DNA of 56,409 bases from Phycisphaerales bacterium. Lineage in GTDB: Bacteria; Planctomycetota; Phycisphaerae; Phycisphaerales; SM1A02. The notes under the pieces are model-generated. The model was not told the DNA's origin, did not search any database, and saw nothing but the letters and a program-made list of their open reading frames with translations. Within the stretch, counting starts at the first letter, position 1. Each line of letters begins with the position of its first letter. The stretch spans positions 1 to 56,409 of the forward strand of contig SIAM01000011.1 of NCBI GenBank assembly GCA_009691785.1, in the 5' to 3' direction. This document shows positions 1 to 56,409 of this stretch, piece by piece. Position numbers and translations under genes: made by a program.

Positions 1-67
1 GACCTTCAAAATGCTTTGGAGCAGTTTGCGATGTTTGGTGATTCTGCCGCAAACACGCTTGCGCCAT
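1..67 (-). CDS. Possible start of a gene running off the window
   Basis: On the minus strand an ATG lies one base after the TAA of the MFS gene, and the frame stays open for 22 codons to the window edge (MAQACLRQNHQTSQTAPKHF...). The tight spacing would fit a second gene of the same operon. The visible piece has no recognisable motif, so the product is unknown and the frame could be chance. Confidence 0.3.
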   Translation of the reverse strand, partial: MAQACLRQNHQTSQTAPKHFEG

Positions 68-68
68 A

Positions 69-1352
69 TTATTTTGAATGCAGCAGCGCGCTGTGCGGTT
101 GATCATCGCGCGGCGGATTGCGCCGCCATAGCCACCATTCACGCAGCGCTAATAGCGAAGCCAAGCCCGCGACCGCAAGCACGCACCACACCACATTCAC
201 GCCGCCGCCCAAGGCAACGCCCGCCAAACTTGCGATGGGTCCAAGTAAATATCCGCCGCCAACCAGCGCTTCAAAAGTTCCCGCGTCGCCCACATCGCCG
301 TGGCCAACGCTGAGCGCGTAATACAAACTTGCGTAATACAAAATCGCCTGCCCCGCGCCAAAGGCCATCAATCCAATGGCCAGCATGGTGAGTGAATTTG
401 CAAGCACCGCCGCCGCAAAACCAATAGTCATCAAGGCGGCGCCAACCGCCAGCGTGCTCCAGCGTCCATGCCAGAAGTGAAGCCGCCACATTCCGGTGAT
501 GGTGATCACGCGCATGGTCAGCCATGTCGCGGCCACCGGTGTTGCCATGACTGGAATAATTTCAAGGCGATCAATTACATATGGCAGCAGTGGAAGCAGC
601 GCGCCAATAAGCAAGTATGAAGTTGGAATTAAAAATCGCGACGCGCTTCGCAGTGGTCGATACACCGCGGGAATAAATGTGGCGTGCGGCGCATCCGAAG
701 GCGGCGCTGGATTTTTTGGAAACCAGCGCAAACAAATTGCCGCGATGAAGCAGCACGGGCCAATAGCCATGATGGCGATGCGCGATTGATCGGTGAGAAA
801 CAGCGGCGCCATGATGTAAAACGCGATCGCCACCGCGGCGGTCCATGTGACATTGAACAAGCCAATGCTGGCTCGCAGCGCGTGGCCATGTCGGCCCGCG
901 GATAGAAAGCTTTCAATGGACGCCCACATGATCGCGCCCACAACGCTGGTGACAAACGCCGTGATGATGATGCCGGGCACACCAAAGAACAGCGGCAGTG
1001 GGCACACCAATGCTTGCGCCCACAGCGTGGCTTGAATCACTCCGCGCGGCGAAAGATGCCCGCGCAAACTTTTCACGATGCGGCCACAGTTGTACGCCGC
1101 GGCGATGTACACCACGGCCTCCATAATGGCCAGCGCAAGATTTTCCGACTTTGTGAAATGAAAGTCATGCTCGGTTACAAAAGGCAGCGCATTCCACATG
1201 CTGCCCGTGCCCAGCGAGCACGCGAATGTGAGCACCAATACAGCCACAAGCGGAGTGGGGCGTGAGGCAGCGGTGGTTGCGCTCGCGCCCGATAGCAGTT
1301 GGGCGTTTGGCTCTGGCGTGGGTTGTGGCTTCGAGCTCAAACTTTCGGACAT
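69..1352 (-). CDS. MFS-type membrane transporter
   Basis: About 427 residues with roughly a dozen hydrophobic segments starting near residue 37 and repeated Gly/Ala-rich helices, as in the major facilitator superfamily. A long loop with Pro/Asp/Ala after the sixth helix fits the usual two-bundle layout. It should export or import a small solute across the inner membrane; nothing visible names the substrate. The start is taken at the ATG of MSESLSS rather than the TTG four codons upstream, because a TATGCT hexamer sits 7 bases before it and there is no Shine-Dalgarno. A perfect inverted repeat lies a few tens of bases upstream and could be an operator. Confidence 0.8.
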   Translation of the reverse strand: MSESLSSKPQPTPEPNAQLLSGASATTAASRPTPLVAVLVLTFACSLGTGSMWNALPFVTEHDFHFTKSENLALAIMEAVVYIAAAYNCGRIVKSLRGHLSPRGVIQATLWAQALVCPLPLFFGVPGIIITAFVTSVVGAIMWASIESFLSAGRHGHALRASIGLFNVTWTAAVAIAFYIMAPLFLTDQSRIAIMAIGPCCFIAAICLRWFPKNPAPPSDAPHATFIPAVYRPLRSASRFLIPTSYLLIGALLPLLPYVIDRLEIIPVMATPVAATWLTMRVITITGMWRLHFWHGRWSTLAVGAALMTIGFAAAVLANSLTMLAIGLMAFGAGQAILYYASLYYALSVGHGDVGDAGTFEALVGGGYLLGPIASLAGVALGGGVNVVWCVLAVAGLASLLALREWWLWRRNPPRDDQPHSALLHSK

Positions 1353-1359
1353 GCAGGCA

Positions 1360-1365
1360 AGCATA
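1360..1365 (-). promoter_or_regulatory. Putative -10 box of the MFS gene (leaderless)
   Basis: TATGCT on the minus strand, followed by 7 bases and then the ATG at 1352. It fits the TANNNT-N6-8-start pattern seen at many first genes in this window. No clear -35 is visible. Confidence 0.45.
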
Positions 1366-1389
1366 CGAATCTTGCAAGTTCATGCGCCG

Positions 1390-1413
1390 ATGAATGCGTG
1401 CTCACGCATTCAT
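1390..1413. promoter_or_regulatory. Perfect 10-bp inverted repeat, possible operator
   Basis: ATGAATGCGT and its exact reverse complement ACGCATTCAT are separated by GCTC. The element lies just upstream of the MFS promoter and about 100 bases before the tRNA. There is no T-tract on either side, so a terminator is unlikely. A dimeric repressor or activator site for the MFS gene is the simplest reading. Confidence 0.45.
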
Positions 1414-1514
1414 GAAAGTCAAGCCGCCGGAAGTTTTCACGCATTGCGTGCTGTTACAATTTTCAATGGCTTGCCTACGTAAGTCGTGATGCGAGTCGTT
1501 GGAAATTATTGTGT

Positions 1515-1588
1515 GTCCTTGTAGCTCAACTGGATAGAGCGTCGCCCTCCGAAGGCGAAGGTTGTGTGTTCGACCCGCACCAAGGACG
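1515..1588 (+). tRNA. tRNA-Arg (anticodon CCG)
   Basis: Full cloverleaf. The acceptor stem GTCCTTG/CAAGGAC has seven pairs. The D-arm is GCTC/GAGC, the anticodon stem TCGCC/GGCGA with loop CTCCGAA, and the T-arm GTGTG-TTCGACC-CGCAC. The discriminator is G at 1588. The anticodon CCG reads the arginine codon CGG. CCA is not encoded, so it must be added by nucleotidyltransferase. Confidence 0.95.
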
Positions 1589-1689
1589 TTTCTGTGAAGG
1601 GGATGCGCGCCAATATCCGCGGCGAAGTTTGCTTGCGCATCAATGAACTTTGGCGGCGCAACGAGCGCGCGCCTCAACGGCGTGCGGGA

Positions 1690-1734
1690 TTGCAACGAGC
1701 GGACTTGCATCGAGATGGCTTGCATCGTGCTAGC
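1690..1734. repeat. Three imperfect 15-bp tandem units
   Basis: Three consecutive 15-base units begin TTGCA(A/T)CG and run up to 8 bases before the mazG-like start. The last unit contains the putative -10 TAGCCT. They may be promoter or regulator spacing elements, or chance. Confidence 0.35.
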
Positions 1735-1736
1735 CT
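1731..1736 (+). promoter_or_regulatory. Putative -10 box of the mazG-like gene (leaderless)
   Basis: TAGCCT, then six bases (GCGCGC), then the ATG at 1743. There is no Shine-Dalgarno sequence in front of this start. Confidence 0.35.
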
Positions 1737-1742
1737 GCGCGC

Positions 1743-2030
1743 ATGCAACTCGCTGAATTTCAAAAACGAATTCGTGACCGCTACTTCGCAACCGACAACG
1801 CGCGCGGAATTCCTGGAACATTTCTTTGGCTGAGCGAGGAGATTGGCGAACTGGCGCACGCATTGGGCAAGGCCGCCAAGGGCGAGCCCGACCACGCCAA
1901 TTTGGAGGAGGAGTTCGCCGATTGCATGGCGTGGTTGTGCACGTTGGCCAACATCACCGGCGTTGATTTGGAGAAGGCCATCAAAGATAAATATTTTGGC
2001 GCCGACGGCGGACCCAAGGGCGAGAAATGA
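1743..2030 (+). CDS. MazG-like nucleotide pyrophosphohydrolase
   Basis: 95 residues, the size of a single all-alpha NTP-PPase (MazG/MazG-like) domain. The metal-binding helix pair is visible as SEEIGELAHAL (about residues 31-41) and EEEFADCMAWL (about 55-65), matching the EExxE...ExxD pattern of the family. Such enzymes hydrolyse non-canonical or damaged NTPs to NMP and pyrophosphate. The stop overlaps the start of the HIT-like gene by four bases, so the two are translationally coupled and together suggest nucleotide clean-up. Substrate preference cannot be read from the sequence. Confidence 0.85.
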   Translation: MQLAEFQKRIRDRYFATDNARGIPGTFLWLSEEIGELAHALGKAAKGEPDHANLEEEFADCMAWLCTLANITGVDLEKAIKDKYFGADGGPKGEK

Positions 2031-2482
2031 ATTCAGCGGACGGGTCCGTTGGCTTGCGTGTTTCGCTTGGTGAAGACGCGCGTGTTTCTATCGCGCTTGA
2101 AGCGGGCGCGCCGTGGACATTGCGCGCGCACCCAGCGCCCGCGCCAATCGTGGGTTGGTGTGTGCTGGAATTAACGCGCAAGGCGGCAACGTTGGATGAA
2201 CTTACTTCGCAAGAATCGCAGGAATTAGGCTTGATTTTGTCCAAAGTGAGCGCAGCGGTTCGCCATGTGACCAAGTGCGAGCGCGCGTACATGACTTGTT
2301 TCGCGCAGGCCTATCGCCAAGTTCATTTGCACATTGCGCCGCGCCATGAATCCGATGCGCGCACGCAAGGCTGGGCCGTGGCGGACTTGTATAGACAAGT
2401 GCAAAGTGGATCAGTGACGCCCGTTGACCAAGCCGCGCATGAAAAAACATTTCAGTTGATCGCGCAATTTCTAGGCGCGTAA
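2027..2482 (+). CDS. HIT-like (histidine triad) family protein
   Basis: 151 residues. The C-terminal half holds QVHLHIAPRHE (about residues 97-107), which resembles the HxHxH catalytic triad of HIT nucleotide hydrolases/transferases, although the third histidine position is not canonical (H-L-H-I-A-P-R-H). Upstream, the PIVGWCVLELTRKAATLDEL region matches the HIT core strand and helix. Overlapping the MazG-like gene by ATGA, it probably acts on nucleotides (NMP-X or AppA-type substrates). The stop codon sits inside the first copy of a 22-bp direct repeat. Confidence 0.75.
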   Translation: MNSADGSVGLRVSLGEDARVSIALEAGAPWTLRAHPAPAPIVGWCVLELTRKAATLDELTSQESQELGLILSKVSAAVRHVTKCERAYMTCFAQAYRQVHLHIAPRHESDARTQGWAVADLYRQVQSGSVTPVDQAAHEKTFQLIAQFLGA

Positions 2483-2580
2483 AAAACCTCCGCGCTTGCG
2501 CACGCAAGACAATCCGTCGCATCACGCGACCGTGTCTGTGAAATGCTCAAATATAAATGCGCGTAAAAAACCTCCGCGCT
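2475..2580. repeat. Direct repeat of 22 bp, second copy inside the tsf terminator
   Basis: GCGCGTAAAAAACCTCCGCG plus CT occurs exactly at 2475-2496 and 2559-2580, and the following eight bases match at six positions. The first copy contains the HIT-like stop codon. Only the second copy completes a hairpin and acts as the tsf terminator, so this looks like a local duplication of terminator sequence. Confidence 0.8.
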
Positions 2581-2591
2581 CACGCACGGAG
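2565..2591 (-). terminator. Rho-independent terminator of rpsB-tsf
   Basis: Read on the minus strand: an 8-bp stem CTCCGTGC/GCGCGGAG (one G-T pair), loop GTGA, then GG followed by six T. It lies about 20 bases past the tsf stop codon. Confidence 0.8.
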
Positions 2592-2613
2592 TTTTGAAGT
2601 GTCTCAAATAAAA

Positions 2614-3414
2614 TCAGCCACCAACGGTCATGTGCACAAAGCGCAACACGCGTGTGCCAGCAGGCAATAGGTCCTTCAACTTCTTGGTTTCATCCTTCAC
2701 ATACACCTGGCCAAGCAACGTGACTTCCTCAAGGAACTTGCGAACCTTGCCTTCGGCTATCTTGGCGGCGATTTGTTCGTTCTTGCCAGCGGCCTTGGCC
2801 TCGTCTTGCGCCTCTTGACGCTTCTTCGCCATCAAGTCGGCTGAGACGCCAGATTCATCAACCGCGATTGGAGTTGGAACGGCGGCGGCAACGCTTTGGC
2901 AAATGCCAGTGGCGCTGTCGGCTGGAAGTTCACCCTCAAATTGCAGCAGCACGGCAAGACGTCCGTCATGATGAATGTAGTGCGCAAAGTTTCCGCCTTG
3001 CAGGCAGGTTCCACGACCAAACGAAATGTTCTCGCCAGTCTTGATGCGAACCTCATCCAAGGCCGCGGTCATTGGCGCGGTCATGGTGATTTCGCCACTT
3101 TGTTCCGCGGCGTGCTTGGCCAGCGTATTGGCCAACGCGCGAAACTCAGTGTTTTTAGCTGTGAAATCAGTCTCAGAGCGAAGTTCAATAATGGAGGCGC
3201 GGCCAGGCTGGCTGAATATGGCAATGGTGCCGTGACCAGCGGGGCGGTCGCTGCGCGCGTCCATTTTGCCTTTGAGTTTCTCGCGCAACCATGCTTCGGC
3301 CTTCACCATGTCGCAGGCATTTTCAGCCAACGCGTTTTTGCAATCCATTAAGCCAAGACCAGTTCTCTGACGAAGCGCCATTGCGTCTTTGGCATTCACT
3401 TGAACAGTTGTCAT
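2614..3414 (-). CDS. tsf: Translation elongation factor Ts
   Basis: EF-Ts, the guanine nucleotide exchange factor that releases GDP from EF-Tu. 266 residues. The N-terminal UBA-like domain (about residues 5-45; RQRTGLGLMDCKNAL) is typical, followed by the diagnostic ELRSETDFTAKN segment whose Thr-Asp-Phe (82-84) inserts next to the EF-Tu nucleotide site. The C-terminal FLEEVTLLGQVYVKD matches the family's end of the core. The start is supported by AGGAG seven bases before ATG. It follows rpsB on the same strand, the standard bacterial order, separated by a 15-bp tandem repeat, and ends at a strong terminator. Confidence 0.97.
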   Translation of the reverse strand: MTTVQVNAKDAMALRQRTGLGLMDCKNALAENACDMVKAEAWLREKLKGKMDARSDRPAGHGTIAIFSQPGRASIIELRSETDFTAKNTEFRALANTLAKHAAEQSGEITMTAPMTAALDEVRIKTGENISFGRGTCLQGGNFAHYIHHDGRLAVLLQFEGELPADSATGICQSVAAAVPTPIAVDESGVSADLMAKKRQEAQDEAKAAGKNEQIAAKIAEGKVRKFLEEVTLLGQVYVKDETKKLKDLLPAGTRVLRFVHMTVGG

Positions 3415-3425
3415 TTGGTTTCTCC

Positions 3426-3500
3426 TAGAAAAGTTGAAGATAGAAAAGTTATAGATAGAAAAGTTGAAGATAGAAAAGTTGAAGATAGAAAAGTTGTTTA
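3426..3500. repeat. Five tandem copies of a 15-bp unit between rpsB and tsf
   Basis: Unit TAGAAAAGTTGAAGA (forward strand). Copies 1, 3 and 4 are identical, copy 2 has GAAGA replaced by ATAGA, and copy 5 ends GTTTA. The array begins directly upstream of the tsf Shine-Dalgarno. In the mRNA it gives a pyrimidine-rich, largely unstructured spacer of five repeats. A 15-base period is prone to slippage, so copy number may vary between strains. Confidence 0.95.
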
Positions 3501-3572
3501 CAAATAATTGAAATGAAATAGTTGAGAGAGTTGGCGACGCCTGGATTCACTCCAAGCGCCGCCAAATTAAAT

Positions 3573-4457
3573 TCAGGCCTTGTCGGCGCCAGCTGGTGTC
3601 GCATCGGCGGTGGTTGTTGATTCAGGAGCGCGCGCATCAATACCACGGGCGCGACCTCTGAACAAGCTGCGTCCACCACGACTTGATCGCGGGGCGACTT
3701 CGCTTTCTGGGGCGGCGCCTTCGGTTGTTTCAGCGGCACCCTCGGCGCGTTCGCCTTGTGTTGCGGCGGCTTCAACGCGGGCGGATCGACCTTCTTCAAC
3801 AGCGGCGCACAATTCACGAATGACAATGTCAATCGCGCGCATGCTGTCGTCGTTTCCTGGAATTGGAATGTCGGAAAATTCTGGATCGCCGTCGGAGTCA
3901 ATCAAGCAAATCGTTGGAATTCCAAGGTTTTTAGCCTCGCGCAGAGCGTTCATCTCGCGGCCAACATCAATCGCCACAAGCGCGCCAGGCAACTTGCCCA
4001 TGTTGCGGATGCCGTTGAGATTGCGGAAAATTTTCTTTTGCTCGCGTGAAAGTTGGCTCTCCATTTTCTTGGAGTAGTTGCGAATCTCGCCGCTGGTGGT
4101 CAGCGTTTCAAGTTCCTCAAGGCGGCGAAGACGCTCGCGAATGGTTCGGAAATTGGTGAGTGTTCCACCCAACCAACGCTCGGTGACATAAGGCATGCGC
4201 GCTTCAGTGCAGCGCGTCTCAATGCAACCGCGCGCTTGGCGCTTGGTGCCTACAAAACAAATGTCCTTGCCTTCAGCCACCAACTTGGTAATGAATCGCT
4301 TGGCAAGCAGAATGCCTTTAATGGTTTCGCGCACGTCAATGACATGCACTTGGTTCTTGACTCCGTGAATATATGGAGCCATGCGTGGATTCCAATTGCT
4401 TCGGCGTTGGCCAAAGTGGGCTCCAGCTTCTACGAGTTCTTGCGCGAGTGATGCCAT
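3573..4457 (-). CDS. rpsB: Small ribosomal subunit protein uS2
   Basis: Ribosomal protein S2 of the 30S subunit. The start at MASLAQELVEAGAHFGQ is chosen because AAGGA precedes it by 8 bases and the family begins at this point; an upstream extension in the same frame has no support. Recognisable S2 blocks: WNPRMAPYIHG, VHVIDVRETI, CFVGTKRQAR, RWLGGTLTNFRTI, and NLGIPTICLIDSDGDP near the end of the fold. The protein is 294 residues, longer than usual: after CAAVEEG there is a tail of about 60 residues rich in Ala, Glu, Arg and Gly (RSSRGGRSLFRGRARG). Heads the rpsB-tsf operon. Confidence 0.97.
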   Translation of the reverse strand: MASLAQELVEAGAHFGQRRSNWNPRMAPYIHGVKNQVHVIDVRETIKGILLAKRFITKLVAEGKDICFVGTKRQARGCIETRCTEARMPYVTERWLGGTLTNFRTIRERLRRLEELETLTTSGEIRNYSKKMESQLSREQKKIFRNLNGIRNMGKLPGALVAIDVGREMNALREAKNLGIPTICLIDSDGDPEFSDIPIPGNDDSMRAIDIVIRELCAAVEEGRSARVEAAATQGERAEGAAETTEGAAPESEVAPRSSRGGRSLFRGRARGIDARAPESTTTADATPAGADKA

Positions 4458-4643
4458 GGGGCGATTCCTTCTTGCATTCTTTGAATGCACTGTGCAGCGA
4501 CACCGGCGTTTGTCCGTGGTCCAAAAGCTGTAGGGCGCTTTGAACAAGAAATTCGGCTTCTCACTGTGAGTCGCCGATCAAAGTGGACAGAGGTAGCACC
4601 ACGGGGTCGACCTCTGACGCGTCACAAAAATAAATTGTGGCGA
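4458..4643 (-). promoter_or_regulatory. Long structured 5' leader of rpsB
   Basis: Between the predicted promoter and the rpsB start lie about 185 bases that can fold into several stem-loops on the minus strand: CACAA/TTGTG; AGAGGT/ACCTCT; CGGC/GCCG with an inner CTCA/TGAG; and, ending two bases before the Shine-Dalgarno region, TGCATTC-AAA-GAATGCA (4473-4489). Ribosomal protein S2 autoregulates its operon through leader RNA in some other bacteria. A similar role here is inferred from position and structure only; no known leader motif was matched. Confidence 0.4.
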
Positions 4644-4649
4644 AGGGCG

Positions 4650-4679
4650 ATTGTAACCAAACTCACCCCACAAAGGCAA
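4650..4679 (-). promoter_or_regulatory. Putative sigma-70 promoter of rpsB-tsf
   Basis: On the minus strand, TTGCCT and TACAAT are separated by 18 bases. The -10 matches consensus at five of six positions and the -35 at four. Transcription would start near 4643, giving the leader described next to it. Confidence 0.45.
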
Positions 4680-4744
4680 GCGATCGTTAATGTTTGATTT
4701 ATTGGTTACGATTCCCCGCTCAAAACCTCTATTTGGAGAATTTC

Positions 4745-6145
4745 ATGCTGGCCAAAGTGTTCAAAGCTTATGACGTACGCGCAACCTATCCCAAGCCGCT
4801 CAATGAAAAATTGGCGTGGCACATTGGCTACGGCGCCGCGCAATTTTTGCTGAAGCAGGCCGAGGCCGCTGGCCACGACGACCCCATGATGCGCAATATT
4901 GTCATGGGCCGCGACATGCGCAAGAGCAGTCCATCGCTTGCCGATGCGTTGGCGCAAGGCATGCAGGATTACGGCGCCAATGTGATTGATATTGGAATGG
5001 TGGACACGCCTGTTGTGTATTTTGCCATCAATCATTTTGGATGCGCTGGTGGAATTCAAGTGACCGCCAGCCACAATCCCGCCAACTACAACGGCTTTAA
5101 AATTAGCCGCGCGCAAGCCAAGCCCGTTGGTCAAGAAAGTGGCTTGGTTGATATTCAACGCTTCGCCGCGCTGGTTGAGCAGGAAAAGTGGCAGCCGCGT
5201 GGTGGTCGCCGCGAGAGCCGCGATGTGTGGGCGCAGTACAAGGCACACTTGTTGCGATTGCTCAACGACAAAACCAAAAGTGGCGCCAAGAAACTGCGCG
5301 TGGCCATTGACGCCAGCAACGGCATGGCGGGAACCATGGTGCCAAAAGTTTTTGGTGGCGTGGCTGGTTTGAATATTGATCCGATTTACTTTGACAATTC
5401 AAGCGGCGAATTCGTGCACGAACCAAATCCATTGGTGGAAGCCAACTTGGCCGAGGTGCGCGCGCGCGTTCGTGAAACCAAGGCCGACTTTGGCGTGTGC
5501 TTTGACGGCGACGCGGATCGCTGCATGGTGATTGATGAGTTGGGCGAGCCGATTGGTTGCGATTTGTTGCTGGCGGTGATGTTGAAGGAATTTCTTGGGC
5601 AACATCCGGGCGCCAGTGTTGTGTACGACTTGCGTTCTAGCCGCAGTATTGCCGAGGCCATTCGCGAGGCGGGCGGCACGCCGGTTGAAAGTCGCGTGGG
5701 CCATGTGTTCATGAAGGCCAAACTTGCTGAAGTCAACGCGCCAGTTGGCGGCGAACTCAGCGGGCACTTTTATTTTCAGGACATGTTCGCCACGGATTCC
5801 GGCGCGCGCGCTTTCATTTCTGTCATCAACGCGTTGGTGAATGGCGGCGGAAAAACCCTTTCGCAATTGGTGAAGCCATTTCGCCGCTACGCGCAAAGTG
5901 GCGAGATTAATTATGAGAATGAAAATAAACTGGGCGCCATTGCCGCGCTGCGGGCCGCTTATCCAAGGGCCAAGACGCACGAACTTGACGGTTTAAGTTT
6001 GGACGCGGGCGAGTGGTGGTGCAATGTGCGCATGAGCAACACCGAGCCGCTGCTTCGGCTGAATTTGGAGGCCAAGGATCAGGCCACCGTTGACGCGGTT
6101 GTTGCAAAGTTGAGCCCGTTGCTTGGCCATCGTGTGGCGCATTGA
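4745..6145 (+). CDS. Phosphomannomutase/phosphoglucomutase
   Basis: Alpha-D-phosphohexomutase, interconverting the 1- and 6-phosphates of mannose and/or glucose for cell-envelope sugar nucleotides. 466 residues with all four family sites: the phosphoserine loop TASHNPANYNG (Ser109), the Mg2+ loop DGDADR (254-259), the sugar-binding loop GGELSGH (335-341) and the C-terminal phosphate loop RMSNTEPLLRL (about 437-447). The GGELSG version is common to PMM/PGM-type enzymes, so both substrates are possible. The start at MLAKVFKAYDVR is chosen over upstream in-frame codons because TTGGAG lies just before it. No neighbour shares an obvious pathway. Confidence 0.92.
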   Translation: MLAKVFKAYDVRATYPKPLNEKLAWHIGYGAAQFLLKQAEAAGHDDPMMRNIVMGRDMRKSSPSLADALAQGMQDYGANVIDIGMVDTPVVYFAINHFGCAGGIQVTASHNPANYNGFKISRAQAKPVGQESGLVDIQRFAALVEQEKWQPRGGRRESRDVWAQYKAHLLRLLNDKTKSGAKKLRVAIDASNGMAGTMVPKVFGGVAGLNIDPIYFDNSSGEFVHEPNPLVEANLAEVRARVRETKADFGVCFDGDADRCMVIDELGEPIGCDLLLAVMLKEFLGQHPGASVVYDLRSSRSIAEAIREAGGTPVESRVGHVFMKAKLAEVNAPVGGELSGHFYFQDMFATDSGARAFISVINALVNGGGKTLSQLVKPFRRYAQSGEINYENENKLGAIAALRAAYPRAKTHELDGLSLDAGEWWCNVRMSNTEPLLRLNLEAKDQATVDAVVAKLSPLLGHRVAH

Positions 6146-6299
6146 TGAATACATTTTTCCGCGCGTGATGCCTGGTGAACTGAATTCAATGGACTATGCG
6201 CGGCCTGTTTGCGGGGGCATGTGCGGCATGCGTGTGGCAGGTGTTGGAATAAACTACATTGCGCATAGATTTGCCACTGACGCAAGGAATACGCACACA

Positions 6300-7766
6300 A
6301 TGAATCTTTCTGAATTTCTAGGTCGACATGGACTTACGGCTAACCCGTTCGCCGCAGAGGAGGCCGCCCAAGATCCGGTGTTGACCCAGTCTGGTGATTC
6401 GTGCCGCCATCCGGACTTTGGAAAAATATTTGGCGAGCCAACGCATCCATCGCCAGCCGTAGTCTTTGGCGAACGGGGCGCGGGCAAGACGGCGCTTCGG
6501 CTGCAAATGGAATCCGCCTACCGCGCCTACAACAAAGAGCAATCTGAAAACCGCGTGTTGGTGCTAGGTCATGACAATTTTGACGCCATGATTGGACGCA
6601 TCGCGCGCCACGAGCGATTGAAGAACCAATCCGCCGCGCTGGAGGCCATCACGCTCAGCGACCATGTGGACATTGTGCTGCACGGAATTGTTCCGCAACT
6701 TGTAGACCAATTGTTGGGGGTCACCGATCGCTCGCCGCTGCAAGTTTCTAATTTTCGCAAGTCCCTGCGCAAGTCGCCAACATTGATTCGCCGCGAAATG
6801 TTGCTGCTGCAAATAGCGTATGACCACACGCCCATTGCGGCCAAGCGCACGCGGCAATTAAAGTCCGCGCTTGGTCTTGGTGGCTCCAGTGGCAGCAAGG
6901 CCGCGGTGAATTGGGCTATAGTTTTAGCGTTTTTCGCATTGATTATGGCTGGAATGAGTTTGGTGCAAGAACCCAAGCGCGCGTTGATTGCGGTTGCGTT
7001 GTTGGTGGCCGCGGGTTCATTCGCAATGGCTTGGTCGTGGCTGCGCTGTCAAACTCGCGTGGGAATTATTGCGCGCGGAATGCACAAGGGAATTCGCTGT
7101 GTCAACCGCACGGCGGCAAACTTTCGTGAAAGTTTGCACCACATAGAAATCAATATTGGTTCGGCCAGCATGCCAACCGACCGCGGCGATGATTCACGCT
7201 TTGCAATGCTTGATCGACTTTTAGCGGTATTGCGCGTGGCGGACTACGCCAGCATTGCCATTTTGGTTGACCGTGTTGATGAGCCGACCACGGTGGCGGG
7301 GGATGTGGACCACATGCGTAGTTTGGTGTGGCCGCTTCTTTCAAGTCGATTCCTACAACACCGCGGTCTTGCGGTGAAGTTACTGTTGCCCGCGGAACTT
7401 GGCGATCTCTTCAGTCGTGAAGATGGCGCGTTCTTTCGAGCGGCGCGCTTGGATAAACAAAACGCGGTTGAGCGATTGCATTGGTCGGGTTCCATGCTTG
7501 CCAAAGTGTGCGACGCCAGAATTCGCGCGGCATCTGCGCGGCCGAATTCGGCCGTGGCTATTGAAACATTATTCGACGCCAATGTTGGCCGCTTAAAGAT
7601 AGAAGAGGTGCTTGCAGGGTGCGGCAATCCACGCGAATCTTGTCGCATGGTGTACGCCATGTTTCAAGAGCACATGGCTCACGCCGAGTCAAGCGCGAAA
7701 GAGATATCAACAACAACTTTTGATCTGGTTCGACAACGCAGCCACGTTCGACCATTGAAACGCTAA
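6300..7766 (+). CDS. Membrane-embedded P-loop ATPase of unknown role
   Basis: 488 residues. Walker A is GERGAGKT (57-64). Walker B is IAILVDRVDEP (319-329). Between them are two adjacent hydrophobic segments (about 203-222 and 229-249), a helical hairpin that should anchor the protein with both nucleotide motifs on the cytoplasmic side. The N-terminus (HGLTANPFAAEEAAQDP) resembles the opening of ExeA-type AAA ATPases, while an intramembrane insertion between Walker A and B is a hallmark of KAP P-loop NTPases. I cannot assign it to a named subfamily. The start is placed at MNLSEFLG because AAGGA precedes it; it appears monocistronic. A possible promoter is TTGGAA (6244) with TAGATT (6266). Confidence 0.75.
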   Translation: MNLSEFLGRHGLTANPFAAEEAAQDPVLTQSGDSCRHPDFGKIFGEPTHPSPAVVFGERGAGKTALRLQMESAYRAYNKEQSENRVLVLGHDNFDAMIGRIARHERLKNQSAALEAITLSDHVDIVLHGIVPQLVDQLLGVTDRSPLQVSNFRKSLRKSPTLIRREMLLLQIAYDHTPIAAKRTRQLKSALGLGGSSGSKAAVNWAIVLAFFALIMAGMSLVQEPKRALIAVALLVAAGSFAMAWSWLRCQTRVGIIARGMHKGIRCVNRTAANFRESLHHIEINIGSASMPTDRGDDSRFAMLDRLLAVLRVADYASIAILVDRVDEPTTVAGDVDHMRSLVWPLLSSRFLQHRGLAVKLLLPAELGDLFSREDGAFFRAARLDKQNAVERLHWSGSMLAKVCDARIRAASARPNSAVAIETLFDANVGRLKIEEVLAGCGNPRESCRMVYAMFQEHMAHAESSAKEISTTTFDLVRQRSHVRPLKR

Positions 7767-7773
7767 ACCTGAC

Positions 7774-7791
7774 TCAATAATTTGTTATTGA
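7774..7791. terminator. Possible weak bidirectional terminator
   Basis: TCAATAA-TTTG-TTATTGA, a 7-bp A/T-rich stem between the convergent ATPase and lipoprotein genes, with short T/A runs next to it. It is weak in energy terms, so confidence is low. Confidence 0.3.
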
Positions 7792-7820
7792 TTTCAAATG
7801 AAGCGAGATTGGTTGAATGC

Positions 7821-8018
7821 TTATTTTTTCTTAGTGCTCTCAGGATTTGAGCCTTCCATACTTTCGAGGCCAGCGGGTATAGCTTTTTCTACTGCGTTAT
7901 TTTTATCTATTTTTCGTGGCGTTAGTGCTTTCTTGCCAGAACCAGTGCCTCCGCTATCGCCGCAAGCGGCAAGGGATAGAAGCAACAGGGCGGCAACGGT
8001 ATAAACGATGTTTTTCAT
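7821..8018 (-). CDS. Small predicted lipoprotein
   Basis: 65 residues. MKNIVYTVAALLLLSLAAC is a textbook lipoprotein signal peptide with lipobox LAAC, so the mature protein (about 46 residues, Gly/Ser then Lys/Glu/Pro rich) should be lipid-anchored. The start is fixed by AAGGA seven bases upstream; longer in-frame versions would bury the signal. It has the best promoter in the window (TTGACA, 18-base spacer, TATCAT), so it may be abundant. No family recognised. A role like the small envelope lipoproteins of other bacteria is possible but not shown. Confidence 0.75.
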   Translation of the reverse strand: MKNIVYTVAALLLLSLAACGDSGGTGSGKKALTPRKIDKNNAVEKAIPAGLESMEGSNPESTKKK

Positions 8019-8075
8019 TGTGGTTTCCTTTAAAAAATGTTCAATTAAAATTTTAATAAACTTAGAGACAGATAC

Positions 8076-8105
8076 ATGATAAATGGAATTTGATTTATTT
8101 GTCAA
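8076..8105 (-). promoter_or_regulatory. Strong sigma-70-type promoter of the small lipoprotein
   Basis: On the minus strand TTGACA (perfect) is followed after 18 bases by TATCAT (five of six). It sits in a markedly A/T-rich stretch that contrasts with the surrounding sequence. The predicted 5' UTR is about 50 bases with an AAGGA ribosome site. Confidence 0.75.
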
Positions 8106-8146
8106 GATTTAAATTTGTAATCAAGCCACCAATTCCAAGTTTGGAT

Positions 8147-10033
8147 TTATTGCGGGTTTAATTGTGCGAGCCGAGATTCTGGAATCATCCATCTCCATTG
8201 GGTGTGATAGGTCTCGTCATTATCCGCAACCCCAACATTGACGGTTCGAGTTGAATCAGGAATTTCCACTTCAAGCCACCAACCTGCGGATTTGTCCAAT
8301 TTGTCGCCAATGGCCCCGTTGCGCATCACGGGTTTCCAATTCGCTCTATTTGAGGCGCTCCACTGGGAAAACGGCTCGATTAGACACCACGCTTCGCCTT
8401 TATCGTCGTTCCAGCGAATTTCAACGGCGTCGGCCGCGGGGTCTTTGCGGCGCTTGGCCACATCGCGCGTGTCCGTTGCGTAGCCACATTGTCTTTGATC
8501 GGGAACTTCCACACGCACAACAAGTGGTTGCCCAACAAGGTGCGTGAAGCGGACCGTGGGATCACTTTCAAGCGTGTCGTATGGCGAAGGTTTCCAAGAT
8601 GAAATAGGTAATTTTGGACTTGGCGAATTGGTGTCGCCGCTAGAAATTGCGATGCGATCAATGCTTGGCCGCAGCCAGACAAAAATGGGAACCATGCGCG
8701 CCTTTGTGTCTTTCATTTTAATCACGCACTCAATTGTTGGTGGTTGCATGGGTTTTTTTGTTGGCGCGCTTTTTAATGTCAATGGAATCTCAACGCTGCC
8801 TTTGGCAGGAACAACGATGGTCGCGGGAGCGTCAAGCGTCCATGAAGTGTTGGCGTCCGTGGTGAATGAATTGAACGCGTCAATCGAAGTGCGGCTTACA
8901 AATTGTTCGCCATCCACAATCCAAGCGGCGGGATCGCGCGCAATGGAAACCGAAATGGAAATGGTTCGATCAATTGGATTCTTCACCTGAAGCGTGACCA
9001 CGCCACTGACTGCGTTCTTGGACATCCAGTTGTCGGGCAGCGCGCCTTCAAGCGAAAGGCAACCTGGATTTTCCCGCAGCGCCAACACGCAATCTTGGTC
9101 TTGGCGCACCACAAAATCCTCGGGCAATGTCATGCCAACTGGCTGATGGAAAATATCCAGCGTGCCGTCGGGGTCAATTTGCACAAAGGTGAGGTGTTGC
9201 AATTGGCCAGCCAACGGATGTTGGTCAATTGCGCCGCCGCAAGTTCCAACCACCAGATATTTCACGCCATCTTTCGCGGGATCGTCCTGCAAACTGTGCA
9301 AGTGGCCGGCAATCACCGCGGACACTTTGGCCTTGACCAGAAGCGGATGAATGCGCTCGAACCATTTCACGCTGTCATAACGCCACAGTGGTCGATGCAT
9401 CAAGATGATGATGGGCTTGGCGCGCGCCGCGGCGCGATCAAGCGAAGTTTGCAGCCAATTCATCTGGCCATCGTTCACTCGCATCTTGCTGTCGCCAAGA
9501 CCTTCGTCAGAGAACATGACAATCACGCTGGCGCCCTCAAGCTCCGCCATGTATTGCAGCGGACCAAAGCGTTGCAGATACAGATCGGCGAATGTTCGAT
9601 CACCAGGCTGCCGCGAGCCACTGATGACATCGTGGTTTCCAGGCACGGGCAAAAACGGCGCGTTGATTTTTTCCGTGATGGATTTGTACACGGCGACTTC
9701 TTTTTCCCACTCGGCGGGATCGCGCGTGTATCCCTGCACCATGTCGCCCACGGTGAATACCGCATCTGGACGAATGCGGTTCAGGTCGCGCACTGCGGCT
9801 TGCAAGTATGGCAAGCCCCAATCGCGGCCAGTGGTGCGATCAGGCAGCAGCGCAATGCGAAATGCGCGTTCTGGAATTGCGACGGGCACAACTTGTTGAT
9901 CTATATATGGCTTGCCTTCGCGAATAAATGGCGGCGGAGTGGCGGTGGCGGGCGCAATGGTCAATGTCAGAGTAAGTGCGGCTAATGTCAGGAAGAATGT
10001 GGGTGCCAAACGCAACAAGATTCTGATTCGCAT
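8147..10033 (-). CDS. Secreted calcineurin-like metallophosphoesterase
   Basis: 628 residues with an N-terminal signal peptide (residues 1 to about 32, ending ATATP). The phosphoesterase domain (about 60-285) carries the metal-site motifs VFTVGDMVQGY, VPGNHD, LMHRPLW and IAGHLHS. The first motif reads LPDRTTG rather than the usual DxH, a known variation in this superfamily. The remaining 330 residues look beta-rich with no motif I recognise, perhaps substrate- or wall-binding. It likely hydrolyses a phosphomonoester or diester outside the cytoplasm. A TACAAA hexamer stands six bases before the ATG, with no Shine-Dalgarno, suggesting a leaderless mRNA. Confidence 0.88.
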   Translation of the reverse strand: MRIRILLRLAPTFFLTLAALTLTLTIAPATATPPPFIREGKPYIDQQVVPVAIPERAFRIALLPDRTTGRDWGLPYLQAAVRDLNRIRPDAVFTVGDMVQGYTRDPAEWEKEVAVYKSITEKINAPFLPVPGNHDVISGSRQPGDRTFADLYLQRFGPLQYMAELEGASVIVMFSDEGLGDSKMRVNDGQMNWLQTSLDRAAARAKPIIILMHRPLWRYDSVKWFERIHPLLVKAKVSAVIAGHLHSLQDDPAKDGVKYLVVGTCGGAIDQHPLAGQLQHLTFVQIDPDGTLDIFHQPVGMTLPEDFVVRQDQDCVLALRENPGCLSLEGALPDNWMSKNAVSGVVTLQVKNPIDRTISISVSIARDPAAWIVDGEQFVSRTSIDAFNSFTTDANTSWTLDAPATIVVPAKGSVEIPLTLKSAPTKKPMQPPTIECVIKMKDTKARMVPIFVWLRPSIDRIAISSGDTNSPSPKLPISSWKPSPYDTLESDPTVRFTHLVGQPLVVRVEVPDQRQCGYATDTRDVAKRRKDPAADAVEIRWNDDKGEAWCLIEPFSQWSASNRANWKPVMRNGAIGDKLDKSAGWWLEVEIPDSTRTVNVGVADNDETYHTQWRWMIPESRLAQLNPQ

Positions 10034-10083
10034 GGCAGATTTGTACCCGCACTTTGAGCAAATGGTTTATGCAACGCGGCGCT

Positions 10084-10425
10084 TTAAATATTCTGCGCAT
10101 CGCTGGCCAGCGAGCGCAGATAGAGCCAGGAAAATAAACCCGTGTCGTGGCCATCGGAAAAGCGAATGCGAACGGCGTAATTGCCCACAAGTTCCGCGGT
10201 CAAGGCGGTCAGTGGCTCCGCGGATGAATGCTTGAGAATATGCAACGGATTGGTGGATTGCGACTCGCGATCCTGGCGCGCGTCGGCGCTTTGGCTCATG
10301 CGCCGCAGCGTGACAAGATTTATAAATCCTTTGCTTCCATCACGCCAGGTGACGGTCAGACCTTTGCACTTTTCCAAGTGCAAAGCAAGCGGCGGCGGTT
10401 CAGTTGGGTCGTTTGGCGAGTTCAC
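10084..10425 (-). CDS. DUF971 (GBBH-like N-terminal) domain protein
   Basis: 113 residues starting with GTG. The C-terminal segment GNYAVRIRFSDGHDTGLFSWLYLRSL is the typical DUF971/gamma-butyrobetaine hydroxylase-like N-terminal fold signature; the same small domain also occurs beside Fe-S assembly ATPases (ApbC/Mrp). Function of stand-alone members is unknown. The fold in dioxygenases binds zinc through Cys/His, but no clear metal site is visible here. It is divergent from pyrF. Confidence 0.7.
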   Translation of the reverse strand: MNSPNDPTEPPPLALHLEKCKGLTVTWRDGSKGFINLVTLRRMSQSADARQDRESQSTNPLHILKHSSAEPLTALTAELVGNYAVRIRFSDGHDTGLFSWLYLRSLASDAQNI

Positions 10426-10433
10426 GGTCGCAC

Positions 10434-10545
10434 ATGGTAGATGATTTTGTCCAAAGGTTTACACATCGCCTTGGCGCACGCGCTCGGGCTGATTCAAAAT
10501 GACAATCAACCCGCGACCATCATGATCAATCCGCGCCTCTATGAT
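10434..10545. promoter_or_regulatory. Divergent leaderless -10 boxes for the DUF971 gene and pyrF
   Basis: Minus strand: TACCAT (10439-10434), 8 bases, then the GTG at 10425. Plus strand: TATGAT (10540-10545), 6 bases, then the ATG at 10552. The second one decides the pyrF start. Confidence 0.45.
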
Positions 10546-10551
10546 GAAGGC

Positions 10552-11430
10552 ATGCTTCAACGCGATCATCCAGCCGATCTTCTTGATTCGTGGATTGCGC
10601 GCCGCGGGGCGCCGGTGTGCGTGGGCATGGACCCAGTGTTCCAACGGCTTCCGGCGGCGTTTCAAAATCTTGATCCCGCAAGCGCGTTTGAAATGTGGGG
10701 GCGTACATTTCTTGACGCGATTGAGCCGCATGTGCCCGCGGTGAAATTTCAGTCGGCGTGCTTTGAGCGCCACGGCGTTGCCGGCATGGCAGCGCTTGCG
10801 AAATTATTGGCGCATGCGCGTGGAAAATTCTTGGTGATTTTGGATGGCAAGCGCGGCGACATTGGAATTAGCACCCAGCATTACGCAGCCGCGGTGGTGG
10901 AACATTTTCCCGCGGATTGGGTCACTGCCAACGCGTATTTGGGGGCGGATGGATTTCTGCCTTTCCTACAAGCGGGCCTTGGCGTGTTTGCGTTGGTGCG
11001 AACCAGCAACGCATCCGGCGACTTGCTGCAAAGCGCACGCTTACACGATGGGCGCACCGTTTCACAAAGCGTGGCCGATGTCGTTGCCGCCGCGGGCGGC
11101 GAGTTTGTTGGCGCGTGCGGATTCAGCGCGCTTGGCGCGGTGGTTGGAGCCACAAAATCAGTCGACGCGAAGCAGCTTCGTCAACGCATGCCGCGCGCGC
11201 CCTTCTTGGTGCCGGGCTTTGGCGCACAAGGCGGGGGTATTGCCGACGCGCTGCAATGTTTCATACACGGACGCGGCGCTTTGATTACCGCCAGCCGCTC
11301 CGTCATGCAGGCGTTTGAAAATCGCGATGGCGAATGGTCGCAACATGTCGCAGCGGCGGCGAAAGTGTTTGCCGCGGAAATTTCCACTGGTCTTCACGCG
11401 CAAGGCACAAGCGCCACAAGTCCATCATGA
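10552..11430 (+). CDS. pyrF: Orotidine 5'-phosphate decarboxylase (type 2)
   Basis: Converts OMP to UMP, the last step of de novo pyrimidine synthesis. 292 residues, the size of the longer subfamily 2 enzymes. Motifs: APVCVGMDP at the first strand, PAVKFQSACFERHG, the catalytic ILDGKRGDIG (Lys/Asp/Lys/Asp tetrad region), NAYLGADGFLPF, and the phosphate-binding LVPGFGAQGG. The start at MLQRDHPADLL gives the same distance to the first strand as in relatives, and TATGAT lies six bases upstream; two earlier in-frame ATGs lack support. The stop overlaps the solute-binding protein gene (ATGA). Confidence 0.92.
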   Translation: MLQRDHPADLLDSWIARRGAPVCVGMDPVFQRLPAAFQNLDPASAFEMWGRTFLDAIEPHVPAVKFQSACFERHGVAGMAALAKLLAHARGKFLVILDGKRGDIGISTQHYAAAVVEHFPADWVTANAYLGADGFLPFLQAGLGVFALVRTSNASGDLLQSARLHDGRTVSQSVADVVAAAGGEFVGACGFSALGAVVGATKSVDAKQLRQRMPRAPFLVPGFGAQGGGIADALQCFIHGRGALITASRSVMQAFENRDGEWSQHVAAAAKVFAAEISTGLHAQGTSATSPS

Positions 11431-13052
11431 ATCGAATCATTGTGCTGGCCATTGCGTTTGTCGTGTTGCTGGCCACGCCGCTTTGGCTAAGCACTGAAAA
11501 TTCTTCCAAGGCGAATGCGGTCATAAAAAATGGCGCTCAATCGGGCAAGGCCAATCGCGAAGTCATTATTATTACGCCAAGCAACGAGCAAATTCGTATG
11601 GAATTTGGTCTGGCATTTGCGGCGTGGCATGAGAAAAAATATGGCGAGACCGCGGATGTTCAGTGGAGCACGCCAGGCGGCGCGATTGATATTCGCCGAA
11701 TGTTGGTGGCTTCTTGGGAATCGCGGCTGGAAAAAAATCTTCCCGTGGGTGGCGACGCGGATTTAATTTTTGGCGGCGGCAGCTTTGAGTTTGATACGCT
11801 GAAAAAAGAAATTTCCGTCACGGTTCATGTCAACGGTGACAAGCGAACAAATTTCGCCACCATTCTTGAGCCAGTTGAATTGCCCGTAGCGCTGGTGCAG
11901 GAGTGCTACGGCATTTCGGATATCGCTGGGCAAAAGTTGTACGACCCCAAGGGCTATTGGTACGGCGTGGCGCTGGCGACTTTTGGAATTATGATGAACA
12001 TGGATCAGTTGGAAAAGTTGCACGTTCCAGAATTGAAATCATGGAGCGATTTGGCGGACCCGCGCTTGTTTGGTTGGGTGAGTTTGGTCAATCCTTCGCA
12101 ATCGGGAAGCGTGTTGACGGCGTTTGAGTCCATCGCGCAGCGGGTGGGTTGGGTTGAAGGCCTTGCCATTTTGCGCCGCGCCGGAGCCAACGCCCGTGGA
12201 TTTGCGGCCAGTGGGCCGCGTGTTCCAATCGATGTTTCCAGCGGCGACGCCGCGGTTGGGGTGGCGATTGATTTCTACGCGCGCTTTCAAATTCAAGCCA
12301 TCAACGACGCGACTGCGGGCGCGCCGGGCCAGCACCAAGACCAACATCAAGTCCAGCGCGTTCAACTTATTTTTAACGCGCCCATGGGTCAAAGCTCCGT
12401 CGATCCAGATCCAATTGGTTTGCTGCGCAACGCGCCGCACCGCGAGACAGCGATTCGCTTTATGGAATTTTGTCTTACCAAGGACGCGCAGCGGCTCTGG
12501 CAATTTCGCGCGGGCGCGCCCGGTGGTCCGCAGCAATTTGAATTGCGCCGAATGCCTGTCATGCGTTCGCTTTATACAAATGAGATGACGCAATTCATTG
12601 ATCAAGTGGATCCACTTACAATTGCTAGCGCCGTGAAGTTTGACAACCCAAGCATGCGCGCTTTTATTCCAATTGTTTTTCAAACTATGGCTATGGACAC
12701 GCACACGCAATTAAAGGACGCATGGAACGCAATCATTTCCCACCCCGCGTATCCGCGGGGCAATCACGGCGTTGTTCATGCGTGTGATGTAGCCGACGCG
12801 CAATTGAAAAGTTGGCTGGAAAAATTTGACGCACTTCCAATGGTTCCCACGCCACAAGGCGACAAGCCACTGGCCGATATGGATCAATTGAAATCACTGC
12901 GCGACGGGTGGCCGCGTAACGGTTGGAAAGATGAGCATGTGTGGCCCGCGCAAAGCGAGCCGATGGACGCGTTGGGGCAATTGTTTTTGCCATTTTTCAA
13001 GGAGAATTACCAGTGGATTGTGGATCAAGCGGGCAAGCAAAAAACGGCCTGA
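11427..13052 (+). CDS. Orphan extracellular solute-binding protein (ABC type)
   Basis: 541 residues. An N-terminal hydrophobic stretch (residues 1-22) serves as a signal/anchor, then a periplasmic-binding-protein-like fold: VIIITPSNEQIRMEF, followed by typical segments YGVALATFGIMMNMDQL, SWSDLADPRLFGWVSLVNPSQSGS and FMEFCLTKDAQRLW, as in iron(III)/sulfate/putrescine-class binding proteins. No permease or ATPase gene is adjacent; it is sandwiched between pyrF (4-base overlap) and cinA (40-base overlap). It may serve a transporter encoded elsewhere or act as a sensor. The ligand is unknown. Confidence 0.8.
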   Translation: MNRIIVLAIAFVVLLATPLWLSTENSSKANAVIKNGAQSGKANREVIIITPSNEQIRMEFGLAFAAWHEKKYGETADVQWSTPGGAIDIRRMLVASWESRLEKNLPVGGDADLIFGGGSFEFDTLKKEISVTVHVNGDKRTNFATILEPVELPVALVQECYGISDIAGQKLYDPKGYWYGVALATFGIMMNMDQLEKLHVPELKSWSDLADPRLFGWVSLVNPSQSGSVLTAFESIAQRVGWVEGLAILRRAGANARGFAASGPRVPIDVSSGDAAVGVAIDFYARFQIQAINDATAGAPGQHQDQHQVQRVQLIFNAPMGQSSVDPDPIGLLRNAPHRETAIRFMEFCLTKDAQRLWQFRAGAPGGPQQFELRRMPVMRSLYTNEMTQFIDQVDPLTIASAVKFDNPSMRAFIPIVFQTMAMDTHTQLKDAWNAIISHPAYPRGNHGVVHACDVADAQLKSWLEKFDALPMVPTPQGDKPLADMDQLKSLRDGWPRNGWKDEHVWPAQSEPMDALGQLFLPFFKENYQWIVDQAGKQKTA

Positions 13053-14314
13053 GCGCCGCCATTATTTCTGTTGGCGATGAGTTGATGCTTGGTCAAACCC
13101 AGGACACCAACGCCAAATGGTTGGCGTCGCAATTCACATTGCGCGGAGTAGTGACGCGGGAATTTCGCACCGTGCATGACGACCTTGTGGCTATTGAATC
13201 CGTTTTACGTGAACTGTCCGCGCGCCACGACATTCTGGTGATGACGGGTGGACTTGGCCCCACGGAAGATGATCTCACTCGCGAGGCGTTACGGCGCGCA
13301 ATGGATGTGGTTGAACCTTTGGAAGTTGACGCGCAAGCGCTCGCCGCGCTGGATCGTTGGTTCATTGATCGCGGTCGACCCATGTCCGCCAACAACGCCG
13401 TGCAGGCGTTGCGCCCCAAGGGCGCTCGTTGTTTACAAAATATTGTGGGAACCGCGCCTGGCTTGCATGCCAACATAGGGCGCGCGCAAATTTGGTGCTT
13501 GCCTGGACCGCCGCTGGAAATGGAATCCATGTTTGAAACGGAAGTCGCGCCGCACTTGCCACACGCGGTCATGTCAACGGCGGCGGTGCACTCGTTTGGG
13601 TATGGCGAAAGTTTTCTGGCGGAAATTCTGGGCGCGCGTATGGCGCGCCAACGCAATCCATTAATTGGCACTACCGCCAGTGGCTCCATTGTCACCGCGC
13701 GCATTCGCGGCGTTGATGCCCAGGCACATTCCGCCGCCATGGAAAGCTCGATACAAGAAATTGAAAAATTGTGGGCGCCCTACGCCTTTGGACGAGATCA
13801 GGAAACGCTGGCGGGCGCGCTTGGGAAATTGCTTGTTTTGCGGGGTGAAAGGGTTTCTTTGGCGGAAAGTTGCACGGGCGGATTGGCCGCAAGCATGGTG
13901 ACCGCGGAAAGTGGTTCAAGCGCGTGGTTCGCTGGTGGAGCGGTGACGTACGCCAATGGCGCCAAAATAGATTTACTGCAAGTTCCGCATGAGCTTCTGG
14001 CGGCGCACGGAGCGGTCAGCGCGCCAGTGGCGCGGGCCATGGCGCGTGGGTGCGCCGCGTTGCTCAAGACGCAGTGGGCTGCAAGCATCACTGGAATCGC
14101 GGGACCATCTGGTGGTACTGATGCGAAGCCGGTGGGCGAAGTGTTCATTGGAATTTGCGGACCGCGCTTTGAAGGCGTGAAAAAATTTCGCTATCCAGGC
14201 GATCGCGCGTCCATTCGCGACCGCGCAGCTAAAAGCGCGTTGGCATTGCTGCGCTTCGCGTTGCTGGGCCCAGAAGCGTTTGCCTCTGCCATGATTTGGG
14301 AGTGGAACAAGTAA
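13013..14314 (+). CDS. cinA: CinA family protein (nicotinamide-nucleotide amidase)
   Basis: 433 residues with both usual halves. The N-terminal molybdopterin-binding-like domain (about 14-180) has AAIISVGDELMLGQTQDTN and MTGGLGPTEDDLTR; here it is typically an ADP-ribose pyrophosphatase. The C-terminal PncC amidase domain (about 275-430) has SLAESCTGGLAASM, with the nucleophilic Ser, and TGIAGPSGGT. It recycles NMN to nicotinate mononucleotide. The GTG start is placed inside the end of the preceding gene because AAGGAG lies eight bases before it and the family begins shortly after. TAATG links it to folK. Confidence 0.92.
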   Translation: MDCGSSGQAKNGLSAAIISVGDELMLGQTQDTNAKWLASQFTLRGVVTREFRTVHDDLVAIESVLRELSARHDILVMTGGLGPTEDDLTREALRRAMDVVEPLEVDAQALAALDRWFIDRGRPMSANNAVQALRPKGARCLQNIVGTAPGLHANIGRAQIWCLPGPPLEMESMFETEVAPHLPHAVMSTAAVHSFGYGESFLAEILGARMARQRNPLIGTTASGSIVTARIRGVDAQAHSAAMESSIQEIEKLWAPYAFGRDQETLAGALGKLLVLRGERVSLAESCTGGLAASMVTAESGSSAWFAGGAVTYANGAKIDLLQVPHELLAAHGAVSAPVARAMARGCAALLKTQWAASITGIAGPSGGTDAKPVGEVFIGICGPRFEGVKKFRYPGDRASIRDRAAKSALALLRFALLGPEAFASAMIWEWNK

Positions 14315-14862
14315 TGTCAAGTAAGTCTGTTGTTCAAAACCAATTTGCGTCAACCGAAACCGAATTGGTCGCCATTGCGTTGGGGTCGAACATGGGCGAT
14401 CGACATGGTTTATTGCGCCAAGCGTTGCGCGCCATAATTGACCAAGGCGTGCTTACCAATGTTCGCGCCAGTTCCGTTTATGAAACCATCGCTGTTGGTG
14501 AGCGAGCTGGTGGACAATTTCTCAACGCCGTGATCACGGGTAGTTGCGCGCTCACGCCCAGGCAATTGCTGGACGCTTGTATGGGCATTGAGCAGTCGCT
14601 GGGAAGAAATCGCGCGGTGGAGGGGCAGGGCGGACCGAGGACTATTGACTTGGATGTATTGTTTTTTGGCCGGCGCGAAGTGCGAGAGCCAGACTTAATT
14701 TTGCCACATCCACGCATGTTTTCAAGGATATTTGTATTGCAGCCACTGGCGGATATCGCTGGAGATTTAGTGCTGCCTTCGCAAAAAGAGAGCGTACACT
14801 TCCTCCTCGCATGGCTGGATCGCACGGCCATGGGAAGTTGTGTTGGAACTCTTGAATGTTGA
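14314..14862 (+). CDS. folK: 2-amino-4-hydroxy-6-hydroxymethyldihydropteridine pyrophosphokinase
   Basis: HPPK of folate synthesis: transfers pyrophosphate from ATP to 6-hydroxymethyl-dihydropterin. 182 residues. LVAIALGSNMGDR is the N-terminal strand-loop, SSVYETIAVG follows, and GGPRTIDLDVLFFG is the family signature with the two Mg2+-binding aspartates. LILPHPRMFSRIFVLQPL is the expected C-terminal part. The ATG shares its A with the last base of the cinA stop (TAATG), so the two are coupled. No other folate gene is adjacent. Confidence 0.95.
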   Translation: MSSKSVVQNQFASTETELVAIALGSNMGDRHGLLRQALRAIIDQGVLTNVRASSVYETIAVGERAGGQFLNAVITGSCALTPRQLLDACMGIEQSLGRNRAVEGQGGPRTIDLDVLFFGRREVREPDLILPHPRMFSRIFVLQPLADIAGDLVLPSQKESVHFLLAWLDRTAMGSCVGTLEC

Positions 14863-14940
14863 AATGCGATTGAATGTGTGTCAACATTTTCTCCGTGTGG
14901 AGAAATGAAGTTGCTTGAAAATCTTTTAATTGGAGTTCAA

Positions 14941-16392
14941 ATGAACAAGTCACCGTTATCCATGTTGCTTTCCATGATCTGCTGCGCCAACTTGATCGCT
15001 GTCTCATTGTGCTGCGCGCAAGGCACAAGCGCAACGCCCCCGACTTCAACTGCCAGCGCACCTCCAGCAACCCCATCAGCGACCCCATCAGCAACTCCAT
15101 CAGCAACTCCATCAGCAACACCCGCCACGCCGGACGCTGACCAAGATGATATGTCCGGCGCTCCAATGTCTGGTCATCAATTGCCAGATGCGCCAATGGA
15201 TGTTCCACCTGAATTCAAAGCGCCCGCGCCTTCCACCACATGGAGCGCCGATGAAAAGTCCGCTGCTTCAGCGGTGAAAGCGGTGGAGTCCGTGAACGGC
15301 CTTCCAGCGAAGTACGCGTCCATTCCAGCCCTAGAAGAAACCATGACCATTCGATCGCCGCAATTCCAAGGAAAAGATCAGAAGGTTCAACTTGTCGCAA
15401 CCAAGAGCGGAGACGCCAAGGTCATGATGCCTGGCATCACTTTGACACGCTTGAAGGATCAGGTTTATGTTGAAATTGATGGCCGTCCCAAGTACGCGCA
15501 AGTGAAGCAAGAGGGCACCACCGTGAAAGCCTTGGGCGAAGTCATGGGGGGTAAATTGCCTTTGCCAACGCTGATTTTGCTTGGTGGCGATCCATTGGAC
15601 GCCGCCGCCGCGTTAACGCTTGGACAAAATCCAGACATTGTGCCATCTGGATTTCGTGCGGGTACGAACGGAGAGCCAGATCAGATTTTGTTGATTGATC
15701 CGCAAGGAACCGAAGTTGTCGCAAGCGTGGATCCTAAGACTGGCCTTGTGATTTCCCTTGACATGTCGCTCACCAATCCAACGTTTCCCCCAGGCATGCG
15801 TTTACCCATGACCATCACATTTGATCGCAAGGTGTATGACGCGGGTCTGCTCAAACCAATTACATTCGATCCAGCTGGACGGAAAATGACCGCGTCACTT
15901 GACCTGCTTGATCAACCATTTGATGTGGGAGATGTCGCTCCAGATTTCACTTTGCAGACCACCGATGGCGGAAAAGTTTCGCTCGCTGATTTGAAAGGGA
16001 AAGTTGTTGTTCTTGATTTCTGGGCAACATGGTGCAAGCCGTGCATGATGGGACTTCCATTGCTTGACACCTTCGCAACTTGGGCCAAGGAAAGTGGCAA
16101 GCCAATTGCGGTGTACGGAGTGAATGTCATGGAACGAATTGCTCCTGGTCCAAATGCCGCCGCGGATCGCACAAGACTTGTCAGTGAATTTTGGAAGGGC
16201 AAAGCGTTTTCTTTCCCAACATTGATTGACAGCGATGACAAGGCTGGCAAGGACTTTCAATTGAGCGGAATTCCATTCACCATTGTCATTACTCCAGATA
16301 GCAAAATTGCCGCTGTTCATATAGGTTTTGACGAGGACGCCGTTGACAATTTAAAGAAGGATGTCGAAACCGCAATGGCGACCAAGGGGTGA
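14941..16392 (+). CDS. Secreted TlpA/ResA-like thioredoxin with DUF2092-like N-terminal domain
   Basis: 483 residues. Signal peptide 1 to about 26, then a Pro/Ala/Thr/Ser linker with a short tandem repeat (SATP repeated four times). The middle (about 95-315) resembles DUF2092/lipoprotein-carrier-like beta domains. The C-terminal third (about 325-480) is a thioredoxin of the TlpA/ResA type: APDFTLQTTDGGKVSLADLKGK, then FWATWCKPC with Cys365 and Cys368, and later GIPFTIVI with the cis-proline region. It should act outside the cytoplasm as a thiol-disulfide oxidoreductase. The start is set by GGAG five bases upstream. The stop overlaps the next start. Confidence 0.85.
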   Translation: MNKSPLSMLLSMICCANLIAVSLCCAQGTSATPPTSTASAPPATPSATPSATPSATPSATPATPDADQDDMSGAPMSGHQLPDAPMDVPPEFKAPAPSTTWSADEKSAASAVKAVESVNGLPAKYASIPALEETMTIRSPQFQGKDQKVQLVATKSGDAKVMMPGITLTRLKDQVYVEIDGRPKYAQVKQEGTTVKALGEVMGGKLPLPTLILLGGDPLDAAAALTLGQNPDIVPSGFRAGTNGEPDQILLIDPQGTEVVASVDPKTGLVISLDMSLTNPTFPPGMRLPMTITFDRKVYDAGLLKPITFDPAGRKMTASLDLLDQPFDVGDVAPDFTLQTTDGGKVSLADLKGKVVVLDFWATWCKPCMMGLPLLDTFATWAKESGKPIAVYGVNVMERIAPGPNAAADRTRLVSEFWKGKAFSFPTLIDSDDKAGKDFQLSGIPFTIVITPDSKIAAVHIGFDEDAVDNLKKDVETAMATKG

Positions 16393-17276
16393 TGCATGTT
16401 CACGCCAGTTGCGCTGTGATGTTCTTAGCGCTTGCCTCGCAGGCGCATTCTTTTGCCAAAAATGTGAAAGCGGTAGGAGTCATTTATCCAGCCGCCAATG
16501 AGTTCATCTTTGATTCCTCTTTGGAAAAGTGGTCGGCGCTGTCTAAGGCTTGGTGTTTTTCCACGGGCGCAGCCAATTGCAAAGTTACGCTGGCTGTTCA
16601 AGATGGTGACTTGGCTTCTGATCGAAGCGCCACGCCAAGCGTGATTGCATGGGACGCGAGGGAAAGAAAATTTTCGTTGGCGCAGAGTTCTTTGACAGTG
16701 CTTGTTGATTCAAAGCACCTCTGCGGAGTGGGCACGGATGTTGATGCCGCGGTCGATCGTGTTGTGACGGAGGAACCGGCCAGAATATTTCGCCAAGAGA
16801 TTCCCGAAAGCCCGTGGCCTCAACTTGGCATGGCGCTGCGAAATCAATCCGAATTGTGGTGGAAAGATATTGATCCAGAACTTGGTGAAGTTGCGTTGCA
16901 ATCGTTCATGAACAAAGATGACGGCACAATGATTGTCATGTTCGCCGGGAAATATGGTTCGCTTGAGCTGGTCTTCAATGGCCAGACTTCCACACTATTC
17001 GCCGCCACGCGCCGCATAGAAAGCGGGCCGCGTGTTTCTAAGAACGCCGCAATTGAATGGCGTATGACATTTGAATCCATTGCTATTCCCGCAGGAATGT
17101 TGACTTTGGATGTGGGTGATCGCCGCCGCGTCGAGCGCTTGGATGATCTTCAATCGCCAGTCGCCAAGAAGGAATCAACCAAGGAATCCAAGACGCTCAT
17201 GCCTGGCATGTCAGAGGTCAAGCCAGACTCCAAGCCTGTATCACAGCCTGAAGTGAAGCCAGATGTGAAACCTTAG
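16392..17276 (+). CDS. Secreted protein of unknown function, coupled to the TlpA-like gene
   Basis: About 294 residues. A hydrophobic N-terminus (MHVHASCAVMFLALASQAHS) looks like a signal peptide. The body is mixed alpha/beta without a motif I recognise and includes a run resembling a sugar-binding or carbohydrate-family-9 type fold (FDSSLEKWSAL, ELWWKDIDPELGEVALQSF), but this is only a resemblance. The tail from about residue 255 is Lys/Pro/Ser/Glu-rich with EVKPD repeats. The ATG shares its first base with the last base of the preceding TGA, so it is co-translated with the thioredoxin and may be its partner or client. Confidence 0.6.
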   Translation: MHVHASCAVMFLALASQAHSFAKNVKAVGVIYPAANEFIFDSSLEKWSALSKAWCFSTGAANCKVTLAVQDGDLASDRSATPSVIAWDARERKFSLAQSSLTVLVDSKHLCGVGTDVDAAVDRVVTEEPARIFRQEIPESPWPQLGMALRNQSELWWKDIDPELGEVALQSFMNKDDGTMIVMFAGKYGSLELVFNGQTSTLFAATRRIESGPRVSKNAAIEWRMTFESIAIPAGMLTLDVGDRRRVERLDDLQSPVAKKESTKESKTLMPGMSEVKPDSKPVSQPEVKPDVKP

Positions 17277-17314
17277 GAATATTCTCAGTCCAAGCCTGAT
17301 TTGATCAAGCCATC

Positions 17315-17320
17315 TATCAT
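17315..17320 (+). promoter_or_regulatory. Putative -10 box of the YdiJ-like gene
   Basis: TATCAT, nine bases before the GTG at 17330. The spacing is slightly longer than at other suspected leaderless starts, so transcription would begin one to three bases before the codon. Confidence 0.35.
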
Positions 17321-17329
17321 AAAGTTGTA

Positions 17330-20300
17330 GTGACAAAGGTCAACACTTCTTCGGACTCAAGTTCCACCTCGGCGATTCATTTGCCATTGTTCGCCACGCT
17401 TGCGCAATTGCGTGTAAACGCCGCCAATGATTTACGCAATATGAATGTGGGCGAGGTGCGATTTGAAAAACACGATCGTATGTTGTACGCCACCGATGCC
17501 AGCATGTATCAAGTGGAGCCTATTGGTGTGGTCATTCTGAATCGACCAGAATCCGCGGTGGAGATTGTCCGCTATTGTGGCGCGCGCAATATTCCAATGT
17601 TGCCCCGCGGCAGTGGAACAAGTTTGGCGGGGCAGTGCGTGAACCAAGCCGTCATGATGGACATGAGCGCGCGTTGTCGTGGCATTCGCAGCATCAATGT
17701 CGCAGCCGGCACCGTGACGGTGGAACCAGGCGTGACGCTGGATCAACTCAACGCCGCATTAAGCCCGCACGGCATGATGTTTGGACCCGATGTGGCCACC
17801 AGCAGCCACGCCACGCTTGGCGGCATGATTGGCAATAATTCAGCGGGCGCGCGCAGTATTTTGTATGGTCGCACTGTTGAAAATGTGATTGCTATGCGCG
17901 TGGTCACCGCGCAGGGCGCGGTGCTGCAATTATTCCAAGGCTCTTGCGACAGCGACCCGGCGCAAAACGCAATCGCGCGCCGCTTGGCCGCGCTTGTGCT
18001 GCCGCTTGCGGATGAGATTCGGAAACGCATTCCAAAAATAATGCGCCATGTGGATGGCTACAACGTTGACATTGTGCTGCAACAACTTCAAGCCAGCACG
18101 GCTGGAACTTTTGACCGCGTGAACTTGGCACAATTGTTGTGCGGCTCCGAAGGAACGCTTGCGGTGATGATGGAAGCCACGCTAAAAATTGTTCCCAAGC
18201 CCGAACGCACCGGCCTGGCCATTATTGGCTTCTCAAACATTGAAGACGCGCTGACGCCATTAATTCTAATGATCAACACTAAACCCAGCGCCGTTGAGTT
18301 GATTGATGATGTGGTGCTGGAAGCCGCGCGCGACAACACGGAATATCGCCACTATGTTGACTTGATGCCTAAACCCTTTAGTGGGAAATTGGGAGCGGTG
18401 ATGTATGTTGAATATCAAGGCGCCAACGAGGCCCAGTTGAACGCGAAGTTTGATTCTTTGGCCGCTGTGGTTCCTGGCGTCGCCATGCGGCGCTATCTCA
18501 CGACTTCTTCAATTGCGTCCGCGTGGAAATTGCGCAAAGCCGGCGAGCCTCTGCTGCACAACATTCCGGGTGATCGCAAGCCCATGACATTTGTCGAGGA
18601 CACCGCGGTCGATCCAAGCCAATTGCTGCGATTTGTCAATGATTTTAAGGCAATTGTGACTCGTCACGGAACCACGGCCGCCTACTACGCGCACGCCAGC
18701 GTGGGGTGTTTGCACATTCGGCCGCTGGTGAAAATCACAGATGAAGCCAGTCGAGAAAATGTGACGGCCATTGCCGTTGAGGTTGCGGACTTAGTGGCGA
18801 AGTATGGCGGCGCGCTATCTGGCGAGCATGGAGACGGCCGCTTGCGAACGCCATTGCTAGAGCGCGTGCTTGGAAAAGAATTGTGCGAACTGTTTCGCCA
18901 AGTAAAAAATATTTTTGATCCCCATGGTTTGATGAACCCTGGCAACTTAATCAGCACGGGTGATCCGTCGCTCATCATGAAGGCGTTGCGTGTGAAGCCG
19001 CATGACCAAGACATTGCCATTGCAAAGACCAACACGTTCTTCCGATTTGAGAAGGAGCATGGATTTGAGCACGCGGTAGAGTCCTGCAATGGCGCGGGTC
19101 TTTGTCGCAAGACGCAACCCACGGGCGTGATGTGTCCCTCGTACCGCGCCACACTCGATGAACGCCACTCCACCCGCGGCCGTGGCAATGCGCTTCGGTT
19201 GGCGTTGTCTGGGCAAATGAACGCGACTGATGAAATTAGCGCGCCAGGCCAAGCTTGGAGTGATGCAGAAACCAAGGCCACGCTTGATTTGTGCCTTTCG
19301 TGTAAGGCCTGTCAAAGCGAGTGCCCCAGCAATGTGGACATTTCCAAAATGAAGGCGGAGTTTCAGGCGCAGGAATTCGCCGAGCTTGGAAAAATTCCAC
19401 TGCGCACTCGCTTGATTGGGCGTATTCGTGGGGCAAATAGGCTTGGTTCGCGCATGTGGCCAATTGCCAACGCGTTGCTTGAATACACGCCGCTTGCTAG
19501 TTTTATTCGCAGCGTGATGGGCTTCCACGCGGCTCGAACCGTTCCATCCTTCGGGCCCGCCACGCATCGTTGGCTGGCGCGCAGAAATCAAACGGACAAT
19601 TCGTCTGTAAATTCCGCCCCGCATTCAACCAACCCCGCGCATCATGTCAATCCTCAAGCGCGTCCAACCGTGTTGCTGTTCGCCGACTGCTTTACAAATT
19701 TTAATGAGACTCACATTGCCCGTCACGCGGTTGAATTGTTGGAGGCATTTGGTTATCGCGTTGTCATGTCTGACGCTGGGTGTTGCGGAAGAACATTGAT
19801 CAGTGTGGGAATGTTGGCCGAGGCCTCGCTCACATGTGCGCAAACCGCCAAAAATCTTTTATCTACTTTGCAACAAGAGAACGCCGTGGCGTTGCTTGCT
19901 TTGGAACCATCCTGCCTGAGCGCCATCAAGGACGATTGGCTTGATTTACAAATGTCCGTTGATGTAAAGCAACTCAATAAGTTGGCGGCGCGCAGCATGC
20001 TGGTGGAGGAGTTTCTTGACGCGCGTTGGAATGAGCATCCGCTGCGACCAGAGATTTCGCCGGGAAATAAAAGCGTCATTTTTCACGGTCATTGCCATCA
20101 AAAAGCGTTGTGGGGTTCCGAGTCCGGCGTGCGTTTGTTGCGGCGCATTTTTGGAGATCGATTGACCGCCTTGGACTCTGGTTGCTGCGGCATGGCGGGC
20201 TCCTTTGGCTACGCCGCGCATCGCTACGACTTGTCCATGGCTATTGGCGAGCAATCTTTGTTCCCGGCGATCCGTAAAGCGCCCGACGCGGTTGTGGTCG

Positions 20301-20422
20301 CGCCGGGCACAAGTTGTCGCCATCAAATTCGCGATGGCACAGACGCCATGCCGCTGCACCCAGTTGAATTGATCGCCAAACTATTTTCCCAACACGCGCC
20401 CGCTCACAAGCGCCATTTATAG
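17330..20422 (+). CDS. YdiJ-like FAD/4Fe-4S D-2-hydroxyacid dehydrogenase
   Basis: 1030 residues, close to E. coli YdiJ, a D-2-hydroxyglutarate dehydrogenase. Domain order: FAD-binding PCMH domain (about 65-250; PRGSGTSLAGQ, GGMIGNNSAGARS), FAD-oxidase C-terminal domain (about 285-530; SGEHGDGRLR), a ferredoxin-like pair (CNGAGLCRKT and CLSCKACQSECPSNVD), and a CCG-containing half (DAGCCGRTL, HGHCHQKALWG, SGCCGMAGSFGY). Fusing GlcD-like and GlcF-like parts lets electrons pass from a D-2-hydroxyacid to a membrane acceptor. The GTG start has TATCAT shortly upstream. D-lactate is an alternative substrate. Confidence 0.9.
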   Translation: MTKVNTSSDSSSTSAIHLPLFATLAQLRVNAANDLRNMNVGEVRFEKHDRMLYATDASMYQVEPIGVVILNRPESAVEIVRYCGARNIPMLPRGSGTSLAGQCVNQAVMMDMSARCRGIRSINVAAGTVTVEPGVTLDQLNAALSPHGMMFGPDVATSSHATLGGMIGNNSAGARSILYGRTVENVIAMRVVTAQGAVLQLFQGSCDSDPAQNAIARRLAALVLPLADEIRKRIPKIMRHVDGYNVDIVLQQLQASTAGTFDRVNLAQLLCGSEGTLAVMMEATLKIVPKPERTGLAIIGFSNIEDALTPLILMINTKPSAVELIDDVVLEAARDNTEYRHYVDLMPKPFSGKLGAVMYVEYQGANEAQLNAKFDSLAAVVPGVAMRRYLTTSSIASAWKLRKAGEPLLHNIPGDRKPMTFVEDTAVDPSQLLRFVNDFKAIVTRHGTTAAYYAHASVGCLHIRPLVKITDEASRENVTAIAVEVADLVAKYGGALSGEHGDGRLRTPLLERVLGKELCELFRQVKNIFDPHGLMNPGNLISTGDPSLIMKALRVKPHDQDIAIAKTNTFFRFEKEHGFEHAVESCNGAGLCRKTQPTGVMCPSYRATLDERHSTRGRGNALRLALSGQMNATDEISAPGQAWSDAETKATLDLCLSCKACQSECPSNVDISKMKAEFQAQEFAELGKIPLRTRLIGRIRGANRLGSRMWPIANALLEYTPLASFIRSVMGFHAARTVPSFGPATHRWLARRNQTDNSSVNSAPHSTNPAHHVNPQARPTVLLFADCFTNFNETHIARHAVELLEAFGYRVVMSDAGCCGRTLISVGMLAEASLTCAQTAKNLLSTLQQENAVALLALEPSCLSAIKDDWLDLQMSVDVKQLNKLAARSMLVEEFLDARWNEHPLRPEISPGNKSVIFHGHCHQKALWGSESGVRLLRRIFGDRLTALDSGCCGMAGSFGYAAHRYDLSMAIGEQSLFPAIRKAPDAVVVAPGTSCRHQIRDGTDAMPLHPVELIAKLFSQHAPAHKRHL

Positions 20423-20470
20423 TGAACGCCGCATTAATTCCGCCGCATAAAACCATATACCCAAGGTACA

Positions 20471-20959
20471 ATGCCACTTATGCTTACACCGCAAGACGAA
20501 TTAGAACAAGCGATTGAACGCGAGCCTTCCAACGAGGAACTTAAGAGCGCCGTTCTTTTGTTGGTGGATGACAACCTGCAAAATGTGGAATTAATGCAGG
20601 CGTGGCTGGAAACTTTGGAGTGCAAGTTGGAGACCGCGCACGATGGCGTTGAGGCCATAGAAGCTGTGGCGCGTTGCAAGCCCGATTTAATTTTGTTGGA
20701 TGTCATGATGCCGCGCATGAGCGGCTTTGAAGTATGCCGCAAAATTAAGCAGGATTCCGCTCTGCGCGATACCGTGATTATTATGGTGACTGCGTTGAAT
20801 GAGGTGGGAGATTTTGAGCGCGCCGTGGAATGCGGTTGCGACGATTTTCTGACCAAGCCGGTCAACAAGTTGGAACTGATCACGCGTGTGCGCAGTTTGC
20901 TACGTGTGCGCTTGCTTAAGCGACGCGTTGAAGCACTGTTGAAAACTCCGCGGCTTTAA
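20471..20959 (+). CDS. Single-domain response regulator (receiver only)
   Basis: 162 residues. The receiver fold carries VLLLVDDN (Asp33/34), the phosphoacceptor in LLDVMMPRMSGFEV (Asp77), MVTA (Thr107) and LTKPV (Lys129). There is no output domain; about 28 residues precede the domain and a short basic helix (VRLLKRRVEALLK) follows, as in PleD/DivK-like receivers. It likely acts by protein-protein contact. No histidine kinase lies nearby. The STAS protein downstream on the other strand could belong to the same signalling layer. AAGG lies four bases before the ATG. Confidence 0.88.
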   Translation: MPLMLTPQDELEQAIEREPSNEELKSAVLLLVDDNLQNVELMQAWLETLECKLETAHDGVEAIEAVARCKPDLILLDVMMPRMSGFEVCRKIKQDSALRDTVIIMVTALNEVGDFERAVECGCDDFLTKPVNKLELITRVRSLLRVRLLKRRVEALLKTPRL

Positions 20960-21070
20960 AATTTAAGAATCAACATTTTACATGTGCATGTCGTCATGCA
21001 TGCGTTGTCACATGTTCCCGATGCCGGAAAAGATAGTGCACAGGGTTGGTGGGACGGCGGCCGTTGGGAG

Positions 21071-21274
21071 TCAAGCCGCAGACCGCCGCCACACAACTGC
21101 AGGAGTGTCGCCAAGCCGCGTCCAGTGACTGTCCACGCCGCGAGGCTCAAGCGTCATGCTCAAATGATCCAGGTATCGACGAAGTGCGTACCAATCGAAT
21201 GTAGATAAAAATTCGCGCAGGGCGGTAGTGTTGATTCGTTGAATGCATTCGATCAGTTGTTCTTTGCTTTGCAT
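21071..21274 (-). CDS. Small conserved protein of unknown function
   Basis: 67 residues. The start at MQSKEQLIECIQRIN is fixed by a perfect AAGGAG six bases upstream. Helical N-terminal half (KEQLIECIQRINTTALREFLSTFDWYALRRYLDHL), then a short tail ending in SHWTRLGDTPAVV. From memory, similar 60-70 residue proteins with a R-YLEHL-like motif occur in other planctomycetes, but I cannot name a family. Codon use matches the neighbours. Confidence 0.6.
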   Translation of the reverse strand: MQSKEQLIECIQRINTTALREFLSTFDWYALRRYLDHLSMTLEPRGVDSHWTRLGDTPAVVWRRSAA

Positions 21275-21400
21275 TGCGTGCTCCTTGGATAATTGGCGTG
21301 AGCCTTCATCGAACCAAGCGCTACGCATGGAGCACATTTTTTAAATTCTAAAATAAATATTGCGCCCCTCACTGTTGCCACTACAGCATCTTGTGGATGC

Positions 21401-21435
21401 GCAGCAATGGCGCCACAAGTGGCTTGTATTGCTGC
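21401..21435. other. Nested inverted repeats downstream of the STAS gene
   Basis: GCAGCAAT and ATTGCTGC (8 bp, exact) enclose GCCAC-AA-GTGGC. Together they can form a long hairpin or cruciform. No T-run follows on either strand, so it is not a classic terminator; it may protect the 3' end of the kdsD-STAS transcript or bind a protein. Confidence 0.5.
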
Positions 21436-21441
21436 AATTCC

Positions 21442-21789
21442 TTATGAAATTGAGCGAAATGAAAGTTTCGCCGCGTTGACATCCGGATAGACCTCAAAAA
21501 TCTTGTCCAGCCGTGATAACAGTATGGCTTGCACCATCATGCTGCGAAGTCCGCATAAACGAACTAGGGCTCCGTGCTTTTTCAGTTTGTTGTGCATTTG
21601 CAGCAACACGCCTAGACCCATGCTGGACAAAATTTCAAGTTTGGAGCAGTCCACTACAACTTGCGTGGCGCCGCTTTCAATATGCTCGGAAACTTCTTCA
21701 ATGAGTTGTTGCGCGGTGCCGCGGTTCAGTCCGCCATCGGCGGCCACAACCAAAATCAAACCGTCGCGTTCAGTGATATAGGTCTGCAT
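21442..21789 (-). CDS. STAS-domain anti-sigma factor antagonist
   Basis: 115 residues, a stand-alone STAS domain of the SpoIIAA/RsbV class. The key segment VVVDCSKLEILSSMGLGVLLQM aligns with the SpoIIAA phosphorylation loop (MDSSGLGVIL), keeping the acceptor serine. Such proteins free a sigma factor by binding its anti-sigma kinase when unphosphorylated. The ATG lies four bases after the kdsD stop, so the two genes are co-transcribed. No anti-sigma kinase or PP2C phosphatase is in the window. Confidence 0.85.
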   Translation of the reverse strand: MQTYITERDGLILVVAADGGLNRGTAQQLIEEVSEHIESGATQVVVDCSKLEILSSMGLGVLLQMHNKLKKHGALVRLCGLRSMMVQAILLSRLDKIFEVYPDVNAAKLSFRSIS

Positions 21790-21793
21790 GAAT

Positions 21794-22807
21794 TTAGTCC
21801 CGCACAACTTTCAACGCGATTAAATCTTGAATGTCAATCAAGCCGATTGGTTTTCCGTCGGCGTCCACCACGGGCAGTTCGTCCACGCGTAATTCTCGGA
21901 TCATGCGCACCGCGTCGCGCACCAAAGATTGCGCGGGCAAGCAGCGTGGATGTTTGGTCATGCAATCGGCGATTGGTTTATCAAGCGCCTCGGCGCCAAA
22001 TTGATTGATCAAGCGGCGCACATCGCCGTCGGTCAAAATGCCCGCAAGCCTTCCGTGCATGTCAACAACCATCAACGCGCCAGAGCGTCGACCATCGCCG
22101 CATGATTGCAGGGCGCTCTTCATGGTGGCCGTAATTGCAACGCAAGTCAGATTCTTTCCCACTTGAAAGCGCACTGCCTCACTGACGGGGCGCAAGCCAA
22201 TCCCTAGCATCCCCCCTGGGTGAATCTTGTGAAAATCATCGGCCTTGAAATTTTTCCTGCGCGCCACGGCTAACGCCAACGCGTCGCCCGCGGCCAATAA
22301 AGTGGCCGTGGTGGCGGTGGGCGCAAGATTGAGCGGGCACGCCTCTTCAATGTCGCCAAGGGCAATGTGCACGTTTGAAAGTTTTGCCAAACTGGTTTGA
22401 TTGCTTTTTGAAATTGCAATACGGGTCACGCCGTCGGCTTTCAGAATGGCAGCGAAGTTCACAAGTTCGTCTGTTTCGCCGCTGTACGAAAGCAACAGGG
22501 CGACATCGTTGGAGCGAATGCGTCCAAGATCGCCATGCATAGCCTCGGTGGGATGCACGAAGTGGCTGGGTTGACCAAGGCTGGCGAATGTGGCGGAAAG
22601 TTTGCTGCCAATTAAACCTGACTTTCCCATGCCGCTCACCACAATATGTCCATCGCTCGCTGTGATCAAATCAATGGCCTTGGCAAAGTCAAGTGAATCC
22701 GTGCTGTTGTGGGAAATTCTCACGGCAAGGCGCGTGATGGCCTCGGCCTCGGAGCGTAGAACATCGGAAATAAATGCGGCCTCGTCGGTCACAGTTTTTT
22801 CGGTCAT
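21794..22807 (-). CDS. kdsD: D-arabinose 5-phosphate isomerase (SIS + CBS pair)
   Basis: 337 residues in the KdsD/KpsF layout: SIS sugar isomerase domain (about 35-175) with HIVVSGMGKSGLIGSKLSATFASLG, HPTEAMHGDLGRI and LLSYSGETDEL, then two CBS motifs (about 205-335). It converts ribulose 5-phosphate to arabinose 5-phosphate, the first step to KDO for lipopolysaccharide, which supports a Gram-negative-type envelope. The ATG at MTEKTVTDE is used; TATCAT stands seven bases upstream and there is no Shine-Dalgarno, indicating a leaderless mRNA. Other KDO genes are not in the window. Confidence 0.92.
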   Translation of the reverse strand: MTEKTVTDEAAFISDVLRSEAEAITRLAVRISHNSTDSLDFAKAIDLITASDGHIVVSGMGKSGLIGSKLSATFASLGQPSHFVHPTEAMHGDLGRIRSNDVALLLSYSGETDELVNFAAILKADGVTRIAISKSNQTSLAKLSNVHIALGDIEEACPLNLAPTATTATLLAAGDALALAVARRKNFKADDFHKIHPGGMLGIGLRPVSEAVRFQVGKNLTCVAITATMKSALQSCGDGRRSGALMVVDMHGRLAGILTDGDVRRLINQFGAEALDKPIADCMTKHPRCLPAQSLVRDAVRMIRELRVDELPVVDADGKPIGLIDIQDLIALKVVRD

Positions 22808-22814
22808 GTTAAAA

Positions 22815-22849
22815 ATGATAGCGAAATCCGACAACGACTTTGGTACAGT
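22815..22849. promoter_or_regulatory. Divergent leaderless -10 boxes of kdsD and scpA
   Basis: Minus strand TATCAT (22820-22815), 7 bases, ATG of kdsD. Plus strand TACAGT (22844-22849), 6 bases, GTG of scpA. The two start codons are only 48 bases apart, so both promoters must share the space. Confidence 0.5.
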
Positions 22850-22855
22850 TTGCTT

Positions 22856-23668
22856 GTGGCAAGCGTCGATGAATATCTGGTCAAACTTTCGGCATTTGAA
22901 GGGCCGCTTGATCTTCTTTTGTTTTTAATACGCCGCGCCGAGGTCGACATTCACGACATTCCCATTGCCGCCATCACCAATCAATATTTGAACATTCTGA
23001 AGTCGACCGACGAGATGGATGTGGAGCAAGCAGGGGAATTTCTAGTGCTTGCGGCCACTTTGGTGGAAATTAAAAGCCGGTTACTTAGCCCCAAGCCCGA
23101 ACATGATGAGTCGCAGGTTCTGCCTGACTCTTCTTTACACGAGGACCCGCGGCGTGAATTGGTGCAACAGTTGTTGGCGTATCAGCGCTTTCGAACCGCG
23201 GCAGAAACGCTTGACTCGCTTCGCAATGAATTTTCGAAGCGTTGGTCCGCTTCGGGCGTGGCGGGTGAAGTTCCCTGCGAGGACGGCCAGGCGACCACCG
23301 TTGAAGAGGTTCAAGATCTCGACATAGGCGATGTGCATTTGCTTGATTTACTTGAGGCCTTCGAGCGCATCACATTGGCGGTTGACTTCACGCGCCTTGG
23401 CGAGCACCAAGTCACATTTGACGACACGCCGATTGGTTTGCATCAAGATGATTTGGTCGATCGCTTGGAGCGCTCACCAGAGCGGCGCATACGTCTAGAC
23501 GCAATCTTTCAAGGGCGCAATCGCATGGATCGAATTGGTTTGTTTCTGGCGTTGCTGGAATTGGCGCGCGAGCAACGAATTCGAGTTCGTCAAGCGCAAT
23601 CGTCCGCGCCAATTGAATTGGAATTGGTTGATGCGATAGCGGCAATCAATATCGCTGCCCATTCATGA
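22856..23668 (+). CDS. scpA: Segregation and condensation protein A
   Basis: Kleisin subunit that bridges SMC heads with ScpB in the bacterial condensin. 270 residues. The N-terminal FEGPLDLLLFLIRRAEVDIHDIPIAAIT block is diagnostic for ScpA, followed by EQAGEFLVLAATLVEIKSRLLSP. A charged middle (about 80-160) and a C-terminal winged-helix (GLFLALLELAREQRIRVRQ) complete the fold. The GTG start fits the leaderless pattern (TACAGT, six bases). No scpB follows; the gene instead overlaps dacB tail to tail by six bases. Confidence 0.93.
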   Translation: MASVDEYLVKLSAFEGPLDLLLFLIRRAEVDIHDIPIAAITNQYLNILKSTDEMDVEQAGEFLVLAATLVEIKSRLLSPKPEHDESQVLPDSSLHEDPRRELVQQLLAYQRFRTAAETLDSLRNEFSKRWSASGVAGEVPCEDGQATTVEEVQDLDIGDVHLLDLLEAFERITLAVDFTRLGEHQVTFDDTPIGLHQDDLVDRLERSPERRIRLDAIFQGRNRMDRIGLFLALLELAREQRIRVRQAQSSAPIELELVDAIAAINIAAHS

Positions 23669-25228
23669 ACCGCCGCCTAGTGATTCGCGCGCAGGTTGGC
23701 CAGCTTTGGGCGAAATGACCGCGCCAACAGGCTGCAGCGTTTCTAGATATTGCGCCGTGGCTTTGACAATACTCTCTTGCAATTGCTTTGCTTTTCCAAT
23801 GCCGCCGGCTTCAAAACCATTGTAAATCACGCTGAAAGTGGCGTAATGTCCGTTGACGCATTTCACCACGCCTGACAGGGCGCACACGCCGTTGATATAT
23901 CCAGTTTTGCAATGGACGGAAAATTTATGGGCATCCAAATCCTGAAACCTTTTCTTCACGGTGCCACTTTGACCACCCACAGCCAGGGTGGCGGTGAATG
24001 TCTCTCCAATTTTCTCGTCACTCACCAAGTCATTTAACCACGCGCTCAGAATACTTGCGCTCACGCGGTTCTCTTTTGAAAGACCGGAGCCGTCAACGGT
24101 ATCAAGCGCGTCAAGATTGGCTTTGTCCCCAATGCGTGAGCGCACAGTTTTTTCAATGGCATCGGAACCATTGAGCCAGGATCCAGACGTGCCTGTGGAA
24201 ATAAATCCAATGCGTTTCAGTAAACACTCGGCGTATAAATTTTGGCTATCCACATTGCAACGCGTCAGCACCGTGATGATCGGTGTCCGAATGAGTGGTC
24301 CAACTGGTTCGCCTTCTGAAACTGGATCAGTTGCGCTGGCCAGCCGAACTGACTTCACCGGAATACCACCCTTGACAAGTCGCTCCGTTAAAATTTGCGC
24401 AAAGAAACTAGAGGGCTTGGTCAAAGCGATGCTTACAGGTTCTTCCAAAGTTTTTTTGCATTCGCCATGAATTGTAAATGTATTAGGTGATTCTTCGCGC
24501 TGAATCCATAGGCCATTATCCTTGCCTTTTAATTTTTGGGTCTGATTTACAATTTTGACAAAGTCGTTGCCAGGTCTCATTTTAAAAATCTCTGCGCCTT
24601 GGTCAGATGGTTTTGCCCATAAATCCAGGCGATTCAAGTGAAATGTAATTCCACCAACGGGCGCGCAGTACGGTTCATTCAATTGATCGGCGGGCCAACT
24701 AGGGTGTACATCCATGCGATCAAAGACGCGGTCGTCAATCACAAGTTCGTCGCATTGGGTCATGCCCGAGGCTTTCGCGCCTTGCACCCAAAGATCAAGC
24801 AAGTCCTCTGGCGTCTTTCCTTTTTGTTGTGTTCCATTTTTATCCGTGTAGACCATCTGTGACAGAAGTTCTGGATCGGCGAACGCGGGGTCGCCATCAC
24901 CCACCGCGATCAAGCGATTGCCATCGCGTAGCAAGCGCGTTTGAAATACAAAGTCTGGTCCAAAGAGGCGCAGCGCCGACCCAGTGGTGAGAAGTTTTTC
25001 ATTGCTCGCAGGTGACATGGCAGTGTCACCGTGTATGCGCACAAGTTCAATTGCGTTGTCGCCACGAATACTGACGGCCGTTTTTCCTTTTTGGAGCGAC
25101 GATATGTTCACCAATCCTTTGACTGTGGAGGCAAGGTCGGTGGCGTAGAGTGTTGTGCAGACAAATAAACCCACGCACGCGGCAGCGGCGCACGCGCCAC
25201 GATTTAAATTTGTTGAAACCACATTCAT
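23663..25228 (-). CDS. dacB: D-alanyl-D-alanine carboxypeptidase/endopeptidase (PBP4 type)
   Basis: 521 residues, peptidase family S13. Signal peptide 1 to about 30. All three penicillin-binding motifs are present: SxxK as SPASNEK, SxN as DGSGLSKENRVS and KTG as HCKTGYING. A long insertion between SxxK and SxN is typical of DacB. It trims or cleaves peptidoglycan cross-links in the periplasm, showing that this planctomycete makes peptidoglycan. The start codon follows the HI0933-like stop directly (TAAATG), making it the last gene of the feo unit. Confidence 0.92.
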   Translation of the reverse strand: MNVVSTNLNRGACAAAACVGLFVCTTLYATDLASTVKGLVNISSLQKGKTAVSIRGDNAIELVRIHGDTAMSPASNEKLLTTGSALRLFGPDFVFQTRLLRDGNRLIAVGDGDPAFADPELLSQMVYTDKNGTQQKGKTPEDLLDLWVQGAKASGMTQCDELVIDDRVFDRMDVHPSWPADQLNEPYCAPVGGITFHLNRLDLWAKPSDQGAEIFKMRPGNDFVKIVNQTQKLKGKDNGLWIQREESPNTFTIHGECKKTLEEPVSIALTKPSSFFAQILTERLVKGGIPVKSVRLASATDPVSEGEPVGPLIRTPIITVLTRCNVDSQNLYAECLLKRIGFISTGTSGSWLNGSDAIEKTVRSRIGDKANLDALDTVDGSGLSKENRVSASILSAWLNDLVSDEKIGETFTATLAVGGQSGTVKKRFQDLDAHKFSVHCKTGYINGVCALSGVVKCVNGHYATFSVIYNGFEAGGIGKAKQLQESIVKATAQYLETLQPVGAVISPKAGQPARESLGGGS

Positions 25229-26581
25229 TTATCGACTTCTTTCATTATTTTGCTTCAGAAAGTGTGGTTGCGAATTTAATAAATTTGCCATGGAAATGCC
25301 AGCTACAAAGCCGCTGGCCCAAGCCCATTGAAAGTTGAATCCGCCAATTCTTCCGTCCACATCCAAGATTTCACCGGCTAGATAAAGGCCTGGACAATTG
25401 CGGCTTTCCATGGTGGACAAATTTAATTCAATTAAGGGCACGCCACCAGCGGTGACTTCGGCATGGGCAAAGCCGCGGTCGCCAACAATCTCAACTGGTG
25501 CTCCGCACAACAGTTGCGCCAGAGCGCGGCGACGCTCGCGATCAACTTGTTTGGCTGTTCTATCCGTGGCAATGCCCGCGCTCTCTAATAATAATTTGGC
25601 AAGGCGCTCTGGCAACTTCTCTCGAAGGCGCGATATTACAGTTTGCGCCTTGGATTGCAGCAACCAGGCGTCGGCTTCATCAAGCGTGCAACTTGATTTG
25701 GATTTTTGATTCAATCCGTCCTTTAGGTCGTGCAAAAAACAAATTTGCAGCGACGCTGCGGGATCACGAGTTCGCTCCATCATGAGGTAACGACTTATGT
25801 CCAGCACCGCTGGCCCTGAAAGTCCAAAGTGCGTGAACAACATGGAGTTTGTGAATGAAGTGATGTGCTTTCCAGTGCCTGAAACAACGCGAACTTCCGC
25901 GTTTAATGTCAGGCCACTTAATGACCGCACCCAATGATTCGCATGGGAAACCAGCGGAACCAGCGAGGCAATGACATGTTGTGTCACGGTGTGACCCAAC
26001 GTCTTGGCTAGTTCCAAACCATGTCCATCGGAGCCTGACTTGGGCAAACTTTTTCCTCCGCTACACAGCGCCACCGTGCGCGCGCGCAACACGCCCCATG
26101 CACCAGCGACTTCAAAGCCACCTTGCGCAAGCGGAGTGATTGTTTGCACGCGCATTGGCCAACGAATGTCCACGCCTGCCTGACGCGCGGCTTGCAACAG
26201 GGCGTTCAGCACGGTGTGGGCATCGTCTGTTATTGGAAATAATTTCCCCGTGTCTTCTTGTTTGAATTCAACCCCAAGCTGATTGAAGAACGAAACGCAA
26301 TCTGCCACCGTAAAGCGCGACAGCACGCGGCGAATGGCAGCGGGGGTACTTCCGGCGAAATCCTGTTCGCTCACAACATGATGTGTGACATTGCAGCGGC
26401 CACCGCCTGCCACTAGAATTTTAATTCCAATACGCGGCGCGCCGTCCAGCGCGACAACTTTCAGTGCGCTTGCGCTACCCGCGCGCGCGGCGTGAATGGA
26501 AGTCATTAAGCCAGCAGCGCCCACTCCAATGACTGCGATATCGGTGTCAAATACTGTCGTATTCAGGGGCGCGTCGCTCAT
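25229..26581 (-). CDS. HI0933/BaiN-type flavoprotein, predicted NAD(P)/FAD oxidoreductase
   Basis: 450 residues. The N-terminal dinucleotide-binding loop is DIAVIGVGAAGLMTSIHAAR, with the HI0933 signatures GIKILVAGGGRCNVTHH, FPITDDAHTVLNALL and LSGLTLNAEV, and the closing GLYLAGEILDVDGRIGGFNFQWAWASG that binds FAD. Family members reduce diverse substrates (BaiN acts on bile acids; many are uncharacterised). It overlaps the Cys-rich gene by ATGA and abuts dacB, so it is part of the iron-uptake transcript; a reductase linked to iron is possible but not shown. Confidence 0.87.
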   Translation of the reverse strand: MSDAPLNTTVFDTDIAVIGVGAAGLMTSIHAARAGSASALKVVALDGAPRIGIKILVAGGGRCNVTHHVVSEQDFAGSTPAAIRRVLSRFTVADCVSFFNQLGVEFKQEDTGKLFPITDDAHTVLNALLQAARQAGVDIRWPMRVQTITPLAQGGFEVAGAWGVLRARTVALCSGGKSLPKSGSDGHGLELAKTLGHTVTQHVIASLVPLVSHANHWVRSLSGLTLNAEVRVVSGTGKHITSFTNSMLFTHFGLSGPAVLDISRYLMMERTRDPAASLQICFLHDLKDGLNQKSKSSCTLDEADAWLLQSKAQTVISRLREKLPERLAKLLLESAGIATDRTAKQVDRERRRALAQLLCGAPVEIVGDRGFAHAEVTAGGVPLIELNLSTMESRNCPGLYLAGEILDVDGRIGGFNFQWAWASGFVAGISMANLLNSQPHFLKQNNERSR

Positions 26582-26784
26582 CGAGGCGCTTCGCCACCAT
26601 CACGCTTGGCGTCTTTAGAAATGGTCAAAGGAGTGAGCTTTGGTTTTTTCACGCCAGGCTTTGCGGTGCAACTTGGACACGACGGAGCCGCGCCATTTGA
26701 AGGAAGCAAGGGACGAAGAACCGCGTACAAGCCTGCGATTGCGATCAGCGAGACGATCCAGAATTGCCATTCATTCCAGGGCAT
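26578..26784 (-). CDS. FeoB-associated Cys-rich membrane protein
   Basis: 68 residues: one N-terminal transmembrane helix (about 7-27), then a cytoplasmic tail with CPSC and Lys/Pro-rich sequence. This matches the small Cys-rich proteins often encoded after feoB. The pair CxxC could bind Fe2+ or accept electrons. Its ATG follows the feoB TAA directly, and the Shine-Dalgarno AGGAGG is formed by the last feoB codons. Confidence 0.8.
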   Translation of the reverse strand: MPWNEWQFWIVSLIAIAGLYAVLRPLLPSNGAAPSCPSCTAKPGVKKPKLTPLTISKDAKRDGGEAPR

Positions 26785-28806
26785 TTAAAATCCTCCTGTC
26801 AAAAGTGTTTGTCGAACAATCCACGCCATGCTCCATGCCAAGCCGCTCATCCAAATAAATTGTAGGGCGGGCCATTTCCAAGATTGCGTTTCGCGGCGCA
26901 CCAGCGCAAGTGTGGGCAGGCATTGCATTGCCAGGGTGAAGAATACCAACAATGCGGCGGCGGTTGGAATGGTGAAAAGCAAAGTTCCATCGGCGCGGCG
27001 ATTCTGCGAGAGCTTTTGAAGCAGCGATGATTCATCGGGGGCGTCGGTGGTGGAAATAATCATCAGCGTGCTCACGAACACTTCACGCGCAAGAAAACTT
27101 GTGAGCACCGCCACCGTCAGTTGATGGTCAAAGCCAAGCGGTCGAAAAAGCGGCTCGGCGACCAGGCCAATTTTTCCCGTCATGGAGCCGAGTTGTTGAT
27201 CCCGCGATTCCTGCAGAATGGTGGCCTGTTCAAGCGATTTTACTTGTTCTGGATTGGCGTTTGGTTGTTGCGCCATCAAACTTGTTTCGGCGCGCATCTT
27301 CAACACTTCGGTCGATGGCGCGACCTTGGGATAAGCGCTCAGCCACCACATGACAACACAAATGGCCAAGATCATGGTGCCCGCGTTTTTAATGAACATC
27401 ACGCCGCGGTCATACATGACCCACAAGGCAATCTTGAAACTTGGTTTGCGATACGGCGGCATTTCCAACAACATTGGACGCGCTGGTCCCTTGAGCAATG
27501 TTCGACGAACAAGAAATGCGCTTAGCAATCCCGCAATGGCACCGGTGGCGTAGCAACCAACAAACGCAAGACCAGCAAGCCACGGTCGGCCCGAGAATAA
27601 AAGCGAGATCAACAATACATAGACCGGCAGCCGCGCGGTGCAACTCATGAATGGCGCAACAAGAATTGTTGCAAGGCGGTCCTTGGAATCTGGTATGAGG
27701 CGCGTTGACATGATCGCGGGCAAGGCGCACGCATGGCTTGAGAGCAGCGGCACAAACGCTTGCCCAGGCAAACCGAATCGGCGCATGAATTTGTCGGCGG
27801 CGAATGCGGCGCGCGCCAAATAGCCAGAATCTTCAAGCAAGGAAAGCAGGAAGAAAAGTAGGCAGATTTGTGGCAAAAACACAACGGTTCCAGCGATGCC
27901 ACCAATGATTCCGTCAACGCATAGATCGCGTAATGGGCCCGCGGGCATGATGGCTCTAACACAATCGCCCGCGGTTCCAAAGATAAAATCAAGTCCGTTC
28001 ATGGGAAATTGCGCCAGCCAAAATATGCTGGCGAACAAAATGCTCATGACCACAATAAACGCTGCGAGTCCAGCGACTGGATGCGTGAGCGCGCGATCAA
28101 CGCGGTCAGTCACGCGACTGGCCGCTGACATGCGTCCACTGGCAACTTCCGCCAACACATCATTTGCCCACCTTGCCAATTCTGTGTCGCTGACAGTTGA
28201 AGCCGGTAGATGTTGAAGGCGTTCTTCAAAAGACTCCAGTGAAATTCCGTGCAGGGCCGCGCGCAATGTGGTGTCCGCAAGTTCGCTTACGCCTTCACCA
28301 GTTCGGCCACTGGTGATCACAACAGGGCAGCCCAAACATTCCGCAAGCGCTGATGCGTTCACGCTGAAACCTTTTCGGCGCGCGTCATCGCTGAGAGTCA
28401 CGGCGACCACGCATGGCATTTTTCTACGCAACGCGTGCGAGGCGAAGCGCAATGATCTGGAAAAATTCGTGGCGTCGGCAATGATCACCGCGACATCAGG
28501 CGCGACATCGCCAATGCGGCCGTCCAAGCAATCGCGGCATAATTTGCTTTCTGGCACCTCCAGACTCAATCCATAAATGCCAGGAAGATCCATGATTTCA
28601 AGTTGTCCGTGCGTGGTAACCGCCAAACCAACGCGGCTTTCCACTGTGGTCCCAGGAATATTCGCGGTGTGCGCGCGCGATCCACAAAGTCGATTGAACA
28701 AGGTTGTCTTGCCAGTATTGGGTTGACCCAACAACGCCGCTCGCGGCGGGCGCTCGGTGGAGTACACCCGTTCCAATTCAATATCTTCAGGCTGCTGGGC
28801 AGCCAT
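26785..28806 (-). CDS. feoB: Ferrous iron transporter FeoB
   Basis: 673 residues. Cytosolic G domain: G1 GQPNTGKT (27-34), G2 around PGTTVES, G3 DLPGIYGL (73-80). G4, normally NxxD, reads TLSD (137-140). The membrane part has the two Gate motifs in variant form: VPLLSSHACALPAIMSTR with the conserved Cys, and LAREVFVSTLMII. PFMSCTARLPVY is standard. It drives GTP-dependent Fe2+ import across the inner membrane. The start overlaps feoA by 20 bases. A long charged insertion (MRAETSLMAQQPNANPEQVKSL region) lies in the periplasmic or cytosolic loop before the last helices. Confidence 0.95.
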   Translation of the reverse strand: MAAQQPEDIELERVYSTERPPRAALLGQPNTGKTTLFNRLCGSRAHTANIPGTTVESRVGLAVTTHGQLEIMDLPGIYGLSLEVPESKLCRDCLDGRIGDVAPDVAVIIADATNFSRSLRFASHALRRKMPCVVAVTLSDDARRKGFSVNASALAECLGCPVVITSGRTGEGVSELADTTLRAALHGISLESFEERLQHLPASTVSDTELARWANDVLAEVASGRMSAASRVTDRVDRALTHPVAGLAAFIVVMSILFASIFWLAQFPMNGLDFIFGTAGDCVRAIMPAGPLRDLCVDGIIGGIAGTVVFLPQICLLFFLLSLLEDSGYLARAAFAADKFMRRFGLPGQAFVPLLSSHACALPAIMSTRLIPDSKDRLATILVAPFMSCTARLPVYVLLISLLFSGRPWLAGLAFVGCYATGAIAGLLSAFLVRRTLLKGPARPMLLEMPPYRKPSFKIALWVMYDRGVMFIKNAGTMILAICVVMWWLSAYPKVAPSTEVLKMRAETSLMAQQPNANPEQVKSLEQATILQESRDQQLGSMTGKIGLVAEPLFRPLGFDHQLTVAVLTSFLAREVFVSTLMIISTTDAPDESSLLQKLSQNRRADGTLLFTIPTAAALLVFFTLAMQCLPTLALVRRETQSWKWPALQFIWMSGLAWSMAWIVRQTLLTGGF

Positions 28807-29113
28807 CGCAGGGTTTCACAAAAACTTTGCTGGCGACGGAGCCGCACAAACCCACACGCGTTCGTTCCACTTCAATAATGCACGGCGCGCCGGCTTTGCA
28901 CACTTTTAATTCGCATGATTCATGGATCCCCATGGCGCGCAGCAAGCAGCGATCCGCCTCGGCGAGGGTTTTCAATGATTCGGAGTCAATCACGGCGCGT
29001 TGCCCGCGCAATAATTGCGTCAACGGAATGCGGTTGTGATCGCTTGTTCCATTGTTTGCCAATGTTGAGGGAATCACAACCATGACCATGTAGTGTATGA
29101 ATGCCGAGACCAT
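28787..29113 (-). CDS. feoA: FeoA-domain protein
   Basis: 108 residues, an SH3-like FeoA domain. IPLTQLLRGQRAVIDSES begins the domain; RCLLRAMGIHESCELKV is the central motif; ending in CDGCPAA. FeoA binds FeoB and is needed for Fe2+ uptake. The ATG at 29113 is kept because TATGTT lies eight bases upstream; two later ATGs in frame are possible. The 3' end overlaps feoB by 20 bases. Confidence 0.85.
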   Translation of the reverse strand: MVSAFIHYMVMVVIPSTLANNGTSDHNRIPLTQLLRGQRAVIDSESLKTLAEADRCLLRAMGIHESCELKVCKAGAPCIIEVERTRVGLCGSVASKVFVKPCDGCPAA

Positions 29114-29121
29114 CGAGCAAG

Positions 29122-29127
29122 AACATA
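29122..29127 (-). promoter_or_regulatory. Putative -10 box of the feo unit (leaderless)
   Basis: TATGTT on the minus strand, eight bases before the feoA ATG. It adjoins the terminator of the upstream gene, and no Fur-box-like 19-mer is seen. Confidence 0.35.
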
Positions 29128-29162
29128 ATTAAATAGTGGCGAACAAAGCATAATCGCCACTA
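29127..29162 (-). terminator. Terminator overlapping the stop codon of the coiled-coil protein
   Basis: Exact 9-bp stem TAGTGGCGA/TCGCCACTA with an 11-base loop; the stem begins with the gene's own TAG stop. On the minus strand it is followed by TTTAATTAT, a T-rich tract. It separates this gene from feoA. Confidence 0.65.
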
Positions 29163-29927
29163 CTTTTCAATTGGCGCTTCAGGCGCGGAAGTTTTTTCTA
29201 TAAACAGCCTAGAGCCAGTGATTTTGTATCGCATCGCAACGCACGGGCCAATCAAGGGAGGGTTGTCAAATGTGTTGCGTTCAAGCAGGGCTGGATCAAA
29301 AATTAACGTGGGTTCAAGCGTGGCGTTGAGCGTCCAAATCACTTCTGGAGCGGGCAATGTTGTTCCAAGTTGCAGGGCATAGCTGCGCAGGATTGTGACC
29401 GAACTAGCGCGACCAAAATTGTTTAGATTGTTCGTCGATACACATTGGAATTCCAAAGTTTGATAAGGGCCATTGATCGGGTCAAGCTCGGTGATTCGGC
29501 CACGCCACACGATTGAATATTTCAAGCGATTGTTCATATCAAGCCACTCTTTGGCTTTTGCAAGATAAATCTGCCGAGTATTTTTGCTGTCCTTTTCTTG
29601 CGGCATTGCAATACGAGCCTTGGTCATATCCTCGGCAAATTTTTTCTGAAAGAAATCCAAGACCGCGATTGGATTTCCCATTAAATCCGCGATGGGATCA
29701 GTTTGAAATGAAGGAATGACCGGCGCGGTCGTTGGCATACCCGATGCGGCCTCTAATTCCTTGATGCGCTTCTGGGCAGTTGCGAGTTGGTCGCGTAACT
29801 TTCGATTTTCAACCTGGGCTTCTTGCAACTTTTGGGTTTCCGTCGGGGCGGGAGAAGTCTGACTTGCAAAGGCGAAAAGAATTGCGGGTAGAAGAATGAC
29901 ATTCATATTCCAAACAATCTTACCCAT
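29160..29927 (-). CDS. Secreted coiled-coil protein of unknown function
   Basis: 255 residues. The N-terminus MGKIVWNMNVILLPAILFAFA is a plausible signal peptide (the Lys favours this start over the internal ATG at 29906). Residues 31-62 form a charged coiled coil (TQKLQEAQVENRKLRDQL...). The rest is globular, with no motif I know. It is transcribed away from the MoxR/VWA operon and ends in its own terminator. Confidence 0.6.
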   Translation of the reverse strand: MGKIVWNMNVILLPAILFAFASQTSPAPTETQKLQEAQVENRKLRDQLATAQKRIKELEAASGMPTTAPVIPSFQTDPIADLMGNPIAVLDFFQKKFAEDMTKARIAMPQEKDSKNTRQIYLAKAKEWLDMNNRLKYSIVWRGRITELDPINGPYQTLEFQCVSTNNLNNFGRASSVTILRSYALQLGTTLPAPEVIWTLNATLEPTLIFDPALLERNTFDNPPLIGPCVAMRYKITGSRLFIEKTSAPEAPIEK

Positions 29928-29952
29928 TCAAATTTTCAAGGTGTTTGTTGGC

Positions 29953-29958
29953 TATCCT
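29953..29958 (+). promoter_or_regulatory. Putative -10 box of the MoxR/VWA operon (leaderless)
   Basis: TATCCT, seven bases (TATCTAT), then the ATG at 29966. It decides that start over two TTG codons upstream. Confidence 0.45.
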
Positions 29959-29965
29959 TATCTAT

Positions 29966-31606
29966 ATGACCGCAGTCCATCAACTGGTTGAGCGCGCGCG
30001 TCGAAGGTTGCAAGTGAGCGAATCACTTGCAGTCGCCGCACTGGCTTTGCCCATCACGGGCTGGGCAATGTTGGTTTGGATATTTGTTTCACGCTTGTTC
30101 TTGCACGGACACATCGCCGCGGCCTTGTCATCATTGGAAACCATGATGGCGTTTGGCGCAGCAGTGTTCATGGCATATTCAGCGCTGCTTGTTTCGCTGC
30201 GCGGTTGGCCAACGCGCGCCAGCGCCGCCGCGCAATTGGATGAGCGCTTGAACTTGGCCAGTCGCATGACCACCGCTCTTTCCGTGCAGACATGCGCCGA
30301 CGAATTTTCAAAGGCCGCCATTGAAGACGCAAACCGCGTCGCACAGGATTCCAAATATAAAAACATGTTGTCGCGCGCATTCGCATTTCACTTTGGATCC
30401 GAGTGGCGACTTGGCGCAATTGCTTGGGCATTGGTGCTCGCCGCGTGGCTGTTTATTCCACATTGGAATCCGTCCACGGTGAAAAAAGATACGCAGTCAC
30501 AACAAGACGCGGTCTCGCTGGAAAAAGCCGTGGCGGCCGAGGCTAAATTAAACGACGCCATACAAATCGTAGTGGAAGTGGCGGCGATAGATGATTCCAT
30601 CGCGAAAGTTTTGGAATCATTGCGGCAAGTCATGGATCAAGCCAATCAACAATCGTCATCGCCCGCGCAACGAGAGGCGCAGGCATTTGCACAACAAGCG
30701 TTGTTGGCGGCGGCGCTTGAAAAAGCCAGCCAAGCGGAGCCGTTGGATTCCAACGAATCGCTCAAGGACGCTCTTTCAGAATTGCCGCTAACCCAAGGTG
30801 AGGAGCGTGAATTAATGGCGGCGTTGAAGCGCGGCGATTTTGAAGCCGCCGCAAAAGAGACGCAGAAACTGGCTGATAAAGCCAAAAGTGCAAATCCAGC
30901 GCAAGCCGCAGCGGCAAAGCAGGCGCTTGAAAAAGTCGCCGCCGCATTGAACAAGCAAGGCGCTGCCGAGGCGGCCAAAGCCAATCAAAAAATGGCAAGC
31001 GGCAGCCAGAAAGCGGTGGCTTCCACGAAAAAATCCATGGCAAATTGCAAGCAGTGCAATTCCATGGGCAAGGCCTGCAAAGAGGCTGCGGATGGCAAAA
31101 TAAAAAATTTAATGGACTTGCTGAAGAAAGGATCGGCCGCGTCAAGCAAGAAAAAAAGTTTGTCTCAATGTCTCGCGTCTTCACGAAATGCCGGATCTCG
31201 TTCTGGTTTTCGCGCGGGGTCTAGCCAATCCACTCCACAACTTGCGGATGAACCTGACGCGCGCAAGACGCAATTCAACAGCGAGGACATGATGAGTGAA
31301 TCGCAGGACCTTGACGCCGAGCCAATCGCGCGCGATTTTGTCCAAGGCTCCGGTACAAGTGGCGAGGAGGCCGCGCGCAAACTCACGGTCATAGAACATC
31401 AAGTGCAAGCTGGTCTGGAAGAGGGCTCCCAAGAGGATGAAGTGCCCGCCGCTTTGCGCGAGACGCATCAAAAATATTTCTCGCAGTGGAAAAATAAAAT
31501 TGACTCGGCGAAATCAAATTCTAATACGCAACAACCCCCGCCATCAACGACGCCAACAAACAATCCCGCATCCAATGCGCCCTTAAAGCCGTCAAGCACA
31601 CCGTAG
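29966..31606 (+). CDS. Membrane protein with alanine-rich coiled coil, first gene of the MoxR/VWA operon
   Basis: 546 residues. Three hydrophobic helices (about 20-42, 50-68 and 145-162) precede a long, probably periplasmic, Ala/Lys/Glu/Gln-rich helical region (about 170-400). Inside it is a compact Cys cluster CKQCNSMGKAC (near residue 350). The tail is Ser/Pro/Asn-rich and disordered. The layout recalls DUF4175-like or large membrane scaffold proteins found beside MoxR operons, but I cannot place it firmly. It starts the operon 35 bases before the VWA/GATase gene. Confidence 0.65.
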   Translation: MTAVHQLVERARRRLQVSESLAVAALALPITGWAMLVWIFVSRLFLHGHIAAALSSLETMMAFGAAVFMAYSALLVSLRGWPTRASAAAQLDERLNLASRMTTALSVQTCADEFSKAAIEDANRVAQDSKYKNMLSRAFAFHFGSEWRLGAIAWALVLAAWLFIPHWNPSTVKKDTQSQQDAVSLEKAVAAEAKLNDAIQIVVEVAAIDDSIAKVLESLRQVMDQANQQSSSPAQREAQAFAQQALLAAALEKASQAEPLDSNESLKDALSELPLTQGEERELMAALKRGDFEAAAKETQKLADKAKSANPAQAAAAKQALEKVAAALNKQGAAEAAKANQKMASGSQKAVASTKKSMANCKQCNSMGKACKEAADGKIKNLMDLLKKGSAASSKKKSLSQCLASSRNAGSRSGFRAGSSQSTPQLADEPDARKTQFNSEDMMSESQDLDAEPIARDFVQGSGTSGEEAARKLTVIEHQVQAGLEEGSQEDEVPAALRETHQKYFSQWKNKIDSAKSNSNTQQPPPSTTPTNNPASNAPLKPSSTP

Positions 31607-31641
31607 TGGTATGACCAACTCGCCACAACAAAAGGTCCTCC

Positions 31642-34608
31642 GTGTGGATTTCATTTGAACACCCAAGTTGGCTGATATTGCTTGTGTTGCTGGCGCCCAT
31701 TTGGTTTATGGCGTTTCGCGGCTTGCAATGGCTGGTTTCAACACGCGCGGTGGTCACGGCGTCCATTCGCAGTCTGGTGATTGTGCTTCTTGTGACGGCC
31801 ATGTCGCAACCAAGTTTGGTTGAAACAAGCGACGGAATTTCCGTGGTTGTTGTCGCCGACGCAAGCCGATCCATTCCTTCCGCAACGCGCGCCGCCGCGC
31901 AAGAGTGGTTGCAAGATCGCGCGGCGTATCGATCAAGCGCGCGCGATCGATTGGGCGTGGTGACATTCGCCAAGAGCGCGGAGATTGCCAGCAAGCCGGA
32001 CGCTGTGTCCAAATTAAATATTATGTCGCATGCCGATGACGCCACCGGAAGCGATTTGTCCGCGGGAGTTCGCATGGCCATGGCGCTTATGCCGCGCGAC
32101 ACGCGCAACCGCATTGTGCTTTTAAGCGATGGCAATGAGACATCCGGAAATATTTTAGAGGCCGCATTGGTTGCGCACGCCGCGGGCATTGCCATTGATG
32201 TTGTGCCGTTGCAAGTTACCGTAGCCAACGAAATCATGGTGGAGTCGCTGCGCGTTCCCACGCGCGCGCGCCGCGGGCAAAGCGTTGACGCCAAAATGAT
32301 CATCCGCGCGCAGAAGCCAGTTGACGGGCGAATTCGCTTTGAAATTGATGGTGAAGCGATTGATCTTGATTCCAAAAACACCAGCAACGCCATGGCCGTT
32401 CACTTGGACACTGGCCCCAATGTCATCACTATTCCAGTGGCCTTGCCACGCTCTGGCGTTGTGCGCATGAAGGCCATCTTTGAGCCGCTCGATCCAACCG
32501 CTGACGCCATTGCGGAAAATAATGTCGCCTCCGCGCTCACATTTGTTTCTGGCGAGGGTCGCGTTCTGATTGTTGATGATTCCGGCGCGGAGACGCAGGC
32601 CTTCGCGCAAGCGTTGCGCGCCAGTCAACTGGATGTTCAAGTTGCAAACGCCACTGTCCTGACGGATCCAACCGTGGCGGGAAGTTACGACGCCATTGTG
32701 CTTGCCAACATTGCGCGTTGGAACTTGGATCAAGCCGCCGACCGCGCGCTTGAAGTCGCGGTGCATGATTTGGGAGTTGGTCTGTTCATGATTGGTGGCG
32801 ATCATTCATTTGGCGCGGGTGGTTGGACCGACAGTGAAACCGCCAAGGCGCTACCTGTGGAAATGAATCCGCCACAAGAGCGTCAACTTCCTCGCGGCGC
32901 GTTGGGGTTGATCATTGATTGCTCGGGCTCCATGTGGAGTCCGGTTTCCGGCAGCAACATGAATCAGCAACAGTGCGCAAATGAGGCTGCTATTGCGGGT
33001 ATTCGCACTTTAACCGCGGGTGATCAAGTGACCGTGATTGCCTTTGATGATTCAGCCGCGGTGGTGGTGCCGTTGATGAATGTTGAGAACCCCGACGCCA
33101 TCGCCAAACAAATTCGCCGCATTGTTCCGCGTGGCGGAACCAATTTATTTCCCGCGATTGATTTGGCCGCCAAGGAACTTGAAGGTTCAAAACAATCGGT
33201 GAAACATATTGTGATTTTGACTGACGGGCAAACCATGGGCGATCCCGCCGAGGGCATTCGCAAGGTTCAAATGTTGGCGCGAAAAGGAATTTCTGTTTCA
33301 ACTGTGTCCATTGGCGATTCCACCAATGATCCGCTGCTGGTTGATTTGGCCAAAGTGGGTGGCGGCCGTTGCTATCCGGTGAAGTCACATAATGCGCAAC
33401 TTGTGTTGCCGCAAATCTTCATCAAGGAAGCCACAGTGCTCAATCGAAGTTTGCTGGCGGAAGGTTCATTCGCGCCAAGCGCGGGTGGTCAAAGTCCGCT
33501 GGGAATTCCAATTTCTAAATCCATGCCGCAACTGGCGGGCTATGTCATCACTGGGCCGCGCGGCGGACTTGCGCAAAATGCGTTGGTGTTTGCAAGCAAT
33601 GACAATGCCGATCCGCTATTTGCATGGTGGAATTATGGAGTGGGTCGTTCGGCTGCGTTCACCAGCGATTTATCATCGCGATGGGGCTCGTCATGGATCA
33701 CGTGGAGCGGCTATCAACCTTGGTGCGCGGGCGTGACGCGTTGGTTGTTGCGTCAAAGCGCGCCCATTAACACGTCGTTGACAACGCAACTTGATGGTGA
33801 CGACGCGCTTGTTGAACTTTCAATTCGTGAGGACGCGCAATCGTCCGCTTCAACCACTGTGGCCACCGCGAAAGTGTTGGCGCCTGATGGTTCCATGCGC
33901 AACTTGCCGCTGCGACAAGTTGCCCCTGGAAGATGGTCAGCGAAATTTTCAACCACCGCCTCCGGCGCTTATTTGGTGAACGCGGCGTTGAAGCAAGACA
34001 CAAGCGAAAGGCCCTTGTTTGTGCAGGCCGCGGTGAATGTCTCGTATCCGCTCGAGTTTAGATTGCAGCGCGAAGACCTTGCCAAATTGCAGCAGGTGGC
34101 GCAAAGTTCAGGCGGCCGCGTGCTGCAATTGGGCGACACCAGCGTGCAATTATTCGAAGCTGGTGGAACGCTTCCGGCGCAATCGCTGCGCCAAGTGTGG
34201 GACATTCTTTTATACGCCGCCACGCTGCTATTTATAGTTGATGTTGCCGCGCGTCGGTTGGTGGTTGAAAAACGCGCTGTTGACGCGCGGAACAAAGTTG
34301 TTGTTGGACAAATGTCGCAAGCTTGGAGGACAGCAAGAAAACGCGCCGCCGACATGTCACCAGTTTTCGCGCCTATTGCGGCAACCGATGCGTTCACACA
34401 AGGCGCAGCATCCGTCACTGGCGCCAACTCGGCCCTTGATACAAATTTATCCCAATCCTTAGACGTTGAAGTTGCCAATGATATGGACACATCAAGCCAG
34501 GTCGCGGGTGTTGCGCTTCATCAACTGTCGCCACTTGAGCGTTTGCGAGAAGCCAAACGACGCGCGCGCGTTGATGGCGCATTAAACAATCAGGAACCGC
34601 CGACATGA
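31642..34608 (+). CDS. Two-VWA membrane protein with glutamine-amidotransferase-like domain
   Basis: 988 residues. Two N-terminal transmembrane helices (about 8-26, 38-55) and one near the C-terminus (about 853-875). The first von Willebrand A domain (about 66-190) has an intact MIDAS, DASRS (73-77). A class I GATase-like domain (about 305-410) has IGGDHSFGAGG but no catalytic Cys. A second VWA domain (about 420-600) has MIDAS DCSGS (426-430) and ILTDGQT. A cytoplasmic tail of about 110 residues follows the last helix. The GTG start is inferred. The 3' end overlaps moxR (ATGA). Likely a metal-dependent adhesion or assembly factor worked on by MoxR. Confidence 0.85.
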   Translation: MWISFEHPSWLILLVLLAPIWFMAFRGLQWLVSTRAVVTASIRSLVIVLLVTAMSQPSLVETSDGISVVVVADASRSIPSATRAAAQEWLQDRAAYRSSARDRLGVVTFAKSAEIASKPDAVSKLNIMSHADDATGSDLSAGVRMAMALMPRDTRNRIVLLSDGNETSGNILEAALVAHAAGIAIDVVPLQVTVANEIMVESLRVPTRARRGQSVDAKMIIRAQKPVDGRIRFEIDGEAIDLDSKNTSNAMAVHLDTGPNVITIPVALPRSGVVRMKAIFEPLDPTADAIAENNVASALTFVSGEGRVLIVDDSGAETQAFAQALRASQLDVQVANATVLTDPTVAGSYDAIVLANIARWNLDQAADRALEVAVHDLGVGLFMIGGDHSFGAGGWTDSETAKALPVEMNPPQERQLPRGALGLIIDCSGSMWSPVSGSNMNQQQCANEAAIAGIRTLTAGDQVTVIAFDDSAAVVVPLMNVENPDAIAKQIRRIVPRGGTNLFPAIDLAAKELEGSKQSVKHIVILTDGQTMGDPAEGIRKVQMLARKGISVSTVSIGDSTNDPLLVDLAKVGGGRCYPVKSHNAQLVLPQIFIKEATVLNRSLLAEGSFAPSAGGQSPLGIPISKSMPQLAGYVITGPRGGLAQNALVFASNDNADPLFAWWNYGVGRSAAFTSDLSSRWGSSWITWSGYQPWCAGVTRWLLRQSAPINTSLTTQLDGDDALVELSIREDAQSSASTTVATAKVLAPDGSMRNLPLRQVAPGRWSAKFSTTASGAYLVNAALKQDTSERPLFVQAAVNVSYPLEFRLQREDLAKLQQVAQSSGGRVLQLGDTSVQLFEAGGTLPAQSLRQVWDILLYAATLLFIVDVAARRLVVEKRAVDARNKVVVGQMSQAWRTARKRAADMSPVFAPIAATDAFTQGAASVTGANSALDTNLSQSLDVEVANDMDTSSQVAGVALHQLSPLERLREAKRRARVDGALNNQEPPT

Positions 34609-35621
34609 GCGAAGTGGCCAACAAAAACCGTGATATTCCTGCGGAATGCGAGGCATTTCGCAACATGGCTTCGGGCTGGAAAAATTCCATTTGCACGCGC
34701 ATTGTTGGTCTTGGCGATTCGCTGGAGCAAACATTGTGGTGCTTGCTTGCCAACGGCCACATTCTTTTGGAAGGTGTGCCCGGTCTTGGTAAAACATTGT
34801 TGGTGCAAACCATTTCGCAATCCGCCGGACTTCGCTCCATGCGCATTCAGTGCACTCCCGACTTAATGCCCGCGGATGTGCTGGGCACAACGGTGTTGAT
34901 AGAGGATCTTGTGCATGGTCGGCGCGAGCATCGATTTCGACCTGGTCCCGTGTTTACGCAAATTCTTTTGGCTGATGAACTCAACCGCGCAACTCCACGC
35001 ACCCAGTCCGCGTTGCTGGAGGCAATGCAAGAGCGATCTGTGACCGTGGGCGGCACCACCTATGCGCTGGAAAAACCGTTCTTGGTGTTGGCTACGCAAA
35101 ATCCAATCGAGCAAGAGGGAACGCATCCGCTTCCAGAGGCGCAACTGGATCGCTTCATGGCAAAGATTGAAGTGCCAACGCCCTCGCGCGAAGCGCTGCG
35201 GACAATTCTGGAGCGCACCACAAGCCAGCCATTGCCACCATTGACCGCCACCATCAACGCCGCCACATTGATCGCGGCACAAGCGTTGGCCAAAGAGGTC
35301 ATCGCCGCGCCGCATGTCATGGATTGGGCCATTCGGTTGGTGCTTTCAACCCAGCCACATTCCCAGTATTTTACTTCAAAAACCAAGCGATTCATTCGTT
35401 GCGGCGCTAGTCCGCGCGCCGCGCAATCCATGATCGCCATGGGCAAAGTTCGCGCCTTGCTAGCGGGTCGTTACGCCTTGGCCATTGATGATTTGCGCGC
35501 CGTGGCGTTGCCCGCTCTTCGACATCGTTTGGCGTTGACCTTTGAGGCCGATGCGGATGGCGTGGACACCAATGAAATTGTGCGCAGACTTCTCAAGAGC
35601 ATGCCATTGGAGGCGCCATGA
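34605..35621 (+). CDS. MoxR-family AAA+ ATPase
   Basis: 338 residues. Walker A GVPGLGKT (57-64), Walker B ILLADELNR (120-128), the MoxR stretch ATPRTQSALLEAMQE, sensor 1 region LVLATQNPIEQEGT and sensor 2 region in the C-terminal lid. MoxR proteins are chaperone-like ATPases that mature VWA-containing partners, and those partners flank it on both sides here. Four-base overlaps link it to the upstream VWA/GATase and the downstream DUF58 gene. Confidence 0.95.
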   Translation: MSEVANKNRDIPAECEAFRNMASGWKNSICTRIVGLGDSLEQTLWCLLANGHILLEGVPGLGKTLLVQTISQSAGLRSMRIQCTPDLMPADVLGTTVLIEDLVHGRREHRFRPGPVFTQILLADELNRATPRTQSALLEAMQERSVTVGGTTYALEKPFLVLATQNPIEQEGTHPLPEAQLDRFMAKIEVPTPSREALRTILERTTSQPLPPLTATINAATLIAAQALAKEVIAAPHVMDWAIRLVLSTQPHSQYFTSKTKRFIRCGASPRAAQSMIAMGKVRALLAGRYALAIDDLRAVALPALRHRLALTFEADADGVDTNEIVRRLLKSMPLEAP

Positions 35622-36541
35622 GTTTGGAAAATAAAAAAAGCCACATGACCAAGTTGGACGATCTGCTTCACCCTTCGTTGGTGGCGTCGCTTGAGCGACT
35701 TGATCTTATGAGCCGCAAGATGTTGCAGGGGCGAATGCAGGGCGAGCGTCGCAGTCGACGTCGTGGTCAAGGCATGGACTTCGCTGACTTCCGTCCCTAT
35801 GCCGCGGGCGACGATTTGAGGTTTGTGGACTGGAATATTTATGGGCGTCTTGATCGGCTCTTTCTTAAAATGTTTTTAGAGGAGGAGGATCTTGGTTTGG
35901 TGATTGCCATTGACGGCAGCGCCAGCATGGATTCAGGAACGCCAAACAAATTCGACGTGGCGCGCCGCATTGCCATGGCGCTGGGCTATGTTGGGTTAGT
36001 CAATCAACACCGCGTCACATTGGCCCTGTTGCAAGAAGGCCGCGCAAATTGCCTGAGCGCTCTGCGTGGCCGCAGGCGTACCGCCGAAGCAGCCAGTTGG
36101 TTAATTGAGCAAAAAGCCGCAGGAACAAGTGGGTTTGATAGCGCATGTAGGGCGTTGGCATCGGCGCGCCTAGGCCGCGGCATGGTCATTGTGATCAGCG
36201 ATTATTTATTGCGCGAGGGATATGAAAGTGGATTAAGCGCGTTGGCGGCGCGTGGCTGGGACGTGTTCGCGCTGCAAATTCTGTCGCCAGAGGAAATGGA
36301 TCCACGCCAAGGCGATCAAAGCCTGGATGTGCGCTTGATTGACAGTGAGAATAAAAGCGAAGTGGAAATCACGCTTTCCAACACCGTGGTGCGCGAGCAG
36401 AAGCGACGCTTGGAAAGTTTCAACGCCACATTGCGCGCGACCTGCCTGAAATTGGGTGTGCGCCAAATGACAATTGACTCCTCGGTTGACTATCAAAAGT
36501 TTTTACTTGAATCATTGCGCAAGCAGGGGCTTCTGAAATGA
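35618..36541 (+). CDS. DUF58-domain protein (VWA-like)
   Basis: 307 residues. DFADFRPYAAGDDLRFVDWNIYGRLDRLFLKMFLEEED is the DUF58 signature, followed by a VWA-like fold with AIDGSASM in place of a MIDAS (D-G-S-A-S). Cytoplasmic; no membrane segment. Such proteins are the usual partner between MoxR and BatA-like proteins. It is coupled on both sides by four-base overlaps. Confidence 0.93.
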   Translation: MSLENKKSHMTKLDDLLHPSLVASLERLDLMSRKMLQGRMQGERRSRRRGQGMDFADFRPYAAGDDLRFVDWNIYGRLDRLFLKMFLEEEDLGLVIAIDGSASMDSGTPNKFDVARRIAMALGYVGLVNQHRVTLALLQEGRANCLSALRGRRRTAEAASWLIEQKAAGTSGFDSACRALASARLGRGMVIVISDYLLREGYESGLSALAARGWDVFALQILSPEEMDPRQGDQSLDVRLIDSENKSEVEITLSNTVVREQKRRLESFNATLRATCLKLGVRQMTIDSSVDYQKFLLESLRKQGLLK

Positions 36542-38526
36542 CGCTGCTCACGCCCATGATGGGTTTGATCGCGGCGATGATTGTTGTTCCATTGTTGTTG
36601 GCGTTATACATGTTGAAACTGCGCCGCATGCGCCGCTACATTTCAAGCACGCTCTTGTGGAAGTCGCACACCGAGGATGTGCGCGCCAACGCCCTGATGC
36701 AACGCTTGCGACTTACGCCGCTTTTTCTTCTGCAATGCTTGCTTTTGTTGTTGCTTGTCGCGGGGCTTATGCAACCGGTTCTCAATAGTTGGACACGCCC
36801 AAGCGGTCGCATAGTGTTATTGATCGATCAATCAGCCAGCATGCAAACTCTTGATGCGCCAAACGGCGCGACGCGACTTGACGAGGCCAAGCGTTTGGCG
36901 ATCGCGCAAGTTGAGTCGTGGCAGGGCGGCGGTCTCTTCGCAGCCAGTCCGCCAGAGGTCATGGTGATTGCCTTCGCTCAAGATGTGTCGGTTTGTATTC
37001 CATTTACCACCAACCCCACGCGCATTCGAGAAGCCATTGAAGCCATTGAAGCAACCGATCAAACCACGCAGATCGGACCAGCAATTGCTTTGGCCCGTGC
37101 ATTTGCAACGGAGCAAGCCAGCGAAATCGCAGCCGAAATAAAATCAGCGACTGTGCCTCCACTGGACATGCAATTGATCAGCGACGGAAATTGTCCAGAC
37201 CTTGGGCAGTTGGCCTTGCGCAAAAATGAAACACTCTCTTGGGTTCGCTGCGGCAATCCCGACACGCCAAATCAAGGTATTTCAGCCGCGGGCGCCGAGC
37301 GGCGCAGTGATGACCCAACATTGATCAACGCCTTTGTGGCGCTTCGAAATGAATCGGAAATTGCGGTCAAACGCGAATTTCAAGTGCGTAGCAACGGCAC
37401 CCTGATCGCCAGTTCCCCAGAGCCAATCACGCTTCCTGCCGCCATTGGCAAAGGCGCCACGCGCGCGCCAGGCGCGCAAAAACTTTCATTCACGCCATTA
37501 ACGCTGGCCAATTCTGGCGTGCTCAGCGTGACCATGCTTCCCAATGACGCCTTCGCCACGGATGACCGCGCCGTGATCGCCATTCAAGATCAACAAACGC
37601 TTCGCGTTCTTATGGCTGGCAATGATTCAGCGGTGGAGGCGCTGATCAACAGCTTGCCTAGCATCTCGCTTCAGCAAGTTTCTTGCCAAGACTTTCGCAA
37701 ACGCGTTTCAATTGATGCAAATTGGACGGAGTCATTTGATGTGGTGGTGACGATTGATTGTGAACTGCCAGTGTTGACAGCTGGACGCTGGTTGATCTTT
37801 GGCAAGCCGCCTGCAATTGCAAGTCTTAACCCATACGGTGACCAGCCTAGACAAGCTGTCCGCACATGGAAGAGCGACCATAAGGTGATGGCGCAAAGTC
37901 AATTCACCGATTTGGTTGTTGATCGTGCAGCGGCCATCGCGCCAACTAGCGATTGGACCCCGTTGCTTGAAGGTTCAAAGGGTCCACTGATTGTGTCGGG
38001 TCGTACGTACAATGCATTAGTGATGTATGTCGCGTTTCTTCCGATGGATTCCAACTGGCCATTTCAAAGAAGTTTTGTGAATTTCACAGGGCAATCCATT
38101 GAATTTCTGGGCGCCCTTGGAAGCGCCGTCACCAGTGAATCGCTGGAGCCTGGCGCGACATTGCGCATGCGTGTTGCTCGCGGTTCGACACAAGTTGTGG
38201 TCACAAATCCAAGGGGTGATAGCGTGGCGCAAAACCCAATTGACGGCGAAGTTGTCTTTGGTCCTTTGCGTAATGTTGGCGTGTACAAGGTTGACTATCT
38301 GGATCCCGCGGGCAAACGCAAATCACGCGCGGTGGGGGTGAACTTGACCGACGCGGCGGAATGCAATGTCGCCGCCGCGCAACAATTAAACATTCCTGGC
38401 GGCGAACTTCAGCCCAAGTCCATCGGGTTCTCCACCCTAGCAATTTGGCCGATGATAGTTATGCTTGTATTATGTCTGCTCATCTTGGAATGGTTCATCT
38501 ATCTTAGAAGCGGGGGCGTAACATGA
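36538..38526 (+). CDS. BatA-like VWA membrane protein
   Basis: 662 residues. Two N-terminal helices (about 8-27 and 60-78), a VWA domain with MIDAS DQSAS (97-101), a long periplasmic region with CARDB/Ig-like character (SNGTLIASSPEPITL...), and a final helix near the C-terminus (about 630-652). The LKLRRMRRYISSTLLW segment after helix 1 is a recurrent BatA/Aerotolerance N-terminal motif. It should be anchored in the inner membrane with the VWA domain cytosolic or periplasmic depending on helix topology. It overlaps DUF58 and the STAS gene. Confidence 0.9.
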   Translation: MTLLTPMMGLIAAMIVVPLLLALYMLKLRRMRRYISSTLLWKSHTEDVRANALMQRLRLTPLFLLQCLLLLLLVAGLMQPVLNSWTRPSGRIVLLIDQSASMQTLDAPNGATRLDEAKRLAIAQVESWQGGGLFAASPPEVMVIAFAQDVSVCIPFTTNPTRIREAIEAIEATDQTTQIGPAIALARAFATEQASEIAAEIKSATVPPLDMQLISDGNCPDLGQLALRKNETLSWVRCGNPDTPNQGISAAGAERRSDDPTLINAFVALRNESEIAVKREFQVRSNGTLIASSPEPITLPAAIGKGATRAPGAQKLSFTPLTLANSGVLSVTMLPNDAFATDDRAVIAIQDQQTLRVLMAGNDSAVEALINSLPSISLQQVSCQDFRKRVSIDANWTESFDVVVTIDCELPVLTAGRWLIFGKPPAIASLNPYGDQPRQAVRTWKSDHKVMAQSQFTDLVVDRAAAIAPTSDWTPLLEGSKGPLIVSGRTYNALVMYVAFLPMDSNWPFQRSFVNFTGQSIEFLGALGSAVTSESLEPGATLRMRVARGSTQVVVTNPRGDSVAQNPIDGEVVFGPLRNVGVYKVDYLDPAGKRKSRAVGVNLTDAAECNVAAAQQLNIPGGELQPKSIGFSTLAIWPMIVMLVLCLLILEWFIYLRSGGVT

Positions 38527-38852
38527 ATTCACTTACATTCAAATTTGAAAATCACGGTCAACATCAAGCACTCATTGTTCATGGCGATGTGGATGTGAAT
38601 TCATTCCCAATGTTCTCTGCCATTCTGCAAAGTCTCAGCGAAACTGGATCAGCCGTGCTCCATGTCGATCTTCGAGAAGTGACATCATTTAATTCGCCGG
38701 CGATGGGCGCTCTTGTCATGTTGGCTACTCAAAGTCGCGCGCGTGGCGGCGCCCTACATCTTCTTTGTCACGCTGAAGGCGCCGTTGCGCCCATGCTTCA
38801 AAGAGCTCGTTTAGAGCGTATTTTCACCATGAATCTGTTGCCTCCCGATTGA
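38523..38852 (+). CDS. STAS-domain protein at the end of the MoxR/VWA operon
   Basis: 109 residues, a single STAS fold. LHVDLREVTSFNSPAMGALVML aligns with the SpoIIAA loop and keeps the acceptor serine (N-S-P versus D-S-S). It overlaps the BatA-like gene by ATGA, so it is part of the operon. STAS proteins usually bind anti-sigma kinases; here it may report on, or control, the membrane complex. Confidence 0.85.
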   Translation: MNSLTFKFENHGQHQALIVHGDVDVNSFPMFSAILQSLSETGSAVLHVDLREVTSFNSPAMGALVMLATQSRARGGALHLLCHAEGAVAPMLQRARLERIFTMNLLPPD

Positions 38853-38910
38853 ATGTGGTAGATGCAAATAGGGTGCGCCACTATGTTCACCAAGCACCCG
38901 CCGCAAGTCG

Positions 38911-38916
38911 TATGAT
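38911..38916 (+). promoter_or_regulatory. Putative -10 box of the TPR-YggX/pyrD unit (leaderless)
   Basis: TATGAT (five of six to consensus), six bases (CAATTC), then the ATG at 38923. No Shine-Dalgarno is present. Confidence 0.5.
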
Positions 38917-38922
38917 CAATTC

Positions 38923-39570
38923 ATGAACGCAGACCGCATAGCGCAATTTGAAAAGATGGCCGCCGCCGATCCCACCAACGAGATGGCGCATTTCAGTTTG
39001 GGAAACGCCTATTTGCAAACTGACCGCTTTGCCGAGGCCGCCAAAAGTTTGCAGCGCTGTCTTGAACTTGTTCCAGACATGAGCAAGGCGTGGCAGTTGT
39101 GCGGTCAAGCGGAAATTGGCGCGGGCTGGACCGACCGCGCCGTGGTCACGCTGACCAAGGGTTATGAAATTGCGGCAAGCAAAGGCGACCGCATGCCGCA
39201 GCAAGCCATTGCGGAATTGCTTCGCTCCATTGGGCGCGAGCCGCCAAAGGTTGTGTCGCCAAGCGAAGAGGAAACCGCAGAACGTCTGCGCGCATCAGGA
39301 ACATTTGTGTGCGCGCGCACGGGCAGACCGGGCACGCAACTTTCCGAGTCGCCCATGCGCGGGCCTGTGGGGGATTGGATACAGAAAAACATTTCCGCAG
39401 AAACGTGGAAGAATTGGATTGGTCAAGGCACCAAGGTCATCAATGAGTTGCGCCTGGATTTCTCGCGCGACAAGGACCAAGAGGTCTACGAACAACACAT
39501 GAATGAATACTTGGGCCTAGACGCGCCAACGCTGGACAAAATTCGCGCCGGCGAAAAAGTGGCCAACTAA
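38923..39570 (+). CDS. TPR protein fused to a YggX (Fe2+-trafficking) domain
   Basis: 215 residues. Two to three TPR repeats (about 3-85; MAHFSLGNAYLQTDRFAEAAKSL), a linker, then a domain from about 127 to 200 that matches E. coli YggX: FVCARTGRPG keeps the conserved N-terminal Cys (Cys130), and GDWIQKNISAETWKNW, TKVINELRLDF and YEQHMNEYLG correspond to the helical core. YggX protects Fe-S clusters from oxidation and handles Fe2+. The downstream pyrD follows directly, sharing a transcript. Confidence 0.85.
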   Translation: MNADRIAQFEKMAAADPTNEMAHFSLGNAYLQTDRFAEAAKSLQRCLELVPDMSKAWQLCGQAEIGAGWTDRAVVTLTKGYEIAASKGDRMPQQAIAELLRSIGREPPKVVSPSEEETAERLRASGTFVCARTGRPGTQLSESPMRGPVGDWIQKNISAETWKNWIGQGTKVINELRLDFSRDKDQEVYEQHMNEYLGLDAPTLDKIRAGEKVAN

Positions 39571-40503
39571 ATGGCGTTCAAGCCGTCGCCCATTCTTGCA
39601 ACACGCATCGCGGGTCTTGAACTTTCTTCGCCGCTGATCGCCGCCGCGGGCACGGCGGGTGTCATTGACGAATTGGCCGATGTGATGGACTTGAACATTC
39701 TGGGCGCAATCACCACAAAAAGCATCACGCCCGAAGCGCGCGAAGGCAACCAACCGTGGCGCTTAATTCAAACCAGCGCGGGCATGCTCAACGCCATTGG
39801 TCTTGCCAATCCAGGTCTGGAACATTTCGCGCGCGACTATGCGCCCAAAGCCGCGCGGCTTCCGTGCCGCGTGATTGGTTCGGCGGCGGGCCACAACGCC
39901 AATGAATTTGCGCGCGTCGCCGCCGGCATGATTGCCTGCGGCATGAGCGCTGTTGAATTGAATGTGAGTTGCCCCAACACTTCAACGGGTCGCTTGCATG
40001 GCGGCGATCCAGAATCGCTTATGCATCTGATCAAGGAAGTGCGCCCGCATGTTCCATCTGGAAAGTTGTGGATTAAACTTCCGCCCGATGGTCCAACGGT
40101 CGCGCTTGCCGCCGCCGCCATTGAAGCCGGCGCCGACGCGCTGACCATGTGCAACACTTATCCCGCCATGAAGATTGATCCAGTCACTCGCAAGCCCGTG
40201 CTTTCAAATGGGCAAGGCGGACTTTCTGGTCCCGCCATTCATCCAATCATTGTGCGCTTGGTGTATGAGGTCTACAAAAATGTCGCCAAGGCCGCCAATA
40301 TTCCCATTATTGGTTTGGGCGGCATTCTGAATTGGCAAGACGCCGCCGAGTTGATTGTTGCGGGAGCCAGCGCCGTGTCCATGGGCACGGCGTTCTTTGT
40401 GGACCCAACAATTCCCAAAGCGGTGTCAACAGGTTTGACCAAGTGGTGCCAACAGCAGGGCGTGAAAAACATTTGCGAGTTGGTTGGCGCGGCGCATAAT
40501 TAA
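39571..40503 (+). CDS. pyrD: Dihydroorotate dehydrogenase (class 1)
   Basis: Oxidises dihydroorotate to orotate in pyrimidine synthesis with FMN. 310 residues. SPLIAAAGTAG opens the barrel; ELNVSCPNTSTG carries the catalytic Cys that marks class 1; LWIKLPP, NTYPAMKID, GGLSGPAIHPI and IIGLGGILNWQDAAELIVAGASAVSMGTAFF follow as expected for the 1B type (PyrDB). No PyrK electron-transfer subunit is adjacent. The ATG follows the upstream stop directly. An additional Fe-handling neighbour may help supply the PyrK partner. Confidence 0.93.
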   Translation: MAFKPSPILATRIAGLELSSPLIAAAGTAGVIDELADVMDLNILGAITTKSITPEAREGNQPWRLIQTSAGMLNAIGLANPGLEHFARDYAPKAARLPCRVIGSAAGHNANEFARVAAGMIACGMSAVELNVSCPNTSTGRLHGGDPESLMHLIKEVRPHVPSGKLWIKLPPDGPTVALAAAAIEAGADALTMCNTYPAMKIDPVTRKPVLSNGQGGLSGPAIHPIIVRLVYEVYKNVAKAANIPIIGLGGILNWQDAAELIVAGASAVSMGTAFFVDPTIPKAVSTGLTKWCQQQGVKNICELVGAAHN

Positions 40504-40553
40504 GGAATCCATGTTCGAACAAACTGGCGCGGCGCATGTGGCCTAAATCAACA

Positions 40554-41327
40554 TCAGGAACTTTTCGCCACGGGCTTGCGCTTGGATGCGGCTTCTAATT
40601 CCGCCAGTTCCAAGTACAAAATGCGCTTGCATGAAAGGCACTGGATCAAAGAAGTTCCATCGCCAAGCAGGCGCGAATACAACTGGTATGGAATTTCAAC
40701 ATTGCACGCGGTGCACGCGTATTCACGCGAACGCGCGTCAACGGTCATCACTGGTGACACCGCTTCGCCAGCATGAATGTTGGCAACTTCATCAAAGATC
40801 ACCATGGATGGCGCGGGAACATGCGCCGCCGCCGAGGCGCGTTCACGGTCAAGTTCGCCAAGACGCGCGGCAGTTTCCTGGGTGCGCTCTTTCAATTCAG
40901 CGGCGGCCTTGTCACGAAGCGTGGTTCGCTCCGCAATCTTGGCGTCAAACTGCGCCAGGCGAGCGACCAATTGCTCAACCTTCTCTATTTGCGTAAGCGC
41001 CTGTTGTTCAAAATTATCTTTTTGCAACTCAAGCGATTTCAACCCGTTCAAGATGGCGCTGTACTGTTTGGTGTTGCAGCTGTTGTTCAACTCCTCGCGC
41101 ATCTTTTGAATTTGAACGCCCACGCCGTTGGCTTCCATTTCCAAAGTTGCCGCTTGTGCCTGCGTGTGTTTGCGCTGCAACTCAACCTCGTCGCGTTGCG
41201 CATGCAAATCCTTCATCTGCGTATCCTGCGTCTTTAAATAATGATGGGCAGAATCCAGTCGACCACGAAGCGCGCGCACTTGGACATCGACACTGTGAAG
41301 AGCAAGAATTTGTTCCATTAATGACAT
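40554..41327 (-). CDS. Coiled-coil protein with C4 zinc ribbon (DUF164/CdsZ-like)
   Basis: 257 residues: a long antiparallel coiled coil (about 10-175) and a C-terminal C4 ribbon with CTAC and CLSC separated by about 24 residues. This matches the zf-RING_7/DUF164 family, which in Chlamydia and relatives is linked to type III secretion or RNA-associated functions. AAAGGA lies eight bases before the ATG. The gene is monocistronic, convergent with pyrD. Confidence 0.85.
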   Translation of the reverse strand: MSLMEQILALHSVDVQVRALRGRLDSAHHYLKTQDTQMKDLHAQRDEVELQRKHTQAQAATLEMEANGVGVQIQKMREELNNSCNTKQYSAILNGLKSLELQKDNFEQQALTQIEKVEQLVARLAQFDAKIAERTTLRDKAAAELKERTQETAARLGELDRERASAAAHVPAPSMVIFDEVANIHAGEAVSPVMTVDARSREYACTACNVEIPYQLYSRLLGDGTSLIQCLSCKRILYLELAELEAASKRKPVAKSS

Positions 41328-41360
41328 GCGGAATTTCCTTTAGATGTTCAAGAGTAGCAA

Positions 41361-41377
41361 GGAACATGAATTGTTCC
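41361..41377. promoter_or_regulatory. Inverted repeat GGAACA-N5-TGTTCC upstream of the zinc-ribbon gene
   Basis: Exact 6-bp arms separated by TGAAT, about 35 bases before the ATG at 41327. It may be an operator. Confidence 0.3.
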
Positions 41378-41472
41378 ACATGCGCGGGCCGTAACTTTTT
41401 TGAATTGAAATGTCCGATTGATGCGCCAAACTTGGCGGCAAAAACTTAAAGAACAGGCGAATTGCGCTTGAT

Positions 41473-42339
41473 TTACAAGACAGGCGCACTTGACTTGGCC
41501 AGCAACCACAACGCCAATGGCGCCGTGGGCAGCAAACTGTCCATGACATCAAACATGCCGCCCATTCCAGGCAGAATGCTGCCCGAATCTTTGGCAAGCG
41601 CTTCGCGTTTCAGAATGCTTTCCGCCAAGTCGCCCAACATGCCAATGAAAGCGGCAAGCGCGCCAAACGCCACGCCAACAAGAATGGATTGTCCAAGCGC
41701 GTTGGTCAGAGCCGCGCCAACCACGCAACTTAAAATAATTCCGCCCACAAGTCCTTCCCAACTTTTCTTGGGCGACACCCAAGCCGCTATGTGATTTTTT
41801 CCCAGCGCCACTCCGCTGAAGTACGCGCCAATGTCGCCGCTCTTGACGGTCAGCACCGCCCACGCCAAAGCCCACGCGGGAAGTGTTGATCGCATATCGA
41901 TCCAGCAAGAGGGAAGCCAGCCAATCCAAACGGAAATTAAAACCCAATATCCAAATGCCGTCAGCGCCGCGTGCCAATTTTTTTTCGTCGCTGCAAACAT
42001 CGCGGGCACCAGCGCGATCAACAACAGGGCGCCAGCGACAAGCGCCACAATGGTCCATTGAAATTGCTGCGCGCAGCCCGCCACAAACGCGCCAAGCGCC
42101 ACGCACAATGTCCAGGCAAATCCTGGCGCGCCCGCGTTAATGGCGCGCAACAAGCGCGAAAGTTCCAGCGCAAGCAGTGGAAGAATAATTAGCGCGCTTG
42201 CCGCAAACAACACGCCACCCGCGGGCATGCGTTGTTGTGGAAGCCACTCCATAGTGGCGCCCGTGAAATGCCCGTCGGCGTAGAGCAACCCAAGCAGCGA
42301 CGCGATAAGCAGAAAGCCAATAAAAATGCGGGTGATCAT
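41473..42339 (-). CDS. cdsA: Phosphatidate cytidylyltransferase
   Basis: Makes CDP-diacylglycerol, the branch point of phospholipid synthesis, in the inner membrane. 288 residues with about eight helices. The C-terminal signature SPKKSWEGLVGG...GDLAESILKREALAKDSGSILPGMGGMFDVMDS holds the metal-binding aspartates. Last gene of the TPR-recX-lipoprotein-rhodanese-cdsA unit. Confidence 0.93.
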   Translation of the reverse strand: MITRIFIGFLLIASLLGLLYADGHFTGATMEWLPQQRMPAGGVLFAASALIILPLLALELSRLLRAINAGAPGFAWTLCVALGAFVAGCAQQFQWTIVALVAGALLLIALVPAMFAATKKNWHAALTAFGYWVLISVWIGWLPSCWIDMRSTLPAWALAWAVLTVKSGDIGAYFSGVALGKNHIAAWVSPKKSWEGLVGGIILSCVVGAALTNALGQSILVGVAFGALAAFIGMLGDLAESILKREALAKDSGSILPGMGGMFDVMDSLLPTAPLALWLLAKSSAPVL

Positions 42340-42372
42340 GCGCGGTCTATCACAGGTGGTCTTGGGTGCATG

Positions 42373-42774
42373 TCAATAAATTGGAACGCTGGGATCAATG
42401 TCCACGCTCCACAAATGAATTCCGCCCGCCATGCTTACGACATTCTGCACGCCCGCGTGGCGCAACACGGCCGCGGCGCGCAAACTGTTCACGCCGTGGT
42501 GGCACAAGGTCACAACGCATGAACCATGGGCGTCCACAACTTCGTCGGCGCGCGATTCAATTTCTTGCAGTGGAATATGAATGGTGTCGGGAATAGATGC
42601 AATGTCCCGGCCAGATTGCGGACGGACATCCACAACAATTATTTTTTCGCCCGCGGTTTTGCGCCGAACATATTCACGCGGCGTGATTTCCCAATCGGAC
42701 CGCAGCGGATATCCAGGTGGAAGTCCGCGCTCGTCCACTTGGAAACCGTCTGCTCCAGAGTGTGGCGCGCTCAT
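42373..42774 (-). CDS. Rhodanese-like sulfurtransferase domain protein
   Basis: 133 residues with one rhodanese fold. IIVVDVRPQSG is the entry strand and TLCHHGVNSLRAA the active-site loop with the catalytic Cys; AGVQNVVSMAGGIHLW closes the domain. It may carry sulfane sulfur or act in signalling. The start overlaps the upstream lipoprotein stop by ATGA, and GGAGA lies upstream. Confidence 0.87.
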   Translation of the reverse strand: MSAPHSGADGFQVDERGLPPGYPLRSDWEITPREYVRRKTAGEKIIVVDVRPQSGRDIASIPDTIHIPLQEIESRADEVVDAHGSCVVTLCHHGVNSLRAAAVLRHAGVQNVVSMAGGIHLWSVDIDPSVPIY

Positions 42775-43319
42775 GGCTTGCTTGTCTCCTTCACGGAAAC
42801 CCATTTCCAAAGTCCATCATTTCCACGCGTCTGACTTGGCGGCAACACGCCAACCGCTTGCATGGGTTGATCAACAATCAGCCACGGTGGCTGGCCGGTT
42901 GCCATGCGCACTGGTGAAACCACCAATAGAAATGCGGGCCACACAACATCGGCCGCGCCTTCTGTTGCCGCCGCGCCAACGCTGCTTGAAAGATAAAGCG
43001 AATCCGCGACCGTGGGGAAAGTTTTTCCATCGCGCGCGTCCGTTCCGTTCAGGAGTAAAAGTTCGGAGTATGTTGGTCGCGCTTGCACTTGTCCGCGCGG
43101 CGCGTCCACCACTTGCACATCCCAATTGCGCCGATCAAGACCCTTCAAACTTGCCGGACTTGCGGCGGCGGGCGCCGTTGAAGGCATGGGGCTGTTCAAA
43201 TCTGGAATCGGATCATTCCCCGCGTGGGTCAATGTGTTTGATTGATTCAAGCAACCCGCAAGCGCAAGCAGTGGCGCGCAACCAAATGCGAAATGAAAAA
43301 CACCGCACGCCCGCGCCAT
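42771..43319 (-). CDS. Predicted lipoprotein of unknown function
   Basis: 182 residues from the chosen ATG. MARACGVFHFAFGCAPLLALAGC is a lipoprotein signal with lipobox LAGC. A Pro/Ser/Ala linker precedes a globular domain. An alternative in-frame ATG at 43427 overlaps the recX stop as ATGA but would bury the signal peptide under 36 extra residues. Function unknown; it lies between recX and the rhodanese gene. Confidence 0.6.
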   Translation of the reverse strand: MARACGVFHFAFGCAPLLALAGCLNQSNTLTHAGNDPIPDLNSPMPSTAPAAASPASLKGLDRRNWDVQVVDAPRGQVQARPTYSELLLLNGTDARDGKTFPTVADSLYLSSSVGAAATEGAADVVWPAFLLVVSPVRMATGQPPWLIVDQPMQAVGVLPPSQTRGNDGLWKWVSVKETSKP

Positions 43320-43423
43320 TGCATTTGTGAGTGGGAAAGTCGCTCGTGGCAAACTTGGCGCGCTGGCTCTTGCGCAAGAAGCCGCGCTGCATGTCATTGG
43401 TGCCTTGAAGTGGTCAAACAAAT

Positions 43424-44041
43424 TCATGATTCGGTGTTCCATGGAATTCGCGCCTTGGCGAACGCCGATTCAATCGTATCCAAATCAAAGCCCGCGCGCG
43501 AAAATGTTCGCGCTATCGAATTGGCTGATTTACCAGCGCGCTCAAGGCGTTTGGCCTCGGCGCACAATTGCGCCAATGTGGTCGCCGCGGCGCTGGCGGA
43601 TTTTTGCGCGATTGAATCTGGAACGCCTTCGCCACACAAGCGCGCCTGTAGTAATTCCGCTGAGACAATTTTGCGCTCGGTCAATTTGGCCGCGCGGCGT
43701 GTGGCGTAGGTCTTGTCATCAACCCAACCCGCGGCGCGCATTTGATCCACGGTCACTTGGGCTATGGTCTCTGGCCACTTGCGGCACAAGCGCTCCAATA
43801 AAAGCGCGCGCGTAAAATCGCGCTTGGCCAGAAACGCAAGCGCCGCCGCGTGGCACGCGTTTAATTGCGCCAAATGTTCCACCTTGCGCGCCTTCGCCTT
43901 GTTCCAAGACGCGCCCGCCTGAATGTCAAGTTTGTTGGCGTAGTCGCGGCGCAGAGGACCCATGCGTTTGCCATCCACAAACCAATACACAAGTCCCGGG
44001 TCATCCGCGTGCGCAAGAATATTTTCTATTGTGTGAGCCAT
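43424..44041 (-). CDS. recX: RecX-family regulatory protein
   Basis: 205 residues. The helical repeats typical of RecX are visible: AALAFLAKRDFTRALLLERLCRKW, then VDQMRAAGWVDDKTYATRRAAKL and ELLQARLCGEGVPDSIAQ. RecX inhibits RecA filaments. No recA is adjacent. An N-terminal addition of about 55 residues precedes the first RecX repeat. The ATG at MAHTIEN is used instead of a TTG upstream. It directly follows a TPR gene. Confidence 0.85.
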   Translation of the reverse strand: MAHTIENILAHADDPGLVYWFVDGKRMGPLRRDYANKLDIQAGASWNKAKARKVEHLAQLNACHAAALAFLAKRDFTRALLLERLCRKWPETIAQVTVDQMRAAGWVDDKTYATRRAAKLTERKIVSAELLQARLCGEGVPDSIAQKSASAAATTLAQLCAEAKRLERAGKSANSIARTFSRAGFDLDTIESAFAKARIPWNTES

Positions 44042-44056
44042 TTGCCTCTGCGCCAA

Positions 44057-44377
44057 TTATGGCGTTAATTCATCAAGATAGGACGCCAATTCAGAAGCGG
44101 CTTTCACATCATTTGTTTGCTTGGCATGGGCAAGTCCGCGCCGCAGCGCCGCCATTGCGTCATCCACGCGCTCGCAACGCTCCAACACTTTCGCGTAGTG
44201 ATAGTGGCCGTAGGCGTGGGTGGGGTGCTGCGCCAAAAGTTTTTCAAACCACTGCAGCGACAACTGCAATTCATTGGCGGTCGCATATTCCTGAGCGATG
44301 CTGTAGATGCAAAAGTCGTCCGTGGGTTCCGCGGCGTGCAACTTCTGCAACTGTTCAAGTCTTGATTTCGTTTCCAC
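44057..44377 (-). CDS. Small TPR-repeat protein
   Basis: 106 residues with TPR-like helix pairs: DDFCIYSIAQEYATANELQLSLQWFEKLL and AYGHYHYAKVLERCERVDDAMAALRRG. A longer in-frame reading exists upstream but would run through the divergent lipoprotein gene and lacks a start signal; the GTG at 44377 has TACGCT six bases before it. First gene of the recX-cdsA unit; probably a protein-binding adaptor. Confidence 0.75.
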   Translation of the reverse strand: METKSRLEQLQKLHAAEPTDDFCIYSIAQEYATANELQLSLQWFEKLLAQHPTHAYGHYHYAKVLERCERVDDAMAALRRGLAHAKQTNDVKAASELASYLDELTP

Positions 44378-44383
44378 ATACAC

Positions 44384-44443
44384 AGCGTAGCGGGGCGCAA
44401 CTCTTCCGAGCGTGTTCCATAGAAAGCGGGGAACGGATACCTT
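44384..44443. promoter_or_regulatory. Divergent leaderless -10 boxes of the TPR gene and the lipoprotein gene
   Basis: Minus strand TACGCT (44389-44384), six bases, GTG at 44377. Plus strand TACCTT (44438-44443), six bases, ATG at 44450. Neither start has a Shine-Dalgarno. Confidence 0.4.
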
Positions 44444-44449
44444 TACGCC

Positions 44450-46018
44450 ATGCGAAATACGCTTGCACAGAGGCTTGGCAAAACAATCTTGATGTTTGCC
44501 CTTGGCGCGCTGCCATTGTGCGGATGTATGGATGAAACCTATATCAAGGAAGATCGGACCGACAAACGCATCAAGTCGTTGAAAATTTCTCATCAAGCAG
44601 GTGGCACGCATGATTGCGTGTTGGTGCATGATGGCGTTTGGTATGTCGGCTTTGGTTCGCAATTGCTGGTGCTTGAAGGCCGCGGCAAAAAAATTCTGCG
44701 AAGTGAGCGCATCAATCCCAATGGCGAGGGCGGTCCCATTACGGATCTTGCGTTGTGGCATGGCGACTTGATAGGTGTTATCAATGGCGACTCTGTGGTT
44801 CGTTGGGATATTTCCATGCCGCGTACGCCGCTGCTGATTGATTTGATTTCCGCCAAGGAACTTGGAATTCGACCGCGCGCGATTGGAGTTTTGAAAAACA
44901 CTCTTTACATTTCGGGTGACGGAGGCGTTATCCGCGCCAGCGATGGGGAAAAATTCCTGGCGGGCGCAACCATAACAAGCAAAGTTGTTGACACTCAATT
45001 TGGACCCGCTGTTCCAGTGGGACGGCGCGTTCAAATTTTAGAAAACAATAAATTTGCTGGCGCCGCAAGTGTTCTGGAACCGCTTCCCGCCAGCGCTGGA
45101 TTGCCTGGTGGATTCGCATTCGCCTTGATCGGCAAACAAGGATCCACGATTGGCCTTATGAATCCAGATTTGCGCGAAATATCGGGCGAACCTATTCGTG
45201 GAGCGTTCCGCAAGTTGACCATTGCCAACGGTCGCTTGTGGGCAATCTTTGATACTGAAATTGTTTCTTGGGATATGAACGCGGGCAAACTGGAATCACC
45301 TATTTACACCCCTGTGAAAGGCGCGCGAGACCTGTCGCCATTGTCGGACAATCTTTACGCGGTCGCAGGTTCGTTTGGCCGCGGCGTGTTTCATTTGAAC
45401 GCCGACAACGATGGCGATGCTGACACATTCACCGACGCGGTCCGCGAACCTGGTCGCTTGGAGCAATCCCTCTTTGATGGTCGTCGCGTACTTGCAGGAA
45501 GCTCCGAGGGATTTTGGCTCTACCCAATTCGTGGCAAGCCCACGATTTCTGAAAAATCGGTTTCACTTTCTGCGATTCCAGACACCAAGATCACGCTTGC
45601 TTGGGCCGAGGCACAAATTGACAAAGGCGACGGTGATCCTTTGACATTTGACGAAGGACAAAAGATTCATTTCAAATCTTCAACCGCTGAAGCGGATTGG
45701 GAATTGCCGCCAAATGTGTGGGCCTGCGTTTTGGCGTCGGTTGATGGCGATCTCTGGGTGGGGCACACTGATGGCATCACCGTGTTGAGCGTTGAAACCA
45801 ACGGTGAATCATCGAAGGCGTCGTCTGGGTCTCTTGTCATTGTCAAGCGTGGGGAACTTCGTTTGCCTGGACCCATCTTATGGATTCACCCTTTACGAAC
45901 GGGATTGGGCGCCGTGTGGGTAAGCCACTTTGGTGGGCTTGGTGTCGCCGAGTTCACGCCTAACGAGCCGTCTTTGCAGCCGTTTTCAAAGCCTTCGTCT
46001 TCTTCAACTTTAAATTAA
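44450..46018 (+). CDS. Large predicted lipoprotein, beta-propeller-like
   Basis: 522 residues. The signal peptide ends in the lipobox LCGC (about residues 23-26). The body has repeated short beta segments with GD, DG and W (VHDGVWYVGFGSQLLVL, LWHGDLIGVINGDSVVRWDIS, KNTLYISGDGGV, NGRLWAIFDTEIVSWD), suggesting a seven-ish-bladed propeller, as in ligand- or protein-binding surface proteins. No catalytic motif. Its 3' end overlaps nth by 59 bases on the other strand. Confidence 0.7.
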   Translation: MRNTLAQRLGKTILMFALGALPLCGCMDETYIKEDRTDKRIKSLKISHQAGGTHDCVLVHDGVWYVGFGSQLLVLEGRGKKILRSERINPNGEGGPITDLALWHGDLIGVINGDSVVRWDISMPRTPLLIDLISAKELGIRPRAIGVLKNTLYISGDGGVIRASDGEKFLAGATITSKVVDTQFGPAVPVGRRVQILENNKFAGAASVLEPLPASAGLPGGFAFALIGKQGSTIGLMNPDLREISGEPIRGAFRKLTIANGRLWAIFDTEIVSWDMNAGKLESPIYTPVKGARDLSPLSDNLYAVAGSFGRGVFHLNADNDGDADTFTDAVREPGRLEQSLFDGRRVLAGSSEGFWLYPIRGKPTISEKSVSLSAIPDTKITLAWAEAQIDKGDGDPLTFDEGQKIHFKSSTAEADWELPPNVWACVLASVDGDLWVGHTDGITVLSVETNGESSKASSGSLVIVKRGELRLPGPILWIHPLRTGLGAVWVSHFGGLGVAEFTPNEPSLQPFSKPSSSSTLN

Positions 46019-46751
46019 TGGCGTGCGCGCTTGGCGACGCGGGCAACTTCGCGTTGATGCAAAATTCCTTGCAGATCAAATCGCTTGAGCAAGTTTCGCC
46101 GCGCGCTTTGCACACACTGCGACCATGTGCAATTAACAAATGACTGAGCACACACCAGTTTGCGCGCGGAAATAATCCCATCAAGTCGGTCTCCACATCA
46201 ACAGGATCATCGTGCTTGCTCAACCCCATTCGACGCGCCAGCCTTCCAACATGCGTGTCCACCACAACGCCCTCGTTCAAGTTGAACGCGTTGCCTAAAA
46301 CAACATTGGCTGTCTTGCGCGCCACGCCACGCAATGTCAGCAAATCCGACATGGTGCGCGGCACTTCTCCATGAAAGTTGGCGCAGACCACGCGCATGCT
46401 TTCATGCACGGCCTTGGCTTTGTTGCGCCAAAAATTCAGCGTCATCACAAATGGTTCAATCGCCTGTGGCGAAGCGTTGGCAAAATCTTGCGGCGTTGCA
46501 AACTTGGCGAACAAAGCGGGCGTGGCTTTGTTCACCCCCACATCGGTGCTTTGCGCGCTCAGAATTGTGGCGATTAGCAACTCGTGGGGCTTGGACCAAT
46601 TCAAGGCGCAGTGCGCATTTGGATAGCGCGTTCGCAGCGTCTTGAACAATCGCAAGGCTTTGGCAACTTTTGCGGCGGACATTTCAAGCGCCGTAGTTTT
46701 TTTAACCATGCTCTTGCTTTTGACCTTGTTCTTGCTTGCAATGGACTTCAT
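45960..46751 (-). CDS. nth: Endonuclease III (DNA glycosylase/AP lyase) with altered Fe-S loop
   Basis: 263 residues. The helix-hairpin-helix LTLRGVARKTANVVLG has the catalytic Lys146, and VVDTHVGRLARRMGL has Asp165, so base excision of oxidised pyrimidines is expected. The C-terminal Fe-S loop normally reads C-x6-C-x2-C-x5-C. Here the cysteines are 214, 221, 227 and 231 (CKARGETCSSDLICKEFC), with Asp where the third Cys belongs. A Lys/Ala-rich tail follows and overlaps the lipoprotein gene antisense. The ATG at 46751 is set by TACACT eight bases upstream. Confidence 0.92.
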   Translation of the reverse strand: MKSIASKNKVKSKSMVKKTTALEMSAAKVAKALRLFKTLRTRYPNAHCALNWSKPHELLIATILSAQSTDVGVNKATPALFAKFATPQDFANASPQAIEPFVMTLNFWRNKAKAVHESMRVVCANFHGEVPRTMSDLLTLRGVARKTANVVLGNAFNLNEGVVVDTHVGRLARRMGLSKHDDPVDVETDLMGLFPRANWCVLSHLLIAHGRSVCKARGETCSSDLICKEFCINAKLPASPSAHAINLKLKKTKALKTAAKTAR

Positions 46752-46759
46752 TCTCAACG

Positions 46760-46781
46760 AGTGTAGTTGCACAGTTAGAAT
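46760..46781. promoter_or_regulatory. Back-to-back leaderless promoters of nth and the isomerase-like gene
   Basis: Minus strand TACACT (46765-46760), eight bases, ATG of nth. Plus strand TAGAAT (46776-46781), six bases, ATG at 46788. The two -10 boxes are ten bases apart in a 36-base gap. Confidence 0.5.
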
Positions 46782-46787
46782 CAATTT

Positions 46788-47510
46788 ATGCGCTCGCCAC
46801 CAATTCCACTTGCAATCACCATGGCGGCACTTGGCGCATCGCCAAGTTGTTTCACGCATGCGGTCAAATTGAATATGGCCGGCGTTCAATTTGACGCTTC
46901 GCAGCCCGGTTTGCGTCCGCGCGAGCTTGACATTGGAGCGCGCCGCGATGTCGCGGCAACATTGCGACGCCACGAACTTGTCGCCGCCGGCATTGACTGC
47001 TTCATTCCACTTGAGCGTTTCACGAAACTCGACGCCGTAGAGCGCGCCATGACGGCGTTGTTCGAATCCATCGCCTTCGCAGAATTTCTTGGCCGAGTGC
47101 CCGTGAGTTTCTTCATGCCAAGCGACGCGGATTTGGTCAACACAATTAACCAGGAGGCCACGCGCAGGGGAGTTCTGTTGGCGGATTTTGTGCGACCAGT
47201 GGGCTGCGCCAAATGCGGAATTGGCATTGATCCTGCGGCAATTTTACTTGAGCAAAAAAATCCAGCCCAAGAAATTGCCGCGCTTGGTGATCGATTGGTT
47301 GCGGCGCGCGTGAACGATATTGATCAAGCTGGCCAACGCGGACCAATTGGCCAAGGACGTCTTGACGCGTTGGCGTATCGTGTCGCGCTTGAAGTTTGCG
47401 GCTTCAGACATTTGCCCGTTATTGATTGCAGGTCGTGGCGTCAACCTGTCGAAGAAAGTGCACAATGCGTCAAACGATGGAACGACCTCTTGCCGGTGGG
47501 TAATTTATGA
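46788..47510 (+). CDS. TIM-barrel sugar-phosphate isomerase/epimerase-like protein
   Basis: 240 residues resembling the AP-endonuclease-2/xylose-isomerase-like barrel: VKLNMAGVQFDAS (strand 1 with Asp), IDCFIPLERF, VSFFMPSDADL, GIGIDPAAIL and RVNDID at later strands. A CxxC pair (CAKCG) is present mid-protein. Substrate unknown. The gene has a leaderless start (TAGAAT, six bases) and overlaps acpS by ATGA. Confidence 0.6.
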   Translation: MRSPPIPLAITMAALGASPSCFTHAVKLNMAGVQFDASQPGLRPRELDIGARRDVAATLRRHELVAAGIDCFIPLERFTKLDAVERAMTALFESIAFAEFLGRVPVSFFMPSDADLVNTINQEATRRGVLLADFVRPVGCAKCGIGIDPAAILLEQKNPAQEIAALGDRLVAARVNDIDQAGQRGPIGQGRLDALAYRVALEVCGFRHLPVIDCRSWRQPVEESAQCVKRWNDLLPVGNL

Positions 47511-47920
47511 TTTCCGATGCGATTCAACCCATGCATGTGATCGGTGTCGGCATTGACATTATTGAAGTATCACGAATTGCCCGCATGATTGAAGAGCATG
47601 GTGCGCGCTTTCTGAATCGAGTGTTCACGCCCGCGGAGCAGGATTACGCCAACACCAGTCCTATTCAGCGCGTTCAGCGACTTGCCGCGAGATTTGCCGC
47701 AAAGGAAGCGGCGCTGAAGGCTCTTTGCATGGGTCTTCGCGAAGGAATCTCATGGACGGATATAGAATGCACGCATAGATCCGACGGTTCGCCCACGCTG
47801 AATGTGCGCGAAAGAGCCGCTGAAATTGCGCAAGGCCGCGGTATTGACGCATGGTTGGTTTCACTCACACACATACAGCACATGGCGGCGGCTACAGTAA
47901 CGGCAGGACGAAAGATTTAA
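47507..47920 (+). CDS. acpS: Holo-[acyl-carrier-protein] synthase
   Basis: Transfers 4'-phosphopantetheine from CoA to acyl carrier protein. 137 residues. GVGIDIIEVSRIARMI has the metal-binding Asp, and RFAAKEAALKALC the second motif. The GGTGGG Shine-Dalgarno supports the ATG at 47507 over one eight codons later, although the family usually begins near the later one. Coupled by ATGA to the upstream gene. Confidence 0.93.
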   Translation: MISDAIQPMHVIGVGIDIIEVSRIARMIEEHGARFLNRVFTPAEQDYANTSPIQRVQRLAARFAAKEAALKALCMGLREGISWTDIECTHRSDGSPTLNVRERAAEIAQGRGIDAWLVSLTHIQHMAAATVTAGRKI

Positions 47921-47936
47921 GAAAGGTAGACTAACC

Positions 47937-48716
47937 ATGATGAGGCGTCGCGGAGCACCAACTTTATATGAACTCACCAAGAGCGGTGGTCGCGGATCCA
48001 TCTCTGGTGGATCCGGCGGATTGTTTGGCGGAAACACTCCCAGCGTTTCGCTTTTAGGCAACGAAGCAGCACGCTCAATCCGAGTGCCCGTTGGATTTTT
48101 ATGGTTGCTAGCCATTGCCGTGCTTGTACTTGCCGCGGGGTCATATATGATTGGATTTGTTCTAGGTCACGCCGCGGGAATCCCCGAAGGATATTCCGCA
48201 AAACTTTCCGATGACAACGCCCGAGCCTTGGCGCGCTCCGTCAACGACCCAATGAAGCAAGACGCGGCCGCAGTGTCGGTCACTCCACAGAAAGCGTTGC
48301 CCTCCACGGGCGCAACTTCACCTGGCAATAGTGTCACGGTGGCGAAATCAAACACCCAAAAAAATTCCAGCCCAAACTACAAGGGTGATTCCAAACCCGG
48401 GTCCGAGCCTGCTTCCAATGAGGATCCCCGTGAAAAAGGCGTGAATTACCTCACTTTGGCCCGGCCATCCGCTGAGCAAGCGGAAAATATGCTCGCATTT
48501 TGCAAGGCCGAGGGGCTTGCCGCGCACCTGGTTTTGGATAATAATGCCAAACTGCGAAAAATCATTGTCACTCCTGGCTTAAGAACCACCGCGGTTCTTC
48601 AAACCAAAGATGGACAAGAACTTCTCGCAAAGGTGAAGTCGGTTGGTGTGCGTTGGAAAGCCCAGAAAAAAGGCAACAAAGATTTTTCGGACGCCTATCT
48701 TGAACTCTTCCGCTGA
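47937..48716 (+). CDS. Single-pass membrane protein with SPOR-like C-terminus
   Basis: 259 residues: a Gly/Ser/Arg-rich N-terminal cytoplasmic part, one membrane helix (about 52-75), a Ser/Lys/Asn/Pro linker, and a compact C-terminal domain (about 165-258; NYLTLARPSAEQAENMLAFCKAEGLAAHLV) that resembles SPOR or similar peptidoglycan-binding alpha/beta folds. AAGG precedes the ATG. Function unknown; a cell-envelope role is likely. Confidence 0.65.
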   Translation: MMRRRGAPTLYELTKSGGRGSISGGSGGLFGGNTPSVSLLGNEAARSIRVPVGFLWLLAIAVLVLAAGSYMIGFVLGHAAGIPEGYSAKLSDDNARALARSVNDPMKQDAAAVSVTPQKALPSTGATSPGNSVTVAKSNTQKNSSPNYKGDSKPGSEPASNEDPREKGVNYLTLARPSAEQAENMLAFCKAEGLAAHLVLDNNAKLRKIIVTPGLRTTAVLQTKDGQELLAKVKSVGVRWKAQKKGNKDFSDAYLELFR

Positions 48717-48775
48717 TCGTCGTCGTTCAGTGCCGCGGAAGTCTTAACACTTGAACGACATCGGAAGTTTCTGAC

Positions 48776-49126
48776 ATGAGCATTCATCCAAGTTTAAAAA
48801 CAAAGTCCGGCGCATTGAATCAACATCGCAACGTGCTCACACGAGCGGAGCGTATTGAGCGCTTGACATTCGAAGGCCGCTTCGACATTGCCACCAAGAG
48901 CGTGTTGGGCACAGTCAAGGTTCGATCGATCAAAGCAACAGTGAGCAAGAAACCTAAGAAGGAAGCGGTAGCTGGTGCTGAAGGCGCCGCTACGGCAACT
49001 GGTATAACTGGTACAATTGGTACAACTGGTGCCAAGCCTGCCACTGGTGCCAAGCCTGCCACTGGTGTCAAACCCGCAGTCGCAGCCAAGCCAGCGGCGA
49101 GCGTCAAGCCTGCAGCCAAAAAGTGA
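48776..49126 (+). CDS. PVC-type small basic protein with histone-like tail
   Basis: 116 residues. Residues 1-62 (MSIHPSLKTKSGALNQHRNV, then LTRAERIERL) match, from memory, the small basic protein family of Chlamydiae, Verrucomicrobia and Planctomycetes (TIGR04137). Family members are about 60 residues; here an extra 55 residues of Ala/Lys/Pro/Gly/Thr repeats follow, resembling an H1-like tail. It probably binds nucleic acid, perhaps ribosomal RNA. The gene lies between a membrane protein and an aminotransferase. Confidence 0.75.
   Translation: MSIHPSLKTKSGALNQHRNVLTRAERIERLTFEGRFDIATKSVLGTVKVRSIKATVSKKPKKEAVAGAEGAATATGITGTIGTTGAKPATGAKPATGVKPAVAAKPAASVKPAAKK
49025..49078. repeat. Three 18-bp in-frame tandem repeats in the small basic protein gene
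   Basis: ACTGGTGCCAAGCCTGCC twice exactly, then a degenerate copy. They encode TGAKPA repeats of the tail. Confidence 0.85.
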
Positions 49127-49158
49127 TCGCTCGGATTCAGTACTCAGCGAGATAACCA

Positions 49159-50310
49159 ATGATTGAACGACTTCTATCAGTGCGAAGTCGTTCAATTGAC
49201 TCTTCCGGCATTCGCAAGGTTTTTGACCTTGGAACCAAGATGCAGGATCCAATCAATCTGTCCATTGGGCAGCCGGATTTTCCGGTGTCCGAAGCCATGA
49301 AAGAAGCCGCCATAGCGGCCATACGCGAAAATAAAAACGGCTACACCGTGACGCAGGGAATTCCGCAATTGCTAGAGGCTGTTCGACAGCGACTCGAACA
49401 TGATTTTGGCTCGGGTTGGTCCACGACCAATGCAAATCATTCTGCGGTCATAACCAGCGGAACAAGTGGTGGAATTCTTTTGGCGTTGATGTCCATTCTT
49501 GATTCGGGCGATGAATTTATTTCGCCTGATCCATACTTTGTCATGTATCCGCAAGTTGGCAAGTTGCTCAGCGCACATTGCGTGTTGTGCGACACCTATC
49601 CCGATTTCCGCATGACGGCCGCGCGCGTGGAGCCGCTGATCACCGAGCGCACCAAGGCGGTGTTGTTGAACAGTCCAAGCAATCCGTGCGGAACGGTTTT
49701 AACGGCCAAGGAAATTGCGGAGCTTGTGCAATTGTGCGAGCGCCGCGGGGTGCTTCTTATTTCCGACGAGATTTACGACGAGTTCTGTTTCAGCGACGCG
49801 CGCGAAAATGGGTTGTGTCCTTCGCCAGGCAGAATCAGCAATAATTGCCTGATTATTCGCGGCTTTGGCAAGACGCACGGTTGCACCGGTTGGCGACTTG
49901 GATACGCCGCGGGTCCAGCGCCGTTGATTCAGGAAATGGCCAAGTTGCAGCAAAGCACATTTGTGTGCGCGCCGTCACCGCTGCAGTGGGGCGTTGTTCC
50001 GTCATTCCAAGAGAATCTTTCCTCCGTGCTCAAGGAATATGAGGGCCGCCGCCAAATGGTGCTTGACGCATTTTCAGGCGTGACCAATGTCACGCGGCCA
50101 GGCGGCGCGTTCTACGCGTTTATTGAGGTGCCAACAAAATTAAATCTCACCGCCGTGCACTTTGTGGAGCAAGCCATTGCCAAGCGCGTGTTGATTATTC
50201 CCGGCTCGGTGTTCAGCCATCGCGATACGCACTTTCGATTAAGTTTCGCCGCCTCGCGCGCCAAACTTTCAGAAGGCCTTGGCATCTTGCGCGATCTCAT
50301 GACCAAGTGA
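49159..50310 (+). CDS. Class I/II aminotransferase (PLP-dependent)
   Basis: 383 residues. LSIGQPDFPVSEAMKEA, GYTVTQGIPQL, TSGTSGGILLALMSIL, LNSPSNPCGTVL, LISDEIYDEFCF and RGFGKTHGCTGWRLGY, with the PLP lysine in GFGKT. The family covers aspartate, aromatic and alanine aminotransferases; no residue seen here narrows the substrate. It follows the small basic protein gene. Confidence 0.93.
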   Translation: MIERLLSVRSRSIDSSGIRKVFDLGTKMQDPINLSIGQPDFPVSEAMKEAAIAAIRENKNGYTVTQGIPQLLEAVRQRLEHDFGSGWSTTNANHSAVITSGTSGGILLALMSILDSGDEFISPDPYFVMYPQVGKLLSAHCVLCDTYPDFRMTAARVEPLITERTKAVLLNSPSNPCGTVLTAKEIAELVQLCERRGVLLISDEIYDEFCFSDARENGLCPSPGRISNNCLIIRGFGKTHGCTGWRLGYAAGPAPLIQEMAKLQQSTFVCAPSPLQWGVVPSFQENLSSVLKEYEGRRQMVLDAFSGVTNVTRPGGAFYAFIEVPTKLNLTAVHFVEQAIAKRVLIIPGSVFSHRDTHFRLSFAASRAKLSEGLGILRDLMTK

Positions 50311-50424
50311 CTTGCGCTTTTTGCAATTTGCGAAATCGAATAAGTTTCAATTTGACGTAGCCGTGTTCATCGCTGCGCCATGTGGCAACGCATGTTTAAA
50401 TAAATACCGCAACAATTCGCCCAC

Positions 50425-51351
50425 TCACTCGCCAGGAATATGGGTAATGGTTCCCGACCACGGACTACTGGCGGTGCCTAGCAATTTGCGCGCAATTCTG
50501 CCTGATTTGTAGCCAAAGTAGCCGGCGTCCAACGCCAAACGCATGGCGTGCGCCATCCGCACGGGGTCGGCGGCGTGCGCGATGCCGGTGTTCAGCAGCA
50601 CGCCATCGGCGCCAAGCTCCATAGCAAGCGTGACATCGCTTGGAGTTCCCACGCCCGCGTCCACAATCACCGGATAATCCGCGCGACCACCACGCGCCGG
50701 ATTTTTCAACAAGTCAATCAAGATCAGAATGGCCTCGCGATTGGCGATGCCGCGGCCGCACCCAATCGGACTTCCAGCTGGCATGACACTGGTCGCGCCC
50801 GCGTCGCGAAGTCGCACGGCTGCGATCGGATCATCGCTGCTGTAGCAAAGGACTTCGAAACCATCCTTCACCAATTCCGCGCAGGCTTCAATGGTGCCCA
50901 CTGGATCCGGCAACAGAGTTGTCTTGTCGCCCAGCACTTCAAGTTTCACCCAGCGCTGTCCAGGGTTTCCAAGTTGCTCCAGAAGTTCGCGGCCAAGACG
51001 CGCCACGCGCACGGCGTCCGCGGCGTTAAAACAGCCAGCGGTGTTGGGCAAGATAGTGAGTTGATCAAGCGGCAACGCGTCAAGAAGCGAACGACCTTCC
51101 TTGTCGTACAAGCGCTCGCGGCGCACTGCAACAGTGATTACGTCGGCGCGACTGGCCGCGATCGATTGTCGCATCTGGGAAAAATCGCTGTACTTTCCAG
51201 TGCCAACCACCAGCCGTGAGCGCAGCAGAACACTTCCAACTTGTAGCGGTGCGGGGGTGAAATCACTTTCACTGGACATTGATTTCATGGCGGTCGTGGA
51301 TGCGCGCTCGGTTGTGTGCGCTTGAATTTTGTGGGGCAGGGTATCGCTCAT
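50425..51351 (-). CDS. thiG: Thiazole synthase
   Basis: Forms the thiamine thiazole phosphate from deoxyxylulose phosphate, dehydroglycine and ThiS thiocarboxylate. 308 residues. [50 protein letters not shown] with the Schiff-base Lys, [12 protein letters not shown] and [30 protein letters not shown]. The ATG lies three bases after the thiS stop and uses GGAGG from the last thiS codons as ribosome site. An N-terminal tail of about 35 residues is extra. Confidence 0.95.
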
Positions 51352-51354
51352 GAA

Positions 51355-51570
51355 TTAGCCACCTCCAACAAGGGTGACCAGTTCCACGCGGTCGCCATGG
51401 CGTAACTCGTGCATGGCATGCTTGGCTTTGGGAACAAGTTGTTCATTCACTTCCACGGCGCATGGAACATTGGCGCGCCCAAGATGCGCCAATAACTGCG
51501 TGACAGTGCTGCCACCGTTGTACATTTGTGATTCGCCATTCACTTGAAGCTGAATCTGGGTTTGATCCAT
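51355..51570 (-). CDS. thiS: Sulfur carrier protein ThiS
   Basis: 71 residues with the ubiquitin-like fold and the essential C-terminal Gly-Gly (LVGGG; the activated residue is the terminal Gly). The start at MDQTQIQLQVNGE is chosen on family length and on TACTAT eight bases upstream. Partner of thiG; no thiF, thiC or TPP riboswitch is seen nearby. Confidence 0.88.
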   Translation of the reverse strand: MDQTQIQLQVNGESQMYNGGSTVTQLLAHLGRANVPCAVEVNEQLVPKAKHAMHELRHGDRVELVTLVGGG

Positions 51571-51578
51571 GGATTCAA

Positions 51579-51606
51579 ATAGTAGTGCAAGTATCGCGGC
51601 TAGACT
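51579..51606. promoter_or_regulatory. Divergent leaderless -10 boxes of thiS and the lipoprotein gene
   Basis: Minus strand TACTAT (51584-51579), eight bases, ATG of thiS. Plus strand TAGACT (51601-51606), six bases, GTG at 51613. The start codons are 42 bases apart, too close for a riboswitch. Confidence 0.45.
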
Positions 51607-51612
51607 TGCGGC

Positions 51613-52500
51613 GTGCTTCGATTTCATATTCCAATTTTACTGTGTGTGTTGGCGGCCACGGTGGGTTGCAAGAAACCCAAATACAACACCAGCACTCCAG
51701 AGGACATGCTGGACGCGGCCACTCAAATGGTCACTCGAAATCATGCCGAGTATTTACCCACGTTGCTGGAAATTCCGGCCAGGGATGTCACCTTTGATGA
51801 CGGCGTGACCGAGGCCAGCGCCATTGCCGAGGTGAAAGCCAAGGCTGGTGACATGTTTGCGTGCTTGTTCCGCGTGGCCGCGGCGTTGCGTGATCGCTTT
51901 CCCAAGCAAGTCGACAAGGAAATAAATTCAGTGCTGGGCAAAGGTAAAAAAGCCTCCTTTCGCGATATGGCCGTTGCCGCCATCGCCAATCCTGGAGCAT
52001 GGTTGATTGCCCAACGAGGGCTTTTGACCACAACAGATCTTGGCGACGGCACCGCCGCGCTGAGTTATGACAGCCAACCAATTTTCGCTGGCGCGCTCAC
52101 GCTTATCGAGACGCCGCAAGGTTGGCGAATTCGTATTCCAGTTGAGTTGGTGCGCTCCAGTAAATATTGGCCCGACTCCCGCGACGAGTGGTCCGTGGTG
52201 GCCAGCATGATGTTGGCTATTGAAAACGCGTTGAAAGATTTCGAACGCGATCTCAACAATGGTTCAATTCGAAATCTTGACGCGGCCAGCGCGCGCGTGG
52301 GTCGCTTGATTGGCGAGAGCGTTGTGGCGCAATCCATTATTTATTCCATGATGAAGCGCGACGGCGATGAGGATGAAGAGCCCGCCGCGCAAGCCGAGAA
52401 GGAATCCGTTGAGTCAATCCCAGAAAGCAAGCTAGCCAAGACCAAGCCAGGCAAGCCGTTGAACAATACGGATCAGCCGCTCAAATCCAAGGCGCAATAG
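51613..52500 (+). CDS. Predicted lipoprotein of unknown function
   Basis: 295 residues. The signal MLRFHIPILLCVLAATVGC has lipobox TVGC. The mature protein is helical with an acidic, Glu/Asp/Lys-rich tail from about residue 250. No domain recognised. It is convergent with the antiporter gene, 18 bases apart. Confidence 0.65.
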   Translation: MLRFHIPILLCVLAATVGCKKPKYNTSTPEDMLDAATQMVTRNHAEYLPTLLEIPARDVTFDDGVTEASAIAEVKAKAGDMFACLFRVAAALRDRFPKQVDKEINSVLGKGKKASFRDMAVAAIANPGAWLIAQRGLLTTTDLGDGTAALSYDSQPIFAGALTLIETPQGWRIRIPVELVRSSKYWPDSRDEWSVVASMMLAIENALKDFERDLNNGSIRNLDAASARVGRLIGESVVAQSIIYSMMKRDGDEDEEPAAQAEKESVESIPESKLAKTKPGKPLNNTDQPLKSKAQ

Positions 52501-52518
52501 TCTTCAATTTCGCTGCAT

Positions 52519-54006
52519 TTAGCGCAGAAACAGATAACTTGCGGCGGCCAAAATTGGCAGCAACACGCAGCACGCCCACACAATGTAGCCCCCAAATGAC
52601 GGCATATTCACGCCCTCTTTGGCGGCAATGGCGCGCACCATGAGATTGGGTCCATTGCCGATGTAGGTCATGGCGCCCATGAACACGGCGCCGCACGAAA
52701 TAGCCGCAAGCAAATCATTGCGCACAAACTCACCACTGGTCAGCGGCAAAACTCCATCGGCGATGAAATTGGGTGTTTGCGTGTTGGCCACTTCGAGAAA
52801 GACCACATAGGTTGGCGCATTATCAAGCACGCTCGAGAGCCCGCCCGTGATCCAGAAGAATGAAAGTGGAGTGTTGATTCCAAGTTCGCCGCCATTGGTG
52901 CTTAGGACCGCCATTGGAATTTGCATGGCAAGAAAGAGCCCGGAGAAAATAGCCGCCACTTCGCCAATGGGCGTGAATGAAAATCCTTGCAGTGTGCGAA
53001 TCTTCATGGGCGTGATCAACAGGCTGAATCCCGCCAACGCCACAAGTATTCCTTCGCGCAACAGGTTGGGCGCCATCACGCCAATGAATGGAAGCGGTTT
53101 TTCTGGAGCCACCAGAGCCACGGCAAGCACGGACACAATCAGCAGCAAGCCGTTGCTTTGTCCGTGCAAGGTAATTCCCTGGCCGTGTGTCAAACTTTCA
53201 CGGTGTTGGTGCAATCCCTCTTGCTTCCATCGACGCAAATCAATCACATAGAACACGCACAAAATCGCGGCGTTCACAAAGAGCCATGGTTTCCACAGCG
53301 TCAACGTCCATTCAAATGGAACGCCGCGCAAATATCCAAGGAACAGTGGCGGGTCGCCAATGGGCAGCAGCAAGCCGCCGCAATTGCTCACCACAAAAAT
53401 AAAGAACACCACGGTGTGCGCGCGGAAGGCGCGGTGCGAGTTGGCCGTCAGCAGTGGTCGAATCAACAACATGCTGGCGCCGGTGGTGCCAAGAAGATTG
53501 GCAAGCACCGCGCCCAGGGCAAGAATGCCCGTGTTCATTCGCGGCGTGGCGGCAAATCGACCGCCCACGGAAATGCCGCCGGAGATCACAAATAAACTGA
53601 AGAGCAAAATAATAAACGGAACATATTCATCCAGGCCATGCATGGCGGCCGTGGCCGCGGCCTCCACGCTTACTTGGCTGGCCAACCACGCAAGCGCGGC
53701 AATACCCAGCGCGCAACTCACCAGCAACTTGCTGGAGTTGCGCTCCCACCAATGTTCCAGTGCGGGAATCATTGGCACAATGGCAATGCACAACAGCAAC
53801 ACCGCAAACGGAATGCAACCCACTATCCAAGTGGGGCGCGCGGCCACCAACGCGTAGAGATTTTCTGTGTGCGCCGACAGTCCGCGCAATGCGATCAACG
53901 CGGCCAGCGTGGCGGCGACAATGGCACCAATGATTGTGAATTTGCCTGCGCGTACAGAATGAGCCTCGTCATGGTTCTGCGCTGTGTTGGGTGATTGGGT
54001 GGACAT
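52519..54006 (-). CDS. Sodium:proton antiporter of the NhaD/ArsB superfamily
   Basis: 495 residues with about 12 helices. SNCGGLLLPIGDPPLFLGYLRG and GTTGASMLLIRPLL are typical of the IT/NhaD-ArsB superfamily; SVLDNAPTYVVFLE and YIGNGPNLMVRAIA fit NhaD-like antiporters of aquatic bacteria. Probably Na+/H+ exchange; arsenite or citrate transport are alternatives in the superfamily. No Shine-Dalgarno; a palindrome lies about 50 bases upstream. Confidence 0.8.
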   Translation of the reverse strand: MSTQSPNTAQNHDEAHSVRAGKFTIIGAIVAATLAALIALRGLSAHTENLYALVAARPTWIVGCIPFAVLLLCIAIVPMIPALEHWWERNSSKLLVSCALGIAALAWLASQVSVEAAATAAMHGLDEYVPFIILLFSLFVISGGISVGGRFAATPRMNTGILALGAVLANLLGTTGASMLLIRPLLTANSHRAFRAHTVVFFIFVVSNCGGLLLPIGDPPLFLGYLRGVPFEWTLTLWKPWLFVNAAILCVFYVIDLRRWKQEGLHQHRESLTHGQGITLHGQSNGLLLIVSVLAVALVAPEKPLPFIGVMAPNLLREGILVALAGFSLLITPMKIRTLQGFSFTPIGEVAAIFSGLFLAMQIPMAVLSTNGGELGINTPLSFFWITGGLSSVLDNAPTYVVFLEVANTQTPNFIADGVLPLTSGEFVRNDLLAAISCGAVFMGAMTYIGNGPNLMVRAIAAKEGVNMPSFGGYIVWACCVLLPILAAASYLFLR

Positions 54007-54051
54007 GGAAATGAATTTTTACAGGGCGTTACAGCCGCTTTTGTCTTGGAA

Positions 54052-54063
54052 AGAACATGTTCT
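54052..54063. promoter_or_regulatory. 12-bp palindrome upstream of the antiporter gene
   Basis: AGAACATGTTCT, a perfect palindrome 46-57 bases before the antiporter start codon. It may be an operator. Its GAAC-N2-GTTC spacing is not that of a LexA box (N4). Confidence 0.3.
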
Positions 54064-54212
54064 ACCAACAATCATCTGTTTGCGTCAAAGAAAGAGTTTT
54101 GAACGCCACACTTGGTTAAACTTGTGCGTGGTTGATCAGTTCAATGCAAAGTGTATTTAGGAAACATCGTCATTGTGTTGCTGAACTTGAGACTTCAAGT
54201 CACAATACTCCA

Positions 54213-55034
54213 ATGATATTCCTGCGCATGGGCGCCATTTCATGCGCGTTCATTCTCCAAAGCGCTGGCTCAGCTTTGCCAAACGATCCTGTCGTATTGA
54301 CAACCAAGTTCGCCATCAGTGGCACCGCGCTTGAAATTGAATTGTTGCCCATCAACACTGCCGCGCACGCCAATGTCTTGCTTGGAAAGACGGAAGTGCC
54401 TTGGGAATTGCTTGACGCGTTTGTGTTTTCGCGCGACGCGGGTAGCGGACCCGCGCAAGCCGATGCCATTGCGCGTCCAAGCAAACCGTACATTTCCATG
54501 GACCGCGGATTTGGCCACGCGGGGTTTCCAGCGATTTCCGTGAGCGAAGAAAATGCCAAACTTTTTTGCATGTGGCTCAGCGCCAAGACCGGCAAAAAGT
54601 TTCGTCTGCCCACGCTGCAAGAGTTTCAAGCAGCGTGCGCGCAAGGTTCCAGCGACGCCGTTCCACTGGATGACATTGCGTGGTACGCCAACAATTCCGC
54701 ACGCCGAACGCACCGCGTTGGCAGCAGCAAGCCCATGACCAATGGTTTGTACGATCTCAAAGGCAACGCCGCTGAATGGGTCACCACAAGCAATGGGGCA
54801 GGCGTGTTGGTTGGCGGCGCGTACAACGACTCAGTGGAACGGGTGAATTGCGCCGCAATTCGAGCATATTCACCAGAGTGGAACGCCACTGATCCACAAA
54901 TCCCACCCAGTCGTTGGTGGCTTGCCGACGGTTCCTTCGCTGGGTTTCGAGTGGCATGTGAAGTATCTTCGCCAACAGCCACAATTCCAGCCGCCAGCAC
55001 TCCACAAGAAATCAAGCCCAGCCCCGTGAAATAA
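54213..55034 (+). CDS. Formylglycine-generating-enzyme-fold protein (probably non-catalytic)
   Basis: 273 residues: N-terminal signal (MIFLRMGAISCAFILQSAGS), then a SUMF1/FGE-sulfatase fold: TEVPWELLDAFV, FPAISVSEENAKLFCMWLSAKTGKKFRLPTLQEFQAA and NGLYDLKGNAAEWVT, ending in GVLVGGAYND and FAGFRVACE. True FGEs have a Cys pair in the strand after GGS; here GGAYNDSVERVNC has only one Cys, so formylglycine synthesis is unlikely. Secreted binding or structural use is more probable. The start is uncertain (an earlier ATG lies at 54144). Confidence 0.7.
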   Translation: MIFLRMGAISCAFILQSAGSALPNDPVVLTTKFAISGTALEIELLPINTAAHANVLLGKTEVPWELLDAFVFSRDAGSGPAQADAIARPSKPYISMDRGFGHAGFPAISVSEENAKLFCMWLSAKTGKKFRLPTLQEFQAACAQGSSDAVPLDDIAWYANNSARRTHRVGSSKPMTNGLYDLKGNAAEWVTTSNGAGVLVGGAYNDSVERVNCAAIRAYSPEWNATDPQIPPSRWWLADGSFAGFRVACEVSSPTATIPAASTPQEIKPSPVK

Positions 55035-55141
55035 TGCACACCCTATTTTCATAATCATTCATACTGTTCAAGCTTCGCTTTAAAATTATCTGAGATTGAG
55101 TTTCAGTTTGTCGCCGCATACACAAACATTAGGAGTCACGC

Positions 55142-56409
55142 ATGCAACAGCCCAACGAAAAAAGTTTTCAGCGTAGACAATTTATCCACACCGCGGCCAT
55201 GGCTGGCGCCGCGGCCATCGCCGCGCCCGTGCTTGGTCGAGTGCTGACCCAGGCCGCCGGCAGTAGCCAAATTAAAGTGGCGCTCATTGGCTGTGGTGGC
55301 CGCGGAACTGGCGCCGCGGAGCAAGCGTTGCAAGCCGATCCCGGAGTTGTGATTTGGGTCATGGCCGACACATTCGCCGACCGCATTGAAAGCGCGCACG
55401 CGGAACTTGCAAAACGTCCAGAAGGTTCGCGCGTCATGGTTCCACCAGAGCGTCGCTTCACTGGCTTTGACGCGGGCAAGTTGGCGTGCGCCAGCGATGT
55501 GGACGTGGTGATTTTGGCAACCGCTCCATACTTTCGCCCCATGCATTTGCGCGCCGCGGTGGACGCGGGCAAAAATATTTTCTGCGAGAAGCCCATGTTC
55601 ACTGACGCCGCGGGCGCGCAAATTGTCATTCAGTGCATTGAAGACGCGCGCGCCAAAAAATTGCAGTTTATGAGCGGTTTTTGCTGGCGATACTCGTTGC
55701 CAGAGCGCGAGACCTTTATGCGTATTCGCGGCGGCGACATTGGCGAAGTCTTGGCCATGCACAGCGATTATCTCACTAGTTCCTTGGGCATCAAGCTGCG
55801 CCAGCCAGAGTGGAGCGACATGGAGTTTCAAATCCGCAATTGGCAACACCATGTGTGGCTTTCTGGCGACTTCATTGTGGAGCAAGCCATCCACAGCATT
55901 GACAAAATAAATTGGGCCTTTGGAAACGAGCCGCCCATGCGTTGCACTGCAACAGGTGGCCGAGGTCTGCGTGAAAATATTCCAGAGCGTGGCGATGTCT
56001 ACGACCACTTCGCCGTGGTGTACGAGTGGCCGCGCAATCGTCGCGCGACTTTGATCTGCCGCCAGCAAGATAATTGCTTCAATGAAAATGTCGACACTAT
56101 TTTGGGCAGTAAGGGAAGCGCCTTCATTAATGGCTGGGGTCCAACCCATGAGATCATCGGCGAACATCCTTGGAGCTATCCGCCGGATGGACCAACTCCA
56201 AACATGTATCAGACCGAGCACGACGAGTTCTACAAGGCGCTTCGCAGCGGCAAGCGCATTGATGATGGAAACTTTGTGGTCAACTCATGTCGCATGGCGC
56301 TCATGGGCCGCATGGCGGCATACACGGGTCAAGATGTAACCTGGGATCAAGTTGTCAACAGCAAGGAAAACCTTGGTCCCGACAAACTTGAAATGGGCAA
56401 CGCGCCGCC
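55142..56409 (+). CDS. Tat-exported Gfo/Idh/MocA oxidoreductase, cut by the window end
   Basis: At least 422 residues; no stop before the window end. SFQRRQFIHTAAMAGAAAIA is a twin-arginine signal (RRQF), then the Rossmann strand IKVALIGCGGRGTGAAEQAL, the catalytic-domain motif CEKPM and HSIDKINWAFGNEPP. Members of this secreted subfamily are numerous in planctomycetes and act on sugar derivatives with a tightly bound NAD(P). The start is supported by AGGAG six bases upstream. A 361-codon open frame on the other strand is only an antisense shadow. Confidence 0.9.
   Translation, partial: MQQPNEKSFQRRQFIHTAAMAGAAAIAAPVLGRVLTQAAGSSQIKVALIGCGGRGTGAAEQALQADPGVVIWVMADTFADRIESAHAELAKRPEGSRVMVPPERRFTGFDAGKLACASDVDVVILATAPYFRPMHLRAAVDAGKNIFCEKPMFTDAAGAQIVIQCIEDARAKKLQFMSGFCWRYSLPERETFMRIRGGDIGEVLAMHSDYLTSSLGIKLRQPEWSDMEFQIRNWQHHVWLSGDFIVEQAIHSIDKINWAFGNEPPMRCTATGGRGLRENIPERGDVYDHFAVVYEWPRNRRATLICRQQDNCFNENVDTILGSKGSAFINGWGPTHEIIGEHPWSYPPDGPTPNMYQTEHDEFYKALRSGKRIDDGNFVVNSCRMALMGRMAAYTGQDVTWDQVVNSKENLGPDKLEMGNAP

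Follow-up and report, generated by a model that had tools for sequence, protein, structure and literature searches.

In a 56,409-nt stretch of a Phycisphaerales genome, hereafter referred to as the window, a TANNNT hexamer stands immediately upstream of the start codon of numerous genes that open transcription units, raising the question of whether transcription of these genes starts on the start codon itself. The evidence described below argues that leaderless or nearly leaderless transcription is widespread in the source genome and in most sampled members of the order and proceeds from sigma-70-type promoters, a reading to which we assign a probability of roughly 0.88.

Hexamer sites and their conservation

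The sequence-only reading of the window had listed 15 TANNNT hexamers with spacers of 6-8 bases and three near misses (10033, 17330 and 54213), all of which were found at the spacings it gave, while one further site (47940, TAGACT with spacer 7) had been overlooked. The candidate -10 hexamers are listed below together with the orthologous starts in five same-genus genomes (G001, G002, G007, G010 and G014), which are not mutually independent; numbers after "at" are spacers.

1360..1365 (-), TATGCT, spacer 7, MFS transporter gene, start 1352; TANNNT kept in G002 and G010, not in G014 or G001; G007 unplaced
1731..1736 (+), TAGCCT, spacer 6, MazG-domain gene, start 1743; TANNNT at 6-7 in 5/5 relatives
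10434..10439 (-), TACCAT, spacer 8, GBBH-like_N gene, start 10425; TANNNT at 6-8 in 5/5
10540..10545 (+), TATGAT, spacer 6, OMP decarboxylase (pyrF) gene, start 10552; TANNNT at 6-7 in 5/5
22815..22820 (-), TATCAT, spacer 7, SIS-CBS gene, start 22807; TATCAT at 6-7 in 5/5
22844..22849 (+), TACAGT, spacer 6, ScpA gene, start 22856, with the divergent start 22807 lying 48 bp away; TANNNT at 6-7 in 5/5
29092..29097 (-), TACACT, spacer 8, FeoA gene, corrected start 29083; TANNNT at 7-8 in 4/5, not in G001
29953..29958 (+), TATCCT, spacer 7, gene without Pfam match, start 29966; TANNNT at 6-7 in 4/4 placed relatives
38911..38916 (+), TATGAT, spacer 6, TPR / Iron_traffic gene, start 38923; kept in G010, G002 and G001, not in G014; G007 unplaced
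44384..44389 (-), TACGCT, spacer 6, TPR gene, start 44377; TACGCT at 6-7 in 5/5
44438..44443 (+), TACCTT, spacer 6, gene without Pfam match, start 44450; TANNNT at 6 in G002 and G014, at 9-10 in G007 and G001, not in G010
46760..46765 (-), TACACT, spacer 8, HhH-GPD gene, start 46751; kept in G010, the starts of the other relatives being uncertain
46776..46781 (+), TAGAAT, spacer 6, AP_endonuc_2-like gene (Pfam match below cut-off), start 46788, with the divergent start 46751 lying 36 bp away; TANNNT at 6-7 in four relatives, at 9 in G001
51579..51584 (-), TACTAT, spacer 8, ThiS gene, start 51570; TANNNT at 7-8 in four relatives, at 9 in G014
51601..51606 (+), TAGACT, spacer 6, gene without Pfam match, start 51613, with the divergent start 51570 lying 42 bp away; TANNNT at 6-7 in 5/5
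17315..17320 (+), near miss TATCAT, spacer 9, FAD-oxidase gene, start 17330; TANNNT at 8-9 in G002, G010 and G014, none in G007
54201..54206 (+), near miss CACAAT, spacer 6, FGE-sulfatase-domain gene, start 54213; TACATT at 6 in G010, no TANNNT in G002
10040..10045 (-), near miss TACAAA, spacer 6, metallophosphoesterase gene, start 10033; TANNNT at 6-8 in none of the five same-genus relatives compared, similar TACAAA/TACTAA by eye in G005, G010 and G014
47927..47932 (+), overlooked TAGACT, spacer 7, before ATG 47940, the second ATG of a gene called at 47937 within a same-strand run; TANNNT at 6-8 in 5/5

At the FeoA gene the pattern held, with TACACT at spacer 8 before the conserved start 29083, but the start position proposed earlier (29113) did not, since stop codons stand there in the relatives or a start codon is missing. 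The window contains 29 unit-opening genes, namely the 15 claimed, the three near misses and 11 others. At least 15 hits among them are hardly explicable by chance (P ~1e-14 at 3.6% per start), as had been supposed, and against a control with equal freedom in start choice, in which 11% of starts scored, P was ~8e-8.

When the starts of the orthologues could be chosen from all in-frame candidates between about -12 and +19 codons, with the controls treated alike, TANNNT was kept at 61 of the 71 placed orthologous starts in the five same-genus genomes (control, 4.6), and at 21/26 in the two most diverged relatives, G007 and G001 (control, 1.7). The motif is retained over protein identities of ~35% to nearly 100%. 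At seven of the 15 sites, however, one or more relatives with placed starts do not have TANNNT at 6-8. The orthologues of the 11 other unit-opening window genes had TANNNT in 2/50 cases, against a control of 3.6.

Enrichment in the source genome and spread across the phylum

An independent sample of 20 stretches outside the window (368 kb, 17% of the source genome) was analyzed with starts set by our own dicodon caller, which is based on coding potential, is blind to the motif and is not a standard tool; it was trained on the sample alone for the count of all unit-opening genes and on the sample plus the window for that of divergent genes. The genome-wide peak before first genes that the sequence-only reading had proposed to look for was present in this sample: 31 of the 152 unit-opening genes had TANNNT at 6-8 (control, 5.0), as did 22 of the 94 divergent genes (2-5 in nine control triples), and the spacer distribution peaked at 6 (6 > 7 > 8). 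The pattern is confirmed, and its extent is greater than had been claimed. The motif was also found before 8/70 internal genes (control, 1.4) and is thus not confined to called first genes; the corresponding proportions for unit-opening and internal genes were 40/179 and 6/115 in G007, and 17/82 and 6/51 in G204. The window seemingly is richer (15-18/29) than the strict 20% of the sample, in part because the strict start calls recover just 7 of the 15 window sites.

Raw counts of TANNNT and ATG at each spacing on 737 kb of sample strand proved too noisy per spacer, and whole-genome counts were used instead, in which TANNNT-N6-ATG was compared with a single control spacing, N12, with no need of gene calls. 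A significant excess of N6 over N12 was observed in 87/101 Phycisphaerales genomes (median excess for the order, 155 sites), Phycisphaera mikurensis among them, in 40/113 other genomes of the phylum, and in none of the five anammox-family or the five family f29 genomes. The N6/N12 ratio was below 1.15 in six of the 101 order genomes and was highest in P. mikurensis (9.17), so that the claim is testable in a named strain; despite these strong whole-genome counts, our own gene calls at 73% GC gave 4/58 for this species (control, 0.0). Such sharp differences within the phylum would make gain and loss traceable.

Promoter grammar, divergent genes and alternative readings

As for the sequence context, 150 motif genes from seven genomes of family f1 were pooled and compared with 825 other genes. 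Shine-Dalgarno-like words preceded 11/150 motif genes and 229/825 others, an avoidance that is partly mechanical because the hexamer can occupy 6 of the 13 bases scanned, and the background window of the source genome gave 7/152. TTG starts numbered 0/150 against 47/825. No peak of 4-of-6 TTGACA matches was detected upstream of the 150 genes, and at least four matches at a spacing of 15-19 occurred in 8/49 cases as compared with 16/49 in the upstream control. Relative to 165 control TANNNT, G at -14 (81/150 vs 44/165) was more frequent, and the triplet favored directly before the hexamer was CGN (41/150 vs 14/165) rather than TGN (14/150 vs 8/165), while A at the first N was avoided (4/150 vs 32/165). 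An origin of the hexamers from stop codons of upstream genes was rejected on account of this avoidance, and divergent genes have no same-strand gene upstream. C at -1 was weakly enriched (98/150 vs 452/825, P 0.02), though not in G007 or G204 taken alone, and a pyrimidine at -1 was discarded as a signal in view of this weak enrichment.

RpoD of the source genome could be aligned throughout regions 2-4, and its HMIE coincides with the HMIE of a solved RpoD, whose H and E we take to be H455 and E458 of region 3.0 in E. coli. The region 3.0 H and E contact G at -14 (PMC2613000). Further sigma-70-family matches are present in the source genome. Its 16S rRNA retains an intact anti-Shine-Dalgarno sequence, with Shine-Dalgarno sites at many genes farther down the operons and at some of the first ones; in the window, AAGG precedes a candidate ATG of the S2 gene.

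These features are consistent with a mechanism in which TANNNT would serve as the -10 element for a sigma-70-type RNA polymerase, aided by G at -14, often as CGN directly upstream, in place of a -35 hexamer. As a spacer of 6-8 is the usual distance from the -10 element to the transcription start site (TSS), the hexamer position fits a TSS on the start codon, or a few bases off. The messages would then be leaderless or have few-base leaders, and the ribosome would have to begin, unaided by Shine-Dalgarno pairing, at a 5'-terminal AUG or GUG.

The arrangement of divergent genes points in the same direction. Their starts lay 0-60 bp apart in 13/56 pairs of the source genome plus window, 15/65 in G007 and 6/31 in G204, but in only 2/19 in P. 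mikurensis; the two samples from signal-free families gave 0/20 and 0/10 (the gene-level sample of family f45 was G082, the sole one of its five genomes without a hydrazine synthase match). In the three sampled family genomes, about one-fifth of divergent pairs thus start within 60 bp, which leaves little room for leaders. Four pairs, in which all eight genes have Pfam matches, have start codons only 18-24 bp apart. Among 49 family f1 genomes, a shared palindromic -10 with 6-base spacers was found 114 times and its read-backwards control 80 times (P 0.009); the remaining 102 order genomes gave 231 and 251, respectively, with no order-level excess. For xseA-recG, the palindrome is nearly preserved in the window's own genome, but with starts at 6554 and 6695, 140 bp apart, and TACGAT 21 bases from the ATG of xseA; in its pqq-lea pair, a candidate TATCGT with spacer 6 (19014) stands on the pqq side, and TANNNT at 6-8 is missing on the lea side. 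A bolder reading, in which the start-codon promoter would be a default unit opener of Phycisphaerales, arrived at independently of mycobacteria though with their CGNTANNNT, -35-less grammar, and divergent genes would share an 18-50 bp zero-leader bidirectional promoter, at its extreme a single palindromic -10 for two leaderless genes (ATCGTACGAT, xseA/recG, G007), is doubtful as a whole, and the order-wide sum for the palindromic -10 made it somewhat less probable.

Several alternatives were weighed against leaderless transcription. That TANNNT is merely common and the starts were chosen to fit deserves practically no credence: the sequence-only reading conceded choosing some starts, and the one at 29113 was wrong, but the spacer-6 peak recurred in 20 independent stretches with motif-blind starts, and the same-freedom controls, the orthologue conservation and the counts free of gene calls all speak against selection. 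It is also very unlikely that the hexamer acts in translation, as an AT-rich unstructured stretch or S1 site in a leadered mRNA transcribed from farther upstream. Although ribosomal protein S1 was left open for similar biases by Nakagawa and others (PMC5397173), the T, A and T letters here are fixed, G at -14, CGN and the avoidance of A at the first N accompany them, the motif is commoner at unit-opening genes, and divergent starts 18-60 bp apart leave scant room for a second promoter and leader.

The same scant non-coding room at closely spaced divergent pairs, together with the sigma-70-like motif, makes it rather improbable that these are secondary, stress or alternative-sigma promoters of genes each having a second, leadered promoter for growth, even though 47 genes of Mycobacterium tuberculosis have an additional TSS (PMC3898074) and the source genome carries the further sigma-70-family matches. 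Real promoters whose transcripts mostly bear a leader of ~1-5 bases, with ribosomes starting by proximity and strictly leaderless messages in the minority, have a lesser but appreciable chance. Spacers of 7, 8 and 9 exist, TSS choice may shift by a base or two, and G204 has more spacers of 7 than of 6 (11 vs 6); the mode of 6 in the source genome and G007, however, equals the canonical discriminator length, so that +1 would coincide with the initial base of the start codon. Leaderless transcription as originally proposed is thus supported by the spacing, the unit-opening bias, the near-background Shine-Dalgarno level, the orthologue conservation, the absence from two families and the close divergent starts. 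Many genes in the uncultured source planctomycete and most sampled order members appear to begin transcription at or next to the start codon, and such messages would be without the usual ribosome-binding leader. Reliance on Shine-Dalgarno sites alone would misplace the start codons of many genes in these MAGs.

Comparison with known leaderless systems

The leaderless arrangement is already known, as in Mycobacterium and Deinococcus (PMC3898074; PMC12340547), while its occurrence in Phycisphaerales is apparently new. The sequence-only reading knew of no description for this lineage, which agrees with the literature searched, one partial precursor aside: a 2017 survey with a single planctomycete (Nakagawa and others, PMC5397173) noted a nucleotide bias that might reflect leaderless mRNA or ribosomal protein S1. 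The group list of Zheng et al. 2011 (207/953 genomes) names no planctomycete, and its main text lacks the string "planctom" (PMC3160421); likewise, "Planctomyc" is absent from the main text of Zhong et al. 2025 (PMC12340547).

M. tuberculosis belongs to an unrelated phylum and its promoters are TSS-mapped, whereas the present case is deduced from sequence. The mapped promoters (Cortes et al. 2013, PMC3898074) share TANNNT, no -35 consensus and frequent CGN before the -10 with those of Phycisphaerales; C at -1 was reported, TGN is rare there, and many TSSs lie on the start codon. No ribosomal protein gene was reported as leaderless in that study; the S2 gene here has AAGG instead. Warman et al. 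2026 described divergent transcription from one symmetric -10, the two TSSs commonly being separated by 18, 10 or 23 bp (PMC12825309), comparable with our four pairs with start codons 18-24 bp apart; unlike theirs, both products here would be leaderless messages of real genes, and the palindromic -10 amounts to four examples with a weak family-level and no order-level excess.

The TA-led genes of Zheng et al. 2011 carry the same TANNNT signal, with the first T ~12 bp before the start, and ~20% of actinobacterial genes were estimated to be leaderless (PMC3160421). Deinococcus-Thermus has an ORF-adjacent TANNNT as found here, which experiments identified there as the leaderless-gene promoter, at ~30% of ORFs (Zhong et al. 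2025, PMC12340547), as compared with about one-fifth of genes here by rough estimate. Most of this planctomycete order, rich in uncultured members, seemingly joins the few lineages in which leaderless expression is a main mode.

TANNNT hexamers in the window and in close relatives

The sequence-only reading had proposed that 15 unit-opening starts in the window, each without a Shine-Dalgarno sequence, carry the hexamer TANNNT 6-8 bases upstream (the spacer) and are transcribed leaderless. A direct check located all 15 hexamers and the three near misses (starts 10033, 17330 and 54213) in the sequence at the spacings reported; the FeoA start had to be moved from 29113 to 29083 on the basis of orthologue alignments, and the pattern held at the corrected start (TACACT, spacer 8).

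When orthologous starts of the 15 genes were placed in five same-genus relatives, TANNNT was observed at 6-8 in 15/15 starts of G002 (control 1.3), 14/15 of G010 (control 1.4), 11/15 of G014 (control 0.2), 10/11 of G007 (control 0.7; three queries were unplaced and one was without a match) and 11/15 of G001 (control 1.0). The ten misses were confined to seven sites (1352, 29113, 38923, 44450, 46751, 46788 and 51570), some having TANNNT at 9-10 instead. The N positions of TANNNT and the spacer bases varied freely among orthologues, those of pyrF showing TATGAT(6), TATCAT(7), TAGAAT(6) and TAGGAT(7). The eleven other unit-opening genes of the window exhibited no TANNNT excess in the relatives (2/50, control 3.6), and the near misses gave 3/11 orthologous starts at 6-8. 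For the twenty internal or close-spaced window genes the figure was 10/90 (control 1.2), five of these matches belonging to the gene at 47937 and two to that at 20471. Within a same-strand run, a TANNNT with spacer 7 (window 47927-47940) recurred at 6-8 in five relatives, a sequence pattern suggestive of an internal leaderless promoter.

Unit-opening genes across the genome

Ribosomal protein S2 of the window matched planctomycete MAGs, several of which carry the label Phycisphaerales. From the assembly (2.19 Mb, 77 contigs, 92% complete; the window is contig C23), twenty stretches excluding the window (368 kb, 17% of the genome) served as an independent sample, in which genes were called by a dicodon model blind to upstream sequence. 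For 94 divergent genes, the TANNNT counts at spacers 0-8 were 0, 0, 1, 1, 1, 0, 15, 4 and 3, over a background of about 1.2 per spacer at 12-40. With the model retrained without the window, alignment of first-gene starts in this 17% bore out the expected enrichment, TANNNT standing at 6-8 in 31/152 unit-opening genes (control mean 5.0, P = 4e-16). The figure for internal genes was 8/70 (control 1.4). Shine-Dalgarno-like words preceded 22/152 unit-opening versus 24/70 internal genes. The 16S rRNA ends at its 3' side in GGATCACCTCCTTTCT, and the anti-Shine-Dalgarno is therefore intact. When the in-frame start choice was left free, 35/94 divergent genes had TANNNT, against 10.4 in a control with the same freedom.

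Because strict start calling recovered 7/15 claimed sites when applied to the window, we infer by correction that the true share of unit-opening genes with TANNNT is probably about a third. In the whole genome, ATG at exactly spacer 6 was counted for 466 TANNNT versus 299. This excess, combined with the share of exact-spacer-6 ATG sites in the motif set of the analysis with free start choice, led to a rough estimate that some 340 genes are leaderless. With the gene total extrapolated from the dicodon caller at around 1,630, this amounts to about one gene in five.

Promoter grammar and divergent pairs

Compared with 165 control TANNNT located 13-44 bases upstream, 150 motif genes of all positions, pooled from seven genomes of the window's family (f1), more often had G at -14, two bases before the T of TANNNT (81/150 versus 44/165, P = 1e-6), and CGN before the hexamer (41/150 versus 14/165), and less often A at its first N (4/150 versus 32/165); no TTGACA peak was found upstream of the 150 genes. 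RpoD of this genome aligned with solved RpoD chains over regions 2 to 4, and retained, in alignment with a solved chain, the HMIE of region 3.0. The residues of E. coli sigma-70 assigned to contacting the G at -14 are H455 and E458 (PMC2613000).

Among seven divergent window pairs examined, the starts were 36, 38, 42, 48 and 72 bp apart in five and 126 and 390 bp in two; in the 38 bp pair, the gene starting at 29927 lacks a TANNNT of its own at 6-8. Distances of 36-48 bp hardly leave room for a conventional promoter and leader, unless these lie inside the neighbour's coding sequence. Divergent starts 0-60 bp apart were found in 13/56 pairs of this genome (window included), 15/65 of G007 and 6/31 of G204, another genome of the family, with 6, 4 and 1 additional overlapping pairs as called, respectively. 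Smaller samples gave 2/9 in G001, 2/9 in G014, 1/7 in G010 and 2/8 in G002, and Phycisphaera mikurensis NBRC 102666 (G170, identified by 20 kb of sequence identical to the plasmid of that strain) gave 2/19. The counts were 0/20 and 0/10 in f29 and f45, two families without the signal, whose shortest distances were 173 and 212 bp.

Three further close pairs have Pfam matches in the genes on either side.

Divergent pairs with TANNNT at 6-8 on both strands
L129:15881-15902 (G007), 22 bp between start codons
L138:12593-12616 (G007), 24 bp between start codons
L171:619-636 (G204), 18 bp between start codons

In G007, xseA and recG are also divergent, their start codons separated by 23 bp (L137:14386-14408) around the perfect palindrome ATCGTACGAT, which places TACGAT at spacers 6 and 7, one per strand. 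The two genes are likewise divergent in the genome of the window (L087:6530-6760), where the palindrome persists as a near copy, ATCGTACGA, but the starts lie 140 bp apart.

Distribution over the phylum and known systems

Whole-genome counts of TANNNT-N6-ATG versus TANNNT-N12-ATG (significance at Bonferroni 1e-3) revealed a significant excess in 87/101 genomes of Phycisphaerales; the ratio was at least 1.5 in 79/101 and below 1.15 in 6, and P. mikurensis, placed in this order by NCBI, stood at the top of the order sample with 9.17. Elsewhere in the phylum, the excess was significant in 40/113 genomes and the ratio below 1.15 in 41/113. Since several families outside the order (f23, f32, f54, f55 and f27) showed a strong excess, up to 8.6-fold, the trait has a patchy distribution among planctomycetes; every sampled member was significant in f23 (6), f27 (6), f32 (4) and f54 (3). 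The ratios were 1.01-1.19 in f29 and 1.02-1.07 in f45, an anammox family as judged from hydrazine synthase in 4/5 genomes. In one genome of each, TANNNT at 6-8 fell below control among unit-opening genes (f29, G081: 2/95, control 6.8; f45, G082, the member lacking a hydrazine synthase match: 1/44, control 4.8), and Shine-Dalgarno-like words preceded 32/95 and 16/44, respectively.

The hexamer observation is real and general, and leaderless or near-leaderless transcription is its best explanation, with a probability that we put at nearly nine in ten. GeneMarkS-2 (Lomsadze 2018) reportedly models leaderless transcription and may class some of these genomes. No description of leaderless genes in Phycisphaerae was found among the matches listed in a mainly open-access literature. 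The list of groups with leaderless genes of Zheng (2011) includes no planctomycete; Nakagawa (2017), with one planctomycete included, reported a nucleotide bias that might reflect leaderless mRNA or S1; and a 2024 survey (PMC10783764) sorts classes, Phycisphaerae included, by their type of anti-Shine-Dalgarno and does not mention leaderless genes in its accessible part. The mechanism is of a known kind, in a lineage for which the literature search found no description. Mapped promoters of M. tuberculosis are alike in having TANNNT and no conserved -35 motif, the -10 being preceded there by SRN in 49%, with CGN in 45% of cases, and by TGN in 7% (PMC3898074), and the same element has been shown in Deinococcus (Zhong 2025).
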